A stretch of 41,926 nt of DNA. Origin: Gammaproteobacteria bacterium (GTDB lineage: Bacteria; Pseudomonadota; Gammaproteobacteria; Thiotrichales; Thiotrichaceae). The stretch lies in the NCBI GenBank assembly GCA_018822845.1, contig JAHJJD010000074.1:1-41926 (forward strand), written 5' to 3'. Every line of letters starts with the position of its first letter. Position 1 is the stretch's first letter. Shown piece after piece: positions 1-41,926 of the stretch. Both the position numbers and the translations under genes were made by a program. The notes under the pieces are model-generated. The model did no database searches and was not told where the DNA came from. It saw only the letters and a program-made list of their open reading frames with translations.

Positions 1-139
1 AACTGGTGGACATGGCTGGGGTGGATGTGGGGATGACTGTCCCGGTCTGACCGGGTGATGGGCGGCAAGAGCCGTATACGTGACCCGTATGTACGGTTCT
101 GTGAGAGGGATGGGGCGGTAACGCCTCACCCTACTCGAT
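1..139 (+). mobile_element. 3' end of a group II intron (truncated by the window edge)
   Basis: The segment ends in a recognisable group II intron tail: a domain V hairpin (69-99) followed by a domain VI hairpin whose 3' side reads CCCTACTCGAT, the usual bacterial intron ending in AY. Upstream, CCCGGT/ACCGGG around 40-54 forms another short stem, fitting the base of domain IV. The 5' part of the intron, including any reverse transcriptase/maturase gene, lies outside the window, so activity cannot be judged. The 3' splice point is placed near 139 and could be off by one or two bases. The intron stops 28 bases beyond the LysR stop codon (168-170), so it is in intergenic DNA and breaks no visible gene. 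The reading frame that runs from 55 to 378 across the boundary is not considered a gene. Confidence 0.8.
69..139 (+). ncRNA. Group II intron domains V and VI
   Basis: Domain V: GAGCCGTA (69-76) pairs with TACGGTTC (92-99), with one G-T pair. It carries the catalytic AGC triad at 70-72, a TG bulge at 90-91, and an inner stem TACG/CGTA (77-80 with 86-89) closed by a short loop. At 31 nt it is slightly shorter than the usual 34 nt because the terminal loop stem is trimmed. Domain VI (about 103-136) folds as GAGAGGG...GGCG/GTAA/CGCC...CCCTACTC, leaving an unpaired A near 133 as the candidate branch point. Confidence 0.8.
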
Positions 140-167
140 TATTGGTAGCCTTTATCTGGGGCAGCCA

Positions 168-1046
168 TCAATTTTCACAGTCAGCGTATTGTTCCAGAAT
201 TTTCAGCAGGATTTTGGCGGCATTCGACAATGTACGTTTGCGGTGGAAAATCACGCCTAAATGGCGCCGCAGGACAAGCGGCGTCGGAATGATTGCCAGG
301 CTGTCATCCAGCATGGTGTGCGGCAGTATTGACCAGCCAAGCCCGGCGCTGACCAGCATTTTCAATGTTTCGAGGTAATTGGTGCTGATGTAAACATTCA
401 GCTGGCTGTCACGTGGGGCTAGCGCCTGCCGGATGATCCGGTAGGTATAGGTATCCTTGCCTGGCATGACGCAGCGGTGTTGCAGCAGCGTTTCCAGCGT
501 AACATGGGGCATCCGGCTGAGTGTATGGTCATGGCTGGTGGCAATATGCAACAGGTCTGTCCAGATACGTTGCGCCTGTAATTGTTCCGGTAATTCGGTG
601 GGCAGGGTGATGAGGGCAAGCTCCAGTTCATCCCGTTCTACCGCAAGGCAAGCCTGTTCCGAATCCACAAAGTGCAAATCCAGCCGTACTGACGGATGCT
701 CGCGGTTGAAATGGCTGAGAGCAGGTGGCAGGCGGCGCAGGCCGATATGGTGGCTGGTTCCCATCACCAGATAGCCCTGGATGTTGCCTGACAGGTTGGA
801 GGCAATGCGGCGGATGTCTTCCAGTTCATTGCGTAATGCCTGTACACGCGGGAGCAGGGCATGCCCAGCCTCCGTCAGTGTAACCTTGCGGTTGATACGG
901 TTGAATAGCGGCGTACCCAGTTCATTTTCCAGTTGATGGATGCGCTTGCTGATTGCAGGCTGGGTGATAAACAGGGTTTCGGCAGCCAGTGAGAATGACT
1001 GGTGACGGGCTACTTCGACAAAAGCGTTGAGGTGGTTAATATCCAT
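168..1046 (-). CDS. LysR-type transcriptional regulator, divergent from leuC
   Basis: A 292-residue DNA-binding regulator of normal LysR length. Residues 1-60 form the winged helix-turn-helix (MDINHLNAFVEVARHQSF, then SLAAETLFITQPAISKRIHQLE), followed by a linker helix. Residues 90-290 are the periplasmic-binding-protein-like effector domain. It is transcribed away from leuC across a 106-bp gap, the classical arrangement for a LysR protein that controls its neighbour and itself. Control of the leucine operon is therefore likely, but the effector cannot be read from sequence. The start ATG (1044-1046) begins directly with the conserved MDI-LNAF segment. A group II intron end lies 28 bp past its stop codon. 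Confidence 0.9.
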   Translation of the reverse strand: MDINHLNAFVEVARHQSFSLAAETLFITQPAISKRIHQLENELGTPLFNRINRKVTLTEAGHALLPRVQALRNELEDIRRIASNLSGNIQGYLVMGTSHHIGLRRLPPALSHFNREHPSVRLDLHFVDSEQACLAVERDELELALITLPTELPEQLQAQRIWTDLLHIATSHDHTLSRMPHVTLETLLQHRCVMPGKDTYTYRIIRQALAPRDSQLNVYISTNYLETLKMLVSAGLGWSILPHTMLDDSLAIIPTPLVLRRHLGVIFHRKRTLSNAAKILLKILEQYADCEN

Positions 1047-1054
1047 GTCATGTA

Positions 1055-1075
1055 TTCTATTCTGGAATCTATAAT
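1055..1075 (+). promoter_or_regulatory. Candidate leuC promoter with LysR box
   Basis: Between the divergent lysR and leuC genes, TTC-N7-GAA (1055-1067) fits the T-N11-A dyad bound by LysR regulators. It is followed at once by a perfect TATAAT (1070-1075). No good -35 hexamer lies 16-18 bp upstream, which suits an activator-dependent promoter. The resulting leader to the GTG start of leuC is about 70 nt and has no leucine-rich leader peptide, so attenuation is not suggested. This is an inference from motifs only. Confidence 0.45.
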
Positions 1076-1152
1076 ATGAAAATTATGAATTTTATTTATT
1101 TATGGGCAAGTGGTAGGCTACGCCATCCATTTAATTTCCGAGGAGTCCGTTT

Positions 1153-2556
1153 GTGGCTGGCAAAACGCTCTACGACAAAGTCTGGGATGCCCATGTGGTT
1201 AGGCAGGAAGCAGATGGAACCTGTCTGCTTTATATCGACCGCCATCTGGTACACGAAGTCACGTCCCCGCAAGCATTTGAAGGCTTGAGAATAGCCAATC
1301 GTCAACCGTGGCGTACTGCATCCATGGTAGCTGTTCCCGACCATAATGTTCCGACCATCGGGTTGGAACATGGCATTACCGACCCGGTAGCACGTCTGCA
1401 AGTGGAAACACTGGACGCAAACTGTCGTACTTTCGGTATCACTGAATTCCGCATGGATGACATCCGCCAGGGCATTGTCCACGTTATCGGCCCTGAGCAG
1501 GGCGCAACCCTGCCGGGCATGACTGTGGTTTGCGGTGATTCCCACACGTCTACCCACGGTGCATTCGGCGCACTGGCGCATGGTATCGGCACTTCCGAAG
1601 TCGAACACGTCATGGCGACCCAGTGCCTGATCCAGAAAAAGATGAAAAACATGCTGGTCAGCGTGGATGGCAAGGTTGGCGCAGGCGTGACTGCCAAAGA
1701 TATCGTGCTGGCCATTATCGGTGAAATCGGTACGGCAGGTGGTACTGGTTATGCTATCGAATTCGGCGGCGAAGCCATTCGCGACCTGTCGATAGAGGGC
1801 CGTATGACCGTTTGTAACATGGCGATCGAAGGTGGCGCGCGCGCTGGTATGGTGGCGGTTGACGACACTACCATCGAATACGTCAAGGGTCGCCCGTATG
1901 CGCCAAAAGCTGAGGATTGGGACAAGGCCGTAGCCGCATGGCGCGACTTGCATTCCGATTCCGATGCTGTGTTTGACCGGGTAGTGCGCATCGACGCAGC
2001 CAGCATCCAGCCACAAGTTACCTGGGGAACCTCCCCCGAAATGGTGTTGCCGGTGGATGGCAAGACGCCTGATCCTGCGCAGGAAAGCGATAGCGTCAAG
2101 GCCAACGGTATCCGCGCTGCCCTCAAATACATGGGGCTGGAAGCGAATACCCCGATTACCGAAGTGCAAATCGACAAGGTGTTCATTGGCTCTTGCACCA
2201 ACTCACGTATCGAAGACCTGCGTGCCGCCGCTGAAGTTGCCAAAGGCCGCAAGGTCGCAGGTAATGTCAAGCTGGCGATGGTGGTTCCAGGCTCCGGTCT
2301 GGTCAAGCAACAGGCTGAAAGTGAAGGGCTGGATAAAATCTTTATCGAAGCCGGGTTTGAATGGCGTGCGCCGGGCTGTTCCATGTGTCTGGCGATGAAC
2401 GCTGACCGGCTGGAACCGGGTGAACGTTGTGCTTCCACTTCCAACCGCAACTTTGAAGGTCGTCAGGGACAGGGTGGGCGCACCCATCTGGTTAGCCCTG
2501 CAATGGCAGCGGCGGCGGCGGTGACAGGCCATTTCGTTGATGTGAGGGAACTGTAA
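1153..2556 (+). CDS. leuC: 3-isopropylmalate dehydratase large subunit LeuC
   Basis: Catalytic, iron-sulfur subunit of isopropylmalate isomerase, which interconverts 2- and 3-isopropylmalate in leucine synthesis in the cytoplasm together with LeuD. The 467 residues span the family length. The [4Fe-4S] ligands are visible as C348 (FIGSCTNSR) and C409/C412 ([11 protein letters not shown]). The aconitase signature [17 protein letters not shown] lies near residues 130-146. The GTG start at 1153 is chosen because AGGAG at 1141-1145 sits seven bases upstream and translation begins [11 protein letters not shown], the usual N-terminus. The stop overlaps the leuD ATG by one base (TAATG), so the two subunits are translationally coupled. 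Confidence 0.97.
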
Positions 2557-3191
2557 TGGAAAAATTTACCGTACATACTGGTTTGGTGGTTCCACTTGAC
2601 CGTTCCAACGTCGATACGGACGCCATCATCCCCAAGCAATACCTGAAATCCATCCAGCGCACTGGCTTCGGCCCCACGCTGTTCGACGACTGGCGCTATC
2701 TGGAACCGGGCGAGCCGGGTATGGATCACAGCCAGCGTAAGCCAAACCCGGATTTCGTACTGAATTTCCCGCGTTATGCAGGTGCTTCCGTGTTGTTGGG
2801 GCGGGAAAATTTCGGCTGCGGCTCCTCGCGCGAACATGCGGTGTGGGCGTTGACCGACTATGGTATTCGCAGCGTGATTGCGCCAAGTTTCGCCGATATC
2901 TTCTTCAACAACAGTTTCAAGAACGGTCTGTTGCCGATTGCATTGCCTGCTGAAGTTGTGGATCAGTTGTTCCGCGAAACCGATGCGCAGGAAGGCTATC
3001 AACTGACCATTGATCTGGCGGAACAGCAAGTGATTACGCCAGCGGGCGAAGCATTTGCTTTCCGCGTCGATGAATTCCGCAAATACTGCCTGCTGAACGG
3101 GCTGGATGATATTGGCCTGACGCTGCAACATGCGGATGATATTCGGGCTTATGAAACACGGCGCAAGCAGGAAGCGCCCTGGTTATTCTAA
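2556..3191 (+). CDS. leuD: 3-isopropylmalate dehydratase small subunit LeuD
   Basis: The small (swivel-domain) subunit of isopropylmalate isomerase, 211 residues, the full length of the proteobacterial form. Visible signatures are [18 protein letters not shown] near the N-terminus, and [15 protein letters not shown] (about residues 87-101) with the substrate-contacting GSSRE loop. It starts inside the leuC stop codon and is followed 18 bp later by leuB, so leuCDB form one transcript. Nothing is missing or unusual. Confidence 0.97.
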
Positions 3192-3209
3192 TTTATTGGG
3201 TTGATTCAC

Positions 3210-4289
3210 ATGACACACAAAATTCTGGTATTGCCCGGCGATGGTATCGGGCCTGAAATCGTGGCGGAAGCCGTCAAGGTTCTGGAGGTTTTCAAGGCGG
3301 AAGGTGCGCTGGATGCGACCTTTGAATACGCCAACATTGGCGGTGTTGCCTACGACAAAGAGGGGCAACCCTACCCCGAAACGACCAAGGCACTGGCGCG
3401 TGATGCCGATGCCATCCTGCTCGGTGCCGTCGGCGGGCCGCAATACGATACACTCGACCGCCCGCTACGCCCAGAGCGTGGTTTGCTGGCCATTCGTGCT
3501 GATCTTGGCCTGTTTGCCAATCTGCGCCCTGCCATCCTGTACGAAGAGTTGGCCTCCGCTTCCACCCTCAAGCCGGAAGTTGTGGCAGGTCTGGATATCA
3601 TGATTGTGCGTGAACTGACCGGCGGTATCTATTTCGGTCAGCCACGTGGCATTCGGGTGCTGGAAAGTGGCGAACGCCAGGGCTTCAATTCAGCGACTTA
3701 CACCGAATCCGAAATCGAACGCATCGCCCGTGTCGGTTTTGAAGCCGCGATGAAGCGCAACAAGCGCTTGTGCTCCGTCGACAAGGCCAATGTGCTGGAA
3801 GTCTGCGAATTGTGGCGCGAAATCGTCGAAAAAGTGGGCAAGGAATACCCTGAGGTCGAGCTTTCCCATATGTACGTGGACAACGCTGCGATGCAACTGG
3901 TACGCGCGCCCAAGCAGTTTGATGTCATGGTCACCAGTAATCTGTTCGGTGATGTGTTGTCGGATGCGGCGGCGATGCTGACCGGTTCCATTGGCATGTT
4001 GCCATCTGCTTCCCTGAATGCTTCCGCTTGCGGTTTGTATGAGCCTATCCATGGTTCTGCACCGGACATTGCAGGGCAGGGTGTCGCCAATCCGTTGGCA
4101 ACCATACTGTCAGTCGCCATGCTGTTGCGTTACAGCCTGAACAAAGGTGAGTTGGCTGACCGGATCGAGGCCGCCGTAAAAAAAGTGCTGGCTGAGGGTT
4201 TACGCACTGGCGACATTTACACCGAAGGCTGCCGTAAGGTCGGCACATCGGCCATGGGTGACGCTGTTGTCGCCGCTTTGCAGGATTGA
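3210..4289 (+). CDS. leuB: 3-isopropylmalate dehydrogenase LeuB
   Basis: NAD-dependent oxidative decarboxylation of 3-isopropylmalate to 2-oxoisocaproate, third step of leucine synthesis; a cytoplasmic homodimer. The protein begins [15 protein letters not shown] and shows [14 protein letters not shown], the VDKANVLE segment with the catalytic lysine, and the C-terminal [18 protein letters not shown] dinucleotide-binding stretch. The ATG at 3210 (359 residues) is preferred over an in-frame TTG at 3201, because it gives the family N-terminus. Neither start has a strong Shine-Dalgarno sequence. It is third in the leuCDB-usg cluster; only three bases separate its stop from the usg start. Confidence 0.97.
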
Positions 4290-4292
4290 TGC

Positions 4293-5336
4293 ATGATGCA
4301 GAAAGTGGATATTGCGGTTGTTGGTGCTACCACGCTGGTGGGCGAAGCCATACTGGACTTGCTGGCTGCCCGCAAGTTTCCGGCTGCCAGGGTATATGCG
4401 CTGGAAGCTGAAACTGATGGTGAACAGGATGTTGATTTTGGCAGTAAAACGCTGGATGTAGAGCTGCTGGCCGACTTCGACTTTTCTGCCGTGCAAATCG
4501 TGCTGTTTGCGGCTGGTGAGGATGTAGCCGCCAGCTACGTGCCAAAAGCACTGGAAGCAGGCTGCATTGTCATCGACGACAGCGCCTGTTTCCGCTTTGA
4601 AGATGATGTGCCGCTGGTCGTCGCGGAGGTTAATCCGAAGGCCATCGCCGCTGCCCGCCAGCGCTGCATCATCGCCAACCCCGGCAGCACTGTCAGCCAG
4701 ATGCTTGCGGTACTGAAGCCGTTACACGATGCGGCCACCCTGGCCCGTATCAATGTGGTCACCTATCAGTCTGTTTCCGGCAGTGGCCGTGAAGGCGTCA
4801 GTGAGCTTGCCAGCCAGACTGCACGCCTGCTCAATGCCCGTCCGGTAGAAACGGGTGTCTATCCGCGCCAGATTGCGTTCAATCTTTTGCCACAAATCGG
4901 TGCTTTCCAGGAAAACGGCTATACTTGGGAAGAGATGAAAATGGTGCTGGAAACGCGCAAAGTGATGGGGTTGCCTGATTTGCCGGTAAATCCAACAGCT
5001 GTGCGTGTGCCAGTGTTTTTTGGACATGCATTAGCCCTGCATGTTGAATTGGTGAGAAAGTTGACGGCAGCAGAAGCAACTGCGCTTCTGAAGGATGTTG
5101 CGGGTGTGGTTTTGCTGGATGAGCGTGTCGATGGTGGCTATGCAACACCTGTAACTGAGGCAGTGAATGCTGATTCGGTTTATGTCAGCCGTATCCGGGA
5201 AGATATTTCCCATGCATCCGGTCTTGACCTGTGGGTTGTGGCAGACAATGTGCGCAAAGGTGCCGCTTTGAATGCCGTGCAGATTGCTGAAAGGGTAGTG
5301 CGCGATTATCAGCAAGATTGGTTAAGCGGGAATTAA
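4293..5336 (+). CDS. usg: USG-1-like, catalytically altered aspartate-semialdehyde dehydrogenase homologue
   Basis: A 347-residue protein of the Asd fold: an N-terminal Rossmann motif (VDIAVVGATTLVGEAILDLL) and the dimerisation/catalytic domain with YQSVSGSGREGV and VRVPVFFGHALALHVE. In active Asd enzymes the nucleophile is the cysteine of ANPNCST. Here the aligned stretch is ANPGSTVSQM, with Ser132 in place of that cysteine and Gly131 in place of Asn, while the catalytic histidine region is kept. This matches the Usg paralogue found between leuB/asd and fimV in Pseudomonas, whose role is not established. True dehydrogenase activity is therefore unlikely, and a genuine asd gene should exist elsewhere. 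ATG 4293 and 4296 are both possible starts. Confidence 0.85.
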   Translation: MMQKVDIAVVGATTLVGEAILDLLAARKFPAARVYALEAETDGEQDVDFGSKTLDVELLADFDFSAVQIVLFAAGEDVAASYVPKALEAGCIVIDDSACFRFEDDVPLVVAEVNPKAIAAARQRCIIANPGSTVSQMLAVLKPLHDAATLARINVVTYQSVSGSGREGVSELASQTARLLNARPVETGVYPRQIAFNLLPQIGAFQENGYTWEEMKMVLETRKVMGLPDLPVNPTAVRVPVFFGHALALHVELVRKLTAAEATALLKDVAGVVLLDERVDGGYATPVTEAVNADSVYVSRIREDISHASGLDLWVVADNVRKGAALNAVQIAERVVRDYQQDWLSGN

Positions 5337-5559
5337 TTGGTTATTATCGACAATAAGCTCAGGATATGATGCAGTTGTATGCAATGTCCGGGCTTGCTTT
5401 GGTACGCATTGCTTAGCGTAATGTACTGATATATAGTTCCAGCGTAAGAACAACAACGAAAATCGCTATTCATCAAAATAATAAGGGCTAAAATAATGTT
5501 TTCAATTAAGGCGATGAATCAGGGATGCCACAATCATACAGATACAAAGGGGAATTGCA
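5337..5559. promoter_or_regulatory. usg-fimV intergenic region with fimV leader
   Basis: This 223-bp, AT-rich gap holds a short dyad TTATTATCGACAATAA (5341-5356) just past usg, which could be a weak hairpin but has no U-run. Further on, TAAAAT at about 5489-5494 is a possible -10 box without a convincing -35. AAAGGGGA (5546-5553) is a good ribosome-binding site for the GTG start of fimV at 5560. A promoter for fimV is expected here but is not proven. Confidence 0.3.
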
Positions 5560-8500
5560 GTGAATAAACAGGCTTTGAGCTTAGCTGTATTCATCGCCGG
5601 AGCCTACCCTGCGGCCTCAAGTGCTTTGGGACTGGGTGACATAGAGTCCAGCTCTCATCTGAACCAGCCACTTCGTGCCACAATCGATTTGCTGGCTGCC
5701 GCGCCTGCTGACGCGAACCAGATTCAAGTACGCCTTGCTTCCCCGGATGTGTTCAGTCGGGTAGGTGTTGCCCGCCCGGATTTCCTGGGCGACCTTCATT
5801 TCACACCGACAGTTCAGAGTGGCAAACCGGTCATTCTGGTCACTTCCGATGTCCCCATGCAGGAACCGTTCGTCAATTTTCTGCTCGAAGTTAGTTGGCC
5901 TCAAGGGCAATTGCTCAAAGAATATACTGTCATGCTGGATCCGCCAGTGCTCATGCAGCCGGGCAACACCGTTGCAGGCGAAGCGGCTGTACGTGCGGAA
6001 CCCAAATCAGCTGGCACCGTGCGCCGTCCGCAGCCGCAGACAGGGCAGCGTACAGACAGCGCGCCAGCCCACCAGGCAGCCCAGGGTGGCGGTGCCCGCA
6101 CCTACCGCGTCAAATCGGGTGATACGCTGTTCCGCGTTGCTTCCCGTCTCCAGCAGCAGGGTGTCAGTAATGACCAGATGATGATGGCGCTGTTCCGGGC
6201 GAATCCGGGTGCATTCATCGGCAACAACATCAATAACCTGAAAGCAGGCGCAGAGCTCAAGGCTCCGGCTGGCAAGGATGCCGGGGCGATTTCCCGTGCA
6301 GAAGCCCGCCGTGCTATCCGCCAGCAAAATGCCGAGTGGCGTGAGTTCCGCAAGACACTGGCGAAGAGCACAGTCCCGCAAAAAGCAGTTGCCGCTGCGG
6401 CCAAGCCTGCAAAACCGGCTGACAACACCCGTACTGCGGCGACAAAGACGCCTGACCAGGCACGCCTGGAAGTATTGGGTGCGAAGGAAGGCCAGGCCGT
6501 ATCCAGTAATGCCGCTGTTGCAGCAGGCAGTGCCAAGCTGGATGAGCTGGAAAAGCAGCTTGCATTGGCGCGTGAGTCATTGACCACCCGTCAAAATGAA
6601 AACAATGAACTCAAGTCTCGTGTGAGCGATCTTGAGTCCTTATTGAGCAAGAAAGACCGCCTGATCTCCCTGCGTGATGAGCAGCTTGCCAGTCTGCAAC
6701 AGCAGTTGGCCGGTAAGGGGATTGTTGTTCCTCCGGTTGCAGGTGATGCGGAAACAGCAGGCCAGCAGATGCCGGTGCAGGGGCAGCCAGAAGCAGTTAC
6801 GCCACCTGTCGAAACGGTGGCCGAACAGGGCAAGGACATTCAGACTCATGTGGCGAATGTAACCGGTCAGGATAATGATACGGTCATGCGCGGCGGACAG
6901 GAACCAGCTACTTCAGCTCTTGTAACGGCAGCGCCTGAGCAGCCGCCGCCAGCCAATGTGGCTGAAACAACTTCAGAAACACCTCCGGTTCGTCAGACGC
7001 CAGCCAGCATGGCGGTCGGCAACAGCAGGATTCCGCTGTCACCACCAGCAAATAATGCGGCACAGGTGCCGGAGAAACCGGCAGTAGTTCCTGTAGCGCC
7101 TGTTTCTGGTGCAGACAGTGAGGACAAGCAACCGCAGCCTGTTTTTGCTGATCAGAGCAAAGATGGCAATGATCTGATGAGCTTGCTGACCTCGCCTCTG
7201 GCGTTACAGATTGGCGCGGGTTCTTTGGCGTTGTTGCTCCTGTTGTGGTTGCTTGGCCGCCGCCGCAAACCATCTGACAGCCGTGAGGCTTATGGAATTG
7301 CCAAGCAATATGAAGATCCTAAGGTTGGTGTGGCAGCAGCAGGGGTTGATGATACTTTCGATCTCGGTTCTCTGGAAAATGAGCTGGACAAGGCTGAGTC
7401 CCGCCAAGGCGCTGCCGAAAGCACCTATGATGACGACAGTGGCGATGACCCATTTGGTATGGCTGTGGGTGATGCATGGAATGGCGAGTCCACCGCCAAT
7501 AAACTGAAATCCGATGATGCTGCTGATGCACAGGAAGAAGATGACCTGTTGACTGAAGCCAATGTTTACATTGCTTATGGCCTGTATCAACAGGCAGAAA
7601 GTGAGTTGAAGAAGGGCATTGAGCGTCACCCGGAACGTCTGGAGTATCGCCACAAATTGCTGGAGTGTTACTTCGTCGCTAACAATCGTGAAGCTTTCGA
7701 CCGTCAGGCCAGCCAGTTTGCTGCCCTTGAGGGCACGAACAAGGCGACCCTGTGGAAGGCTGTGTCCGAGTGGGGGCGCAAAATCAGCCCTGATAATACG
7801 CTTTACCAGGAAGGTGGCATCAACAAGATGGGAGTGGCGGCAACCGTTGCTGCAGCACTCGGCGGGGTAGCGGCAACTGCTCTTGCAGGCAGTAATGACA
7901 AGCAGGTTGCCCTCCATGAGGATTTGGCCGCAGGTGATAATCCTGGTTTTTCTCTGGATAATTCCCTGGCAGATATTGATGTCGATATGGAACCGGATAC
8001 GGATGTCCCTGTAGCTGCAAAGCAGGCTTCAGAGGAGTTTGAAGATCTGGATCTGGGCGATCTGGACTTCGGTGATCTTGATCTGGACAAGCTGCTTCAG
8101 GAAACTGACCAGCCTGAGCATGATGTAATGGCTGCGGTGGGCAATCAGGGCTTGCCACATAAAAAACAGTTTGATTCCATTGATTTTGACGACGACTTGC
8201 CTGATTTGCCAGACTTTGAGGAGCAGGATACTGGTGAGGTGGCGCTCCCTGAGCCGGTAGTTGCAACAGTCAAAGAGCCTCTTTTTGATATGGAACTGGA
8301 TGATCTGGATCTCGATCTGGATCATGATCAGGGCAAACCGATGATGGCGGCCATGCCTGAGCTGACTCCTGTCGCCGATGATGATCTGCTGGATTTCGTC
8401 AGCGATGATGCGGAAGCAGCTTCTTCAGTGGCAGTCCATGAGCCTGAAACAGCCATGGCGAAAGCTGCCCATGCAGCCAACCTGAACCTGCATCTGGACA

Positions 8501-8790
8501 ACAGTAGCGGCCTGAACCGTATTCTGCCAAAGGATACATTCTATGCACCTGCGGAAGGTGCTGATGAAGACTGGCTGGGTGATATTGATGATGCGCTGTC
8601 TTTCCTCGACTTCCCGGATGAGGAAATCGACCTGCATGAAGCGCATATCAGCACCAAGCTGGACTTGGCGCGTGCTTACCTGGACATGGGCGATATCGAA
8701 GGTGCCCGTAGCACACTGGAAGAGGTCATGGTTGAAGGCAATGATGACCAACGCCGCGAAGCCGAAGTCCTGTTGCACCAGACAGGTTGA
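5560..8790 (+). CDS. fimV: FimV family pilus-assembly / polar hub protein
   Basis: A 1076-residue inner-membrane protein of the FimV/HubP family, needed for type IV pilus assembly and polar organisation in relatives. Order of parts: signal-like N-terminus ending ASSALGLGDIESSS; the FimV N-terminal domain (about 25-130); a periplasmic LysM peptidoglycan-binding domain (about 184-237, TYRVKSGDTLFRVASRL); a coiled coil (about 325-385); a Pro/Ala-rich linker; one transmembrane helix (about 543-565) followed by LGRRRK; then a long acidic cytoplasmic region with repeated D-x-D-L motifs around 830-850. It closes with a C-terminal FimV domain carrying TPR-like helices (about 1030-1075). The GTG start has a strong ribosome-binding site. 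The gene order leuB-usg-fimV-truA is as in Pseudomonas. pilMNOPQ is in the same window. Confidence 0.92.
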   Translation: MNKQALSLAVFIAGAYPAASSALGLGDIESSSHLNQPLRATIDLLAAAPADANQIQVRLASPDVFSRVGVARPDFLGDLHFTPTVQSGKPVILVTSDVPMQEPFVNFLLEVSWPQGQLLKEYTVMLDPPVLMQPGNTVAGEAAVRAEPKSAGTVRRPQPQTGQRTDSAPAHQAAQGGGARTYRVKSGDTLFRVASRLQQQGVSNDQMMMALFRANPGAFIGNNINNLKAGAELKAPAGKDAGAISRAEARRAIRQQNAEWREFRKTLAKSTVPQKAVAAAAKPAKPADNTRTAATKTPDQARLEVLGAKEGQAVSSNAAVAAGSAKLDELEKQLALARESLTTRQNENNELKSRVSDLESLLSKKDRLISLRDEQLASLQQQLAGKGIVVPPVAGDAETAGQQMPVQGQPEAVTPPVETVAEQGKDIQTHVANVTGQDNDTVMRGGQEPATSALVTAAPEQPPPANVAETTSETPPVRQTPASMAVGNSRIPLSPPANNAAQVPEKPAVVPVAPVSGADSEDKQPQPVFADQSKDGNDLMSLLTSPLALQIGAGSLALLLLLWLLGRRRKPSDSREAYGIAKQYEDPKVGVAAAGVDDTFDLGSLENELDKAESRQGAAESTYDDDSGDDPFGMAVGDAWNGESTANKLKSDDAADAQEEDDLLTEANVYIAYGLYQQAESELKKGIERHPERLEYRHKLLECYFVANNREAFDRQASQFAALEGTNKATLWKAVSEWGRKISPDNTLYQEGGINKMGVAATVAAALGGVAATALAGSNDKQVALHEDLAAGDNPGFSLDNSLADIDVDMEPDTDVPVAAKQASEEFEDLDLGDLDFGDLDLDKLLQETDQPEHDVMAAVGNQGLPHKKQFDSIDFDDDLPDLPDFEEQDTGEVALPEPVVATVKEPLFDMELDDLDLDLDHDQGKPMMAAMPELTPVADDDLLDFVSDDAEAASSVAVHEPETAMAKAAHAANLNLHLDNSSGLNRILPKDTFYAPAEGADEDWLGDIDDALSFLDFPDEEIDLHEAHISTKLDLARAYLDMGDIEGARSTLEEVMVEGNDDQRREAEVLLHQTG

Positions 8791-8812
8791 GGAATCCACG
8801 GTTTCCCGATAT

Positions 8813-8838
8813 AAAGGCCGGTTCATCCGGCCTTTTTT
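8813..8838 (+). terminator. Rho-independent terminator of fimV
   Basis: AAAGGCCGG (8813-8821) pairs perfectly with CCGGCCTTT (8827-8835) around the loop TTCAT, and six T residues run from 8833 to 8838. It lies 22 bp past the fimV stop and separates fimV from truA. Confidence 0.92.
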
Positions 8839-8864
8839 ATTTACGCAACCCCTGGTTCTAGCCC

Positions 8865-9647
8865 ATGAAATTTGCAGCCTGTATTGAATATGACGGAACT
8901 CCTTTTTTCGGTTGGCAACGCTTAAGCCATGCGCCGACCGTGCAGGAGCATGTCGAACGGGCGCTTTCACAGGTGGCGGCGCAGCCGGTCAGTGTGGTTT
9001 GCGCAGGGCGTACCGATAGTGGTGTGCATGGTATCGGGCAGGTCATCCATTTTGAAACCACGGCAGTGCGCCCCGAGCGCGGCTGGCTGTTCGGTTCCAA
9101 TGCCAAGCTGCCGGATGGCATTGCCATGCGCTGGATACAGCCCGTAGTGGAAGATTTTCACGCCCGCTTTTCCGCACGCTCACGCCGCTACCGTTACATC
9201 ATTCTCAATCGTCCTGCCCGCCCTGCACTGTTGGCCAACAGGGTTTGCTGGCTGCATGGCAAGCTGGATGTGGCAGCGATGCATACGGCGGCGCAGGTAC
9301 TGATTGGGGAGCAGGACTTTTCCAGTTTTCGCGCGGCTGGTTGTCAGGCCAATCATGCGGTGAGGGAAATACTGGCGTTGCAGGTGACGCAGGCAAACAA
9401 CTTCGTGTATGTGGACATTGTGGCCAATGCGTTTCTGCATCATATGGTGCGCAATATTGTTGGTTCATTGTTGAAAGTTGGGGCAGGGGAACGGCCTGTT
9501 GAATGGCTGGCGGAACTGTTGGCTTTGCGAGACCGTACCAAGGCAGGAATTACTGCGCCTGCTGCCGGGCTTTATTTCGTGCATGTCGATTATCCGGCAG
9601 AATTTGGCTTGCCGGATGCCTATACATTGCCGGTTTTTCATATCTGA
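8865..9647 (+). CDS. truA: tRNA pseudouridine(38-40) synthase TruA
   Basis: Converts uridines 38, 39 and 40 of the tRNA anticodon stem to pseudouridine. The 260 residues match the family. The catalytic aspartate is D51 in the motif CAGRTDSGVHGIGQV. Other signatures are the N-terminal IEYDGTPFFGWQ, the RRYRYIILN strand, and FLHHMVRNIVG in the C-terminal half. It starts only 26 bp after the fimV terminator with little room for a promoter and no clear Shine-Dalgarno sequence, so it probably depends on read-through or on a promoter inside the fimV end. Confidence 0.96.
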   Translation: MKFAACIEYDGTPFFGWQRLSHAPTVQEHVERALSQVAAQPVSVVCAGRTDSGVHGIGQVIHFETTAVRPERGWLFGSNAKLPDGIAMRWIQPVVEDFHARFSARSRRYRYIILNRPARPALLANRVCWLHGKLDVAAMHTAAQVLIGEQDFSSFRAAGCQANHAVREILALQVTQANNFVYVDIVANAFLHHMVRNIVGSLLKVGAGERPVEWLAELLALRDRTKAGITAPAAGLYFVHVDYPAEFGLPDAYTLPVFHI

Positions 9648-9659
9648 AGGAGGTTCGCC

Positions 9660-11114
9660 ATGCTGGTCTTGCAAACACGGAATTTGTTTCGCACCCGTTG
9701 TTACATCAATGGCGTGTGGGTGAACGCAGAAACGGGTAAAACCATGCCAGTGCATAATCCAGCCAATGGAGAGTTGTTGGCAGAGGTGCCGGATTGCGGC
9801 GCTGGCGAAACCCGGCAGGCCATCGCTGCGGCAGACGCAGCGCTGCCTGCCTGGCGTGCAAAGTCAGCCGTAGAACGCGGACGCATCCTGCGGCGCTGGG
9901 CGGAATTGCTCTTGACGCATCAGGATGACCTGGCGTTGTTGATGACTTCCGAGCAAGGCAAGCCATTGGCCGAGGCACGGGGTGAAATTGCCTATGCTGC
10001 TTCATTCTTTGAGTGGTTTGCGGAAGAGGGTAAGCGGGCGTATGGCGATGTTATTCCTTCCCCGCAGGCTGACCGGCGTTTGCTGGTCATCAGGCAGCCG
10101 GTTGGTGTATGTGCCGCCATTACACCGTGGAATTTTCCGGCGGCGATGATTACCCGCAAGCTGGGGCCTGCCATGGCCGCAGGTTGCACCATGGTGTTCA
10201 AACCGGCGGAACAAACGCCACTGACAGCGCTGGCATTGGCGGAGCTGGGCGAACAGGCTGGTGTTCCGCCAGGTGTATTCAATGTCGTAACAGGGAATCC
10301 AGTAGCCATTGGTGGAGAACTGACCGCCAGCCCGGTAGTGCGCAAGCTTTCCTTTACCGGCTCCACTGAGGTTGGTCGCTTGTTGATGCAGCAATGTGCG
10401 CCGACCCTGAAAAAACTGTCGCTGGAACTGGGTGGCAATGCACCCTTCATCGTGTTCGATGATGCCGATCTGGATGCGGCGGTGGAAGGTGCAATGGTTT
10501 CCAAATACCGGAATGCCGGGCAGACCTGTGTTTGCGCTAACCGGTTTCTGGTGCAGGCAGGTGCCTATGATGCTTTCGCCCAGAAGCTGGCTGCAAAGGT
10601 TGCTAGCCTGAAAGTGGGGAATGGCTTGGAAGAGGGTGTTACGCAGGGGCCATTGATTGATGAAGCTGCCGTGTGCAAGGTGGAAGAACTGGTAGCAGAT
10701 GCGGTGGCGCTGGGCGCAAGTGTTGTCGGTGGCGGAGGTCGGCATGAGCGCGGCGGCACGTTTTACAAGCCAACCGTGTTGACGGGTGTATTGCCGCAAA
10801 TGCGGGTGGCACGGGAGGAAATTTTTGGCCCGGTTGCCCCTCTGTTCCGCTTTGAGGATGAGGCGGAAGCGGTGCAAATGGCTAATGACACCGAGTTTGG
10901 CTTGGCGGCCTATTTTTATGCGCGTGATATTGGCCGGGTGTGGCGGGTGTCGGAAGCGCTGGAATACGGTATGGTCGGCGTCAATACTGGCCTTGTTTCA
11001 ACCGAAGTTGCACCGTTTGGTGGTATAAAACAATCAGGGTTGGGCAGGGAAGGTTCCCGCTACGGGTTGGATGAATATATGGAAATGAAGTACATCAGCA
11101 TGGCCGGATTGTAA
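9660..11114 (+). CDS. gabD: NAD(P)-dependent succinate-semialdehyde dehydrogenase (aldehyde dehydrogenase family)
   Basis: Oxidises succinate semialdehyde to succinate; cytoplasmic. The 484 residues cover the whole aldehyde dehydrogenase fold. ITPWNFPAAMITRKLGPA binds the cofactor, the general base is E256 (LELGGNAPF), and the nucleophile is C290 (NAGQTCVCANR). The second cysteine two residues on is typical of GabD-type enzymes and points to this subfamily rather than betaine aldehyde dehydrogenase. A perfect AAGGAGG six bases before the ATG (9660) suggests strong translation. It follows truA by 12 bp. No GABA transaminase is nearby, so the metabolic context is not given by the neighbours and the exact substrate is inferred. 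Confidence 0.88.
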   Translation: MLVLQTRNLFRTRCYINGVWVNAETGKTMPVHNPANGELLAEVPDCGAGETRQAIAAADAALPAWRAKSAVERGRILRRWAELLLTHQDDLALLMTSEQGKPLAEARGEIAYAASFFEWFAEEGKRAYGDVIPSPQADRRLLVIRQPVGVCAAITPWNFPAAMITRKLGPAMAAGCTMVFKPAEQTPLTALALAELGEQAGVPPGVFNVVTGNPVAIGGELTASPVVRKLSFTGSTEVGRLLMQQCAPTLKKLSLELGGNAPFIVFDDADLDAAVEGAMVSKYRNAGQTCVCANRFLVQAGAYDAFAQKLAAKVASLKVGNGLEEGVTQGPLIDEAAVCKVEELVADAVALGASVVGGGGRHERGGTFYKPTVLTGVLPQMRVAREEIFGPVAPLFRFEDEAEAVQMANDTEFGLAAYFYARDIGRVWRVSEALEYGMVGVNTGLVSTEVAPFGGIKQSGLGREGSRYGLDEYMEMKYISMAGL

Positions 11115-11221
11115 TTTTATTGTTCAATTGCCATTAATTTTTCACAAGTACGCAAATTTTCCTCAGGTGGCGTCTATACTTTAAGGCCACGAATATCTGG
11201 TGAGACAAGGAGTGTCGTCGC

Positions 11222-11740
11222 ATGAATCTGAATGAAAGCAGGCAGCCTGCCAGAGCAGGAGGCAGTTATTTGGGTGCGCCCCATCGAGGAGGGGATGTAG
11301 CCAGAAATCATTATTTTACTCGTGCTTTTCCGCCTTATGCCAGCGTTGGAGTGCGTTTGCTGTCCGTTGCTTTTGACCTGATGGTGGTTGCCTTGTTGGT
11401 GCTGGTCAGTCTGGTGCTGACGGTGGCTGACGTGGCGGCAGTGGATATAGGTTCTTTATGGTCTGGGGGTGTTTTACTGTTGGTGGTCTGCATTCCCATG
11501 TTGTATTTCGTCGTCTTCTGGTACTTGTTTGGTTCTTCGCCAGGCAAGATGTTGCTGTCTTTGCGGGTGGTGGATGCTGTCACGCAAGAAGAGCCTACGG
11601 TGTTGCAATGTTTGTTGCGCTGTGTCGGGTATTTAATCAATGTGCTTTCATTCGGGCTGGGTGCGGTCGGTATCTTTGATAGCCGCAAGCCAGTGGGCTG
11701 GCATGACCGTCTTTCCGGCACAATCATCATTCAGCAATAG
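11222..11740 (+). CDS. RDD family membrane protein
   Basis: A 172-residue membrane protein. It has the RDD layout: an Arg followed by an Asp in the first helix (VGVRLLSVAFDLMVVALLV), two further hydrophobic segments (about 78-105), FGSSPGKMLLSLRVVD, and the C-terminal segment ending GWHDRLSGT, a hallmark of the family. The function of most RDD proteins is unknown; some affect ion exchange. AAGGAG lies about ten bases before the ATG. The 107-bp AT-rich gap upstream contains TATACT (11175-11180), a possible -10 without a clear -35. The first about 35 residues are a hydrophilic cytoplasmic tail. Confidence 0.85.
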   Translation: MNLNESRQPARAGGSYLGAPHRGGDVARNHYFTRAFPPYASVGVRLLSVAFDLMVVALLVLVSLVLTVADVAAVDIGSLWSGGVLLLVVCIPMLYFVVFWYLFGSSPGKMLLSLRVVDAVTQEEPTVLQCLLRCVGYLINVLSFGLGAVGIFDSRKPVGWHDRLSGTIIIQQ

Positions 11741-11806
11741 TCGCCAGTGCTGACCCGCCCGGCCTGATATGGGATACTCCCTGCTTTCAGGAGAACAGGA
11801 AGAGGC

Positions 11807-12244
11807 ATGGCGCATATCAGCCGCAGTGCATTGGTACCTTACAGCCCCGAGCAGATGTATCGGTTGGTCGATGATGTTCCCCTTTACCCGCAATTTCTGC
11901 CTTGGTGCAGGATGGCACACGAGTATGAGCGGGATGGGGATCAGGTCAAAGCCAGCATTGAAATTGCCAAGGGGGCGGTAAACAAGCGTTTTACCACGCT
12001 CAATCGCCTGCAAAAAAACAAAACCATCGAAATGCGTCTGGTGGACGGGCCTTTCAAGCACCTGCATGGCTTCTGGCGCTTTGATGAATTGCAACCGGGT
12101 GCGTGCAAGGTGTCGCTGGATCTGGATTTCGAGTTCTCCAGCAAAATTCTGAGTCTGGCGGTGGGACCGGTATTCAATCAGGTCGCCAATACGCTGGTGG
12201 ATTCATTTGTTGAGCGGGCGAGAAAAGTCTATGGCAAATCCTGA
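11807..12244 (+). CDS. ratA: RatA-type START/coenzyme Q-binding family protein
   Basis: A 145-residue single-domain protein of the polyketide cyclase/START superfamily (RatA, YfjG, Coq10-like). The N-terminus MAHISRSALVPYSPEQMYRL and the segments VPLYPQFLPWC and VDGPFKHLHGFWRF are typical. In E. coli the protein was described as a toxin blocking 70S formation, whereas in many bacteria it is annotated as a ubiquinone-binding chaperone; the sequence does not decide between these. AGGAAGAGG precedes the ATG. Its 3' end overlaps rnfH by 14 bp, the conserved ratA-rnfH pairing. Confidence 0.9.
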   Translation: MAHISRSALVPYSPEQMYRLVDDVPLYPQFLPWCRMAHEYERDGDQVKASIEIAKGAVNKRFTTLNRLQKNKTIEMRLVDGPFKHLHGFWRFDELQPGACKVSLDLDFEFSSKILSLAVGPVFNQVANTLVDSFVERARKVYGKS

Positions 12245-12566
12245 GCTGATCCTTATTGAAGTTGTTTACCCGTTGCCACATGAGCAGTTGTTGCTGGAAG
12301 CCCAGGTGCCGGAAGGTGCCAGTATCCGTGATGGCATTCTGGCTTCGGGGGTGCTGGAGCGTTACCCTGAACTGAACCTGGAAACGCTGGAAGCGGGTGT
12401 GTTCGGCAAGCTGGCCAAGCTGGATCAGGTATTGCGCGCGCGCGACCGCATTGAAATTTACCGACCCTTGATCGCAGACCCCAAAGCCGTGCGCAAACAG
12501 CGTGCTGCGGAAGGCAAAGTCATGAAAAAAGGTGGGGGTGAGGCAACGGATGGGGATGCTGCCTGA
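12231..12566 (+). CDS. rnfH: RnfH family ubiquitin-like protein
   Basis: A small (111-residue) beta-grasp protein of the RnfH family, named for association with Rnf electron-transport loci in some bacteria but usually found beside ratA as here; its function is unclear. IEVVYPLPHEQLLLEAQVPEG and the C-terminal half (FGKLAKLDQVLRARDRIEIYRPL, ADPKAVRKQR) are diagnostic. ATG 12231 is taken as the start because it gives the family N-terminus, although an in-frame upstream codon exists at 12207. It overlaps ratA at its 5' end and the next small gene by one base at its 3' end. Confidence 0.9.
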   Translation: MANPELILIEVVYPLPHEQLLLEAQVPEGASIRDGILASGVLERYPELNLETLEAGVFGKLAKLDQVLRARDRIEIYRPLIADPKAVRKQRAAEGKVMKKGGGEATDGDAA

Positions 12567-12814
12567 TGCGCGGCATGGTTCCCCCAGACCCGGATGGTGG
12601 TGTTTCCAGGCAGATTTACGCCACGGTTTACATGCCCAAATTAAAACCTGGCCGCAACCGTTTTCCAGCCAGTTGTGTCGAGGCACATGAAAGTGCCGAA
12701 GCGGCAATCACGGCAGCCGGGAGTGACAGCAAGCGATTTCCCGCCATCGTCCTGGGCCCTTCCAAATCATCGGAAGGGCAGTATCTCTACTATCTGGTGG
12801 AATGGCTGGCGTAA
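12566..12814 (+). CDS. Small conserved-looking protein of unknown function behind rnfH
   Basis: An 82-residue protein that I do not recognise. Its ATG overlaps the rnfH stop (TGATG), which is good evidence that it is translated as the third gene of a ratA-rnfH-unknown operon. It has no signal peptide or membrane segment. The sequence is hydrophilic with a central RFPASC segment and a C-terminal GQYLYYLVEWLA. It ends 12 bp before the convergent bamE gene. Confidence 0.6.
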   Translation: MRGMVPPDPDGGVSRQIYATVYMPKLKPGRNRFPASCVEAHESAEAAITAAGSDSKRFPAIVLGPSKSSEGQYLYYLVEWLA

Positions 12815-12826
12815 GCGTGTGCCGCT

Positions 12827-13156
12827 TTATTTGGGCTGGACTTTTACCAGTTGGTCATCACGCTGGATGTCACGTACCACGCCATTCTGGAAGAAAACGG
12901 TGACGCTGCTACGCTTCACTGCTTCGCCCGGTGGTTTCAGGTAAAATACATAATCCCAACGGTCTTTACGGAAATCATCGACCAGTAGGGGCGTGCCAAG
13001 AATGGCCTGGACTTGTCCAGCGTTCATGCCGCGCTGTACTGTGGCAAGCTCTTCGCTGGTAATGTAATTGCCCTGCTGGATTTCCATTTTGTAGGAAGAG
13101 CATCCGCCCAAAAGCAGGGCGCTGGCGAGAGAAAGTGAAACGATATGCTTTATCAT
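12827..13156 (-). CDS. bamE: Outer-membrane assembly lipoprotein BamE (SmpA/OmlA)
   Basis: A lipoprotein of the BAM complex that folds beta-barrel proteins into the outer membrane. The 109 residues begin with a lipoprotein signal peptide ending LLLGGC, so C19 is the lipid-modified residue. The mature protein carries the BamE pattern GNYITSEELATVQRGMNAGQVQAILGTPLL and the DRWDYVFYLKP strand. It is divergent from fur across only 67 bp, an arrangement common in gammaproteobacteria, and convergent with the small gene behind rnfH. Confidence 0.95.
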   Translation of the reverse strand: MIKHIVSLSLASALLLGGCSSYKMEIQQGNYITSEELATVQRGMNAGQVQAILGTPLLVDDFRKDRWDYVFYLKPPGEAVKRSSVTVFFQNGVVRDIQRDDQLVKVQPK

Positions 13157-13223
13157 GTTAATCTAGGTCGTCCAAATATAAACATGGGCAACATGATAGA
13201 CCATTCACGACGGAGAGTGCAGG

Positions 13224-13643
13224 GTGGAAGAGCAGGATATTAAACGTGCAGGATTGAAAATCACCCAACCCAGGGTCAAGATTCTCGACTTGCTTGGTCA
13301 TTCACAAGATCATCATCTCAGTGCAGAAGACATTTACAAGTCATTGCTGGCAAATGGCGATGAAATTGGGCTTGCTACCGTTTATCGGGTTCTTACCCAG
13401 TTCGAAGCTGCGGGTCTGGTAAACCGCCACCATTTTGAAGGTGGGCAGGCTGTTTTCGAGTTGGCAACGGAAGAGCACCATGACCATATGGTTTGCATGA
13501 AAACCGGCAGGGTGGTTGAGTTTTATGATGAAGTCATCGAGCGACGCCAACAGGAACTGGCCCGGATGCACAATTTTCGCATCAAGGATCATTCCCTGAT
13601 CCTCTACGGTGAATTTATTGATGGGGATGACGAAAATGCATGA
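13224..13643 (+). CDS. fur: Ferric uptake regulator Fur
   Basis: Iron-responsive repressor, 139 residues. The N-terminal winged helix includes [15 protein letters not shown] and [20 protein letters not shown], and the metal-binding dimerisation domain includes [23 protein letters not shown]. Where E. coli Fur has a Cys-x2-Cys pair, this protein has CMKTG with only the first cysteine, as in Pseudomonas Fur, so structural zinc binding through that pair is not expected. The GTG start at 13224 has GGAGAG upstream. Divergent from bamE; the rpsU promoter lies over its stop codon. Confidence 0.95.
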
Positions 13644-13649
13644 ATGCTT

Positions 13650-13677
13650 TTGCATTTGTCTGGCGTAACGGTATAAT
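13650..13677 (+). promoter_or_regulatory. Candidate sigma-70 promoter of rpsU
   Basis: TTGCAT (13650-13655) and a perfect TATAAT (13672-13677) are 16 bp apart, immediately after the fur stop (13641-13643) and about 40 bp before the rpsU ATG. Strong transcription of a ribosomal protein gene would fit. Confidence 0.7.
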
Positions 13678-13717
13678 CCCGCGTTTTACTCAACTGTGGA
13701 TTTTGAGACAGATTTTT

Positions 13718-13933
13718 ATGCCAAGTGTAAAAGTACGCGATACCGAACCCTTTGAAGTTGCCCTGCGCCGTTTCAAGCGCACCTGTGAAAAAGCGGGCGT
13801 TGTTGCCGAAGTTCGCAGCCGCGAATTCTACGAAAAGCCAACTTCTGTACGCAAGCGCATGCGCGCTGCTGCCGTCAAGCGCAACCTCAAGCGCATCTCC
13901 CGCGATCTGAATCGCCGCGTTCGCCTGTACTGA
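13718..13933 (+). CDS. rpsU: 30S ribosomal protein S21
   Basis: The 71-residue S21 protein of the small ribosomal subunit, needed for initiation on natural mRNAs. The sequence starts [20 protein letters not shown] and is strongly basic at the C-terminus ([16 protein letters not shown]). The ATG at 13718 is chosen over longer in-frame starts because it gives the universal S21 N-terminus and lies downstream of the promoter. yqeY follows after 12 bp, as in many gammaproteobacteria, but dnaG and rpoD do not follow. Confidence 0.97.
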
Positions 13934-13945
13934 TCATTTCCTGTC

Positions 13946-14401
13946 ATGTCTGACGCCAGCCTGAAAACACGCATCAGCGAAGACATGAAAGCCGCCATGC
14001 GCGCGCAGGACAAGCCTCGTCTGGGGGTAATCCGCCTCATGCTGGCAGCCGTCAAGCAACTGGAAGTGGATACCCGCACGCAACTGGACGAAGCCGCTGT
14101 GTTGGCGGTGCTGGACAAAATGATCAAGCAGCGTCGGGAATCCATCCGTCAGTATACCGATGCAGGCCGGATTGATCTGGCCGATCAGGAAAACTTCGAG
14201 CTGGGTGTTATTCAGGATTACCTGCCTCAGCAGTTAAGCGAAGACGAATTGCTTGCCCTGATTCAGCAGGGAATTGCTGAAACGGGTGCGGCTTCCGTGC
14301 GTGATATGGGCAAGGTCATGAACTGGCTCAAGCCGCAGGCGCAGGGGCGTACCGATATGGGCAAGCTGAGCGGAATGATAAAAGCGCGTCTTGCTGACTG
14401 A
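13946..14401 (+). CDS. GatB/YqeY domain protein
   Basis: A 151-residue stand-alone YqeY protein, related to the C-terminal tRNA-interacting domain of the amidotransferase subunit GatB. Signatures are [20 protein letters not shown], the [15 protein letters not shown] helix, and the ending [16 protein letters not shown]. The precise role is not known; linkage to rpsU suggests translation. It is followed by hemE after 25 bp, so rpsU-yqeY-hemE may be cotranscribed. Confidence 0.92.
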
Positions 14402-14426
14402 GTATATTATTCTTCAGGGTGTCGAC

Positions 14427-15497
14427 ATGACTGAACTCAAAAACGACCGTTTCTTACGCGCGCTCCTGAAGCAGCCGGTAGACACCACGCCCATTTGGGT
14501 CATGCGTCAAGCAGGTCGCTATCTGCCTGAATACCGCGCTACCCGCGAGAAAGCTGGCAGCTTCATGGATTTGTGCAAGAATCCTGAACTGGCTTGCGAA
14601 GTTACCCTGCAACCACTGGAACGTTACGCGCTGGACGCAGCCATCCTGTTTTCCGACATTTTGACTGTGCCGGACGCCATGGGGTTGGGTTTATACTTTG
14701 CCGAAGGCGAAGGCCCGCGCTTCACCCGCCCAGTCCGCAGTATGGCTGATATTGAGAAGATTGGTATTCCTGATCCGGAAGGTGAGCTACGTTACGTCAT
14801 GGATGCGGTTCGCACTATCCGTCGCGAGCTGAATGGCCGTGTGCCCCTGATTGGTTTTACCGGCAGCCCGTGGACACTGGCTACTTATATGGTCGAAGGT
14901 GGTTCCAGCAAGGAGTTTGCCAAGGTCAAGGGGATGCTTTACGACGATCCCAAAGCCCTGCATCTGCTGCTCGACAAGCTGGCTGACAGCATCATCCTGT
15001 ACCTGAATGCCCAAATTGCAGCGGGTGCGCAAGCTGCCATGATATTCGATACCTGGGGTGGGGCGCTGACTCCCGCGACCTATCGCGATTTTTCCCTGAA
15101 CTACATGCAGAAAATCGTGGATGGTGTTCAACGTGAAAGCGAAGGCCGCCGTGTTCCTGTCATCCTGTTTACCAAAGGTGGCGCGCAATGGCTGGAGCCA
15201 ATGGCAGAAACCGGCTGTGATGCCCTGGGGCTGGACTGGACCATCAATATCGCTGAAGCTCGTCAGCGTGTCGGCAACAAGGTTGCCTTGCAAGGCAATA
15301 TGGATCCTTGTGTGCTTTATGCGTCACCTGAGGTCATTCGCCAGCAGGTAGCCGACATTCTTGCCAGCTTCGGGCAAGGTTCTGGGCATGTCTTCAATCT
15401 GGGGCATGGTATCCATCAGCATGTTAATCCTGAGCGCGTTTCCGTGCTGGTTGATGCGGTTCATGAGCTTGGGCGTCAGTATCACATCACTGCTTGA
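14427..15497 (+). CDS. hemE: Uroporphyrinogen decarboxylase HemE
   Basis: Decarboxylates the four acetate groups of uroporphyrinogen III to coproporphyrinogen III in heme synthesis; a cytoplasmic homodimer. At 356 residues it is full length. The N-terminal signature [16 protein letters not shown] contains the substrate-binding arginines, and [12 protein letters not shown] holds the essential aspartate. [16 protein letters not shown] and the C-terminal VFNLGHGI further identify the enzyme. ATG 14427, with AGGG seven bases upstream, matches the family start. Confidence 0.97.
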
Positions 15498-15563
15498 GTT
15501 GGAGTATTCTTTGGCAAGCATGGCTTCTGCGTAAAGTGGCATGTTTGTGCTACAGTAGGTCCC

Positions 15564-15830
15564 ATGAGCTGCATATTGCCCCCTGTATGTGTCTTTTGCC
15601 AACATTTTCTGGAAAATGACCCGGAGCGGGAATGTTTGGCTTTTGAGGAAATTCCTTCCCTCATCATGGAGGGCAGGGTGGATCATACTGAGCCATATCC
15701 GGGTGATGGTGGCTATCGTTTCAGGCTGAATCCAGCCGAATTTGAAACCTTTGTGGAATTGAATGAAGTAAGGCGCGAGTTTTTGTTGCCGGAATTTCGT
15801 CTTCCCAAGGATTTCAATCCGCACCTTTGA
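15564..15830 (+). CDS. Small Cys-containing protein of unknown function
   Basis: An 88-residue soluble protein. It begins with a C-x2-C pair (CVFCQHF) and a further Cys in ECLAF, then EEIPSLIMEGRVDHTEPYPGDGGYRFRL. This layout, a cysteine cluster followed by I-P-x-x-I, an H, and a PYPGD-G-RF motif, recurs in small uncharacterised bacterial proteins that I recall from many genomes, but I know no assigned function. The cysteines may bind a metal; that is inference. It lies 66 bp after hemE and converges with the gene at 15864-16481. Confidence 0.65.
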   Translation: MSCILPPVCVFCQHFLENDPERECLAFEEIPSLIMEGRVDHTEPYPGDGGYRFRLNPAEFETFVELNEVRREFLLPEFRLPKDFNPHL

Positions 15831-15863
15831 GTAAATGTCTGCAAGCACCACGAAGGTTGGGCT

Positions 15864-16481
15864 TTAGCCAGATGTCCTGTCATTTTCCAGTAGGCTGGCA
15901 ACTTTTTTACGGTCAGCGCGCTTTGCAGCCTTGCCGGTAATGGGGCTGATTGGAGCGCCAGCAAAGCGGGCATCATATGGAAAGATCATCAATTCCACTT
16001 CCACATCATCGACATAGAAACGCAGTAATGGATGGTATTCTGCTTTGCGGCTGCCAAAGCGCGTGCGGCGCTCATGGGTCTGGAAGGGGATGCGTTGATC
16101 TTCCAGGAAGAATATAACGTCTTCAGGGCTTTCTGCCGACAGGAACAGGGTGACGGGCGAATGTGAGCTGGAGGTGCCTTCCAGCGCAGCACCTGTCAGG
16201 TAAGGATGATAGTCTTGCAGAAAATCCATTGCCTCCAGCGCAACCTGTCGGTGCTGTTTCAGTAGGGTAGGCTGGGAGCTGGAGTCAAATAGACGGATGC
16301 GGTTATGAATGGCCGCTTCAACTTCTTCATTGCTGGGTTGGCTGATGCCTTGCAGGTTAGCTCCCAGTTGTTCTGCTGCCCGCAATTTGGCAAGCCGGTA
16401 ATCACGCATGCCTTCTTCGTAAATCAGGCGTGCGGCTTCTTCTGCAACCAGGTTGCGTAGTTCTTCGACAGTATTGCGCAT
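15864..16481 (-). CDS. Conserved protein of unknown function downstream of mrcA
   Basis: A 205-residue soluble protein. The N-terminus is helical with EEAARLIYEEGMRDYRLAKLRAAEQLG, a pattern seen in uncharacterised gammaproteobacterial proteins sometimes labelled nucleotidyltransferase-like. The rest is mixed alpha/beta with EYHPLLRFYVDDVEVELMIFP, followed by PITGKAAKRADRKKV. Its ATG overlaps the stop codon of mrcA (TGATG on the reverse strand), so it is expressed from the same message. No function is proposed from context alone; a nucleotidyltransferase fold is only a possibility. Confidence 0.65.
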   Translation of the reverse strand: MRNTVEELRNLVAEEAARLIYEEGMRDYRLAKLRAAEQLGANLQGISQPSNEEVEAAIHNRIRLFDSSSQPTLLKQHRQVALEAMDFLQDYHPYLTGAALEGTSSSHSPVTLFLSAESPEDVIFFLEDQRIPFQTHERRTRFGSRKAEYHPLLRFYVDDVEVELMIFPYDARFAGAPISPITGKAAKRADRKKVASLLENDRTSG

Positions 16482-19006
16482 CAGAAAAGCTGTTCGGGAA
16501 TTTCAACCCGTTCTGGTGGGCGACGTGGTGTTGCTGCTTGACTGGATTGTTGTGGCCGCAGGTCACGTTCACTTTTGTACTGGAAGCCAGCCCCCGTGCC
16601 CCTGTCGGGGTGGGTTGCGTCATTGGCCAGCGCATCTTCCATAAGGTCGGTTCCGCTAGCTTCCTTGAGGTCGACCGGTTTTTCCCATTCCTGGGATGGC
16701 GTACCTTCCAGTACCCTGTGCATGTAGTCAATCCACATGGGCAGGGCCACATTGGTGGCGGTTTCACCTTCACCCAGTTTGGACATGTCATCAAAACCGG
16801 CCCAGGCAATCGTGACTACATTCGGTGTAAAGCCGCAGAACCATGAGTCTTTCTGGTCGTTAGTGGTTCCGGTTTTACCTGCAATGTCCTTGCGCCCGAG
16901 TGCGCGGCCTGCACGGGCAGCAGTGCCAAACCGTGTGACGCCCTGCATCATGCTGACAATCTGATAATGGGTGCGGTTGTCGATAATGCGTTTGGCCGCC
17001 GGAAACTGATTCGGGCTGAGGGCGGCGGGGTCTGGCACGGCAACGGTTTCCCAGAAGGGCTTGTCAGCTTCTTCCTTTTTCATTGCATCGGCTGTTTTGT
17101 CCACTTCGCTTCCAGTGCTTTCGGTCTCGGCACTTTTGGTATAAGTGCAGAATCCAGCGTCATCACCGCAGACCCTGGAAGGTTTGAATTCTTCCAGCAG
17201 TTTGCCAGTATTGTCTTCTATGCGTGTAATGAAGTATGGATCAATTTTGTATCCACCGTTGGCAAAGGCTGAATAGGCAGTTGCCATACCAAGCGGTGTT
17301 GTCATGCCCGTGCCCAGTGCCAATGTCAGGTTGGGTGGCAGATCTTCGCGTGGGAAGCCAAAGCGCGTTGCGTAATCAATGGTGTAGTTGACGCCAATGC
17401 TGCGTAGCAGGCGGATGGAGACCAGATTGCGGGATTTCGCCAGTGCTTCCGCCAGTGTGGTTGGGCCTATGTATCTGCCGCCAAAGTTTTCCGGCTTCCA
17501 TGTGCTGCCTGGAATGGTAATGGGGGCGTCATTGACGATGCTGGCTGGCGTAAAGCCTTTGGCTAATGCCGCAGAATAGACAACAGGTTTGAAGCTGGAG
17601 CCAGGCTGGCGCATGGCCTGGGTTGCACGGTTGAATTTTGAATAATAGAAGTCAAACCCGCCCATGACAGCGCGGATGGCACCATCAGTAGGGTCAACCG
17701 AAATGAGCGCGCCGCTTACGCTAGGCACCTGTGACAGCGCCCAGATATTTTTTTCCTTGTCTGTCTGGCGTACCCGCACAATGTCACCCGGTTTCAGTAC
17801 GGAGCTGACTTTGGCCGGGGCGGGGCCACGCCGATCTTCAGTTTTGAATTCACGCGCCCATTTAACTGCATTCAGGCCCAGGGAAATGCGGGTTTCCCCA
17901 ACCAGCAGATCGGCGGAATCCGCATCTGCCTGTAATACCAGGGCGGGTTGCAGGTCACCGAATGTTGGGTAGGTTGACAGTTTGTCGCGCTGTTCTTCTT
18001 CCGTCTTGAATTCGCCAAGATCAAGCTTGTCTTCCGCACCCCGGTAACCGTGACGATGGTCATAGGCAAGCAGAGCGCTGCGCAGGGATTTTTCGGCATC
18101 TGCCTGCTGTTTGGAGTCCAGCGTGGTGTAAACATGGTAACCTTGCGTGTAAGCATTGGTTACGCCGTAACGCTTGACGATTTCCGCGCGCACCATTTCT
18201 GCCAGATAAGGGGCGCTGGTTTCAATTTCAGTCTTGTGCACCTGCGCGGTGTTTGGCTCATTGATGGCAGTCTGATATTCGGTTTGGGAAATATGCCCGA
18301 ATTCCAGCATCCGTTGCAGGATGTAGTTGCGACGGAGCATGGCACGATCAGGGTTGGCGATCGGATTGTAGCGTGATGGAGCCTTGGGCAAACCGGCAAT
18401 CATGGCGGCCTGTGCCAAGGTTAGCTGACTCAGGGTCTTGCCATAGTAGGTTTCAGCGGCGGCTGCGACCCCGTAAGCACTTTTGCCGAGGTAAATCTTG
18501 TTGAGGTACAACTCCAGGATTTCTTCCTTGGTGAATTCCTGTTCCATGCGGATGGCAAGGAGGGTTTCCTTCAGCTTGCGGTCGACGGTCTTGTCCGCGT
18601 TCAGGAAGGAGTTGCGGGCAAGCTGCATGGTAACGGTGCTGGCACCCTGGCTGGCTGAGCCAGTCGAAATGACGCTATACACGGCGCGGGCGATGCCTTT
18701 GAAGTCTATGCCGTTGTGCTCGTAAAAGCGGGCGTCTTCAATGTCGAGGAAAGCGAATTTGAGTTGGTCAGGCACTTCCGAGAGCTTGACCGGGCGGCTA
18801 CGTTTTTCGCCGTATTCTGCAATCAGTTGATTTTCGCGGGTATAAATGCGCAACGGAACCTGGATTTCTATTTTGCGCAGGTCTGTATCCTGCGGCAGCT
18901 GAGGGGCGTAGTAATGGTAAATTCCGAACAGACCCAAAGCGCCCAAGGTAAGAAGAGCAAAGAAGGAGCCCAAAATAATCTGGATAAGTTTGCTTATGAA
19001 ACGCAT
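16481..19006 (-). CDS. mrcA: Penicillin-binding protein 1A, bifunctional peptidoglycan synthase
   Basis: An inner-membrane class A PBP that polymerises and crosslinks peptidoglycan in the periplasm. The 841 residues contain one N-terminal membrane helix (about 6-32), the GT51 glycosyltransferase domain with catalytic E90 in IEDARFYEHNGIDFKG, an OB-like insert (about 300-430), and the transpeptidase domain. The active sites there are S470-x-x-K473 in QPGSSFKP, a KSRN motif, and K711 in GKTGTTNDQ. ATG 19006 (MRFISK) is chosen over an upstream in-frame TTG at 19018; neither has a strong ribosome site. Divergent from pilM, the standard ponA/mrcA-pilM arrangement. Confidence 0.96.
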   Translation of the reverse strand: MRFISKLIQIILGSFFALLTLGALGLFGIYHYYAPQLPQDTDLRKIEIQVPLRIYTRENQLIAEYGEKRSRPVKLSEVPDQLKFAFLDIEDARFYEHNGIDFKGIARAVYSVISTGSASQGASTVTMQLARNSFLNADKTVDRKLKETLLAIRMEQEFTKEEILELYLNKIYLGKSAYGVAAAAETYYGKTLSQLTLAQAAMIAGLPKAPSRYNPIANPDRAMLRRNYILQRMLEFGHISQTEYQTAINEPNTAQVHKTEIETSAPYLAEMVRAEIVKRYGVTNAYTQGYHVYTTLDSKQQADAEKSLRSALLAYDHRHGYRGAEDKLDLGEFKTEEEQRDKLSTYPTFGDLQPALVLQADADSADLLVGETRISLGLNAVKWAREFKTEDRRGPAPAKVSSVLKPGDIVRVRQTDKEKNIWALSQVPSVSGALISVDPTDGAIRAVMGGFDFYYSKFNRATQAMRQPGSSFKPVVYSAALAKGFTPASIVNDAPITIPGSTWKPENFGGRYIGPTTLAEALAKSRNLVSIRLLRSIGVNYTIDYATRFGFPREDLPPNLTLALGTGMTTPLGMATAYSAFANGGYKIDPYFITRIEDNTGKLLEEFKPSRVCGDDAGFCTYTKSAETESTGSEVDKTADAMKKEEADKPFWETVAVPDPAALSPNQFPAAKRIIDNRTHYQIVSMMQGVTRFGTAARAGRALGRKDIAGKTGTTNDQKDSWFCGFTPNVVTIAWAGFDDMSKLGEGETATNVALPMWIDYMHRVLEGTPSQEWEKPVDLKEASGTDLMEDALANDATHPDRGTGAGFQYKSERDLRPQQSSQAATPRRPPERVEIPEQLF

Positions 19007-19295
19007 GACTACATTCAAGCCAAAAAATCTATGTTAACAACTGATTGTTGGACAGCGCCTTGCTTGAAATGTTGGACATCCCAACCAGCTTTAACAAGCT
19101 GTAAAACCTGCCTTTGTTGTGTCGTTCCCGAGGTACGTTTTGTTCATTGCCCGCAGATTCCGTTTATCTGAAATCGGGTTCGCCGAGGAGGGCAGAGTAG
19201 ACTATTTCGTGGTTCGACGCTACCATTGACGAACAAATAGATTAAAAATGCATGTTTATAGTTAGTAATAATAACAATAACCTTTGGAATGCCCT
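19007..19295. promoter_or_regulatory. Divergent mrcA / pilM intergenic region
   Basis: These 289 bp separate mrcA from pilM. Visible elements are a perfect small dyad CAGCTT-TAAC-AAGCTG (19086-19101) and TTGACG (19226-19231), a good -35 candidate. Only poorly spaced -10 candidates follow, such as TATAGT at 19257-19262. An AT-rich run leads to GGAA (19287-19290), six bases before the pilM GTG. Promoters for both genes must lie here but I cannot fix them. Confidence 0.35.
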
Positions 19296-20348
19296 GTGTT
19301 TTCATTTTACTCACGCAAAGAATCGTTACTTGGTCTGGATATCAGTTCTTCCGCCGTAAAACTGGTGGAGATGACCCGCAAGGGACGTGATTACCGGATT
19401 GAAAGTTACGCAGTCGCCCCCCTGCCGGAGGGTGCCTCCAATGACAAGGATATTGTAGAGCCTGAGCCTGTTGGTGAAGCCATCCGCAAGGCTTTGCGTG
19501 ACAGCCGTGCAAAACTGAAACACTGCGCATTGGCCATTCCGACTTCCATGGCGATCAGCAAGATCATTTCCATGCCAGCCTCCATTCCACGCACGGAAAT
19601 GGAAGCACAGATGTCGATGGAGGCTGAACAGCACATCCCTTACCCCATGAACGAGGTTAACTACGATTTCGAGATACTGGGGCCATCCGCCAACTCCCCT
19701 GAAACCGTCGATGTACTGCTGGCGGCAACCCGCTCGGAAAATGTGGAAGTACGGGTGGCGGCAGCTGAAATGGCTGGCCTGACAGTTGATATCGTTGATA
19801 CTGAGACTCATGCGCTGGAAAAGGTTCTGCGTCATCTGACCTCCGAACTGGAAGAGCATGACTCATTGGCGATTGTAGACTTCGGTGCCACCATGACCGG
19901 CATTAGCGTATTTGAACAGAGTAGGCTGACATTTTCCCGCGAACAGGCATTTGGCGGGCGTCAACTGACGGAAGAAATCATGCACCGCTATGGCCTCTCA
20001 TGGCAGGAAGCCGGTCTGGCCAAGAAAGAAGGCAACTTGCCAGAAAACTATGTTTCTGAAGTACTGGAGCCGTTCAAGGACAGCATGGTGCGTCAATTGC
20101 ATCGCTTCCTTCAGTTTTATTACGCTTCCAGCCAGAAAGACAGCGTGGCGCAAATCCTGATTTGTGGTGGCTGCGCACGTATTCCGGGCGTGGACGAGCA
20201 AATCCAGTCTGCCATTGGCATTCCGGTACGGGTCGTGAACCCGTTCACGCGGGTGGCGTTGGGAGCCAGGGTCAGCCCGGTGCGGTTTACCAATGACATG
20301 CAGGCACTGCTGATTGCGGCAGGTCTGTCACTAAGGGGGCTGGAGTAA
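19296..20348 (+). CDS. pilM: Type IV pilus inner-membrane platform protein PilM
   Basis: A cytoplasmic actin-like ATP-binding protein that docks on the PilN N-terminus in the pilus alignment complex. The 350 residues show the actin-fold phosphate loop near the start (LLGLDISSSAVKLVEM), the segment AIPTSMAISKIISMPA, IVDFGATMTGISVF as the second phosphate motif, and ILICGGCARIPGV. GTG 19296 is chosen because GGAA lies six bases upstream; a longer TTG start at 19284 has no ribosome site. The stop overlaps the pilN start by one base. Confidence 0.95.
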   Translation: MFSFYSRKESLLGLDISSSAVKLVEMTRKGRDYRIESYAVAPLPEGASNDKDIVEPEPVGEAIRKALRDSRAKLKHCALAIPTSMAISKIISMPASIPRTEMEAQMSMEAEQHIPYPMNEVNYDFEILGPSANSPETVDVLLAATRSENVEVRVAAAEMAGLTVDIVDTETHALEKVLRHLTSELEEHDSLAIVDFGATMTGISVFEQSRLTFSREQAFGGRQLTEEIMHRYGLSWQEAGLAKKEGNLPENYVSEVLEPFKDSMVRQLHRFLQFYYASSQKDSVAQILICGGCARIPGVDEQIQSAIGIPVRVVNPFTRVALGARVSPVRFTNDMQALLIAAGLSLRGLE

Positions 20349-20983
20349 TGGCTGGCCTTAACCTGCTACCTTGGCGCGAACGGGAGCGCGAGGAAAAAAA
20401 GAAGCAGTTTTTTACCCTGCTGGGTGCTGCGTTTGCAGGTGCTGTAGCTCTGGTGTTTCTGGCGCATATGTACATGCAGTCATCACTGGAATATCAGCAA
20501 AACCTTAACCAGATGCTGGAAACTGAAATCGCCGACCTGGACAAGAAGATCAAGGAAATTGAACAACTGGATGCTACCCGCCAGGCATTGCTGGATCGCA
20601 TGAAAGTTATCGAAAACCTGCAAAGCACCCGTCCGGCAATTGTCCATCTATTCGATGAAATGGTTAATGCCCTGCCCAAAGGCATGTATCTGGAACACCT
20701 GAAACAGGAGGCGTCGGTTGTACGGGTAGAGGGCAAGGCTGAGTCTTATGCGCGGGTTTCCAGCTACATGAACCGCCTGGATGCTTCGGACTGGTTGAAA
20801 TCGTCCAACCTCAACGTCATTTCGACCGATACCAAAGGTGCCGCTGGCTCCATGCCCCTGCGTGATTTCAAGCTGGATGTAACCCAGTTGCTCAAACAGG
20901 GGGGGGATACGGAAGAAGAAGTCGCTGATAGTAGCAAGGCTACCGGAACCGTGGCGGCGAAAAAACCGGGAGGTGGCTCATGA
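20348..20983 (+). CDS. pilN: Type IV pilus assembly protein PilN
   Basis: A bitopic inner-membrane protein of the PilMNOP alignment complex, 211 residues. The N-terminal cytoplasmic motif GLNLLPWRERERE is the PilM-binding peptide. One transmembrane helix (about 23-43) is followed by a periplasmic coiled coil (about 48-90) and a ferredoxin-like domain (about 100-180). It overlaps pilM by one base and pilO by four, so expression is coupled. Confidence 0.95.
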   Translation: MAGLNLLPWREREREEKKKQFFTLLGAAFAGAVALVFLAHMYMQSSLEYQQNLNQMLETEIADLDKKIKEIEQLDATRQALLDRMKVIENLQSTRPAIVHLFDEMVNALPKGMYLEHLKQEASVVRVEGKAESYARVSSYMNRLDASDWLKSSNLNVISTDTKGAAGSMPLRDFKLDVTQLLKQGGDTEEEVADSSKATGTVAAKKPGGGS

Positions 20984-21618
20984 ACATGAATGACATCAAC
21001 AACCTAGCGGACGATCCCGGTAATGTTGCCTGGTCGGTCAAGGTGCTGGCGTTGGCGGTCGTGATGGGCATCATCATGTTCCTGGGCTACAAGCTGGTAA
21101 TCGTTGACGAAATCAGCCAGATTGAAACAGCCGAGCGCAAGGAACAGGAATTGCGCCAGACTTTTGAAACCCGTCAGAAGCGTGCCAGCCAGTTGCCGCA
21201 GTATCAGGCACAACTGGAAGAAATGCAGCGTTCCTTCGGGGTGCTGATGCGCCAGCTACCCAGTGATACCGAAATTCCTGGACTGATTCTGGACATTTCC
21301 GAGAAGGGTTTGTCCAATGGTCTGGAGCTGGAGCTGTTTGAGCCGAGTCCTGAGCTGCTGATGGATTTCTATGCGGAAAAGCCCATCAAGATCATTGCCA
21401 AAGGCACATATCATGAGCTGGCCAGCTTCGTCAGTGATATTTCAGGTTTGCCGCGAATTGTGACCATTCACAATATTGACTTGACGCCTGAAAAGGACAG
21501 CAAGCGTTTGCGGATGGAGTCCATGGTCAAAACCTACCGTTATCTGGAGGAGGAAGAGGCCGCGCCATCTCCGCCTCCGGTAAATGACAAGAAAAAGGCA
21601 GGAGGGAAAACAGGATGA
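20980..21618 (+). CDS. pilO: Type IV pilus assembly protein PilO
   Basis: The PilN partner in the inner-membrane alignment complex, 212 residues. A single membrane helix (about 21-42, VLALAVVMGIIMFLGYKLVIV) is followed by a periplasmic coiled coil and a ferredoxin-like domain with QLPSDTEIPGLILDISEKG and ELELFEPSPE. It ends in a short basic tail rich in Pro and Lys. Four-base overlaps with pilN and pilP (ATGA type) show tight coupling. Confidence 0.95.
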   Translation: MNMNDINNLADDPGNVAWSVKVLALAVVMGIIMFLGYKLVIVDEISQIETAERKEQELRQTFETRQKRASQLPQYQAQLEEMQRSFGVLMRQLPSDTEIPGLILDISEKGLSNGLELELFEPSPELLMDFYAEKPIKIIAKGTYHELASFVSDISGLPRIVTIHNIDLTPEKDSKRLRMESMVKTYRYLEEEEAAPSPPPVNDKKKAGGKTG

Positions 21619-22175
21619 AGTACCTGAAAACATCCCGCCAGACGGTGAGAGGAATTAAGTTCTCAGCGGGTTTCTGCTTGCTAGCATCGCTGACAGCCTG
21701 TAGCCAGGATTCGAGTGATCTACAACAGTACATAGCGGCAGTGAAAGCACGTTCCCCTGCGCCCATTGAGCCGATACCGGAGATTAAGCCATACGTGCGG
21801 TTTATCTATCCTGGACACGAGGTTGACCCGTTTGACGCCGACATGCTCAAACCCGAGAAAGCGCCTAATACAGATGGCGGTGTTTCGCCCGACCCCAACA
21901 GGGTTCCCGAGTTTCTGGAAAGCTTCCCGCTGGACGGTTTGCGTATGGTGGGAACCGTGAATCAGGGGAAGGACTTGTGGGCGCTTATCCGCATTCCTGA
22001 TGGTGCAGTCCATCGGGTAAAGGTCGGCAACTACATGGGTAAAAACCATGGCAAGGTGACCAAGGTGGAAGATACGCGGGTGGGTCTGCTGGAACTGGTA
22101 GAGAATGGTTTCGGCGGCTACAAAGAGCAGGAAAACAGTATAGCTTTGTCCGATAACGATTCGACAAAAAAATAA
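21615..22175 (+). CDS. pilP: Type IV pilus lipoprotein PilP
   Basis: An inner-membrane lipoprotein linking the PilNO complex to the PilQ secretin, 186 residues. The signal peptide ends at LTAC with C29 as the lipidation site. The proximal mature part is disordered and Pro-rich, and includes YVRFIYPGHEVDPFD. The beta domain (about 100-170) has LDGLRMVGTVNQGKDLWALI and HRVKVGNYMGKNHGKV, the typical PilP signature. Confidence 0.94.
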   Translation: MKYLKTSRQTVRGIKFSAGFCLLASLTACSQDSSDLQQYIAAVKARSPAPIEPIPEIKPYVRFIYPGHEVDPFDADMLKPEKAPNTDGGVSPDPNRVPEFLESFPLDGLRMVGTVNQGKDLWALIRIPDGAVHRVKVGNYMGKNHGKVTKVEDTRVGLLELVENGFGGYKEQENSIALSDNDSTKK

Positions 22176-22222
22176 CGGCAATAATCACTCCTGCGAGCTA
22201 TTGATTGAAGGATTGGCAAATA

Positions 22223-24715
22223 ATGAAAACAATAAAGCAAACCGTTGCCCTCATCGTGTTGATGTCATCTGTTTCTGCGATGAATTATGTATTGGCAGGC
22301 GGACAGCAGTTGCAGGGCATGACAGCCCAGGCAGCAGGCCAGAACAAGACCCAGGTTCGGTTGACGTTCAATTCCCCGGTCAATATACCCAAGGGGTTTG
22401 TTCTGGAAGACCCGCCACGACTGGTGTTTGACTTCCCTGGTACCGAAATCAGCCCTGACAGCCGCCAAAAAACGGTCAATTTGGGGAAGATAGAGTCTAT
22501 CGAGGCAGCAGACAATAAGGGCAAGGCCCGTGTCATGATTCGCATGAAAGAGCTGGTGAACTACACGATTGGGGTGGAAGGCAACACGGTTGTGATGGCT
22601 TTCGATAGTGATTGTGGTGTGGTCTGCAAACCGTCAGCATCGGCTCCGATCCGATCCGGGGCGGCAAAATCTGACGTGTTGCCGGACAAATTTACGCAGG
22701 AGGCAGCGGCAACCAAGGCAAAGCCAGTGGCGGAAGCCAAACCACCGGTTTTCATCATTCCGCCATCAGCCAAGACGCAACCAGCGCCTAAACCCGTGGT
22801 CGAGGACAAAGCCAAACCGGTTATCAAGCCAGCCCCTGAGCCAGCGTCACAGCAAGCGAAACCGGTCGTGCCAGAACTTCCCGAATTGCCACCACCTGCG
22901 CCAGCCAAACCGCTGGATCCAAGTTTTGCCTGGTACGCGCCACCTGCGCCTGTGCCAGCCATAGCCAAACCTGCGCCTGAGTATGTACCCCCAGCCGCCC
23001 CGGCCAATCGCATATCTACCCTGCAAAATGTGGATTTCAGGCGTGAGCCTGATGGTGGCGGCAAGCTGGTTATTACCTTGCCTTCAGCAGCAACCGAAGT
23101 TGAGAGCGACCAACGTGGCAATGCCCTGACCCTGTCCCTGCGGGATGTCGATGCTCCTGCGCACCTTCAGCAACGCATGGATGTCATGGACTTCGGCACG
23201 CCGGTCAGTGCTGTTGATGTTTCGCAGCAGGGGATGAACACCCGCATTCGTGTTTCCGCCCATGAAGGGTTCGAGCATCGGGTCACACGCAACGGCAACG
23301 AATACACGGTATACATTGACAAGAACCGTCAATCGCCGGAAGAAAAGCTGGCTGCCGAGAAAAAGCCCAAAACCTTCTCTGGTGAAAAGTTGTCGCTCAA
23401 TTTCCAGGACATTGAAGTGCGTGCCGTGCTGCAATTGCTGGCGGATTTCACCGACAAGAACATCGTGGTCAGCGATACTGTGCAGGGCAACATCACGGTT
23501 CGCCTGAAAGATGTGCCGTGGGATCAGGCACTGGACATCGTGCTGGAGTCCAAAAACCTGGCCATGCGGGAAAATGGCAACGTTATCTGGGTAGCCCCTG
23601 CTACCGAACTGGCGGCCAAGGAAAAGCAGGAACTTGAAGCCCTGATGTCCAAACAGCAACTGGAACCGCTGGTTACGGAATATATTCCTGTCAATTTCGC
23701 CAAAGCTGTTGATCTGGCTGCCCTGATTGAAAAATCGAAAGGGAATGGTAAACAGTCCCTGTTATCACCACGCGGCAAGGTCTCTGTCGACGAACGCACC
23801 AATACCCTGTTGGTGCAGGAAACTGTCAGTCAGGTCAAGTCTATCCGCGATCTGGTCAAGGTGCTGGATGTGCCAATTGAACAGGTATTGATCGAATCCC
23901 GCATCGTCACGGCTACCGATGGTTTCAGCAAGGAGTTGGGTGCCAAATTCGGCGTAAGCCCGAAGTGGCATAACAGCAGCAGTACCGGGATCGCGACAGG
24001 GAATCTGGGTTCTGGCACGGAAGAGTATTTCACGAGCATTGCGGAAGCCAATGCCGCTGCCGCCGCTGCCGCCGCCACGCCGGATACTGCTGACGATGCC
24101 AAGGCAGCAGGCATGACATACACGCTTCCAGGCCTGACTGACCGTCTGAGTGTAAATCTCCCGGTAACAGGCGCTGCTGGCAGTTTCGGCTTCTCGGTCT
24201 TGACCAGGGATTTCCTGATTGATCTGGAACTGTCGGCACTGCAAGCGGAAAACAAGGGTGAAATCATTTCCACGCCGCGTGTCATCACCTCCAACCAGAC
24301 CAAGGCGCTGATTGAACAGGGTGTGGAAATCCCGTATTTGCAAGCATCTTCCAGTGGCGCAACCAATGTCGCTTTCAAGAAAGCGGTACTGAGTCTGGAG
24401 GTCACGCCACAGATTACGCCGGATGAACACATCTCGATGGATCTGAAGGTCAACCAGGATACGGTTGGGCAAATTTTCTCGGGAGTCCCCAGCATCAACA
24501 CCCGTGAAGTCCAGACCAAAGTGCTGGTCGAAAACGGTCAGACCATTGTGCTGGGTGGCGTCCACGAGGAATCCAATGTCACTGGCACAACCAAGGTGCC
24601 AGTACTGGGTGATGTTCCTGTATTGGGCAAGCTGTTCCGCACCGACACCAAGAGTAACGACAAGCGCGAACTGCTGATCTTCGTGACGCCAAAAATCGTC
24701 GACGGCAAATCCTGA
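22223..24715 (+). CDS. pilQ: Type IV pilus secretin PilQ
   Basis: The outer-membrane channel for the pilus, 830 residues. A signal peptide (about 1-25) is followed by an AMIN domain (about 35-130), a Pro/Ala/Lys-rich linker (about 150-260), a second AMIN-like domain (about 265-370), secretin N0 (KLSLNFQDIEVRAVLQLLADF, about 385-450) and N1 domains, and the secretin core ending VLGGVHEESN and VPVLGDVPVLGKLFR. A low-complexity run of alanines (about 612-622) lies in the N1-core region. ATG 22223 is chosen because it directly yields the signal peptide and has GAAGGA upstream; the in-frame TTG at 22205 is less likely. It is the last pil gene; aroK follows. Confidence 0.95.
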   Translation: MKTIKQTVALIVLMSSVSAMNYVLAGGQQLQGMTAQAAGQNKTQVRLTFNSPVNIPKGFVLEDPPRLVFDFPGTEISPDSRQKTVNLGKIESIEAADNKGKARVMIRMKELVNYTIGVEGNTVVMAFDSDCGVVCKPSASAPIRSGAAKSDVLPDKFTQEAAATKAKPVAEAKPPVFIIPPSAKTQPAPKPVVEDKAKPVIKPAPEPASQQAKPVVPELPELPPPAPAKPLDPSFAWYAPPAPVPAIAKPAPEYVPPAAPANRISTLQNVDFRREPDGGGKLVITLPSAATEVESDQRGNALTLSLRDVDAPAHLQQRMDVMDFGTPVSAVDVSQQGMNTRIRVSAHEGFEHRVTRNGNEYTVYIDKNRQSPEEKLAAEKKPKTFSGEKLSLNFQDIEVRAVLQLLADFTDKNIVVSDTVQGNITVRLKDVPWDQALDIVLESKNLAMRENGNVIWVAPATELAAKEKQELEALMSKQQLEPLVTEYIPVNFAKAVDLAALIEKSKGNGKQSLLSPRGKVSVDERTNTLLVQETVSQVKSIRDLVKVLDVPIEQVLIESRIVTATDGFSKELGAKFGVSPKWHNSSSTGIATGNLGSGTEEYFTSIAEANAAAAAAAATPDTADDAKAAGMTYTLPGLTDRLSVNLPVTGAAGSFGFSVLTRDFLIDLELSALQAENKGEIISTPRVITSNQTKALIEQGVEIPYLQASSSGATNVAFKKAVLSLEVTPQITPDEHISMDLKVNQDTVGQIFSGVPSINTREVQTKVLVENGQTIVLGGVHEESNVTGTTKVPVLGDVPVLGKLFRTDTKSNDKRELLIFVTPKIVDGKS

Positions 24716-24757
24716 TAATTGCTTGATTCCCGCGCCCGGTACTGGCATAAATCCGGG

Positions 24758-25300
24758 ATGCAAAAAAACATCATTCTGGTGGGTCTGATGGGCGCGGGAA
24801 AATCCACCATAGGTCGACAACTCGCACGCAGACTGAACCTGACGTTCTACGATTCCGACAAGGTAATTGAGGAGCGCACAGGTGTCAGCATCCCCACCAT
24901 CTTTGCAATCGAAGGCGAGCAAGGCTTCCGTGAACGTGAAGAGCTGGTCATTGCCGAGTTTGCCGCCATGCCTGGCATCCTGCTGGCGACGGGAGGTGGC
25001 AGCGTCCTGCGCGAAACCAACCGCGCACATATCAAGGCAGGCGGTTGTGTCATCTACCTGCGGGCAACTGCTGACCAGCTTTTCCAGCGCATCAAGCATG
25101 ATAAAAGCCGCCCGCTGATGCAGACAGAAAACCCCTTGCAAACCTTGCGCGATTTGCTGAAAACCCGCGAGCCACTGTATATGGAAGTGGCTGATCTGGT
25201 CGTGTCTACCGGAAAACAGAAAGTGAATGTCATCCTGCGCGACATCCACAACAAGCTGAAACAGTTACAGGAAAGTTCCCATGCAAACGCTCCATCTTGA
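24758..25300 (+). CDS. aroK: Shikimate kinase
   Basis: Phosphorylates shikimate to shikimate 3-phosphate in aromatic amino acid synthesis. The 180 residues include the P-loop [15 protein letters not shown], the shikimate-binding region ([13 protein letters not shown]), and [13 protein letters not shown] 24758 gives the family N-terminus MQKNIILVG, although a Shine-Dalgarno sequence is not evident; an alternative TTG at 24719 would add an unlikely tail. It overlaps aroB by 20 bp, the usual pilQ-aroK-aroB order. Confidence 0.95.
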
Positions 25301-26357
25301 TCTTGGCGACCGCAGTTACCCCATCCACATCGGCCAGGGCTTGCTGCAACAGGCTGAGCTGGTCAGGCCCCACATCAAGGGTAAAAGTGCCGTCATTGTT
25401 TCCAACACCAAGGTTGCACCATTGTATTTGCAGGCGACGGAAGCCCTGCTGGATGGCTTGAAACAGTCTGCCGTGATCCTGCCGGATGGTGAGGAATACA
25501 AGACTCTCGATACCCTCAACCGGATTTACACCCATTTGCTGGAACAGAAGGCTGACCGCAAAACCACCCTGATTGCATTGGGTGGCGGTGTGGTAGGCGA
25601 TATGACCGGCTATGCCGCCGCCAGTTACCAGCGCGGGATCAATTTCATCCAGATTCCGACTACATTGCTGGCAATGGTGGATTCCTCAGTGGGTGGGAAA
25701 ACCGGCGTCAATCATCCACTCGGCAAGAACATGATCGGCGCTTTTCATCAGCCCCAATGCGTGCTGATTGATACCGATACCCTCAATACGCTGGAAGACC
25801 GGGAGTTAAGTGCCGGGATTGCTGAAGTGGTGAAATACGGCCTGATCCGCGACCCGGCGTTCCTGCAATGGCTGGATGCGAATATGGACAAGCTGCTGGT
25901 ACGTGACCCGGAAGCACTGACTTACGCCATCTACCGTTCCTGCCAGCACAAGGCGGAAGTGGTGGCGGCGGATGAACGCGAATCCGGCCAGCGGGCGTTG
26001 CTTAACCTGGGGCATACCTTTGGCCATGCGATTGAGGCAGCGATGGGTTACGGCAACTGGCTGCATGGCGAAGCAGTTGCCACTGGCATGGTGATGGCCG
26101 CAGAACTCTCGCAGCAAATGGGCTGGCTGTCAGCGGATGAGGTGGCTTACACGCGCCACATCCTGCAACGCGCCAGATTGCCGGTTGATCCGCCAGCGCA
26201 GATGTCGGGCGAGGATTTCATGCGCTACATGTCAGTCGACAAGAAAGTGCTGGATGGTACGTTACGGCTGATCCTGATGAGGTCACTGGGTGAGTCTGTT
26301 GTCACTGCTGATTTCGATGCCGATGCACTCAAACGGGTGTTGAAGCGGGAAGTGTGA
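25281..26357 (+). CDS. aroB: 3-dehydroquinate synthase
   Basis: Makes 3-dehydroquinate from DAHP, the second step of the shikimate pathway; NAD- and divalent-metal-dependent. The 358 residues carry [12 protein letters not shown], the NAD-binding [38 protein letters not shown] and the metal-ligand region [12 protein letters not shown]. It overlaps aroK and ends at 26357, directly abutting the stop codon of the convergent DUF3131 gene. Confidence 0.96.
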
Positions 26358-26366
26358 TCACTTCCC
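26347..26366. other. Perfect hairpin spanning two convergent stop codons
   Basis: GGGAAGTG (26347-26354) pairs with CACTTCCC (26359-26366). The loop and its neighbouring bases form TGATCA, which holds the aroB stop TGA (26355-26357) and, on the other strand, the stop of the DUF3131 gene (26358-26360). There is no U-run on either side, so it is not a classical intrinsic terminator, but it may block or stabilise both message ends. Confidence 0.6.
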
Positions 26367-27674
26367 CAACTTCATCAGTTTACCACTTTGCTTGTATGCC
26401 AATGTTTCCAGCATGATGCCGTTGGTGTTGGCGGTGATGGCCTTGTTTGGTTCGCCACTGACTTCATACAGGCCGGAATACCAGCCGCGTGCCGGGTCGG
26501 CAAGTGTTGCTGCCTTTTCCACCAGTTTCCGGGTGTAGTCGGTTTCGTACAGTGCGTGCCAGCCAAACGCAGCCTTGGTGCTCAGGGTCTTGAACTGGCT
26601 GGCGTCTTCACCGGTTTCGGTAATCGCATTCCACACCTTGCCATCGGTAAATACCGTGTTGTAGACGAAGTGCGGTGGCTGGTCGATGTTGTCTTCCGAT
26701 ACGGCGGTCAGGATGCCGGTATCAGCAAAACGCTTTTCCTGCGCCTTGTATACGCGCCAGGCCAGTTCCTGCGAGATGTGATCCCAGCCGAATTCGATGC
26801 CATCCAGAATATACGGTTCGCTGACCACGTAGTTATGTGCGTCGTATTGTTGCGGGTCACGGCTATCGGTTCCCACGCTCACACCATCAATATCCACGAA
26901 CTTGAGGAAATCGGTGTAACGCAACGAGTTGGATACATCCAGCCCCATCAGGTTGAAGGACTTGGCAGCATATTCCTCATAACCCAAACGGCCTTCCTGC
27001 AAGTATTGGGTTGCGCCTGCATCGTTTACCGCAGCACCATGCAATACGCCTTCCACCAGCATGGGCGAGGTGTTCCAGCTTGCCAGTACCCTTTTGACAG
27101 CAGCGGTATGCTGCGGGTAATTCCACGCCAGCACGTTGAATGGTACGAGTACCCGCCCGATGTCGATGGCTGACCAGCCGATACCCTTTTCACTGGGCTG
27201 GTTGGTGTAGTCGACCATTTGCAGGGAAATGGTGTTATAGGATTTGTTGGGCAGTTTGCCTTCAAATAGCGGCAGTTTCGCCAGAGTGTCCAGCACCTTG
27301 AATATACGGGCGTCAAATTCGGTCTGGTCGATAATGCCCAGTCGCTGCGCTGAAATTACTGCCATCAGGTAGGATGAGGTATCCCACAGGGTCGATGCGT
27401 TATAATTGTCCACCGAATTAACCAGTCCGGTGGCAGGAATGGTGTTGTTCTGAAAATATTTCCAGGCTGTGTGCGCCCACTCCAGTTCCTGCGTCGTCAG
27501 TGGACGGGTGGGGGCAATCTTTAGGTCTGGGCTGGCTTCAATGATGGCTTCAGGTGTATTTGTATTGCCCATGCTGATGCCCTCCAGCCAGCCGACCAGC
27601 CCGAAGGCTGTCACCAGTCCAGCCAGAAAAATGATGTGGCTGCGTGCGCGAACCAGTCCTTGTTTGAAACTCAT
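26358..27674 (-). CDS. DUF3131 domain protein, membrane-anchored
   Basis: A 438-residue protein with an N-terminal membrane helix (about 12-30) and a large extracytoplasmic domain of the DUF3131 type. It reads AHTAWKYFQNNTIPATGLVN, then NASTLWDTSSYLMAVISAQRLGIID, MVDYTNQPSEKGIGWSAID and YNTVFTDGKVW. The fold expected is an alpha/alpha barrel like that of glycoside-processing enzymes, but no activity is established. It overlaps the GT2 gene by four bases and is the last gene of the minus-strand cluster, so a role in processing or exporting that polysaccharide is likely. A paralogue starts at 40910. Confidence 0.82.
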   Translation of the reverse strand: MSFKQGLVRARSHIIFLAGLVTAFGLVGWLEGISMGNTNTPEAIIEASPDLKIAPTRPLTTQELEWAHTAWKYFQNNTIPATGLVNSVDNYNASTLWDTSSYLMAVISAQRLGIIDQTEFDARIFKVLDTLAKLPLFEGKLPNKSYNTISLQMVDYTNQPSEKGIGWSAIDIGRVLVPFNVLAWNYPQHTAAVKRVLASWNTSPMLVEGVLHGAAVNDAGATQYLQEGRLGYEEYAAKSFNLMGLDVSNSLRYTDFLKFVDIDGVSVGTDSRDPQQYDAHNYVVSEPYILDGIEFGWDHISQELAWRVYKAQEKRFADTGILTAVSEDNIDQPPHFVYNTVFTDGKVWNAITETGEDASQFKTLSTKAAFGWHALYETDYTRKLVEKAATLADPARGWYSGLYEVSGEPNKAITANTNGIMLETLAYKQSGKLMKLGK

Positions 27675-29539
27675 GCAATGACCTCTTTATTGTTATAACT
27701 GGATCCGGGTTGGGATTCAGTAGCGGTTTCCTCTGCCTCTGGCTGCCAAAATGCCGCCATTACAATCCCGCTCAACGCAATCACATTATTCAACCCCCAG
27801 AAAATATTGACCAGTACCCCGCCCAGTGAATAGTCGTTGTTGCCCAGCACGAAATACTGCACCGATGCATACACCAGACCCAGCACCGTCAGCGCCATCA
27901 CCGCGAACTGCGGGAGTACCAGATGGAAGAAGTTACCTTCCTGCCGATCTTTAGGCGTGACCGGGAATTTGATTTTTTCACCTTTCAGCACCGTCCAGAT
28001 CGCTTGTAAATTCACCGGGAAAAATGACAGGTAACTGGCTTTGGAGCGGTAGCCAGCAATTCCCCACGTCCCCACCATAAACGCCAGCTCCATCGCAATC
28101 AGGAATGGCAAAATGTGTTTAAAGAAATCACCCGTATATGCACTGACCGGCGCAATGCCACTGAACAGGTACACCAGTGGTGCAATCAGGAAAACCATGT
28201 TCCAGATACCGCCGAAGTATGACCACGCCGTCGCGCCATACATCAAGCGTTGCGCCCAACTCATGCCGGGGCGGGTCATTGGGTTGTCGTGCAACACAAT
28301 ATCCAGCGTGCCGCCCGCGTATTTGAAGCGTTGCACTGTCCAGCTCAGCAAATCCTGCGGGGAAAGCATTTTCGATTCGACAGCTGGGTGAAGCACCGAT
28401 TTCCAGTGACGGTCTTCATCGGAGTGCAGCACGATTGATGTGTAAATGTCTTCGGAAACGTGGAAACGGTAAGGGGTAAACTCTTCCTCGCCCGCCACCT
28501 GATGGCGCATTTCCTGTACCAGTCCGCTATCCAGTGCAGTATCCCCCATCAGTTTCTGCAACTGCCTGGACTGCTTGCCGACCTGTTTTTCGATGGTGTC
28601 AGCGTAGCATTTGAGGGCAGCTTCCATCACCGCTTCGCGGCGGTGGATCGAGCCTGCACCGCAGCAGAACGAGGCATTCGCCCAGTTGCGGCGGCGCTGG
28701 ATTACGTCGTAAAACATTTTCGGCTCATTCACGAACGGGTCTTCGCCCACGCGCACTTCGCCAATGATGGCTTCCACACCCTTGCCGAGCCAACGACCGG
28801 GGGCTTTCAGGTAACGCCCCAGCGCATCGGGCAAGCGTTTGCCTTCCGGCAAGTCAAAGAACCATTGCGGGGTCTGCACCCACGCCACATCGGGGTCACG
28901 GAAATAGCCCAGCGTGTGTTCGAGGATGGTAGGGAACGGGCGCGTATCGGCATCGCAAATCACAATGAAATCGCCGTGGGTCTGTTCCATCGCATTGCGC
29001 AGGTTGCCCGCCTTGAAACCAATATTGCTGCTGCGGGTGAGGTAACCCACGCCTTCTTCGTTAGCGACTTGCTCCATTTCCGGGCGTTTGCCATCGTCCA
29101 GCACAAAGATTTTCAGCTCAATCGGGTAAGGGTAAGTGACTTTCTTGGCATCGAGGATACTCAAACGCACCAACTCCACCTCTTCGTTGTAGGTGGGGAA
29201 AAACACATCAACCTTGATTGGGCGGTCTTCTGCATGGTCGGGGTGCACCACTTCATTGAAATTGGCGGGCGGGGGCAGTTGCTCGTAATCTTTCACTTTC
29301 CACAAGTTGAACACGAACAAGCCCAAGCCGAAATATGACGCCGTTTCCGCCACCAGTAACGGGATGGAATACCACAGCGCATCGGGGTTGAGTGATGCCG
29401 TCCAGCGCCACCACAAATACCACGCACCCAGCGTCATGGCGATGACGGCGAGGAATTGCCAAATGCCCTCAGTCACCGCTGAATAGGGTAGTGGAGGTTC
29501 GGGCTGACGGTTTTCAAACTTGTCGAAATAGAATCCCAT
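27671..29539 (-). CDS. Cellulose-synthase-like family 2 glycosyltransferase
   Basis: A 622-residue multi-pass inner-membrane processive glycosyltransferase. N-terminal helices occupy about 25-80. The cytoplasmic GT2 domain shows DDG (148-150), the metal-binding DAD (196-198), VQTPQ (221-225) and SED (362-364, the TED position). C-terminal helices run from about 430 to 605. At the acceptor-site position where cellulose synthases have QxxRW, this protein has QRFKYAGG (403-410), so the polymer may not be cellulose. No BcsB, BcsC or PilZ domain is present. It lies 11 bp after the GH2 gene and overlaps the DUF3131 gene (ATGA), so it is an exopolysaccharide polymerase by context. Confidence 0.88.
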   Translation of the reverse strand: MGFYFDKFENRQPEPPLPYSAVTEGIWQFLAVIAMTLGAWYLWWRWTASLNPDALWYSIPLLVAETASYFGLGLFVFNLWKVKDYEQLPPPANFNEVVHPDHAEDRPIKVDVFFPTYNEEVELVRLSILDAKKVTYPYPIELKIFVLDDGKRPEMEQVANEEGVGYLTRSSNIGFKAGNLRNAMEQTHGDFIVICDADTRPFPTILEHTLGYFRDPDVAWVQTPQWFFDLPEGKRLPDALGRYLKAPGRWLGKGVEAIIGEVRVGEDPFVNEPKMFYDVIQRRRNWANASFCCGAGSIHRREAVMEAALKCYADTIEKQVGKQSRQLQKLMGDTALDSGLVQEMRHQVAGEEEFTPYRFHVSEDIYTSIVLHSDEDRHWKSVLHPAVESKMLSPQDLLSWTVQRFKYAGGTLDIVLHDNPMTRPGMSWAQRLMYGATAWSYFGGIWNMVFLIAPLVYLFSGIAPVSAYTGDFFKHILPFLIAMELAFMVGTWGIAGYRSKASYLSFFPVNLQAIWTVLKGEKIKFPVTPKDRQEGNFFHLVLPQFAVMALTVLGLVYASVQYFVLGNNDYSLGGVLVNIFWGLNNVIALSGIVMAAFWQPEAEETATESQPGSSYNNKEVIA

Positions 29540-29550
29540 AACAGTGCGTC

Positions 29551-31746
29551 TTATTGTTGTGATTGGACGGTAAAACGGTATTCATTGTGGCTGATCACCT
29601 TGCCTTGTGTGTCGGTTATTTCCGCCTCAAGGCGATAGTCGCCCGGTTCACTTACGGGGGCGGTGTAGTCGCGTAAATGGCGGTGCATATCGGGCACAAG
29701 GTCAAACTGCCAGCTTTGAGTATCGCGCTTTTGCTTGCCGCGCCATAGCGTGAGCCGATAATGGGCATTCGGGGTACTAGCGAGACTGTCGTTCAACGCC
29801 CACAAACCGATGCTAACGGGTTCGCCTGCGGCATAATCGATTTTGCTCCACGCAAGGCTTGGCAGCACGGGTTGATAGGCGCGTTGCAAGGCGTAATAGC
29901 CCGGCTTGGGCTTGCGCCAGAAATCGACCACGCCCCAGTTCATCGACGGCCAGTCTTCTACCAGCATGAACTGGAACAGCGCACCGACCGGTTGGTATGC
30001 CTGTCGCCGATATGATTCTGCCGCCAGTTGCGTCAGTTGTGCCTGATAGTGCTGGGTGTTGCTGATGAACTGTTCCAGCGTTTTGCCTTGTGGGACTTTG
30101 GCTATTTCCAGGGTTTCCTTGCGCTGGAAGTTGTGGTATTCCCATGCTTTCCAATCGGCTTTGCTGGTGGGCAATTCCGGTTCTGCACCGAGAATGGTTG
30201 CCAGCGTGAAACGGTCGGGCAGGGCTTGTGCGCCGAATTCTGCGATGGTGGATTGCTTGGTGGGTTTGGCATAATCCAGCCAGTGCCCGGAATACCAACC
30301 CAGCCAAGGGTGTTCCTTGGTGGACGAGACTGCGGAAATTGGGCGGGTGTTATCCAGCGTTTTCGCCGCCTTGTAGAGTTTGTCGTCCAGTGGCTTGTTT
30401 TGCTGCGGGTCGTAGTCCTTGTATTTCCACTTCATCCAGTCCGCATCCCACGGCGGTTCGTTGTGCAGCGTCCAGTGGATGATGGAAGGGTGATGCCCGA
30501 ACTGGCGGATCATGTCGCCGACTTGCAATGTCGCTTGCTGGTGGAATTCTGGCGTATCCTGATAGCCCCATTGCAGTGGGAAATCCTGCCACACCAGCAG
30601 ACCCATTTCGTCACACAGGTGGTAGAAGTCAGGGGCGGTAACGTGGGCATGGACGCGCACGGTGTTGATATGCGCGTCCTGCATCAGCTTGATGTCACGG
30701 CGGAAATCTTCCACTTTCATCTCGCTCAACCACTGGTTGGCGATATAGTTCGTGCCTTTGAGCAGGATGCGCTGGTGATTGATTTTCCAGATGCCTTGGG
30801 CGGAACGCTCAACCTTGCGGAAAGCGATGGTGCGTTGGAAGGAATCCAGCACTTTGCCATCTTGCACTGCGCTGACGGTCAGGGTGTAGAGGTGTTGCTC
30901 ACCGTAGCCTTTGGGTTGCCAGAGTCTGGGGTGGCTGATGGGAATATTGGAAGAGGGCGTATGCAATACGCCCCTACGCGGGCATTGTAGGGGCGTATTG
31001 CATACGCCCTCTTCGGCAAATCCAACCGGATCTACTGACCACTGCAATTGCGCACCCGCAGGCAGCTTGCCCAGTATGCCCAGCTCAACCTTGACCTGCC
31101 ATTCTTCCAGTCCCTTGACGGCTTGCGCCTGCACTTGCTGCGGTACAAGTTGCACTGACGTGGATTGCTGCAAACGCACTTCACCCCAAATTCCGCCGGT
31201 ATTCTGTTCCTGCCCGCGCTCCGACCAAGCCCCACCGGGACGAGTGTCATGGTGGGAAAAAATCCCCTTGATCAGCCGCTTGTGCAGCGAGAAATTTTCT
31301 GGTTTCTCCAACGGGCTGTTGACCCGTACCAGCAGGGTGTTTTCCCCCGTTTTCAGGTGCTGGCTTACATCGAAAGAAAATGCCTGGAAATAGCCTTCGT
31401 GTGCGCCGAGTTTTTGTCTGTTTAGCCATGCATCGGCAAAGTAATCCACCCCGCTGAAATGCAGGGTGGAAACGGTTTCTGCGGAGGTATTGGCGTTGAA
31501 TGTCAGGCGATACCAAGCGTAACCGTGATGGTCATGGCCTTGTGTGTACCAATTGCCGGGAACCTGGATGCGTCGCCAACGGGCATTGTCCGCTGGCATA
31601 TCTGCCAAGCCGGAAGGCAGGAATTCCCACATCCCTGCTAGTGAGCCGGTGTTGCTGATGGCAAACGGCTGGGGTGGTGGCAACAAGCTGCACCCCTGCA
31701 ATAGCAGGAACAATGCCACCATGACCACCCACACTAGCCGCCGCAT
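29551..31746 (-). CDS. Glycoside hydrolase family 2 lipoprotein
   Basis: A 731-residue secreted lipoprotein. The signal ends LLQGC, so C19 is lipidated and Ser at +2 predicts the outer membrane. It has the GH2 domains: sugar-binding jelly roll (about 35-190), an immunoglobulin-like domain (about 200-310), and a TIM barrel (about 320-600). The acid/base is E430 (LHNEPPW) and the nucleophile E503 (IAEFGAQAL). A C-terminal beta domain follows (about 640-731). The substrate is unknown; beta-mannosidase, beta-galactosidase or glucuronidase activities are all possible. A 65-bp palindromic insertion encodes residues about 245-266 inside the Ig-like domain. Its start lies 1 bp after the stop of the anti-sigma kinase gene. 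Confidence 0.88.
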   Translation of the reverse strand: MRRLVWVVMVALFLLLQGCSLLPPPQPFAISNTGSLAGMWEFLPSGLADMPADNARWRRIQVPGNWYTQGHDHHGYAWYRLTFNANTSAETVSTLHFSGVDYFADAWLNRQKLGAHEGYFQAFSFDVSQHLKTGENTLLVRVNSPLEKPENFSLHKRLIKGIFSHHDTRPGGAWSERGQEQNTGGIWGEVRLQQSTSVQLVPQQVQAQAVKGLEEWQVKVELGILGKLPAGAQLQWSVDPVGFAEEGVCNTPLQCPRRGVLHTPSSNIPISHPRLWQPKGYGEQHLYTLTVSAVQDGKVLDSFQRTIAFRKVERSAQGIWKINHQRILLKGTNYIANQWLSEMKVEDFRRDIKLMQDAHINTVRVHAHVTAPDFYHLCDEMGLLVWQDFPLQWGYQDTPEFHQQATLQVGDMIRQFGHHPSIIHWTLHNEPPWDADWMKWKYKDYDPQQNKPLDDKLYKAAKTLDNTRPISAVSSTKEHPWLGWYSGHWLDYAKPTKQSTIAEFGAQALPDRFTLATILGAEPELPTSKADWKAWEYHNFQRKETLEIAKVPQGKTLEQFISNTQHYQAQLTQLAAESYRRQAYQPVGALFQFMLVEDWPSMNWGVVDFWRKPKPGYYALQRAYQPVLPSLAWSKIDYAAGEPVSIGLWALNDSLASTPNAHYRLTLWRGKQKRDTQSWQFDLVPDMHRHLRDYTAPVSEPGDYRLEAEITDTQGKVISHNEYRFTVQSQQ
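30950..31014. repeat. 65-bp palindromic element inserted in frame in the GH2 gene
   Basis: Perfect inverted arms of 28 bp (30950-30977 and 30987-31014) surround a 9-base loop (30978-30986). The arm reads AAGAGGGCGTATGCAATACG followed by CCCCTAC. It is read through by the GH2 frame as VCNTPLQCPRRGVLHTP plus flanks, which does not resemble the surrounding domain. No other copy is in this window. Similar GTAGGGGCG...CGCCC palindromes occur as dispersed repeats in other bacteria to my recollection, but I cannot verify that here. Confidence 0.9.
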
Positions 31747-31747
31747 A

Positions 31748-32179
31748 TCAGGCTAATTGTTTGCTGACATGCAGGTGATTGCCCCGCGCATCGCGGATGT
31801 AACGGATAGAATCCGCCAGCGCGTGGATCAGCCCCATTCCCCAGCCGCCTTCCGGCAGGTCTTCCGGGTCAGGCATGTCGCGAACCCCACCATGCAACTC
31901 ATCTGGCATGGCGTGACCGTGGTCAGAAATGATCAAATGCACTTCCTGAGGGCTATATTCGACCCGCACGTGGACGTCATTGCCTTCCTGCAACTGGTAG
32001 GCGTGTTCAATCACGTTGTTGACGGCTTCCACCATCATCAGTTCGAGTTGCCCCAGTTTGTCGTCGGTGAGTTGCAATTCCTGCCCAATGCCGCGCAATG
32101 CGCCAGACAGTACCCGCACTTGCTCCAAACGGCTGTCGATGGAAAGGCGGATGTTGTATTCCTTATAGTTGCCATCCAT
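31748..32179 (-). CDS. RsbW-like anti-sigma factor kinase (HATPase)
   Basis: A 143-residue soluble GHKL ATPase of the RsbW/SpoIIAB type. The N-box is ELMMVEAVNNVIEHAY (N54/N55), the G1 box IISDHGHAMP (D86), and the G2 box GGWGMGLIHAL (about 109-117). Such proteins hold a sigma factor or another target and phosphorylate a STAS antagonist. The ATG at 32179 overlaps the stop of the nucleotidyltransferase gene (TGATG), with AGAGG upstream; a longer frame reaching 32347 only reads antisense over that gene. A STAS partner is two genes upstream in the same operon. No sigma factor gene is in the window, so the final target is unknown. Confidence 0.88.
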   Translation of the reverse strand: MDGNYKEYNIRLSIDSRLEQVRVLSGALRGIGQELQLTDDKLGQLELMMVEAVNNVIEHAYQLQEGNDVHVRVEYSPQEVHLIISDHGHAMPDELHGGVRDMPDPEDLPEGGWGMGLIHALADSIRYIRDARGNHLHVSKQLA

Positions 32180-33369
32180 CACGCTACCTCTTTTTCGCGT
32201 TCCTGCACTTCGCAGAAGCTGAGTATATTGCTGAACAGCAACATATCGTGGATGTCGCTGGGGTTGAGGATGCGGCGGGTATCGTTCACCAGCCAACGCA
32301 CCTGGGTTTCGCCCAGGTTTAACACATTGCCTTCCGGTGAAATGCAATCGCCACCAAAAATCAGTTTGTTATCGAGCGAAGCCAAGCCACCAATGCGGGT
32401 GTAATCACTAATCAGGCATTCGCTGATTTCCGCACCCGACTCAATGACGCAATTCGCGCCAATCATGCATGGGCCGATAATGTGGACCCCAGCTTCGACT
32501 TTGGTGCTGCTACCGATGTAAACCGGGGGCTGGATATTGACATGATCCCAGTTGATGCTGACATTGATGCCTGTCCAAATGCCCGGTTTAACCTGTTTGC
32601 CGGGCATGGTGAAACCCTGGATACCGCCTTGTAACGCGAGGCGGGTAGCTGCCCAAACGTCTGGCACTGAGCCAATATCGACCCACTGGAAATCCATTGG
32701 CAAACCGTAAAAGGCTTCGCCCGCGCCCACCAATGCAGGGAACAGTTGACTGCCAATGTCATATTCCACGCCAGCAGGGATGTACAGGAATATGTCTGGT
32801 TCAAAGATGTAAATGCCAGTGTTGATGGTATTGGAAACGGCTTCTTCCGGCTTGGGTTTTTCCTGGAACTGCACAATGCGCTGGTGTTCGTCGAGTTTGA
32901 CCACGCCGTATTTGTGGACTTCCTCGTGTGGGACCTCCTGCAAAATGACAGTGGCAATGCTGCCTTTTTCCTTGTGCCAGCGCAGAGCCGCACTGATGTC
33001 GAGATCAATCCATGCATCGCCACACAGCACGATGAAGGTTTCGTCAAAAAAGCCGGAAAACTCCTGGATGCGCTTCATGCCGCCCGCCGAGCCGAGTGCT
33101 TTGCCTTCCAGCCAGTCTTCGGTCATGTAACCTTCGTAGGAATAGGCAATGTGGACACCCAACTGGTTGCCGTCACGGAAATAGTTTTCGATCACCGGCG
33201 CGAGGTGGCTGGTATTGACTACAATCTCTTGCACATCATGGGCACGTAACAGTTCCACGATGGCTTCCATCACTGGCTGGCGCAAGATCGGGATCATTGG
33301 TTTTGGTATTTCGTTGGTAATAGGGCGCACCCGCGTCCCTTTGCCAGCAGCCAGAATCATGGCTTTCAT
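32179..33369 (-). CDS. Sugar-1-phosphate nucleotidyltransferase with left-handed beta-helix domain
   Basis: A 396-residue enzyme of the mannose-1-phosphate guanylyltransferase / glucose-1-phosphate thymidylyltransferase superfamily. It has the N-terminal MILAAGKGTRVRPIT signature motif, GSAGGMK (about 93-99), the metal-site GD (117-118), and QEKPKPEE. A C-terminal hexapeptide beta-helix follows (about 280-345; HIIGPCMIGANCVIESGAEI), then an about 50-residue tail. It would make the activated sugar for the GT2 polymerase. Which nucleotide and sugar are used cannot be read from sequence. It sits between the STAS and RsbW-like genes, an unusual position. Confidence 0.87.
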   Translation of the reverse strand: MKAMILAAGKGTRVRPITNEIPKPMIPILRQPVMEAIVELLRAHDVQEIVVNTSHLAPVIENYFRDGNQLGVHIAYSYEGYMTEDWLEGKALGSAGGMKRIQEFSGFFDETFIVLCGDAWIDLDISAALRWHKEKGSIATVILQEVPHEEVHKYGVVKLDEHQRIVQFQEKPKPEEAVSNTINTGIYIFEPDIFLYIPAGVEYDIGSQLFPALVGAGEAFYGLPMDFQWVDIGSVPDVWAATRLALQGGIQGFTMPGKQVKPGIWTGINVSINWDHVNIQPPVYIGSSTKVEAGVHIIGPCMIGANCVIESGAEISECLISDYTRIGGLASLDNKLIFGGDCISPEGNVLNLGETQVRWLVNDTRRILNPSDIHDMLLFSNILSFCEVQEREKEVA

Positions 33370-33404
33370 CGGCTCCCCCTCCCTTTTAAGTCAGCACATT
33401 GGCA

Positions 33405-33743
33405 TCAGGCCGCTACGGCTTCCAGTGCGGCATTTACGCTTGGTGTCATGCGGAATACACGTTCCATGCGGGTCAACTTGAACAAGTCGGCGACGATGCC
33501 TGTTGCACCTGAAATAATCAGGTCACCACGGTTACCGACGATTTTTAGCAAGCTGACCAGTGCACCAAGGCTGCTACTGTCCATGAAGGTGACAGCACTG
33601 ATGTCCAGCACGATGCGGGTATTGCCATCATTAAACAGTTGGGCAATGTGGTTCTTGAGTTCAGGGGCGATAACAGCATCCATACGGGCTTCCAGAATGG
33701 TGGCTATAGTGAGGTCGCCTTCGGTACGAGTGGAAAATTGCAT
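33405..33743 (-). CDS. STAS domain anti-sigma factor antagonist
   Basis: A 112-residue single STAS domain (SpoIIAA/RsbV type). The phosphorylation loop TFMDSSSLGAL holds D55 and S56-S58; by alignment to SpoIIAA, S57 is the likely phosphosite. It is first in the minus-strand operon, with AAGGA eight bases before the ATG. The RsbW-like kinase two genes on and the PP2C phosphatase at 36654-37946 are its natural partners. HsbA of Pseudomonas is a comparable protein. Confidence 0.9.
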   Translation of the reverse strand: MQFSTRTEGDLTIATILEARMDAVIAPELKNHIAQLFNDGNTRIVLDISAVTFMDSSSLGALVSLLKIVGNRGDLIISGATGIVADLFKLTRMERVFRMTPSVNAALEAVAA

Positions 33744-33942
33744 TGTTATTATCCTTGTTGTCGTTGGGTTTTTTTGGAACGTATCATTTTAATTAATGAA
33801 TTCATTGTATACCTGTCAGACAATTGGCGGCAATAGCCGGATTAACGCTAATATCTTACCAATAGAACTTTCTTATGAACGGTAGCTTGGGTAGAATGTA
33901 GCGATAAAATTATCACAACAATAACAACTCAGGATGCCTGCT
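33744..33942. promoter_or_regulatory. Divergent promoter region between STAS operon and FIST gene
   Basis: A 199-bp AT-rich region. For the plus strand, TAGAAT (33892-33897) is a candidate -10 with the weak -35 TTTCTT (33869-33874) 17 bp upstream. AGGA (33931-33934) serves the FIST ATG at 33943. For the minus strand, a promoter is expected near 33780-33830, where AATTAATGAATTCATTG forms an AT-rich dyad, but I see no clear boxes. Confidence 0.35.
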
Positions 33943-35091
33943 ATGCTTAGCCTTCAACCCCATGCCCAATTATTTGTCGAAACCAGCGGAAGCTGTGATG
34001 GTCTGTTTAGCTTGCTTGATCGTGCTGTAAGCAGTGGCGCACAAAGCCTGCTGGTGCTGGCTGCGGATGCTAATGGCTTTACCCCGGAGCAACTGGATGC
34101 CCGCTTACAAGCACAGCCGATCCCGGTGTTTGGTGGCATTTTCCCGGAGATCGTTGCCGATGGGCAAATCCTGAAACAGGGAAGTTTGGTGTGTGCTTTG
34201 CCAGTAGCGGCTCACGTTCACCACATCGAAAACTTGTCTGACCCTGATGCAGATTATTTCCCTGCTGCCGAACTATTAGCGGTTAAAATCCGCGCTGGAT
34301 CAACCTTGATTACCTTGGTGGATGGGCTGAGCAAACGTATTGCGGCTTTGCTGGAAAATCTCTATGAAGTCTTCGGTAGCCGTTACCGTTACCTTGGCGG
34401 TGGGGCGGGTTCGCTGAGTTTCGAGCAGAAACCTTGCTTGATCAGTAATCGGGGGCTAGTGATGGATTGCGCCCAGATTACGGCATTGCCTGCGTCGGTT
34501 AGCCTTGGCATTGATCATGGCTGGCACAAGTTTGCTGGGCCGTTTTTTGTTACTGGGGCATACGATAACACCATTACCACCATCGACTATAAGCCAGCTT
34601 TCGAGGTTTACCGGGCAGTGGTGGAAGCGGATAGTGGTCAGCAGTTTGGTGAGGACAATTTTTTTGATTTGGCAAAAGCTTACCCGTTTGGTTTGGACCG
34701 TTTGTCTGGCGATGTGGTGGTGCGTGACCCGTTATTCCGTGACGGCAATAAATTGGTTTGTGTGGGTGAAGTGCCAGCCAATCACATTATCTATATCCTC
34801 AAAGGTGAAGCGGACAGCTTGTTGCAAGCTTCGCAGCGTTGTGCGCAAAGTGCCCAGACTGACGCACCGTTAATAGTTGCCTTATTGTTTGATTGCATTA
34901 GCCGCACGCTGTTTCTGCAAGAACGCTTCATTGAGGAAGTGGACAATATTCACAGCACTTTACCATCGGGTGTGCCATTGGCTGGAGGCTTGTCGTTAGG
35001 GGAAATCGCAGATGCAGGAAATACCTGTCTGGAATTTTTCAATAAAACGGCAGTATTAGGTGTGCTTACCTATCGGGAGCAAGATGAATGA
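33943..35091 (+). CDS. FIST domain sensory protein
   Basis: A 382-residue soluble protein of the FIST family (FIST_N about 15-210, FIST_C about 220-365), a proposed small-ligand sensor found near signalling proteins. Recognisable parts are YRYLGGGAGSLSFEQKPCL, VSLGIDHGWHKFAGPF, and the FIST_C stretch ADSLLQASQRCAQSAQ followed by VALLFDCISRTLFL. The ATG 33943 is preferred since AGGA lies eight bases upstream, while ATG 33934 touches the ribosome site. It overlaps the following hybrid kinase by four bases, so the two probably act as sensor and kinase. Confidence 0.85.
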   Translation: MLSLQPHAQLFVETSGSCDGLFSLLDRAVSSGAQSLLVLAADANGFTPEQLDARLQAQPIPVFGGIFPEIVADGQILKQGSLVCALPVAAHVHHIENLSDPDADYFPAAELLAVKIRAGSTLITLVDGLSKRIAALLENLYEVFGSRYRYLGGGAGSLSFEQKPCLISNRGLVMDCAQITALPASVSLGIDHGWHKFAGPFFVTGAYDNTITTIDYKPAFEVYRAVVEADSGQQFGEDNFFDLAKAYPFGLDRLSGDVVVRDPLFRDGNKLVCVGEVPANHIIYILKGEADSLLQASQRCAQSAQTDAPLIVALLFDCISRTLFLQERFIEEVDNIHSTLPSGVPLAGGLSLGEIADAGNTCLEFFNKTAVLGVLTYREQDE

Positions 35092-36755
35092 ACTTAACGT
35101 TAGAGCTGGTCTCTGTCCAGTATGCTTTGGCTTTGTTGGTTGGGCAGGATTTGGATTTGCGTACCATGTTGCGCAAGTTTCTGCCGCCAGCGTTGAAGCT
35201 GCTCAACTGCCGTAGTGGTTATATTTGGTTGCACAATGGCAAGCTACCTGCCGGAATAGCAACCGCTGCACCCAACCCATGTTACAGTTATCCGGCACTG
35301 CACGGTGCACTAGGGCAGGATCAGCCCTTGCTGGCAGCGGCAATCCAGCGCATTGCCACACAAGGGTGGCAGGTCAGTAAACCGGGGGAAATTTTCAACC
35401 TTGTGGGGGTGTCCTACCATTTCATGCCAGTGGGGGATAATGCCTTGTTGGTGCTGGTGCGTGACCCTCCATTACCAGAGGCTTATCTGCTGGCGTTAGG
35501 GTTGGTGTTGAAACGGCTGGAAACGGCTTGCCTGGCCTGCCAGCACCACGCCCACCTGGAAGAAGCCCGCGCCGAAGCTTTGAAGGCCAAAGCGATGGCG
35601 GAGCAAGCCAGTAAAGCGAAAAGTGAATTTCTGGCCATGATTAGCCACGAAATTCGCACGCCGATGAATGGCATTATTGGCCTTACCGACTTGATGTTGT
35701 ACAGCGAGGTTTCTGCATCACAGCGTGAATACCTTGACATGATTAAATCATCGTCGAATGCTTTGCTCGACATCATTAATGAAATTCTTGATTTTTCACG
35801 CATTGAAGCGGGTACGTTAGCACTTAGTCCTGCACCGTTTACGCTGCGTACTTTGTTGCAAGAAACCCTTATCCCTTTGCAAGTGCGGGCGCAGCATAAG
35901 CAGCTCCAGTTTCATTGGGAGGTGGCGTCAGCCATCCCTGATATGCTGGTAGGTGATGCCGGGCGTTTGCGTCAGGTGATGATTAATCTGGTTGGTAATG
36001 CCATTAAATTCACCGAGTGTGGTGATGTGATGGTAAGCATTAGTCTGCAAAGCGGTGCACCTGCGGGTCAGGTGCATTTGCTGTTTGCGGTGCGTGATAC
36101 GGGTATTGGCATCCCTGCTGAAAAGCAGCTCAGTATTTTTCAGCCGTTTCAGCAGGCGGATAGTTCCATTACCCGACGCTACGGCGGAACGGGTTTGGGC
36201 TTGACCATCTCTTCGCAACTGGTAGGTTTAATGGGTGGGCAATTGCAGGTGGAAAGTGATGTGGGTCATGGCAGTATTTTCCATTTCAGTATTCCATTAT
36301 CAATCGCTGGCCATGCCAGTCCTAAAGTTGAGGTGCCACCTGCCGTATTAGAGCGCACCCAGCATAGCTTGCGCGTGTTGTTGGCCGAAGACAACACAGT
36401 TAACCGAATGTTGGCGGTGCGTTTGTTGACCAGGGCGGGGCATCAGGTGATGGAGGCAGAGAATGGGCGGCAAGCCGTCGCTTTATGGCAGAGTAATATG
36501 CCGGATGTGATCCTGATGGATGTGCAAATGCCAGAAATGGATGGGTTGGAAGCCACCCGCTTGATCCGCGATGCCGAACAGCGCAATCAGCTTACCCCGA
36601 TTCCCATCATCGCTTTGACTGCGAATGCCATGGAAAGCGACAAAGAACGCTGCCTAGCGGTGGGAATGGACGATTTTCTCAGCAAGCCTTTCCAGATTCA
36701 AACCTTGTTGGATGTTTTGCAGCGCGTTTGCCCGGTATCGATGAGGTCGGTGTAA
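35088..36755 (+). CDS. Hybrid sensor histidine kinase paired with FIST protein
   Basis: A 555-residue cytoplasmic hybrid kinase. Residues 1-160 are an N-terminal domain that could be GAF-like but is not clearly recognised. A coiled linker leads to HisKA with H187 ([11 protein letters not shown]), then HATPase_c with N ([10 protein letters not shown]), DTGIGIP and GGTGLGL boxes. The C-terminal receiver domain (about 425-550) has its phosphoacceptor D478 (LMDVQMPEMDG). No membrane segment is visible. With no Hpt domain of its own, it needs a separate Hpt such as that at 38054-38413. Its 3' end overlaps the convergent phosphatase gene by 102 bp. Confidence 0.9.
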   Translation: MNLTLELVSVQYALALLVGQDLDLRTMLRKFLPPALKLLNCRSGYIWLHNGKLPAGIATAAPNPCYSYPALHGALGQDQPLLAAAIQRIATQGWQVSKPGEIFNLVGVSYHFMPVGDNALLVLVRDPPLPEAYLLALGLVLKRLETACLACQHHAHLEEARAEALKAKAMAEQASKAKSEFLAMISHEIRTPMNGIIGLTDLMLYSEVSASQREYLDMIKSSSNALLDIINEILDFSRIEAGTLALSPAPFTLRTLLQETLIPLQVRAQHKQLQFHWEVASAIPDMLVGDAGRLRQVMINLVGNAIKFTECGDVMVSISLQSGAPAGQVHLLFAVRDTGIGIPAEKQLSIFQPFQQADSSITRRYGGTGLGLTISSQLVGLMGGQLQVESDVGHGSIFHFSIPLSIAGHASPKVEVPPAVLERTQHSLRVLLAEDNTVNRMLAVRLLTRAGHQVMEAENGRQAVALWQSNMPDVILMDVQMPEMDGLEATRLIRDAEQRNQLTPIPIIALTANAMESDKERCLAVGMDDFLSKPFQIQTLLDVLQRVCPVSMRSV

Positions 36756-37946
36756 CTCGATAATTAATAGGGAAATATCATCTGGGCGTAAGGCAGTTGC
36801 TTGGTCCAGGCCAAATTTGCTGCGTAATCGTTCGATAATCTGATCTGCTGGTTGCGTATCAAGAGCCTGCAAACAATTCATTAGGGCAGCTTCAGTGAGA
36901 ACATGATTGTCGGGTGAGGGTAATTCCAGCAAGCCGTCGGAATACAAGACAAAGCGGCTACCACTGGGGAAGGGGATGCTAATCGTGTCGTATTCCACCT
37001 CTGGCAATAGTCCAATCGGGAAACCCGTGCAGTCGATTTGCACCAGGCAGTCATTGCCGGGGGTATAAAGAAACGGTTGTGGATGACCTGCTTGTACGAA
37101 ATGCAGGTATTCTTGTTTGGTATCTATGACGCCCATGATCATGGTTAGGTAATGGTCGCCACTATCCAGCCGCGTATGCAGATGATGGTTCAGGCGTGCA
37201 GCGAGCCGTGAGGGGATGGTGGAAATTTGGGTGTCGCCAAGCTCATCCAGACAATGTAGCTCACTGGTGGCGCTCAGCAGGGTTTGTAAGCACATCGACA
37301 ATAGCGCAGACGCAATGCCATGCCCGGAGACATCAATTGAATAAAAAAAGAACAAATCATCGTTGAGCGGAAAATAGTTAAAGGTGTCGCCACCAATGTA
37401 TTGCGCAGGTTGGAAAAACCAATCGAGTTTGATGCGTCCAAACTGTTTCTGGCTGGGCAACACGCCGGACTGTAAGATGGCCGCACGCTCCAGATCATTT
37501 TGGATCAAGCGTTGAGTAGCTGAAAGTGACTGGTTGGCACTTTCCAGGCTGCGGTTTCTGTCTTCTAGCCGGTGTTCCAGGTCCAGCACCCGCTGCGCGG
37601 CGCGTAACCGTACTTCCAACTCTTCCCGCACAATCGGTTTGGTGGCGAAATCGTCTGCACCCGCGTCCATGCCTTGAATCAGGTTTTGCTTGCCTGACAT
37701 TCCAGTCAGCAAAATGATGTAAACGTAATGCGGTAGGTCGGTAGCACGGATGGTGCGACACAGGGTTGGGCCATCCATGATGGGCATAACCCAGTCGCTT
37801 ATAACCACCTGGAAATTGTGCTGTTGGATGAGTTCCCAGGCGGCTTGCCCGTTGTCTGCCAGCATCACCTGATGCCCCATCAGGGTCAGGATACGGCGCA
37901 AGATCAACTGCATGTCTCTGGCATCGTCTACCACGAGGATATTCAT
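36654..37946 (-). CDS. Response regulator with PP2C/SpoIIE serine phosphatase output
   Basis: A 430-residue protein with an N-terminal receiver (D7, D8, phosphoacceptor D51 in ISDWVMPIMDG, K in ATKPI), a coiled linker (about 120-165), and a SpoIIE/PP2C phosphatase domain (about 180-390). It has YIGGDTFNYF, DVSGHGIASALLS, VQAGHPQPFL, YSDGLLEL and DDISLLII. The GGDxxD motif reads GGDTFN, which I recall from HsbR/RssB-like regulators. The likely substrate is the phosphorylated STAS protein at 33405-33743. The last about 35 residues extend past the usual phosphatase end, over the 3' end of the convergent kinase gene. Divergent from the Hpt gene. Confidence 0.9.
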   Translation of the reverse strand: MNILVVDDARDMQLILRRILTLMGHQVMLADNGQAAWELIQQHNFQVVISDWVMPIMDGPTLCRTIRATDLPHYVYIILLTGMSGKQNLIQGMDAGADDFATKPIVREELEVRLRAAQRVLDLEHRLEDRNRSLESANQSLSATQRLIQNDLERAAILQSGVLPSQKQFGRIKLDWFFQPAQYIGGDTFNYFPLNDDLFFFYSIDVSGHGIASALLSMCLQTLLSATSELHCLDELGDTQISTIPSRLAARLNHHLHTRLDSGDHYLTMIMGVIDTKQEYLHFVQAGHPQPFLYTPGNDCLVQIDCTGFPIGLLPEVEYDTISIPFPSGSRFVLYSDGLLELPSPDNHVLTEAALMNCLQALDTQPADQIIERLRSKFGLDQATALRPDDISLLIIELHRPHRYRANALQNIQQGLNLERLAEKIVHSHR

Positions 37947-38053
37947 GTGCTGTCCATCATTTTTATATTAGGGTTCGCAGAGTTTATTGATGTATGCTAG
38001 CATCAAGTACAGGCAAAAATATATAAATATAAGATAAGCAGAGGTAATGGATT
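37947..38053. promoter_or_regulatory. Divergent promoter region between phosphatase and Hpt genes
   Basis: A 107-bp gap with a perfect 10-bp palindrome ATGCTAGCAT (37994-38003) and a very AT-rich stretch (38015-38036, including TATAAA) that could hold a -10 for the Hpt-H-NOX operon. GAGG (38041-38044) is the ribosome site for ATG 38054. The palindrome is a possible operator; no regulator is identified. Confidence 0.35.
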
Positions 38054-38413
38054 ATGATGACAAACACTGCTCATAACATTGATGAAGAAACTTTCATCAT
38101 GCTTCAGGATATCATGGCGGATGAGTTCGCCGAGTTAATTGACTTTTTCCGCAGGGATGTCGTTGCTGGCCTCGACAGCCTGCAACATTGTGTGGCGCAA
38201 GAAGATACAGAACAAGTTGGTGCTATCTGCCACAAACTCAAATCCAGTAGCAAGCTGATTGGCGCATTCAAAATGGCTGAACTGGCCCGGTTACTGGAAG
38301 AATACAAGGACGATCACGATCAGGTGCGAGCCAGTGAGCATTGGCAGCAACTGCAAGCTGAATACGCCCAGGTCTCCCTATGGCTGGATAGCCATCAACC
38401 CGTATCAGCCTGA
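38054..38413 (+). CDS. Stand-alone Hpt phosphotransfer protein
   Basis: A 119-residue four-helix phosphotransfer protein. The phospho-histidine is H60 in ICHKLKSSSKLIGA, the classical Hpt motif. It would carry phosphate from the receiver domains of one or both hybrid kinases (D478 of the FIST-linked one, D379 of the H-NOX-linked one) to the receiver of the divergent phosphatase regulator. It is first of the H-NOX operon and lies 42 bp before the H-NOX start. The HptB protein of Pseudomonas is the closest functional analogue I can name. Confidence 0.88.
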   Translation: MMTNTAHNIDEETFIMLQDIMADEFAELIDFFRRDVVAGLDSLQHCVAQEDTEQVGAICHKLKSSSKLIGAFKMAELARLLEEYKDDHDQVRASEHWQQLQAEYAQVSLWLDSHQPVSA

Positions 38414-38455
38414 AACCATCTATAACAACAGTTGGGATACCCACAGGGGGGGGTT

Positions 38456-39007
38456 ATGAAAGGTTTGGTTTTCACCGAGTTTCTGGAAATGGTTGAAAGC
38501 AGGTTTTCGCCCGCGATGGTCGATGACATCATTGATGACGCCGACTTGCCTTCCGACGGGGCTTACACCTCCGTCGGCACTTACCCGCATTCCGAAATGT
38601 TAGCTTTAGTAGAAAGCCTTTCCAAAAATCTCAATGTAGCCATCCCTGAACTGATCAGATTGTTTGGGCATCATTTGTTTCACAGTTACGTTATGCATCA
38701 TTCAACACTTTTTGAGGGCAAGCAGGACGTTTTCGATTTCTTGGAACAGTTGGAACATTTACACAGGATAGAGGTACATAAACTTTACCCTGATGCTGTG
38801 TTTCCCACTTTTCGGGCTATCCGGACAGAGAAATACAAGCTTCTGCTTACTTATCAATCACATCGCCCTTTTGCCCAGCTGGCAAAAGGGCTGATTGAGG
38901 GATGCTTAGAATATTACCAGGTCGAGGCTAAGATTGAGACCATTGACCACTCAGCAGGCAAAGGGACACATGTTGATTTTCATATTACGCGGACAGATAT
39001 GGAATGA
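38456..39007 (+). CDS. H-NOX heme-based nitric oxide sensor
   Basis: A 183-residue cytoplasmic heme protein (HNOB family). Key features: N-terminus [14 protein letters not shown], proximal heme ligand H103 in [14 protein letters not shown], and the heme-propionate motif Y133-x-S135-x-R137 (YQSHR). The axial histidine number equals that of the Shewanella protein. Binding of NO (not O2) is expected for stand-alone H-NOX of facultative bacteria, an inference. ATG 38456 follows an A-G7 ribosome site. It overlaps the kinase gene by four bases, the H-NOX/HnoK arrangement in which H-NOX regulates the kinase. Confidence 0.92.
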
Positions 39008-40374
39008 ATGATGAAGTAATTCGTCTGCAACGCCGACTGGAGCGGGAACGTAAAGCCCGCAAACAGGCCGAACAGTTGCTGGAAAGCAAAGGTATGGCGT
39101 TGTATCAGGCCAATCAGGAGTTGCGGGCGTTAGCAGAATCGCAGGAACACATCATCGCGGAAAGCACCCGTGAATTGGTGGAAGCGCGTGACCAGGCACT
39201 GGCTGCCAGCCGCTCCAAAAGTGCGTTTTTGGCGGCGATGAGCCACGAAATACGCACCCCCATGAACGGTATCATCGGCATGACGACCCTGCTGCAACAC
39301 ACCGAGCTGTTACCGGAACAGGCGCACCAAGTCGCCATTATCCTGCAATCGGCGCAAGCCCTGCTGGGCATTATCAATGACATCCTCGATATTTCACGTC
39401 TGGAAGCGGACAAGCTGGAACTAGTGGAGGAGTCATTCCAGCTTTGTGACATCCTGCCCAATATCATCGAAACCCTGCGCACGATTGCTGCGCAAAAGCA
39501 ATTGACGCTGGAAACAGAGATTCCGACAGGGGGGGGCATCCAGTTGCATGGTGATTCCCTGCGCTTGCGGCAAGTGCTGCTCAATCTGATCGGTAACGCC
39601 ATCAAGTTCACCGAACAGGGCAAGGTCTGTGTGCGTGTCAGCTACGGTCAGACTGGAATGTTACGTTTTGAAGTGCAGGATAGCGGGCCGGGCATTTCCC
39701 CGGACAAGCAAGCCAAACTGTTCCGGGTCTTTAGCCAGATTAGCCGTTACGACCAGCATAATAACAGCGGCACAGGGCTGGGGTTGGCGATTAGCCGCAA
39801 GTTGGTCAACCTGATGGGGGGCACAATCGGGGTAAACAGTACTGTGGGGCAAGGTAGTACCTTCTGGTTTGAAATTCCTGCCGTCAAGTCCAGTGCTATT
39901 GTCGCAGAGCCGAAGCTGGCGTTGGAAGAGTCCAACCTGAAACTGCGGCAACCCTTCTCTGTAATAACAGGCGCACCGGGTGGGCAGCAGCGCATTCTGC
40001 TGGTAGAAGACCACAAGGTGAACCAGATGGTGGCAAAGGGGATGCTGAGCAAACTGGGTTACCACGTCACATTGGCAGAAGATGGCTTTCAAGCACTCGA
40101 CTGCTTGCGTAACGAAGATTTTGCTTTGGTGTTGATGGATATCCAGATGCCCGGCATTAGCGGTATCGAAACCACCCGGCGGGCACGGGCGGAGTTCCCG
40201 CAACGCCATTTGCCGATCATTGCCTTGACTGCCAATGCCATGAAAGGCGATGAACAGGAGTATCTCGCGGCAGGCATGAATGCCTGCCTGACCAAACCGA
40301 TCCAGATGGACATTCTCGCAACTTTACTACAGGAATGGCTGTCTATCAGCAGTTCGGCAGCCATACCAGAATAA
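39004..40374 (+). CDS. H-NOX-associated hybrid histidine kinase
   Basis: A 456-residue soluble hybrid kinase without an input domain; only a coiled coil (about 5-65) precedes the HisKA domain with H81 ([11 protein letters not shown]). HATPase_c has N ([10 protein letters not shown]), DSGPGIS and GTGLGLA boxes. A receiver (about 330-450) has D379 in [11 protein letters not shown]. Absence of a sensor domain and the four-base overlap with H-NOX suggest that H-NOX binds it and controls its autophosphorylation, as in HnoK systems. Output probably goes to the Hpt protein two genes upstream. Confidence 0.92.
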
Positions 40375-40395
40375 TAACAAGAGGGCACGCCACCG

Positions 40396-40917
40396 ATGAA
40401 CCTGTTCCAACACATCCTGCTCAGTATGTTGCTGGCGCTGATCGTCTATCTGGTCTTGCAGAACCAGCAACTGCGCTCCGAACTGGCGGCTATCCACGCC
40501 CTGCAACAGGATGCGGGCACGGTCATGGAGCAAACCCTTACGCCATTGACGGAAAAAGTCGCAGCTATCCATACCATCACCAGCAAACTCGGCACGGAAG
40601 CGGATGATGCTGCCAACAAAAAACTGACCGGCCTGCAAAAACGTCTGGGTCTTTATAAAATCCTCAGTACAGTCAATCAGGCTGACCGCTTGCGGGCTGA
40701 AGGCAAGGGTGCGGAAGCAGCCGAAAAACTGGGCAGCATCAAAAAAGCCATCTGGGAGGCGGGCGAAACATTTACCGACAAAAAAGCCCGTTTGCAAGGT
40801 CTGATGGGGCCGATTGACAAACTGGTGGGTGCGTGGAAAAACGGTGACGCCAGCACCGCCGCCGATGCAGTGCGCAAAGAACTCGACGCTGTTCTGGGGG
40901 AACTCGGCAATGACTGA
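40396..40917 (+). CDS. Inner-membrane coiled-coil protein of unknown function
   Basis: A 173-residue protein that I do not recognise. One N-terminal membrane helix (about 5-22, HILLSMLLALIVYLVLQ) is followed by a helical, Ala/Lys/Glu-rich region to the C-terminus, with coiled-coil character at about 22-60 and 95-170. The domain is probably periplasmic if the N-terminus is cytoplasmic. It lies 21 bp after the hybrid kinase, and its stop overlaps the next DUF3131 start by eight bases. It may anchor or assist the DUF3131 protein; that is inference. Confidence 0.7.
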   Translation: MNLFQHILLSMLLALIVYLVLQNQQLRSELAAIHALQQDAGTVMEQTLTPLTEKVAAIHTITSKLGTEADDAANKKLTGLQKRLGLYKILSTVNQADRLRAEGKGAEAAEKLGSIKKAIWEAGETFTDKKARLQGLMGPIDKLVGAWKNGDASTAADAVRKELDAVLGELGND

Positions 40918-41926
40918 ACACAACCATAACAATACACTATGGTCACGCCGCCCTGTCCGGGTCGGTTTGGCATGGCTGGTTGGCCTGTTGCTGGCAAGTG
41001 GCATCATTTATGCCATCAGCAGCCAGCCACTAACCACTACAACTTCTGCTGCCAGCAACAACGGTAGTTTGCTGGGTTTGTTGCGCGCCAGCCAGCCGGA
41101 TTCACGCCCTGACACCTTCTGTAAACTGACAGAAGGGCCAGACAATAGTTGCCTCGGTAACCCGCAAGCCTTGTGCGGCAAAGATCTGGAAATGGCGAAA
41201 ATTGCCTGGAAATATTTTGAGAACAACTACAACCCGGAAACGGGCCTGTATAACGCCGCTGATAAATACCCGTCCACCACGATGTGGGATACCGGCTCGG
41301 CACTAGCAGCAACCCTCGCCGCACACGATTTCGGCCTGATTGATGACAAGACCTTCGACGATCGTATCCAGGCGATGTTCAAAACCTTCACCAACATGGA
41401 GTTGTTCAACAAGGAGGCCCCTAATAAGGTGTACCACGCTACCACAGGGGCGATGGTGGATTACCGCAACCAGCCTGCCCCGGAAGGTATTGGCGTTTCT
41501 GCCCTGGATCTGGCGCGCATGATTTCGTGGTTGAACACACTGGGTTGTATGCACCCCAAATATGCCTACCCCGCAAAAAAGGCGATCGAACGCTGGGATC
41601 TGCAACGTTTGATCAAGGAGGGCCAAATGTTTGGCCTCTACCGTGATCCCGCTTCCAAGAAGTTGGTGGTGGCGCAGGAAGGGCGCTTGGGTTATGAGCA
41701 ATACGCAGGCAAGATTTTCCGCGATCTTGGTTACGACCAGCATATTGCCGCCACTTACAATAACGAATTCCGCGAAACCATCAATATCTACGACGTACCG
41801 GTTGCCTATGACCGCCGTGATCCGCGTGATCTGGGGGCGTACAACTACGTCGTGACCGAATCGTATGCGCTGGATGCCATGGAAAACGGTCTTGATGCTG
41901 AAAACAAGCCATTGCTGGAAAACATT
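40910..41926 (+). CDS. DUF3131 domain protein, second copy (cut by window end)
   Basis: At least 339 residues; no stop before the window edge. An N-terminal membrane helix (about 18-37) and a short linker with two Cys lead into the DUF3131 domain: AKIAWKYFENNYNPETGLYN, TMWDTGSALAATLAAHDFGLID, AMVDYRNQPAPEGIGVSALDLA and EGRLGYEQYAGKIF. It aligns along its length with the protein at 26358-27674, so they are paralogues. It starts inside the 3' end of the preceding gene, so it belongs to the H-NOX/kinase operon. That links the sensory genes to extracellular polysaccharide functions. Confidence 0.85.
   Translation, partial: MTEHNHNNTLWSRRPVRVGLAWLVGLLLASGIIYAISSQPLTTTTSAASNNGSLLGLLRASQPDSRPDTFCKLTEGPDNSCLGNPQALCGKDLEMAKIAWKYFENNYNPETGLYNAADKYPSTTMWDTGSALAATLAAHDFGLIDDKTFDDRIQAMFKTFTNMELFNKEAPNKVYHATTGAMVDYRNQPAPEGIGVSALDLARMISWLNTLGCMHPKYAYPAKKAIERWDLQRLIKEGQMFGLYRDPASKKLVVAQEGRLGYEQYAGKIFRDLGYDQHIAATYNNEFRETINIYDVPVAYDRRDPRDLGAYNYVVTESYALDAMENGLDAENKPLLENI

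Follow-up and report, generated by a model that had tools for sequence, protein, structure and literature searches.

We propose that a cellulose-synthase-like exopolysaccharide operon of a filamentous sulfur bacterium is run by its own partner switch under a hybrid-kinase relay, a reading that we favor with moderate confidence. The operon lies in the window, the whole 41,926-nt stretch of DNA analyzed here (contig JAHJJD010000074.1 of the Gammaproteobacteria bacterium assembly GCA_018822845.1, a Thiothrix-group genome of the Thiotrichaceae), and combines GT2 and DUF3131 genes, here with genes for a GH2 protein and a nucleotidyltransferase. Judged from their sequences and neighborhoods, the REC-PP2C phosphatase, STAS protein and RsbW-like kinase of the switch are a built-in part of the GT2/DUF3131 operon. 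Two gas-sensor/kinase pairs probably feed this one protein switch, turning the cellulose-like polymer operon on and off. Thiotrichaceae and some Rhodobacteraceae have an H-NOX and hybrid-kinase pair next to the operon, which most other carriers do not.

Organization of the locus

All genes listed in a first-pass annotation of this DNA are present, and the window proteins matched Pfam models above cut-off for DUF3131, GT2, GH2, HATPase_c_2, STAS, FIST, two hybrid kinases, REC-SpoIIE/PP2C, Hpt and HNOB (Table 1). The residues it named for both kinases, Hpt, REC and STAS are exact, as are N54 and N55 of the RsbW-like protein, which are counted from the ATG and correspond to N56 and N57 in a reference starting two residues earlier. 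Its statement that all active-site residues of the signaling proteins are present fails at H-NOX, where Arg104 replaces the proximal histidine. Absent from its list were the nucleotidyltransferase gene inside the operon, the 173-aa protein and the second DUF3131 gene.

Table 1 Features of the polysaccharide and signaling locus in the window
Feature	Coordinates	Strand	Basis
DUF3131 protein a, predicted membrane-anchored (alpha/alpha)6-type glycan-processing enzyme	26358..27674	-	Pfam PF11329
GT2 synthase, BcsA-like, without PilZ	27671..29539	-	Pfam GT2
GH2-family glycoside hydrolase	29551..31746	-	Pfam; lipoprotein-like N-terminus read from sequence
RsbW-like serine kinase/anti-sigma-type protein	31748..32179 (ATG at 32179)	-	Pfam HATPase_c_2
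Sugar-phosphate nucleotidyltransferase	32179..33369	-	Pfam NTP_transferase
STAS antagonist, phospho-site S57	33405..33743	-	Pfam STAS
FIST protein, NosP-like position	33934..35091	+	Pfam FIST, FIST_C
HK1, hybrid kinase co-cistronic with FIST	35088..36755	+	HisKA, HATPase, REC; H187, D478
REC-PP2C (SpoIIE-type) phosphatase response regulator	36654..37946	-	Pfam; D51
Hpt phosphotransfer protein	38054..38413	+	Pfam Hpt; H60
H-NOX, Arg104 in place of proximal His, His103 adjacent	38456..39007	+	Pfam HNOB
HK2, hybrid kinase without recognized input domain, H-NOX partner	39004..40374	+	Pfam; H81, D379
173-aa protein, hydrophobic N-terminal segment	40396..40917	+	no family
Second DUF3131 gene, cut by contig end at 41926	40904..41926	+	Pfam

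The GT2 gene and the start of DUF3131a overlap by 4 bp, as do the genes for H-NOX and its adjoining histidine kinase HK2; the nucleotidyltransferase stop overlaps the ATG of the RsbW-like gene, and the C-terminal ~30 aa of REC-PP2C overlap HK1 antisense. The Hpt gene forms one gene run with H-NOX-HK2, divergent from REC-PP2C.

The GT2 protein is related to BcsA, the catalytic subunit of bacterial cellulose synthase (bcs), and matches cellulose synthases in the PDB; accessory hydrolases are a further likeness to bcs. A bcs cellulose operon was nevertheless rejected, since the protein scored far below the cellulose equivalog cut-offs (229.6 bits against CelA TIGR03030, cut-off 699) and gave no Pfam match to PilZ; DUF3131 and the partner switch beside it are further differences. 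The AlphaFold model of DUF3131a (mean pLDDT 90.4, N-terminal helix 3-32) had as its best Foldseek matches structural-genomics ‘putative glucoamylases’, followed by beta-1,2-glucanases and the cyclisation domain of cyclic beta-1,2-glucan synthase (all TM ~0.6, rmsd 5-9 Å). The 173-aa protein matched nothing in Pfam or NCBIfam and has homologues at 18 other family loci. Among the matches listed in literature searches that included DUF3131, judged by title and start of abstract and mostly from outside subscription journals, none concerned this operon.

Conservation of the partner switch with the synthase

The best 80 of 351 GT2 relatives, ranked by GT2 similarity, were taken as core loci, and the counts in this paragraph refer to that set. 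Their carriers include alphaproteobacteria, Desulfoluna and Ignavibacteria/Kapaibacteria. PP2C, STAS and RsbW genes were found together at 67 of the 80 loci overall and at 50 of the 51 flanked by 9 kb or more on either side, which come from several phyla; of the 13 incomplete loci, 12 lie on sequence shorter than 17 kb. The order PP2C-STAS-RsbW on one strand is kept at 57 of the 67 complete loci and at three more with an extra copy, while PP2C follows the pair in six and strands are mixed in one. Across these 67 loci, GT2 distances correlated with those of STAS (rho 0.59), RsbW (0.57) and PP2C (0.32), compared with permutation maxima of at most 0.13. Active-site residues are nearly invariant among core loci: the catalytic Glu (E53) and Asn (N57, numbered from a start two residues before the ATG) of the RsbW-like protein are kept in 73/73, and the STAS phospho-site is Ser in 71 and Thr in two of 73. 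Three Asp positions of PP2C are conserved in 70/70 and D51 of REC in 58/60.

By sequence, then, the genes carry the RsbU-V-W signature of a PP2C phosphatase, a STAS protein with phospho-Ser and a GHKL serine kinase with Glu/Asn, and the window’s kinase matched RsbW in the PDB (6m36, profile E 7e-21). Within the Rhodobacteraceae, all three switch genes occur at 8/8 close-group GT2 loci versus 1/11 in a distant GT2 group, a comparison made with profiles built from the Thiotrichaceae family, which may miss divergent STAS or RsbW in the control loci.

Closer to the window, STAS, RsbW, REC-PP2C, Hpt, H-NOX and HK2 occur together with their order kept in 15 of the 16 genomes known from the genus here, counting the window genome as one of them. 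H-NOX and GT2 were both present in 28 of 63 family genomes and both missing from 28, with five having H-NOX only and two (G016, G025) GT2 only (Fisher p = 1.5e-10, relatedness uncorrected); leaving out the window’s own genus, the corresponding counts were 14, 28, 3 and 2. Gene co-occurrence in relatives, whose lack the first-pass annotation had named as one of the findings that would count against the proposed relay, was thus found in the genus, the family and the wider GT2 loci.

Sensory inputs and the haem ligand of H-NOX

In the wider set (best 80 of 351), an H-NOX neighbor is found at 14 of the 80 core loci, 13 of them in Thiotrichaceae and one in Celeribacter. In the Rhodobacteraceae comparison, five of the eight close-group loci have H-NOX and a hybrid kinase within 6 kb of GT2. 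Hpt was detected at 14 of the 80 core loci, outside Thiotrichaceae only at L080, L114 and L115, so the relay step may differ outside this family.

The window’s own H-NOX departs from its relatives. Arg104 aligns with the proximal His103 of Shewanella oneidensis SO2144 (PDB 2kii; the title of entry 2kil names its H103G mutant), and the window’s His103 stands one residue before; of the 33 H-NOX proteins aligned from the family, 30 keep the proximal His. The protein has also changed at 15 of 86 sites that are invariant in 14 congeners, versus at most 4/75 in any of those congeners, a comparison made without G050 (L054), whose H-NOX is also His-less; with G050 as the fifteenth congener the changed sites were 5/55 in the window, 20/70 in G050 and at most 3/53 in the rest. 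Because comparisons with the window showed saturation at synonymous sites, dN/dS was dropped and amino-acid change alone was used. Because the His is so widely kept in the family and the divergence is unusual within the genus, NO sensing by the window H-NOX is doubtful on sequence grounds, while in relatives it is likely.

The protein might instead still bind haem through His103 and sense NO like its relatives, which we consider rather unlikely. It matched HNOB at 127.5 bits and its predicted fold is that of an H-NOX (best PDB matches at TM ~0.8, Foldseek on the model; entry 6ocv is from Shewanella woodyi and 6bde from K. algicida); the reading frame is open, the YxSxR motif of H-NOX proteins is intact (Y133, S135, R137), and the protein has diverged far less in amino acids than at synonymous sites, which are saturated. 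Against it stand Arg104 at the ligand position and the changes at congener-invariant sites, and the other two His-less copies, in G039 and G050, belong to genomes without GT2 and REC-PP2C. A Zn-Cys site, known as a redox sensor in other H-NOX proteins (excerpt of PMC12329717), was considered and rejected, as the window H-NOX has a single Cys. We conclude that this H-NOX branch has probably lost or altered NO sensing, and any NO response here would therefore come mainly through the FIST branch. Of the first-pass route from NO to exopolysaccharide, a phosphorelay and partner switch tied to polysaccharide genes are supported, whereas NO input through this H-NOX is in doubt.

The FIST protein is NosP-like by its position and is a putative rather than a proven NosP; a NosP search covering three genomes only (G064-G066) gave no match, which by itself is uninformative. 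Both sensor/kinase pairs of the two-input design suggested earlier are present, but among the 15 genus genomes with the full switch only nine carry FIST-HK1 there, so the second input is better seen as an optional add-on.

Proposed mechanism and alternatives

Building on the observed gene content, order, residues, conservation and co-occurrence, we envisage that the hybrid kinases would autophosphorylate and pass phosphate through their own REC domains to H60 of the single Hpt and from there to D51 of REC-PP2C. The phosphatase would strip from S57 of STAS the phosphate that the RsbW-like kinase had added, and unphosphorylated STAS would bind the RsbW-like protein, freeing its client so that polymer is made. 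The inputs would be exchangeable, with H-NOX and HK2 serving in the family and FIST and HK1 in some of its members. If the system works like those of Vibrio fischeri and Pseudomonas aeruginosa, an NO-bound sensor would inhibit its kinase and stop synthesis.

The client of the RsbW-like protein would most likely be the synthase machinery of the same operon. Alternatively, this protein could act as an anti-sigma factor, RpoS being one possible partner, with the polymer operon only one of several targets, a reading that we judge unlikely. CrsR and HsbR bind RpoS through an RsbW-like domain (excerpt of PMC6482189). The best NCBIfam match of REC-PP2C is the Pseudomonas RssB model, at 155.7 bits versus a cut-off of 700, and one genome (G057) retains the relay and the switch without GT2, GH2 or DUF3131; in that genome the switch may serve a different client, or GT2 may have been lost recently. 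However, no cognate sigma factor was found in those genes of the window locus that were scanned, and no sigma domain among 20 unlabelled neighboring ORFs from six core loci. The switch is moreover tied to the GT2 operon at nearly all well-flanked core loci across phyla, including alphaproteobacteria, Desulfoluna and Ignavibacteria/Kapaibacteria, in which, to our knowledge, RpoS is not expected. That the switch travels with the operon through such groups lends support to the earlier suggestion that the RsbW-like protein may act directly on a biosynthetic protein, an action that we infer.

It is quite improbable that the neighbors are only loosely related, the kinase pairs signaling to other regulators and the switch answering something else. 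H-NOX/HK2 and FIST/HK1 do occur without the core in G050, and G015, G030 and G039 have H-NOX/HK2 with no core in its vicinity, but H-NOX and GT2 co-occur across the family, the association recurs in a second class, and Hpt shares its gene run with H-NOX-HK2, divergent from REC-PP2C. Control through cyclic-di-GMP, as with Shewanella H-NOX and P. aeruginosa HsbD, is very improbable: although this is a usual output of H-NOX pathways (excerpt of PMC8738867) and the genome encodes three GGDEF domains, that complement is small, GT2 has no PilZ match and a Pfam scan of 20 window proteins found no GGDEF or EAL domain.

Going beyond direct control of the synthase in the window, we tentatively suggest, as a proposal somewhat short of probable, that such operons form a widespread and undescribed class spanning multiple phyla. 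An RsbU/V/W-type module of their own would switch them post-translationally and independently of cyclic-di-GMP, with the synthase complex, and not a sigma factor, as the target of its RsbW-like kinase; H-NOX/kinase pairs would have been recruited on two or more occasions (in Thiotrichaceae and in Rhodobacteraceae), and the window H-NOX would since have become haem-free or ligand-shifted.

Comparison with known systems

Joining such inputs to polysaccharide synthesis had seemed new in the first-pass annotation, but V. fischeri and P. aeruginosa offer close precedents in the excerpts of the papers cited below, and the window system is therefore a variant of a known signaling type. In V. fischeri, hnoX-hahK lies outside the syp locus. 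NO acting through HnoX inhibits HahK, which signals through SypF/LuxU to SypG and SypE; the latter targets the STAS protein SypA and thereby SYP polysaccharide (PMC12369376). Shared with the window are H-NOX with a hybrid kinase, an Hpt relay, REC-PP2C acting on STAS and a polysaccharide output (PMC12369376; PMC3610818). SypE, however, fuses a serine-kinase domain with REC-PP2C (PMC3610818), whereas the kinase is a separate gene in the window, and syp is an 18-gene locus (PMC4517449) with the transcriptional regulator SypG, whereas the window’s synthase is BcsA-like.

P. aeruginosa HsbR unites REC, PP2C and RsbW in one protein, unlike the separate RsbW-like gene of the window, and the outputs of its system are HsbD, FlgM/FliA and RpoS. 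We know of no polysaccharide operon at the NosP-HptB-HsbR locus. The FIST-family protein NosP inhibits NahK, which feeds HptB (PMC11784011), and the NosP-NahK-HptB-HsbR-HsbA system shares with the window a FIST gene co-cistronic with a hybrid kinase, Hpt, REC-PP2C and STAS (PMC11784011, PMC5085249, PMC6482189). S. oneidensis CrsR-CrsA shares the partner switch of REC-PP2C-RsbW and STAS (PMC6482189). CrsR is fused, and its client is RpoS. A study of the NosP/H-NOX network of S. oneidensis reportedly exists. The Hmp locus of Nostoc punctiforme has a different synthase set. Its HmpU-HmpV-HmpW comprises a phosphatase, a STAS protein and an RsbW-type kinase in a motility/polysaccharide locus, with a gas sensor not mentioned in the excerpt, which gives the client as unknown for the polysaccharide-linked switches of SypA and HmpV (PMC8256260).

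As the genes of switch and synthase remain linked even between very distantly related bacteria, a non-sigma binding partner of RsbW/STAS can be tested with few operon proteins. Environmental Thiothrix and Rhodobacteraceae are places for testing whether NO governs the polymer of filaments and biofilms. One branch has naturally lost the haem ligand, which provides a built-in comparison between sensing and non-sensing H-NOX.

Organization of the locus

The window derives from a 4.0-Mb genome whose relatives are Thiothrix, and between position 26358 and its end it holds four gene runs (see table). For this locus the first-pass annotation had proposed a relay from nitric oxide through phosphotransfer and partner switching to exopolysaccharide; the residue numbers it gave for the signalling proteins were all correct in the window proteins, and Pfam confirmed its domain assignments. 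Gene anatomy supports a chain in which phosphate, or the signal it carries, would pass from the receiver-bearing hybrid kinases (HK1, paired with FIST, and HK2, paired with H-NOX) to the phosphotransfer protein Hpt, the phosphatase regulator REC-PP2C, the STAS antagonist and finally the RsbW-like serine kinase.

The last ~30 residues of REC-PP2C are antisense to HK1, and relatives' proteins are mostly ~400 aa long. The 173-aa protein belongs to no known family and has a hydrophobic segment at its N-terminus; 14 of the 16 genomes in the window's genus encode it together with HK2 and DUF3131b. Several Thiothrix genomes carry, further downstream, a third DUF3131 gene with ~45% identity to DUF3131a.

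Gene runs of the window locus and coordinates of features in the window and in compared loci
Sequence	Feature	Coordinates	Strand	Remarks
Window	Run 1: STAS, nucleotidyltransferase, RsbW-like, GH2, GT2, DUF3131 (DUF3131a)		-	ends overlapping or nearly abutting
Window	Run 2: FIST, HK1		+	
Window	Run 3: REC-PP2C		-	
Window	Run 4: Hpt, H-NOX, HK2, 173-aa protein, second DUF3131 (DUF3131b)		+	last gene cut by window end
Window	DUF3131a	26358-27674	-	
Window	HK1/REC-PP2C 3' overlap	36654-36755		~100 bp
Window	173-aa protein	40396-40917	+	
Window	DUF3131b	40904-41926	+	
L034	third DUF3131 gene	16926-18284		
L046 (G055)	other ORFs interrupting HK1	~3500-4860		~1.4 kb; FIST intact
L048 (G057)	relay genes	4951-12210		GT2, GH2 and DUF3131a missing between aroB and RsbW
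L054 (G050)	H-NOX-HK2 and FIST-HK1	7800-16100		~3 kb apart; switch core absent
L126 (Desulfoluna)	ODP-family gene	18160-19964		directly before PP2C

The partner switch across synthase loci

We scanned an alignment of GT2, the BcsA-like synthase, against a genome collection of 84,980 species, obtained 351 relatives, and searched the neighbourhoods of the best 80 with profiles from the Thiotrichaceae proteins. PP2C, STAS and RsbW were all present in 67 of these 80 loci, and in 50/51 of those flanked by 9 kb or more on each side (40/41 without the Thiotrichaceae already seen); 12 of the 13 incomplete loci were stretches of less than 17 kb, and the other, L098, had no detectable RsbW. Carriers of all three among the best 80 of 351 include Leucothrix, Cocleimonas, Ferrimonas, Photobacterium, Aliivibrio, Methylobacillus, Noviherbaspirillum, Ramlibacter, Burkholderia, Rhodobacterales, Desulfoluna, and Ignavibacteria/Kapaibacteria records. 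The catalytic Glu and Asn of RsbW were conserved in 73/73 loci, as was the STAS Asp-Ser (phospho-site Ser in 71, Thr in 2), and the three Asp of PP2C were found in 70/70 and the REC Asp in 58/60. Between loci, GT2 distances were correlated with STAS (0.59), RsbW (0.57) and, at a lower level, PP2C (0.32) distances, and all ten pairwise distance correlations among the five genes lay above their permutation maxima. Joint inheritance of the genes would produce this pattern, but a common species history is by itself enough to produce part of it. H-NOX neighbours GT2 in 14 of the 80 loci, 13 of them from Thiotrichaceae. In the Desulfoluna locus, of the same operon type, the ODP-family gene has a metallo-beta-lactamase fold and possibly encodes a di-iron gas sensor.

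Association of H-NOX with the operon

Among 63 Thiotrichaceae genomes, H-NOX was present in 33, GT2 in 30 and REC-PP2C in 31. H-NOX and GT2 occurred together in 28 and were both missing from 28, with H-NOX alone in five (G032, G033, G039, G050 and G057) and GT2 alone in two (G016 and G025); removal of the window's genus gave 14 with both, 3 with H-NOX only, 2 with GT2 only and 28 with neither (Fisher's p = 1.5e-10 for the family and 2e-7 without the genus, both ignoring relatedness). The two genes fell in the same 4 of 12 genomes of another genus, g2, and most other genera were too small to tell. STAS, RsbW, REC-PP2C, Hpt, H-NOX and HK2 shared one locus in 15 of the 16 genomes of the window's genus (window counted), and FIST-HK1 lay between STAS and REC-PP2C in 9 of these 15 and in G040, from another genus. 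H-NOX-HK2 and GT2 were on different contigs in G015 and G030.

Three loci have peculiarities of their own (see table). After the interrupted HK1 of L046 comes a further large ORF with kinase matches; in L054 a glnE-like gene separates the two sensor pairs, with transposase-like ORFs near (all named by eye); and DUF3131b was not found in L048 either.

We also sampled 248 genomes of the Celeribacter halophilus family, evenly drawn from a larger group, of which 181 had some H-NOX. Eight genomes had a GT2 close to that of Celeribacter (at least 72%), and 11 had a more distant copy (43-56%). All 8 close loci carried PP2C, STAS and RsbW; among the distant 11, for two of which the stretch was shortened, all three were present in one case, PP2C only in one, STAS only in one and none in eight, counts in which the profiles could miss divergent versions. 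Because a His-bearing H-NOX and a hybrid kinase lay less than 6 kb from GT2 in five of the eight close loci, this operon has H-NOX beside it in two classes, the gene order differing between them. As for the remaining three, G221 had such a pair on another short contig, G081 had no H-NOX and G309 had none nearby. Given how common H-NOX is in this family, chance could account for the arrangement in any one genome but hardly for five such close neighbours; these loci may descend from one event.

The haem ligand of H-NOX

H-NOX proteins bind haem through a single proximal His, which is His103 in S. oneidensis SO2144 and which was not among the residues listed in the first-pass annotation. The title of PDB entry 2kil names an H103G mutant of that protein. 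Alignments to SO2144 and the S. woodyi and K. algicida proteins place Arg104 of the window H-NOX opposite the proximal His; residue 103 of the window protein is itself a His. The proximal His is retained in 30 of the 33 family genomes that have H-NOX and replaced in three, by Arg in the window genome and in G050 and by Glu in G039; G039 and G050 also lack GT2 and REC-PP2C. One review describes this His as absolutely conserved in its H-NOX groups 1-4 and present in <10% of a fifth group (PMC8738867).

With G050 left out, mean H-NOX identity across 15 genus genomes was 58% for the window and averaged 70-78% for the others, and the window copy was changed at 15/86 sites invariant in the other 14 congeners, each of which was changed at 0-4. 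With G050 included, mean identities were 57% for the window, 43% for G050 and 68-76% for the other 14, and changed invariant sites were 5/55, 20/70 and at most 3/53, respectively; by these figures the outliers of the genus are the window and G050 copies, both of which lack the proximal His. Nine other window genes compared were ordinary, with 0-4% changed sites. Since its predicted fold is kept and its reading frame open, the window H-NOX is no obvious pseudogene.

Polymer product

GT2 is a cellulose synthase relative, far below the equivalog cut-off, and a Pfam scan found no PilZ in it. Structures similar to the DUF3131 model (pLDDT 90) are 'putative glucoamylases', beta-1,2-glucanases and, from cyclic beta-1,2-glucan synthase, the cyclisation domain; the resemblance to BcsZ is weaker. 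In five loci, ten ORFs without a label were scanned, of which one was GH9 (Photobacterium, between GH2 and GT2) and two were acyltransferases. Our best guess for the product is a cellulose-like, processed glucan.

Known systems and the client of the switch

In its design the locus is a variation on systems already described. Two reports describe H-NOX, a hybrid kinase, Hpt, a kinase/REC/PP2C protein and a STAS protein likewise joined to polysaccharide in V. fischeri (PMC12369376, PMC3610818), and for P. aeruginosa others join FIST-type NosP, NahK and HptB (PMC11784011) in a chain that runs on to HsbR-HsbA (PMC5085249, PMC6482189). Unlike both, the window locus gathers all parts in one place, with two sensor pairs, a free-standing RsbW and a BcsA-like synthase without PilZ, and, across phyla, the switch is built into biosynthetic operons of this type. 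No paper on this operon was among the literature matches listed, judged by title and the start of the abstract.

The client of the RsbW-like protein could be a sigma factor such as RpoS, which is the client of CrsR and HsbR (PMC6482189). What speaks against this as the general client is how tightly the switch is tied to a single synthase subfamily in several phyla; nor was a sigma domain found in 20 ORFs neighbouring the genes of six core loci. G057 has retained the switch but not GT2, and so provides evidence that a different client is possible. The window genome has three GGDEF domains and three matches to PF02239 (cytochrome-cd1 family), one of which is probably a NO-making nitrite reductase. 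Because the pairing of partner switch and synthase operon is fixed in different phyla, the long-standing question of which client such switches serve becomes testable.
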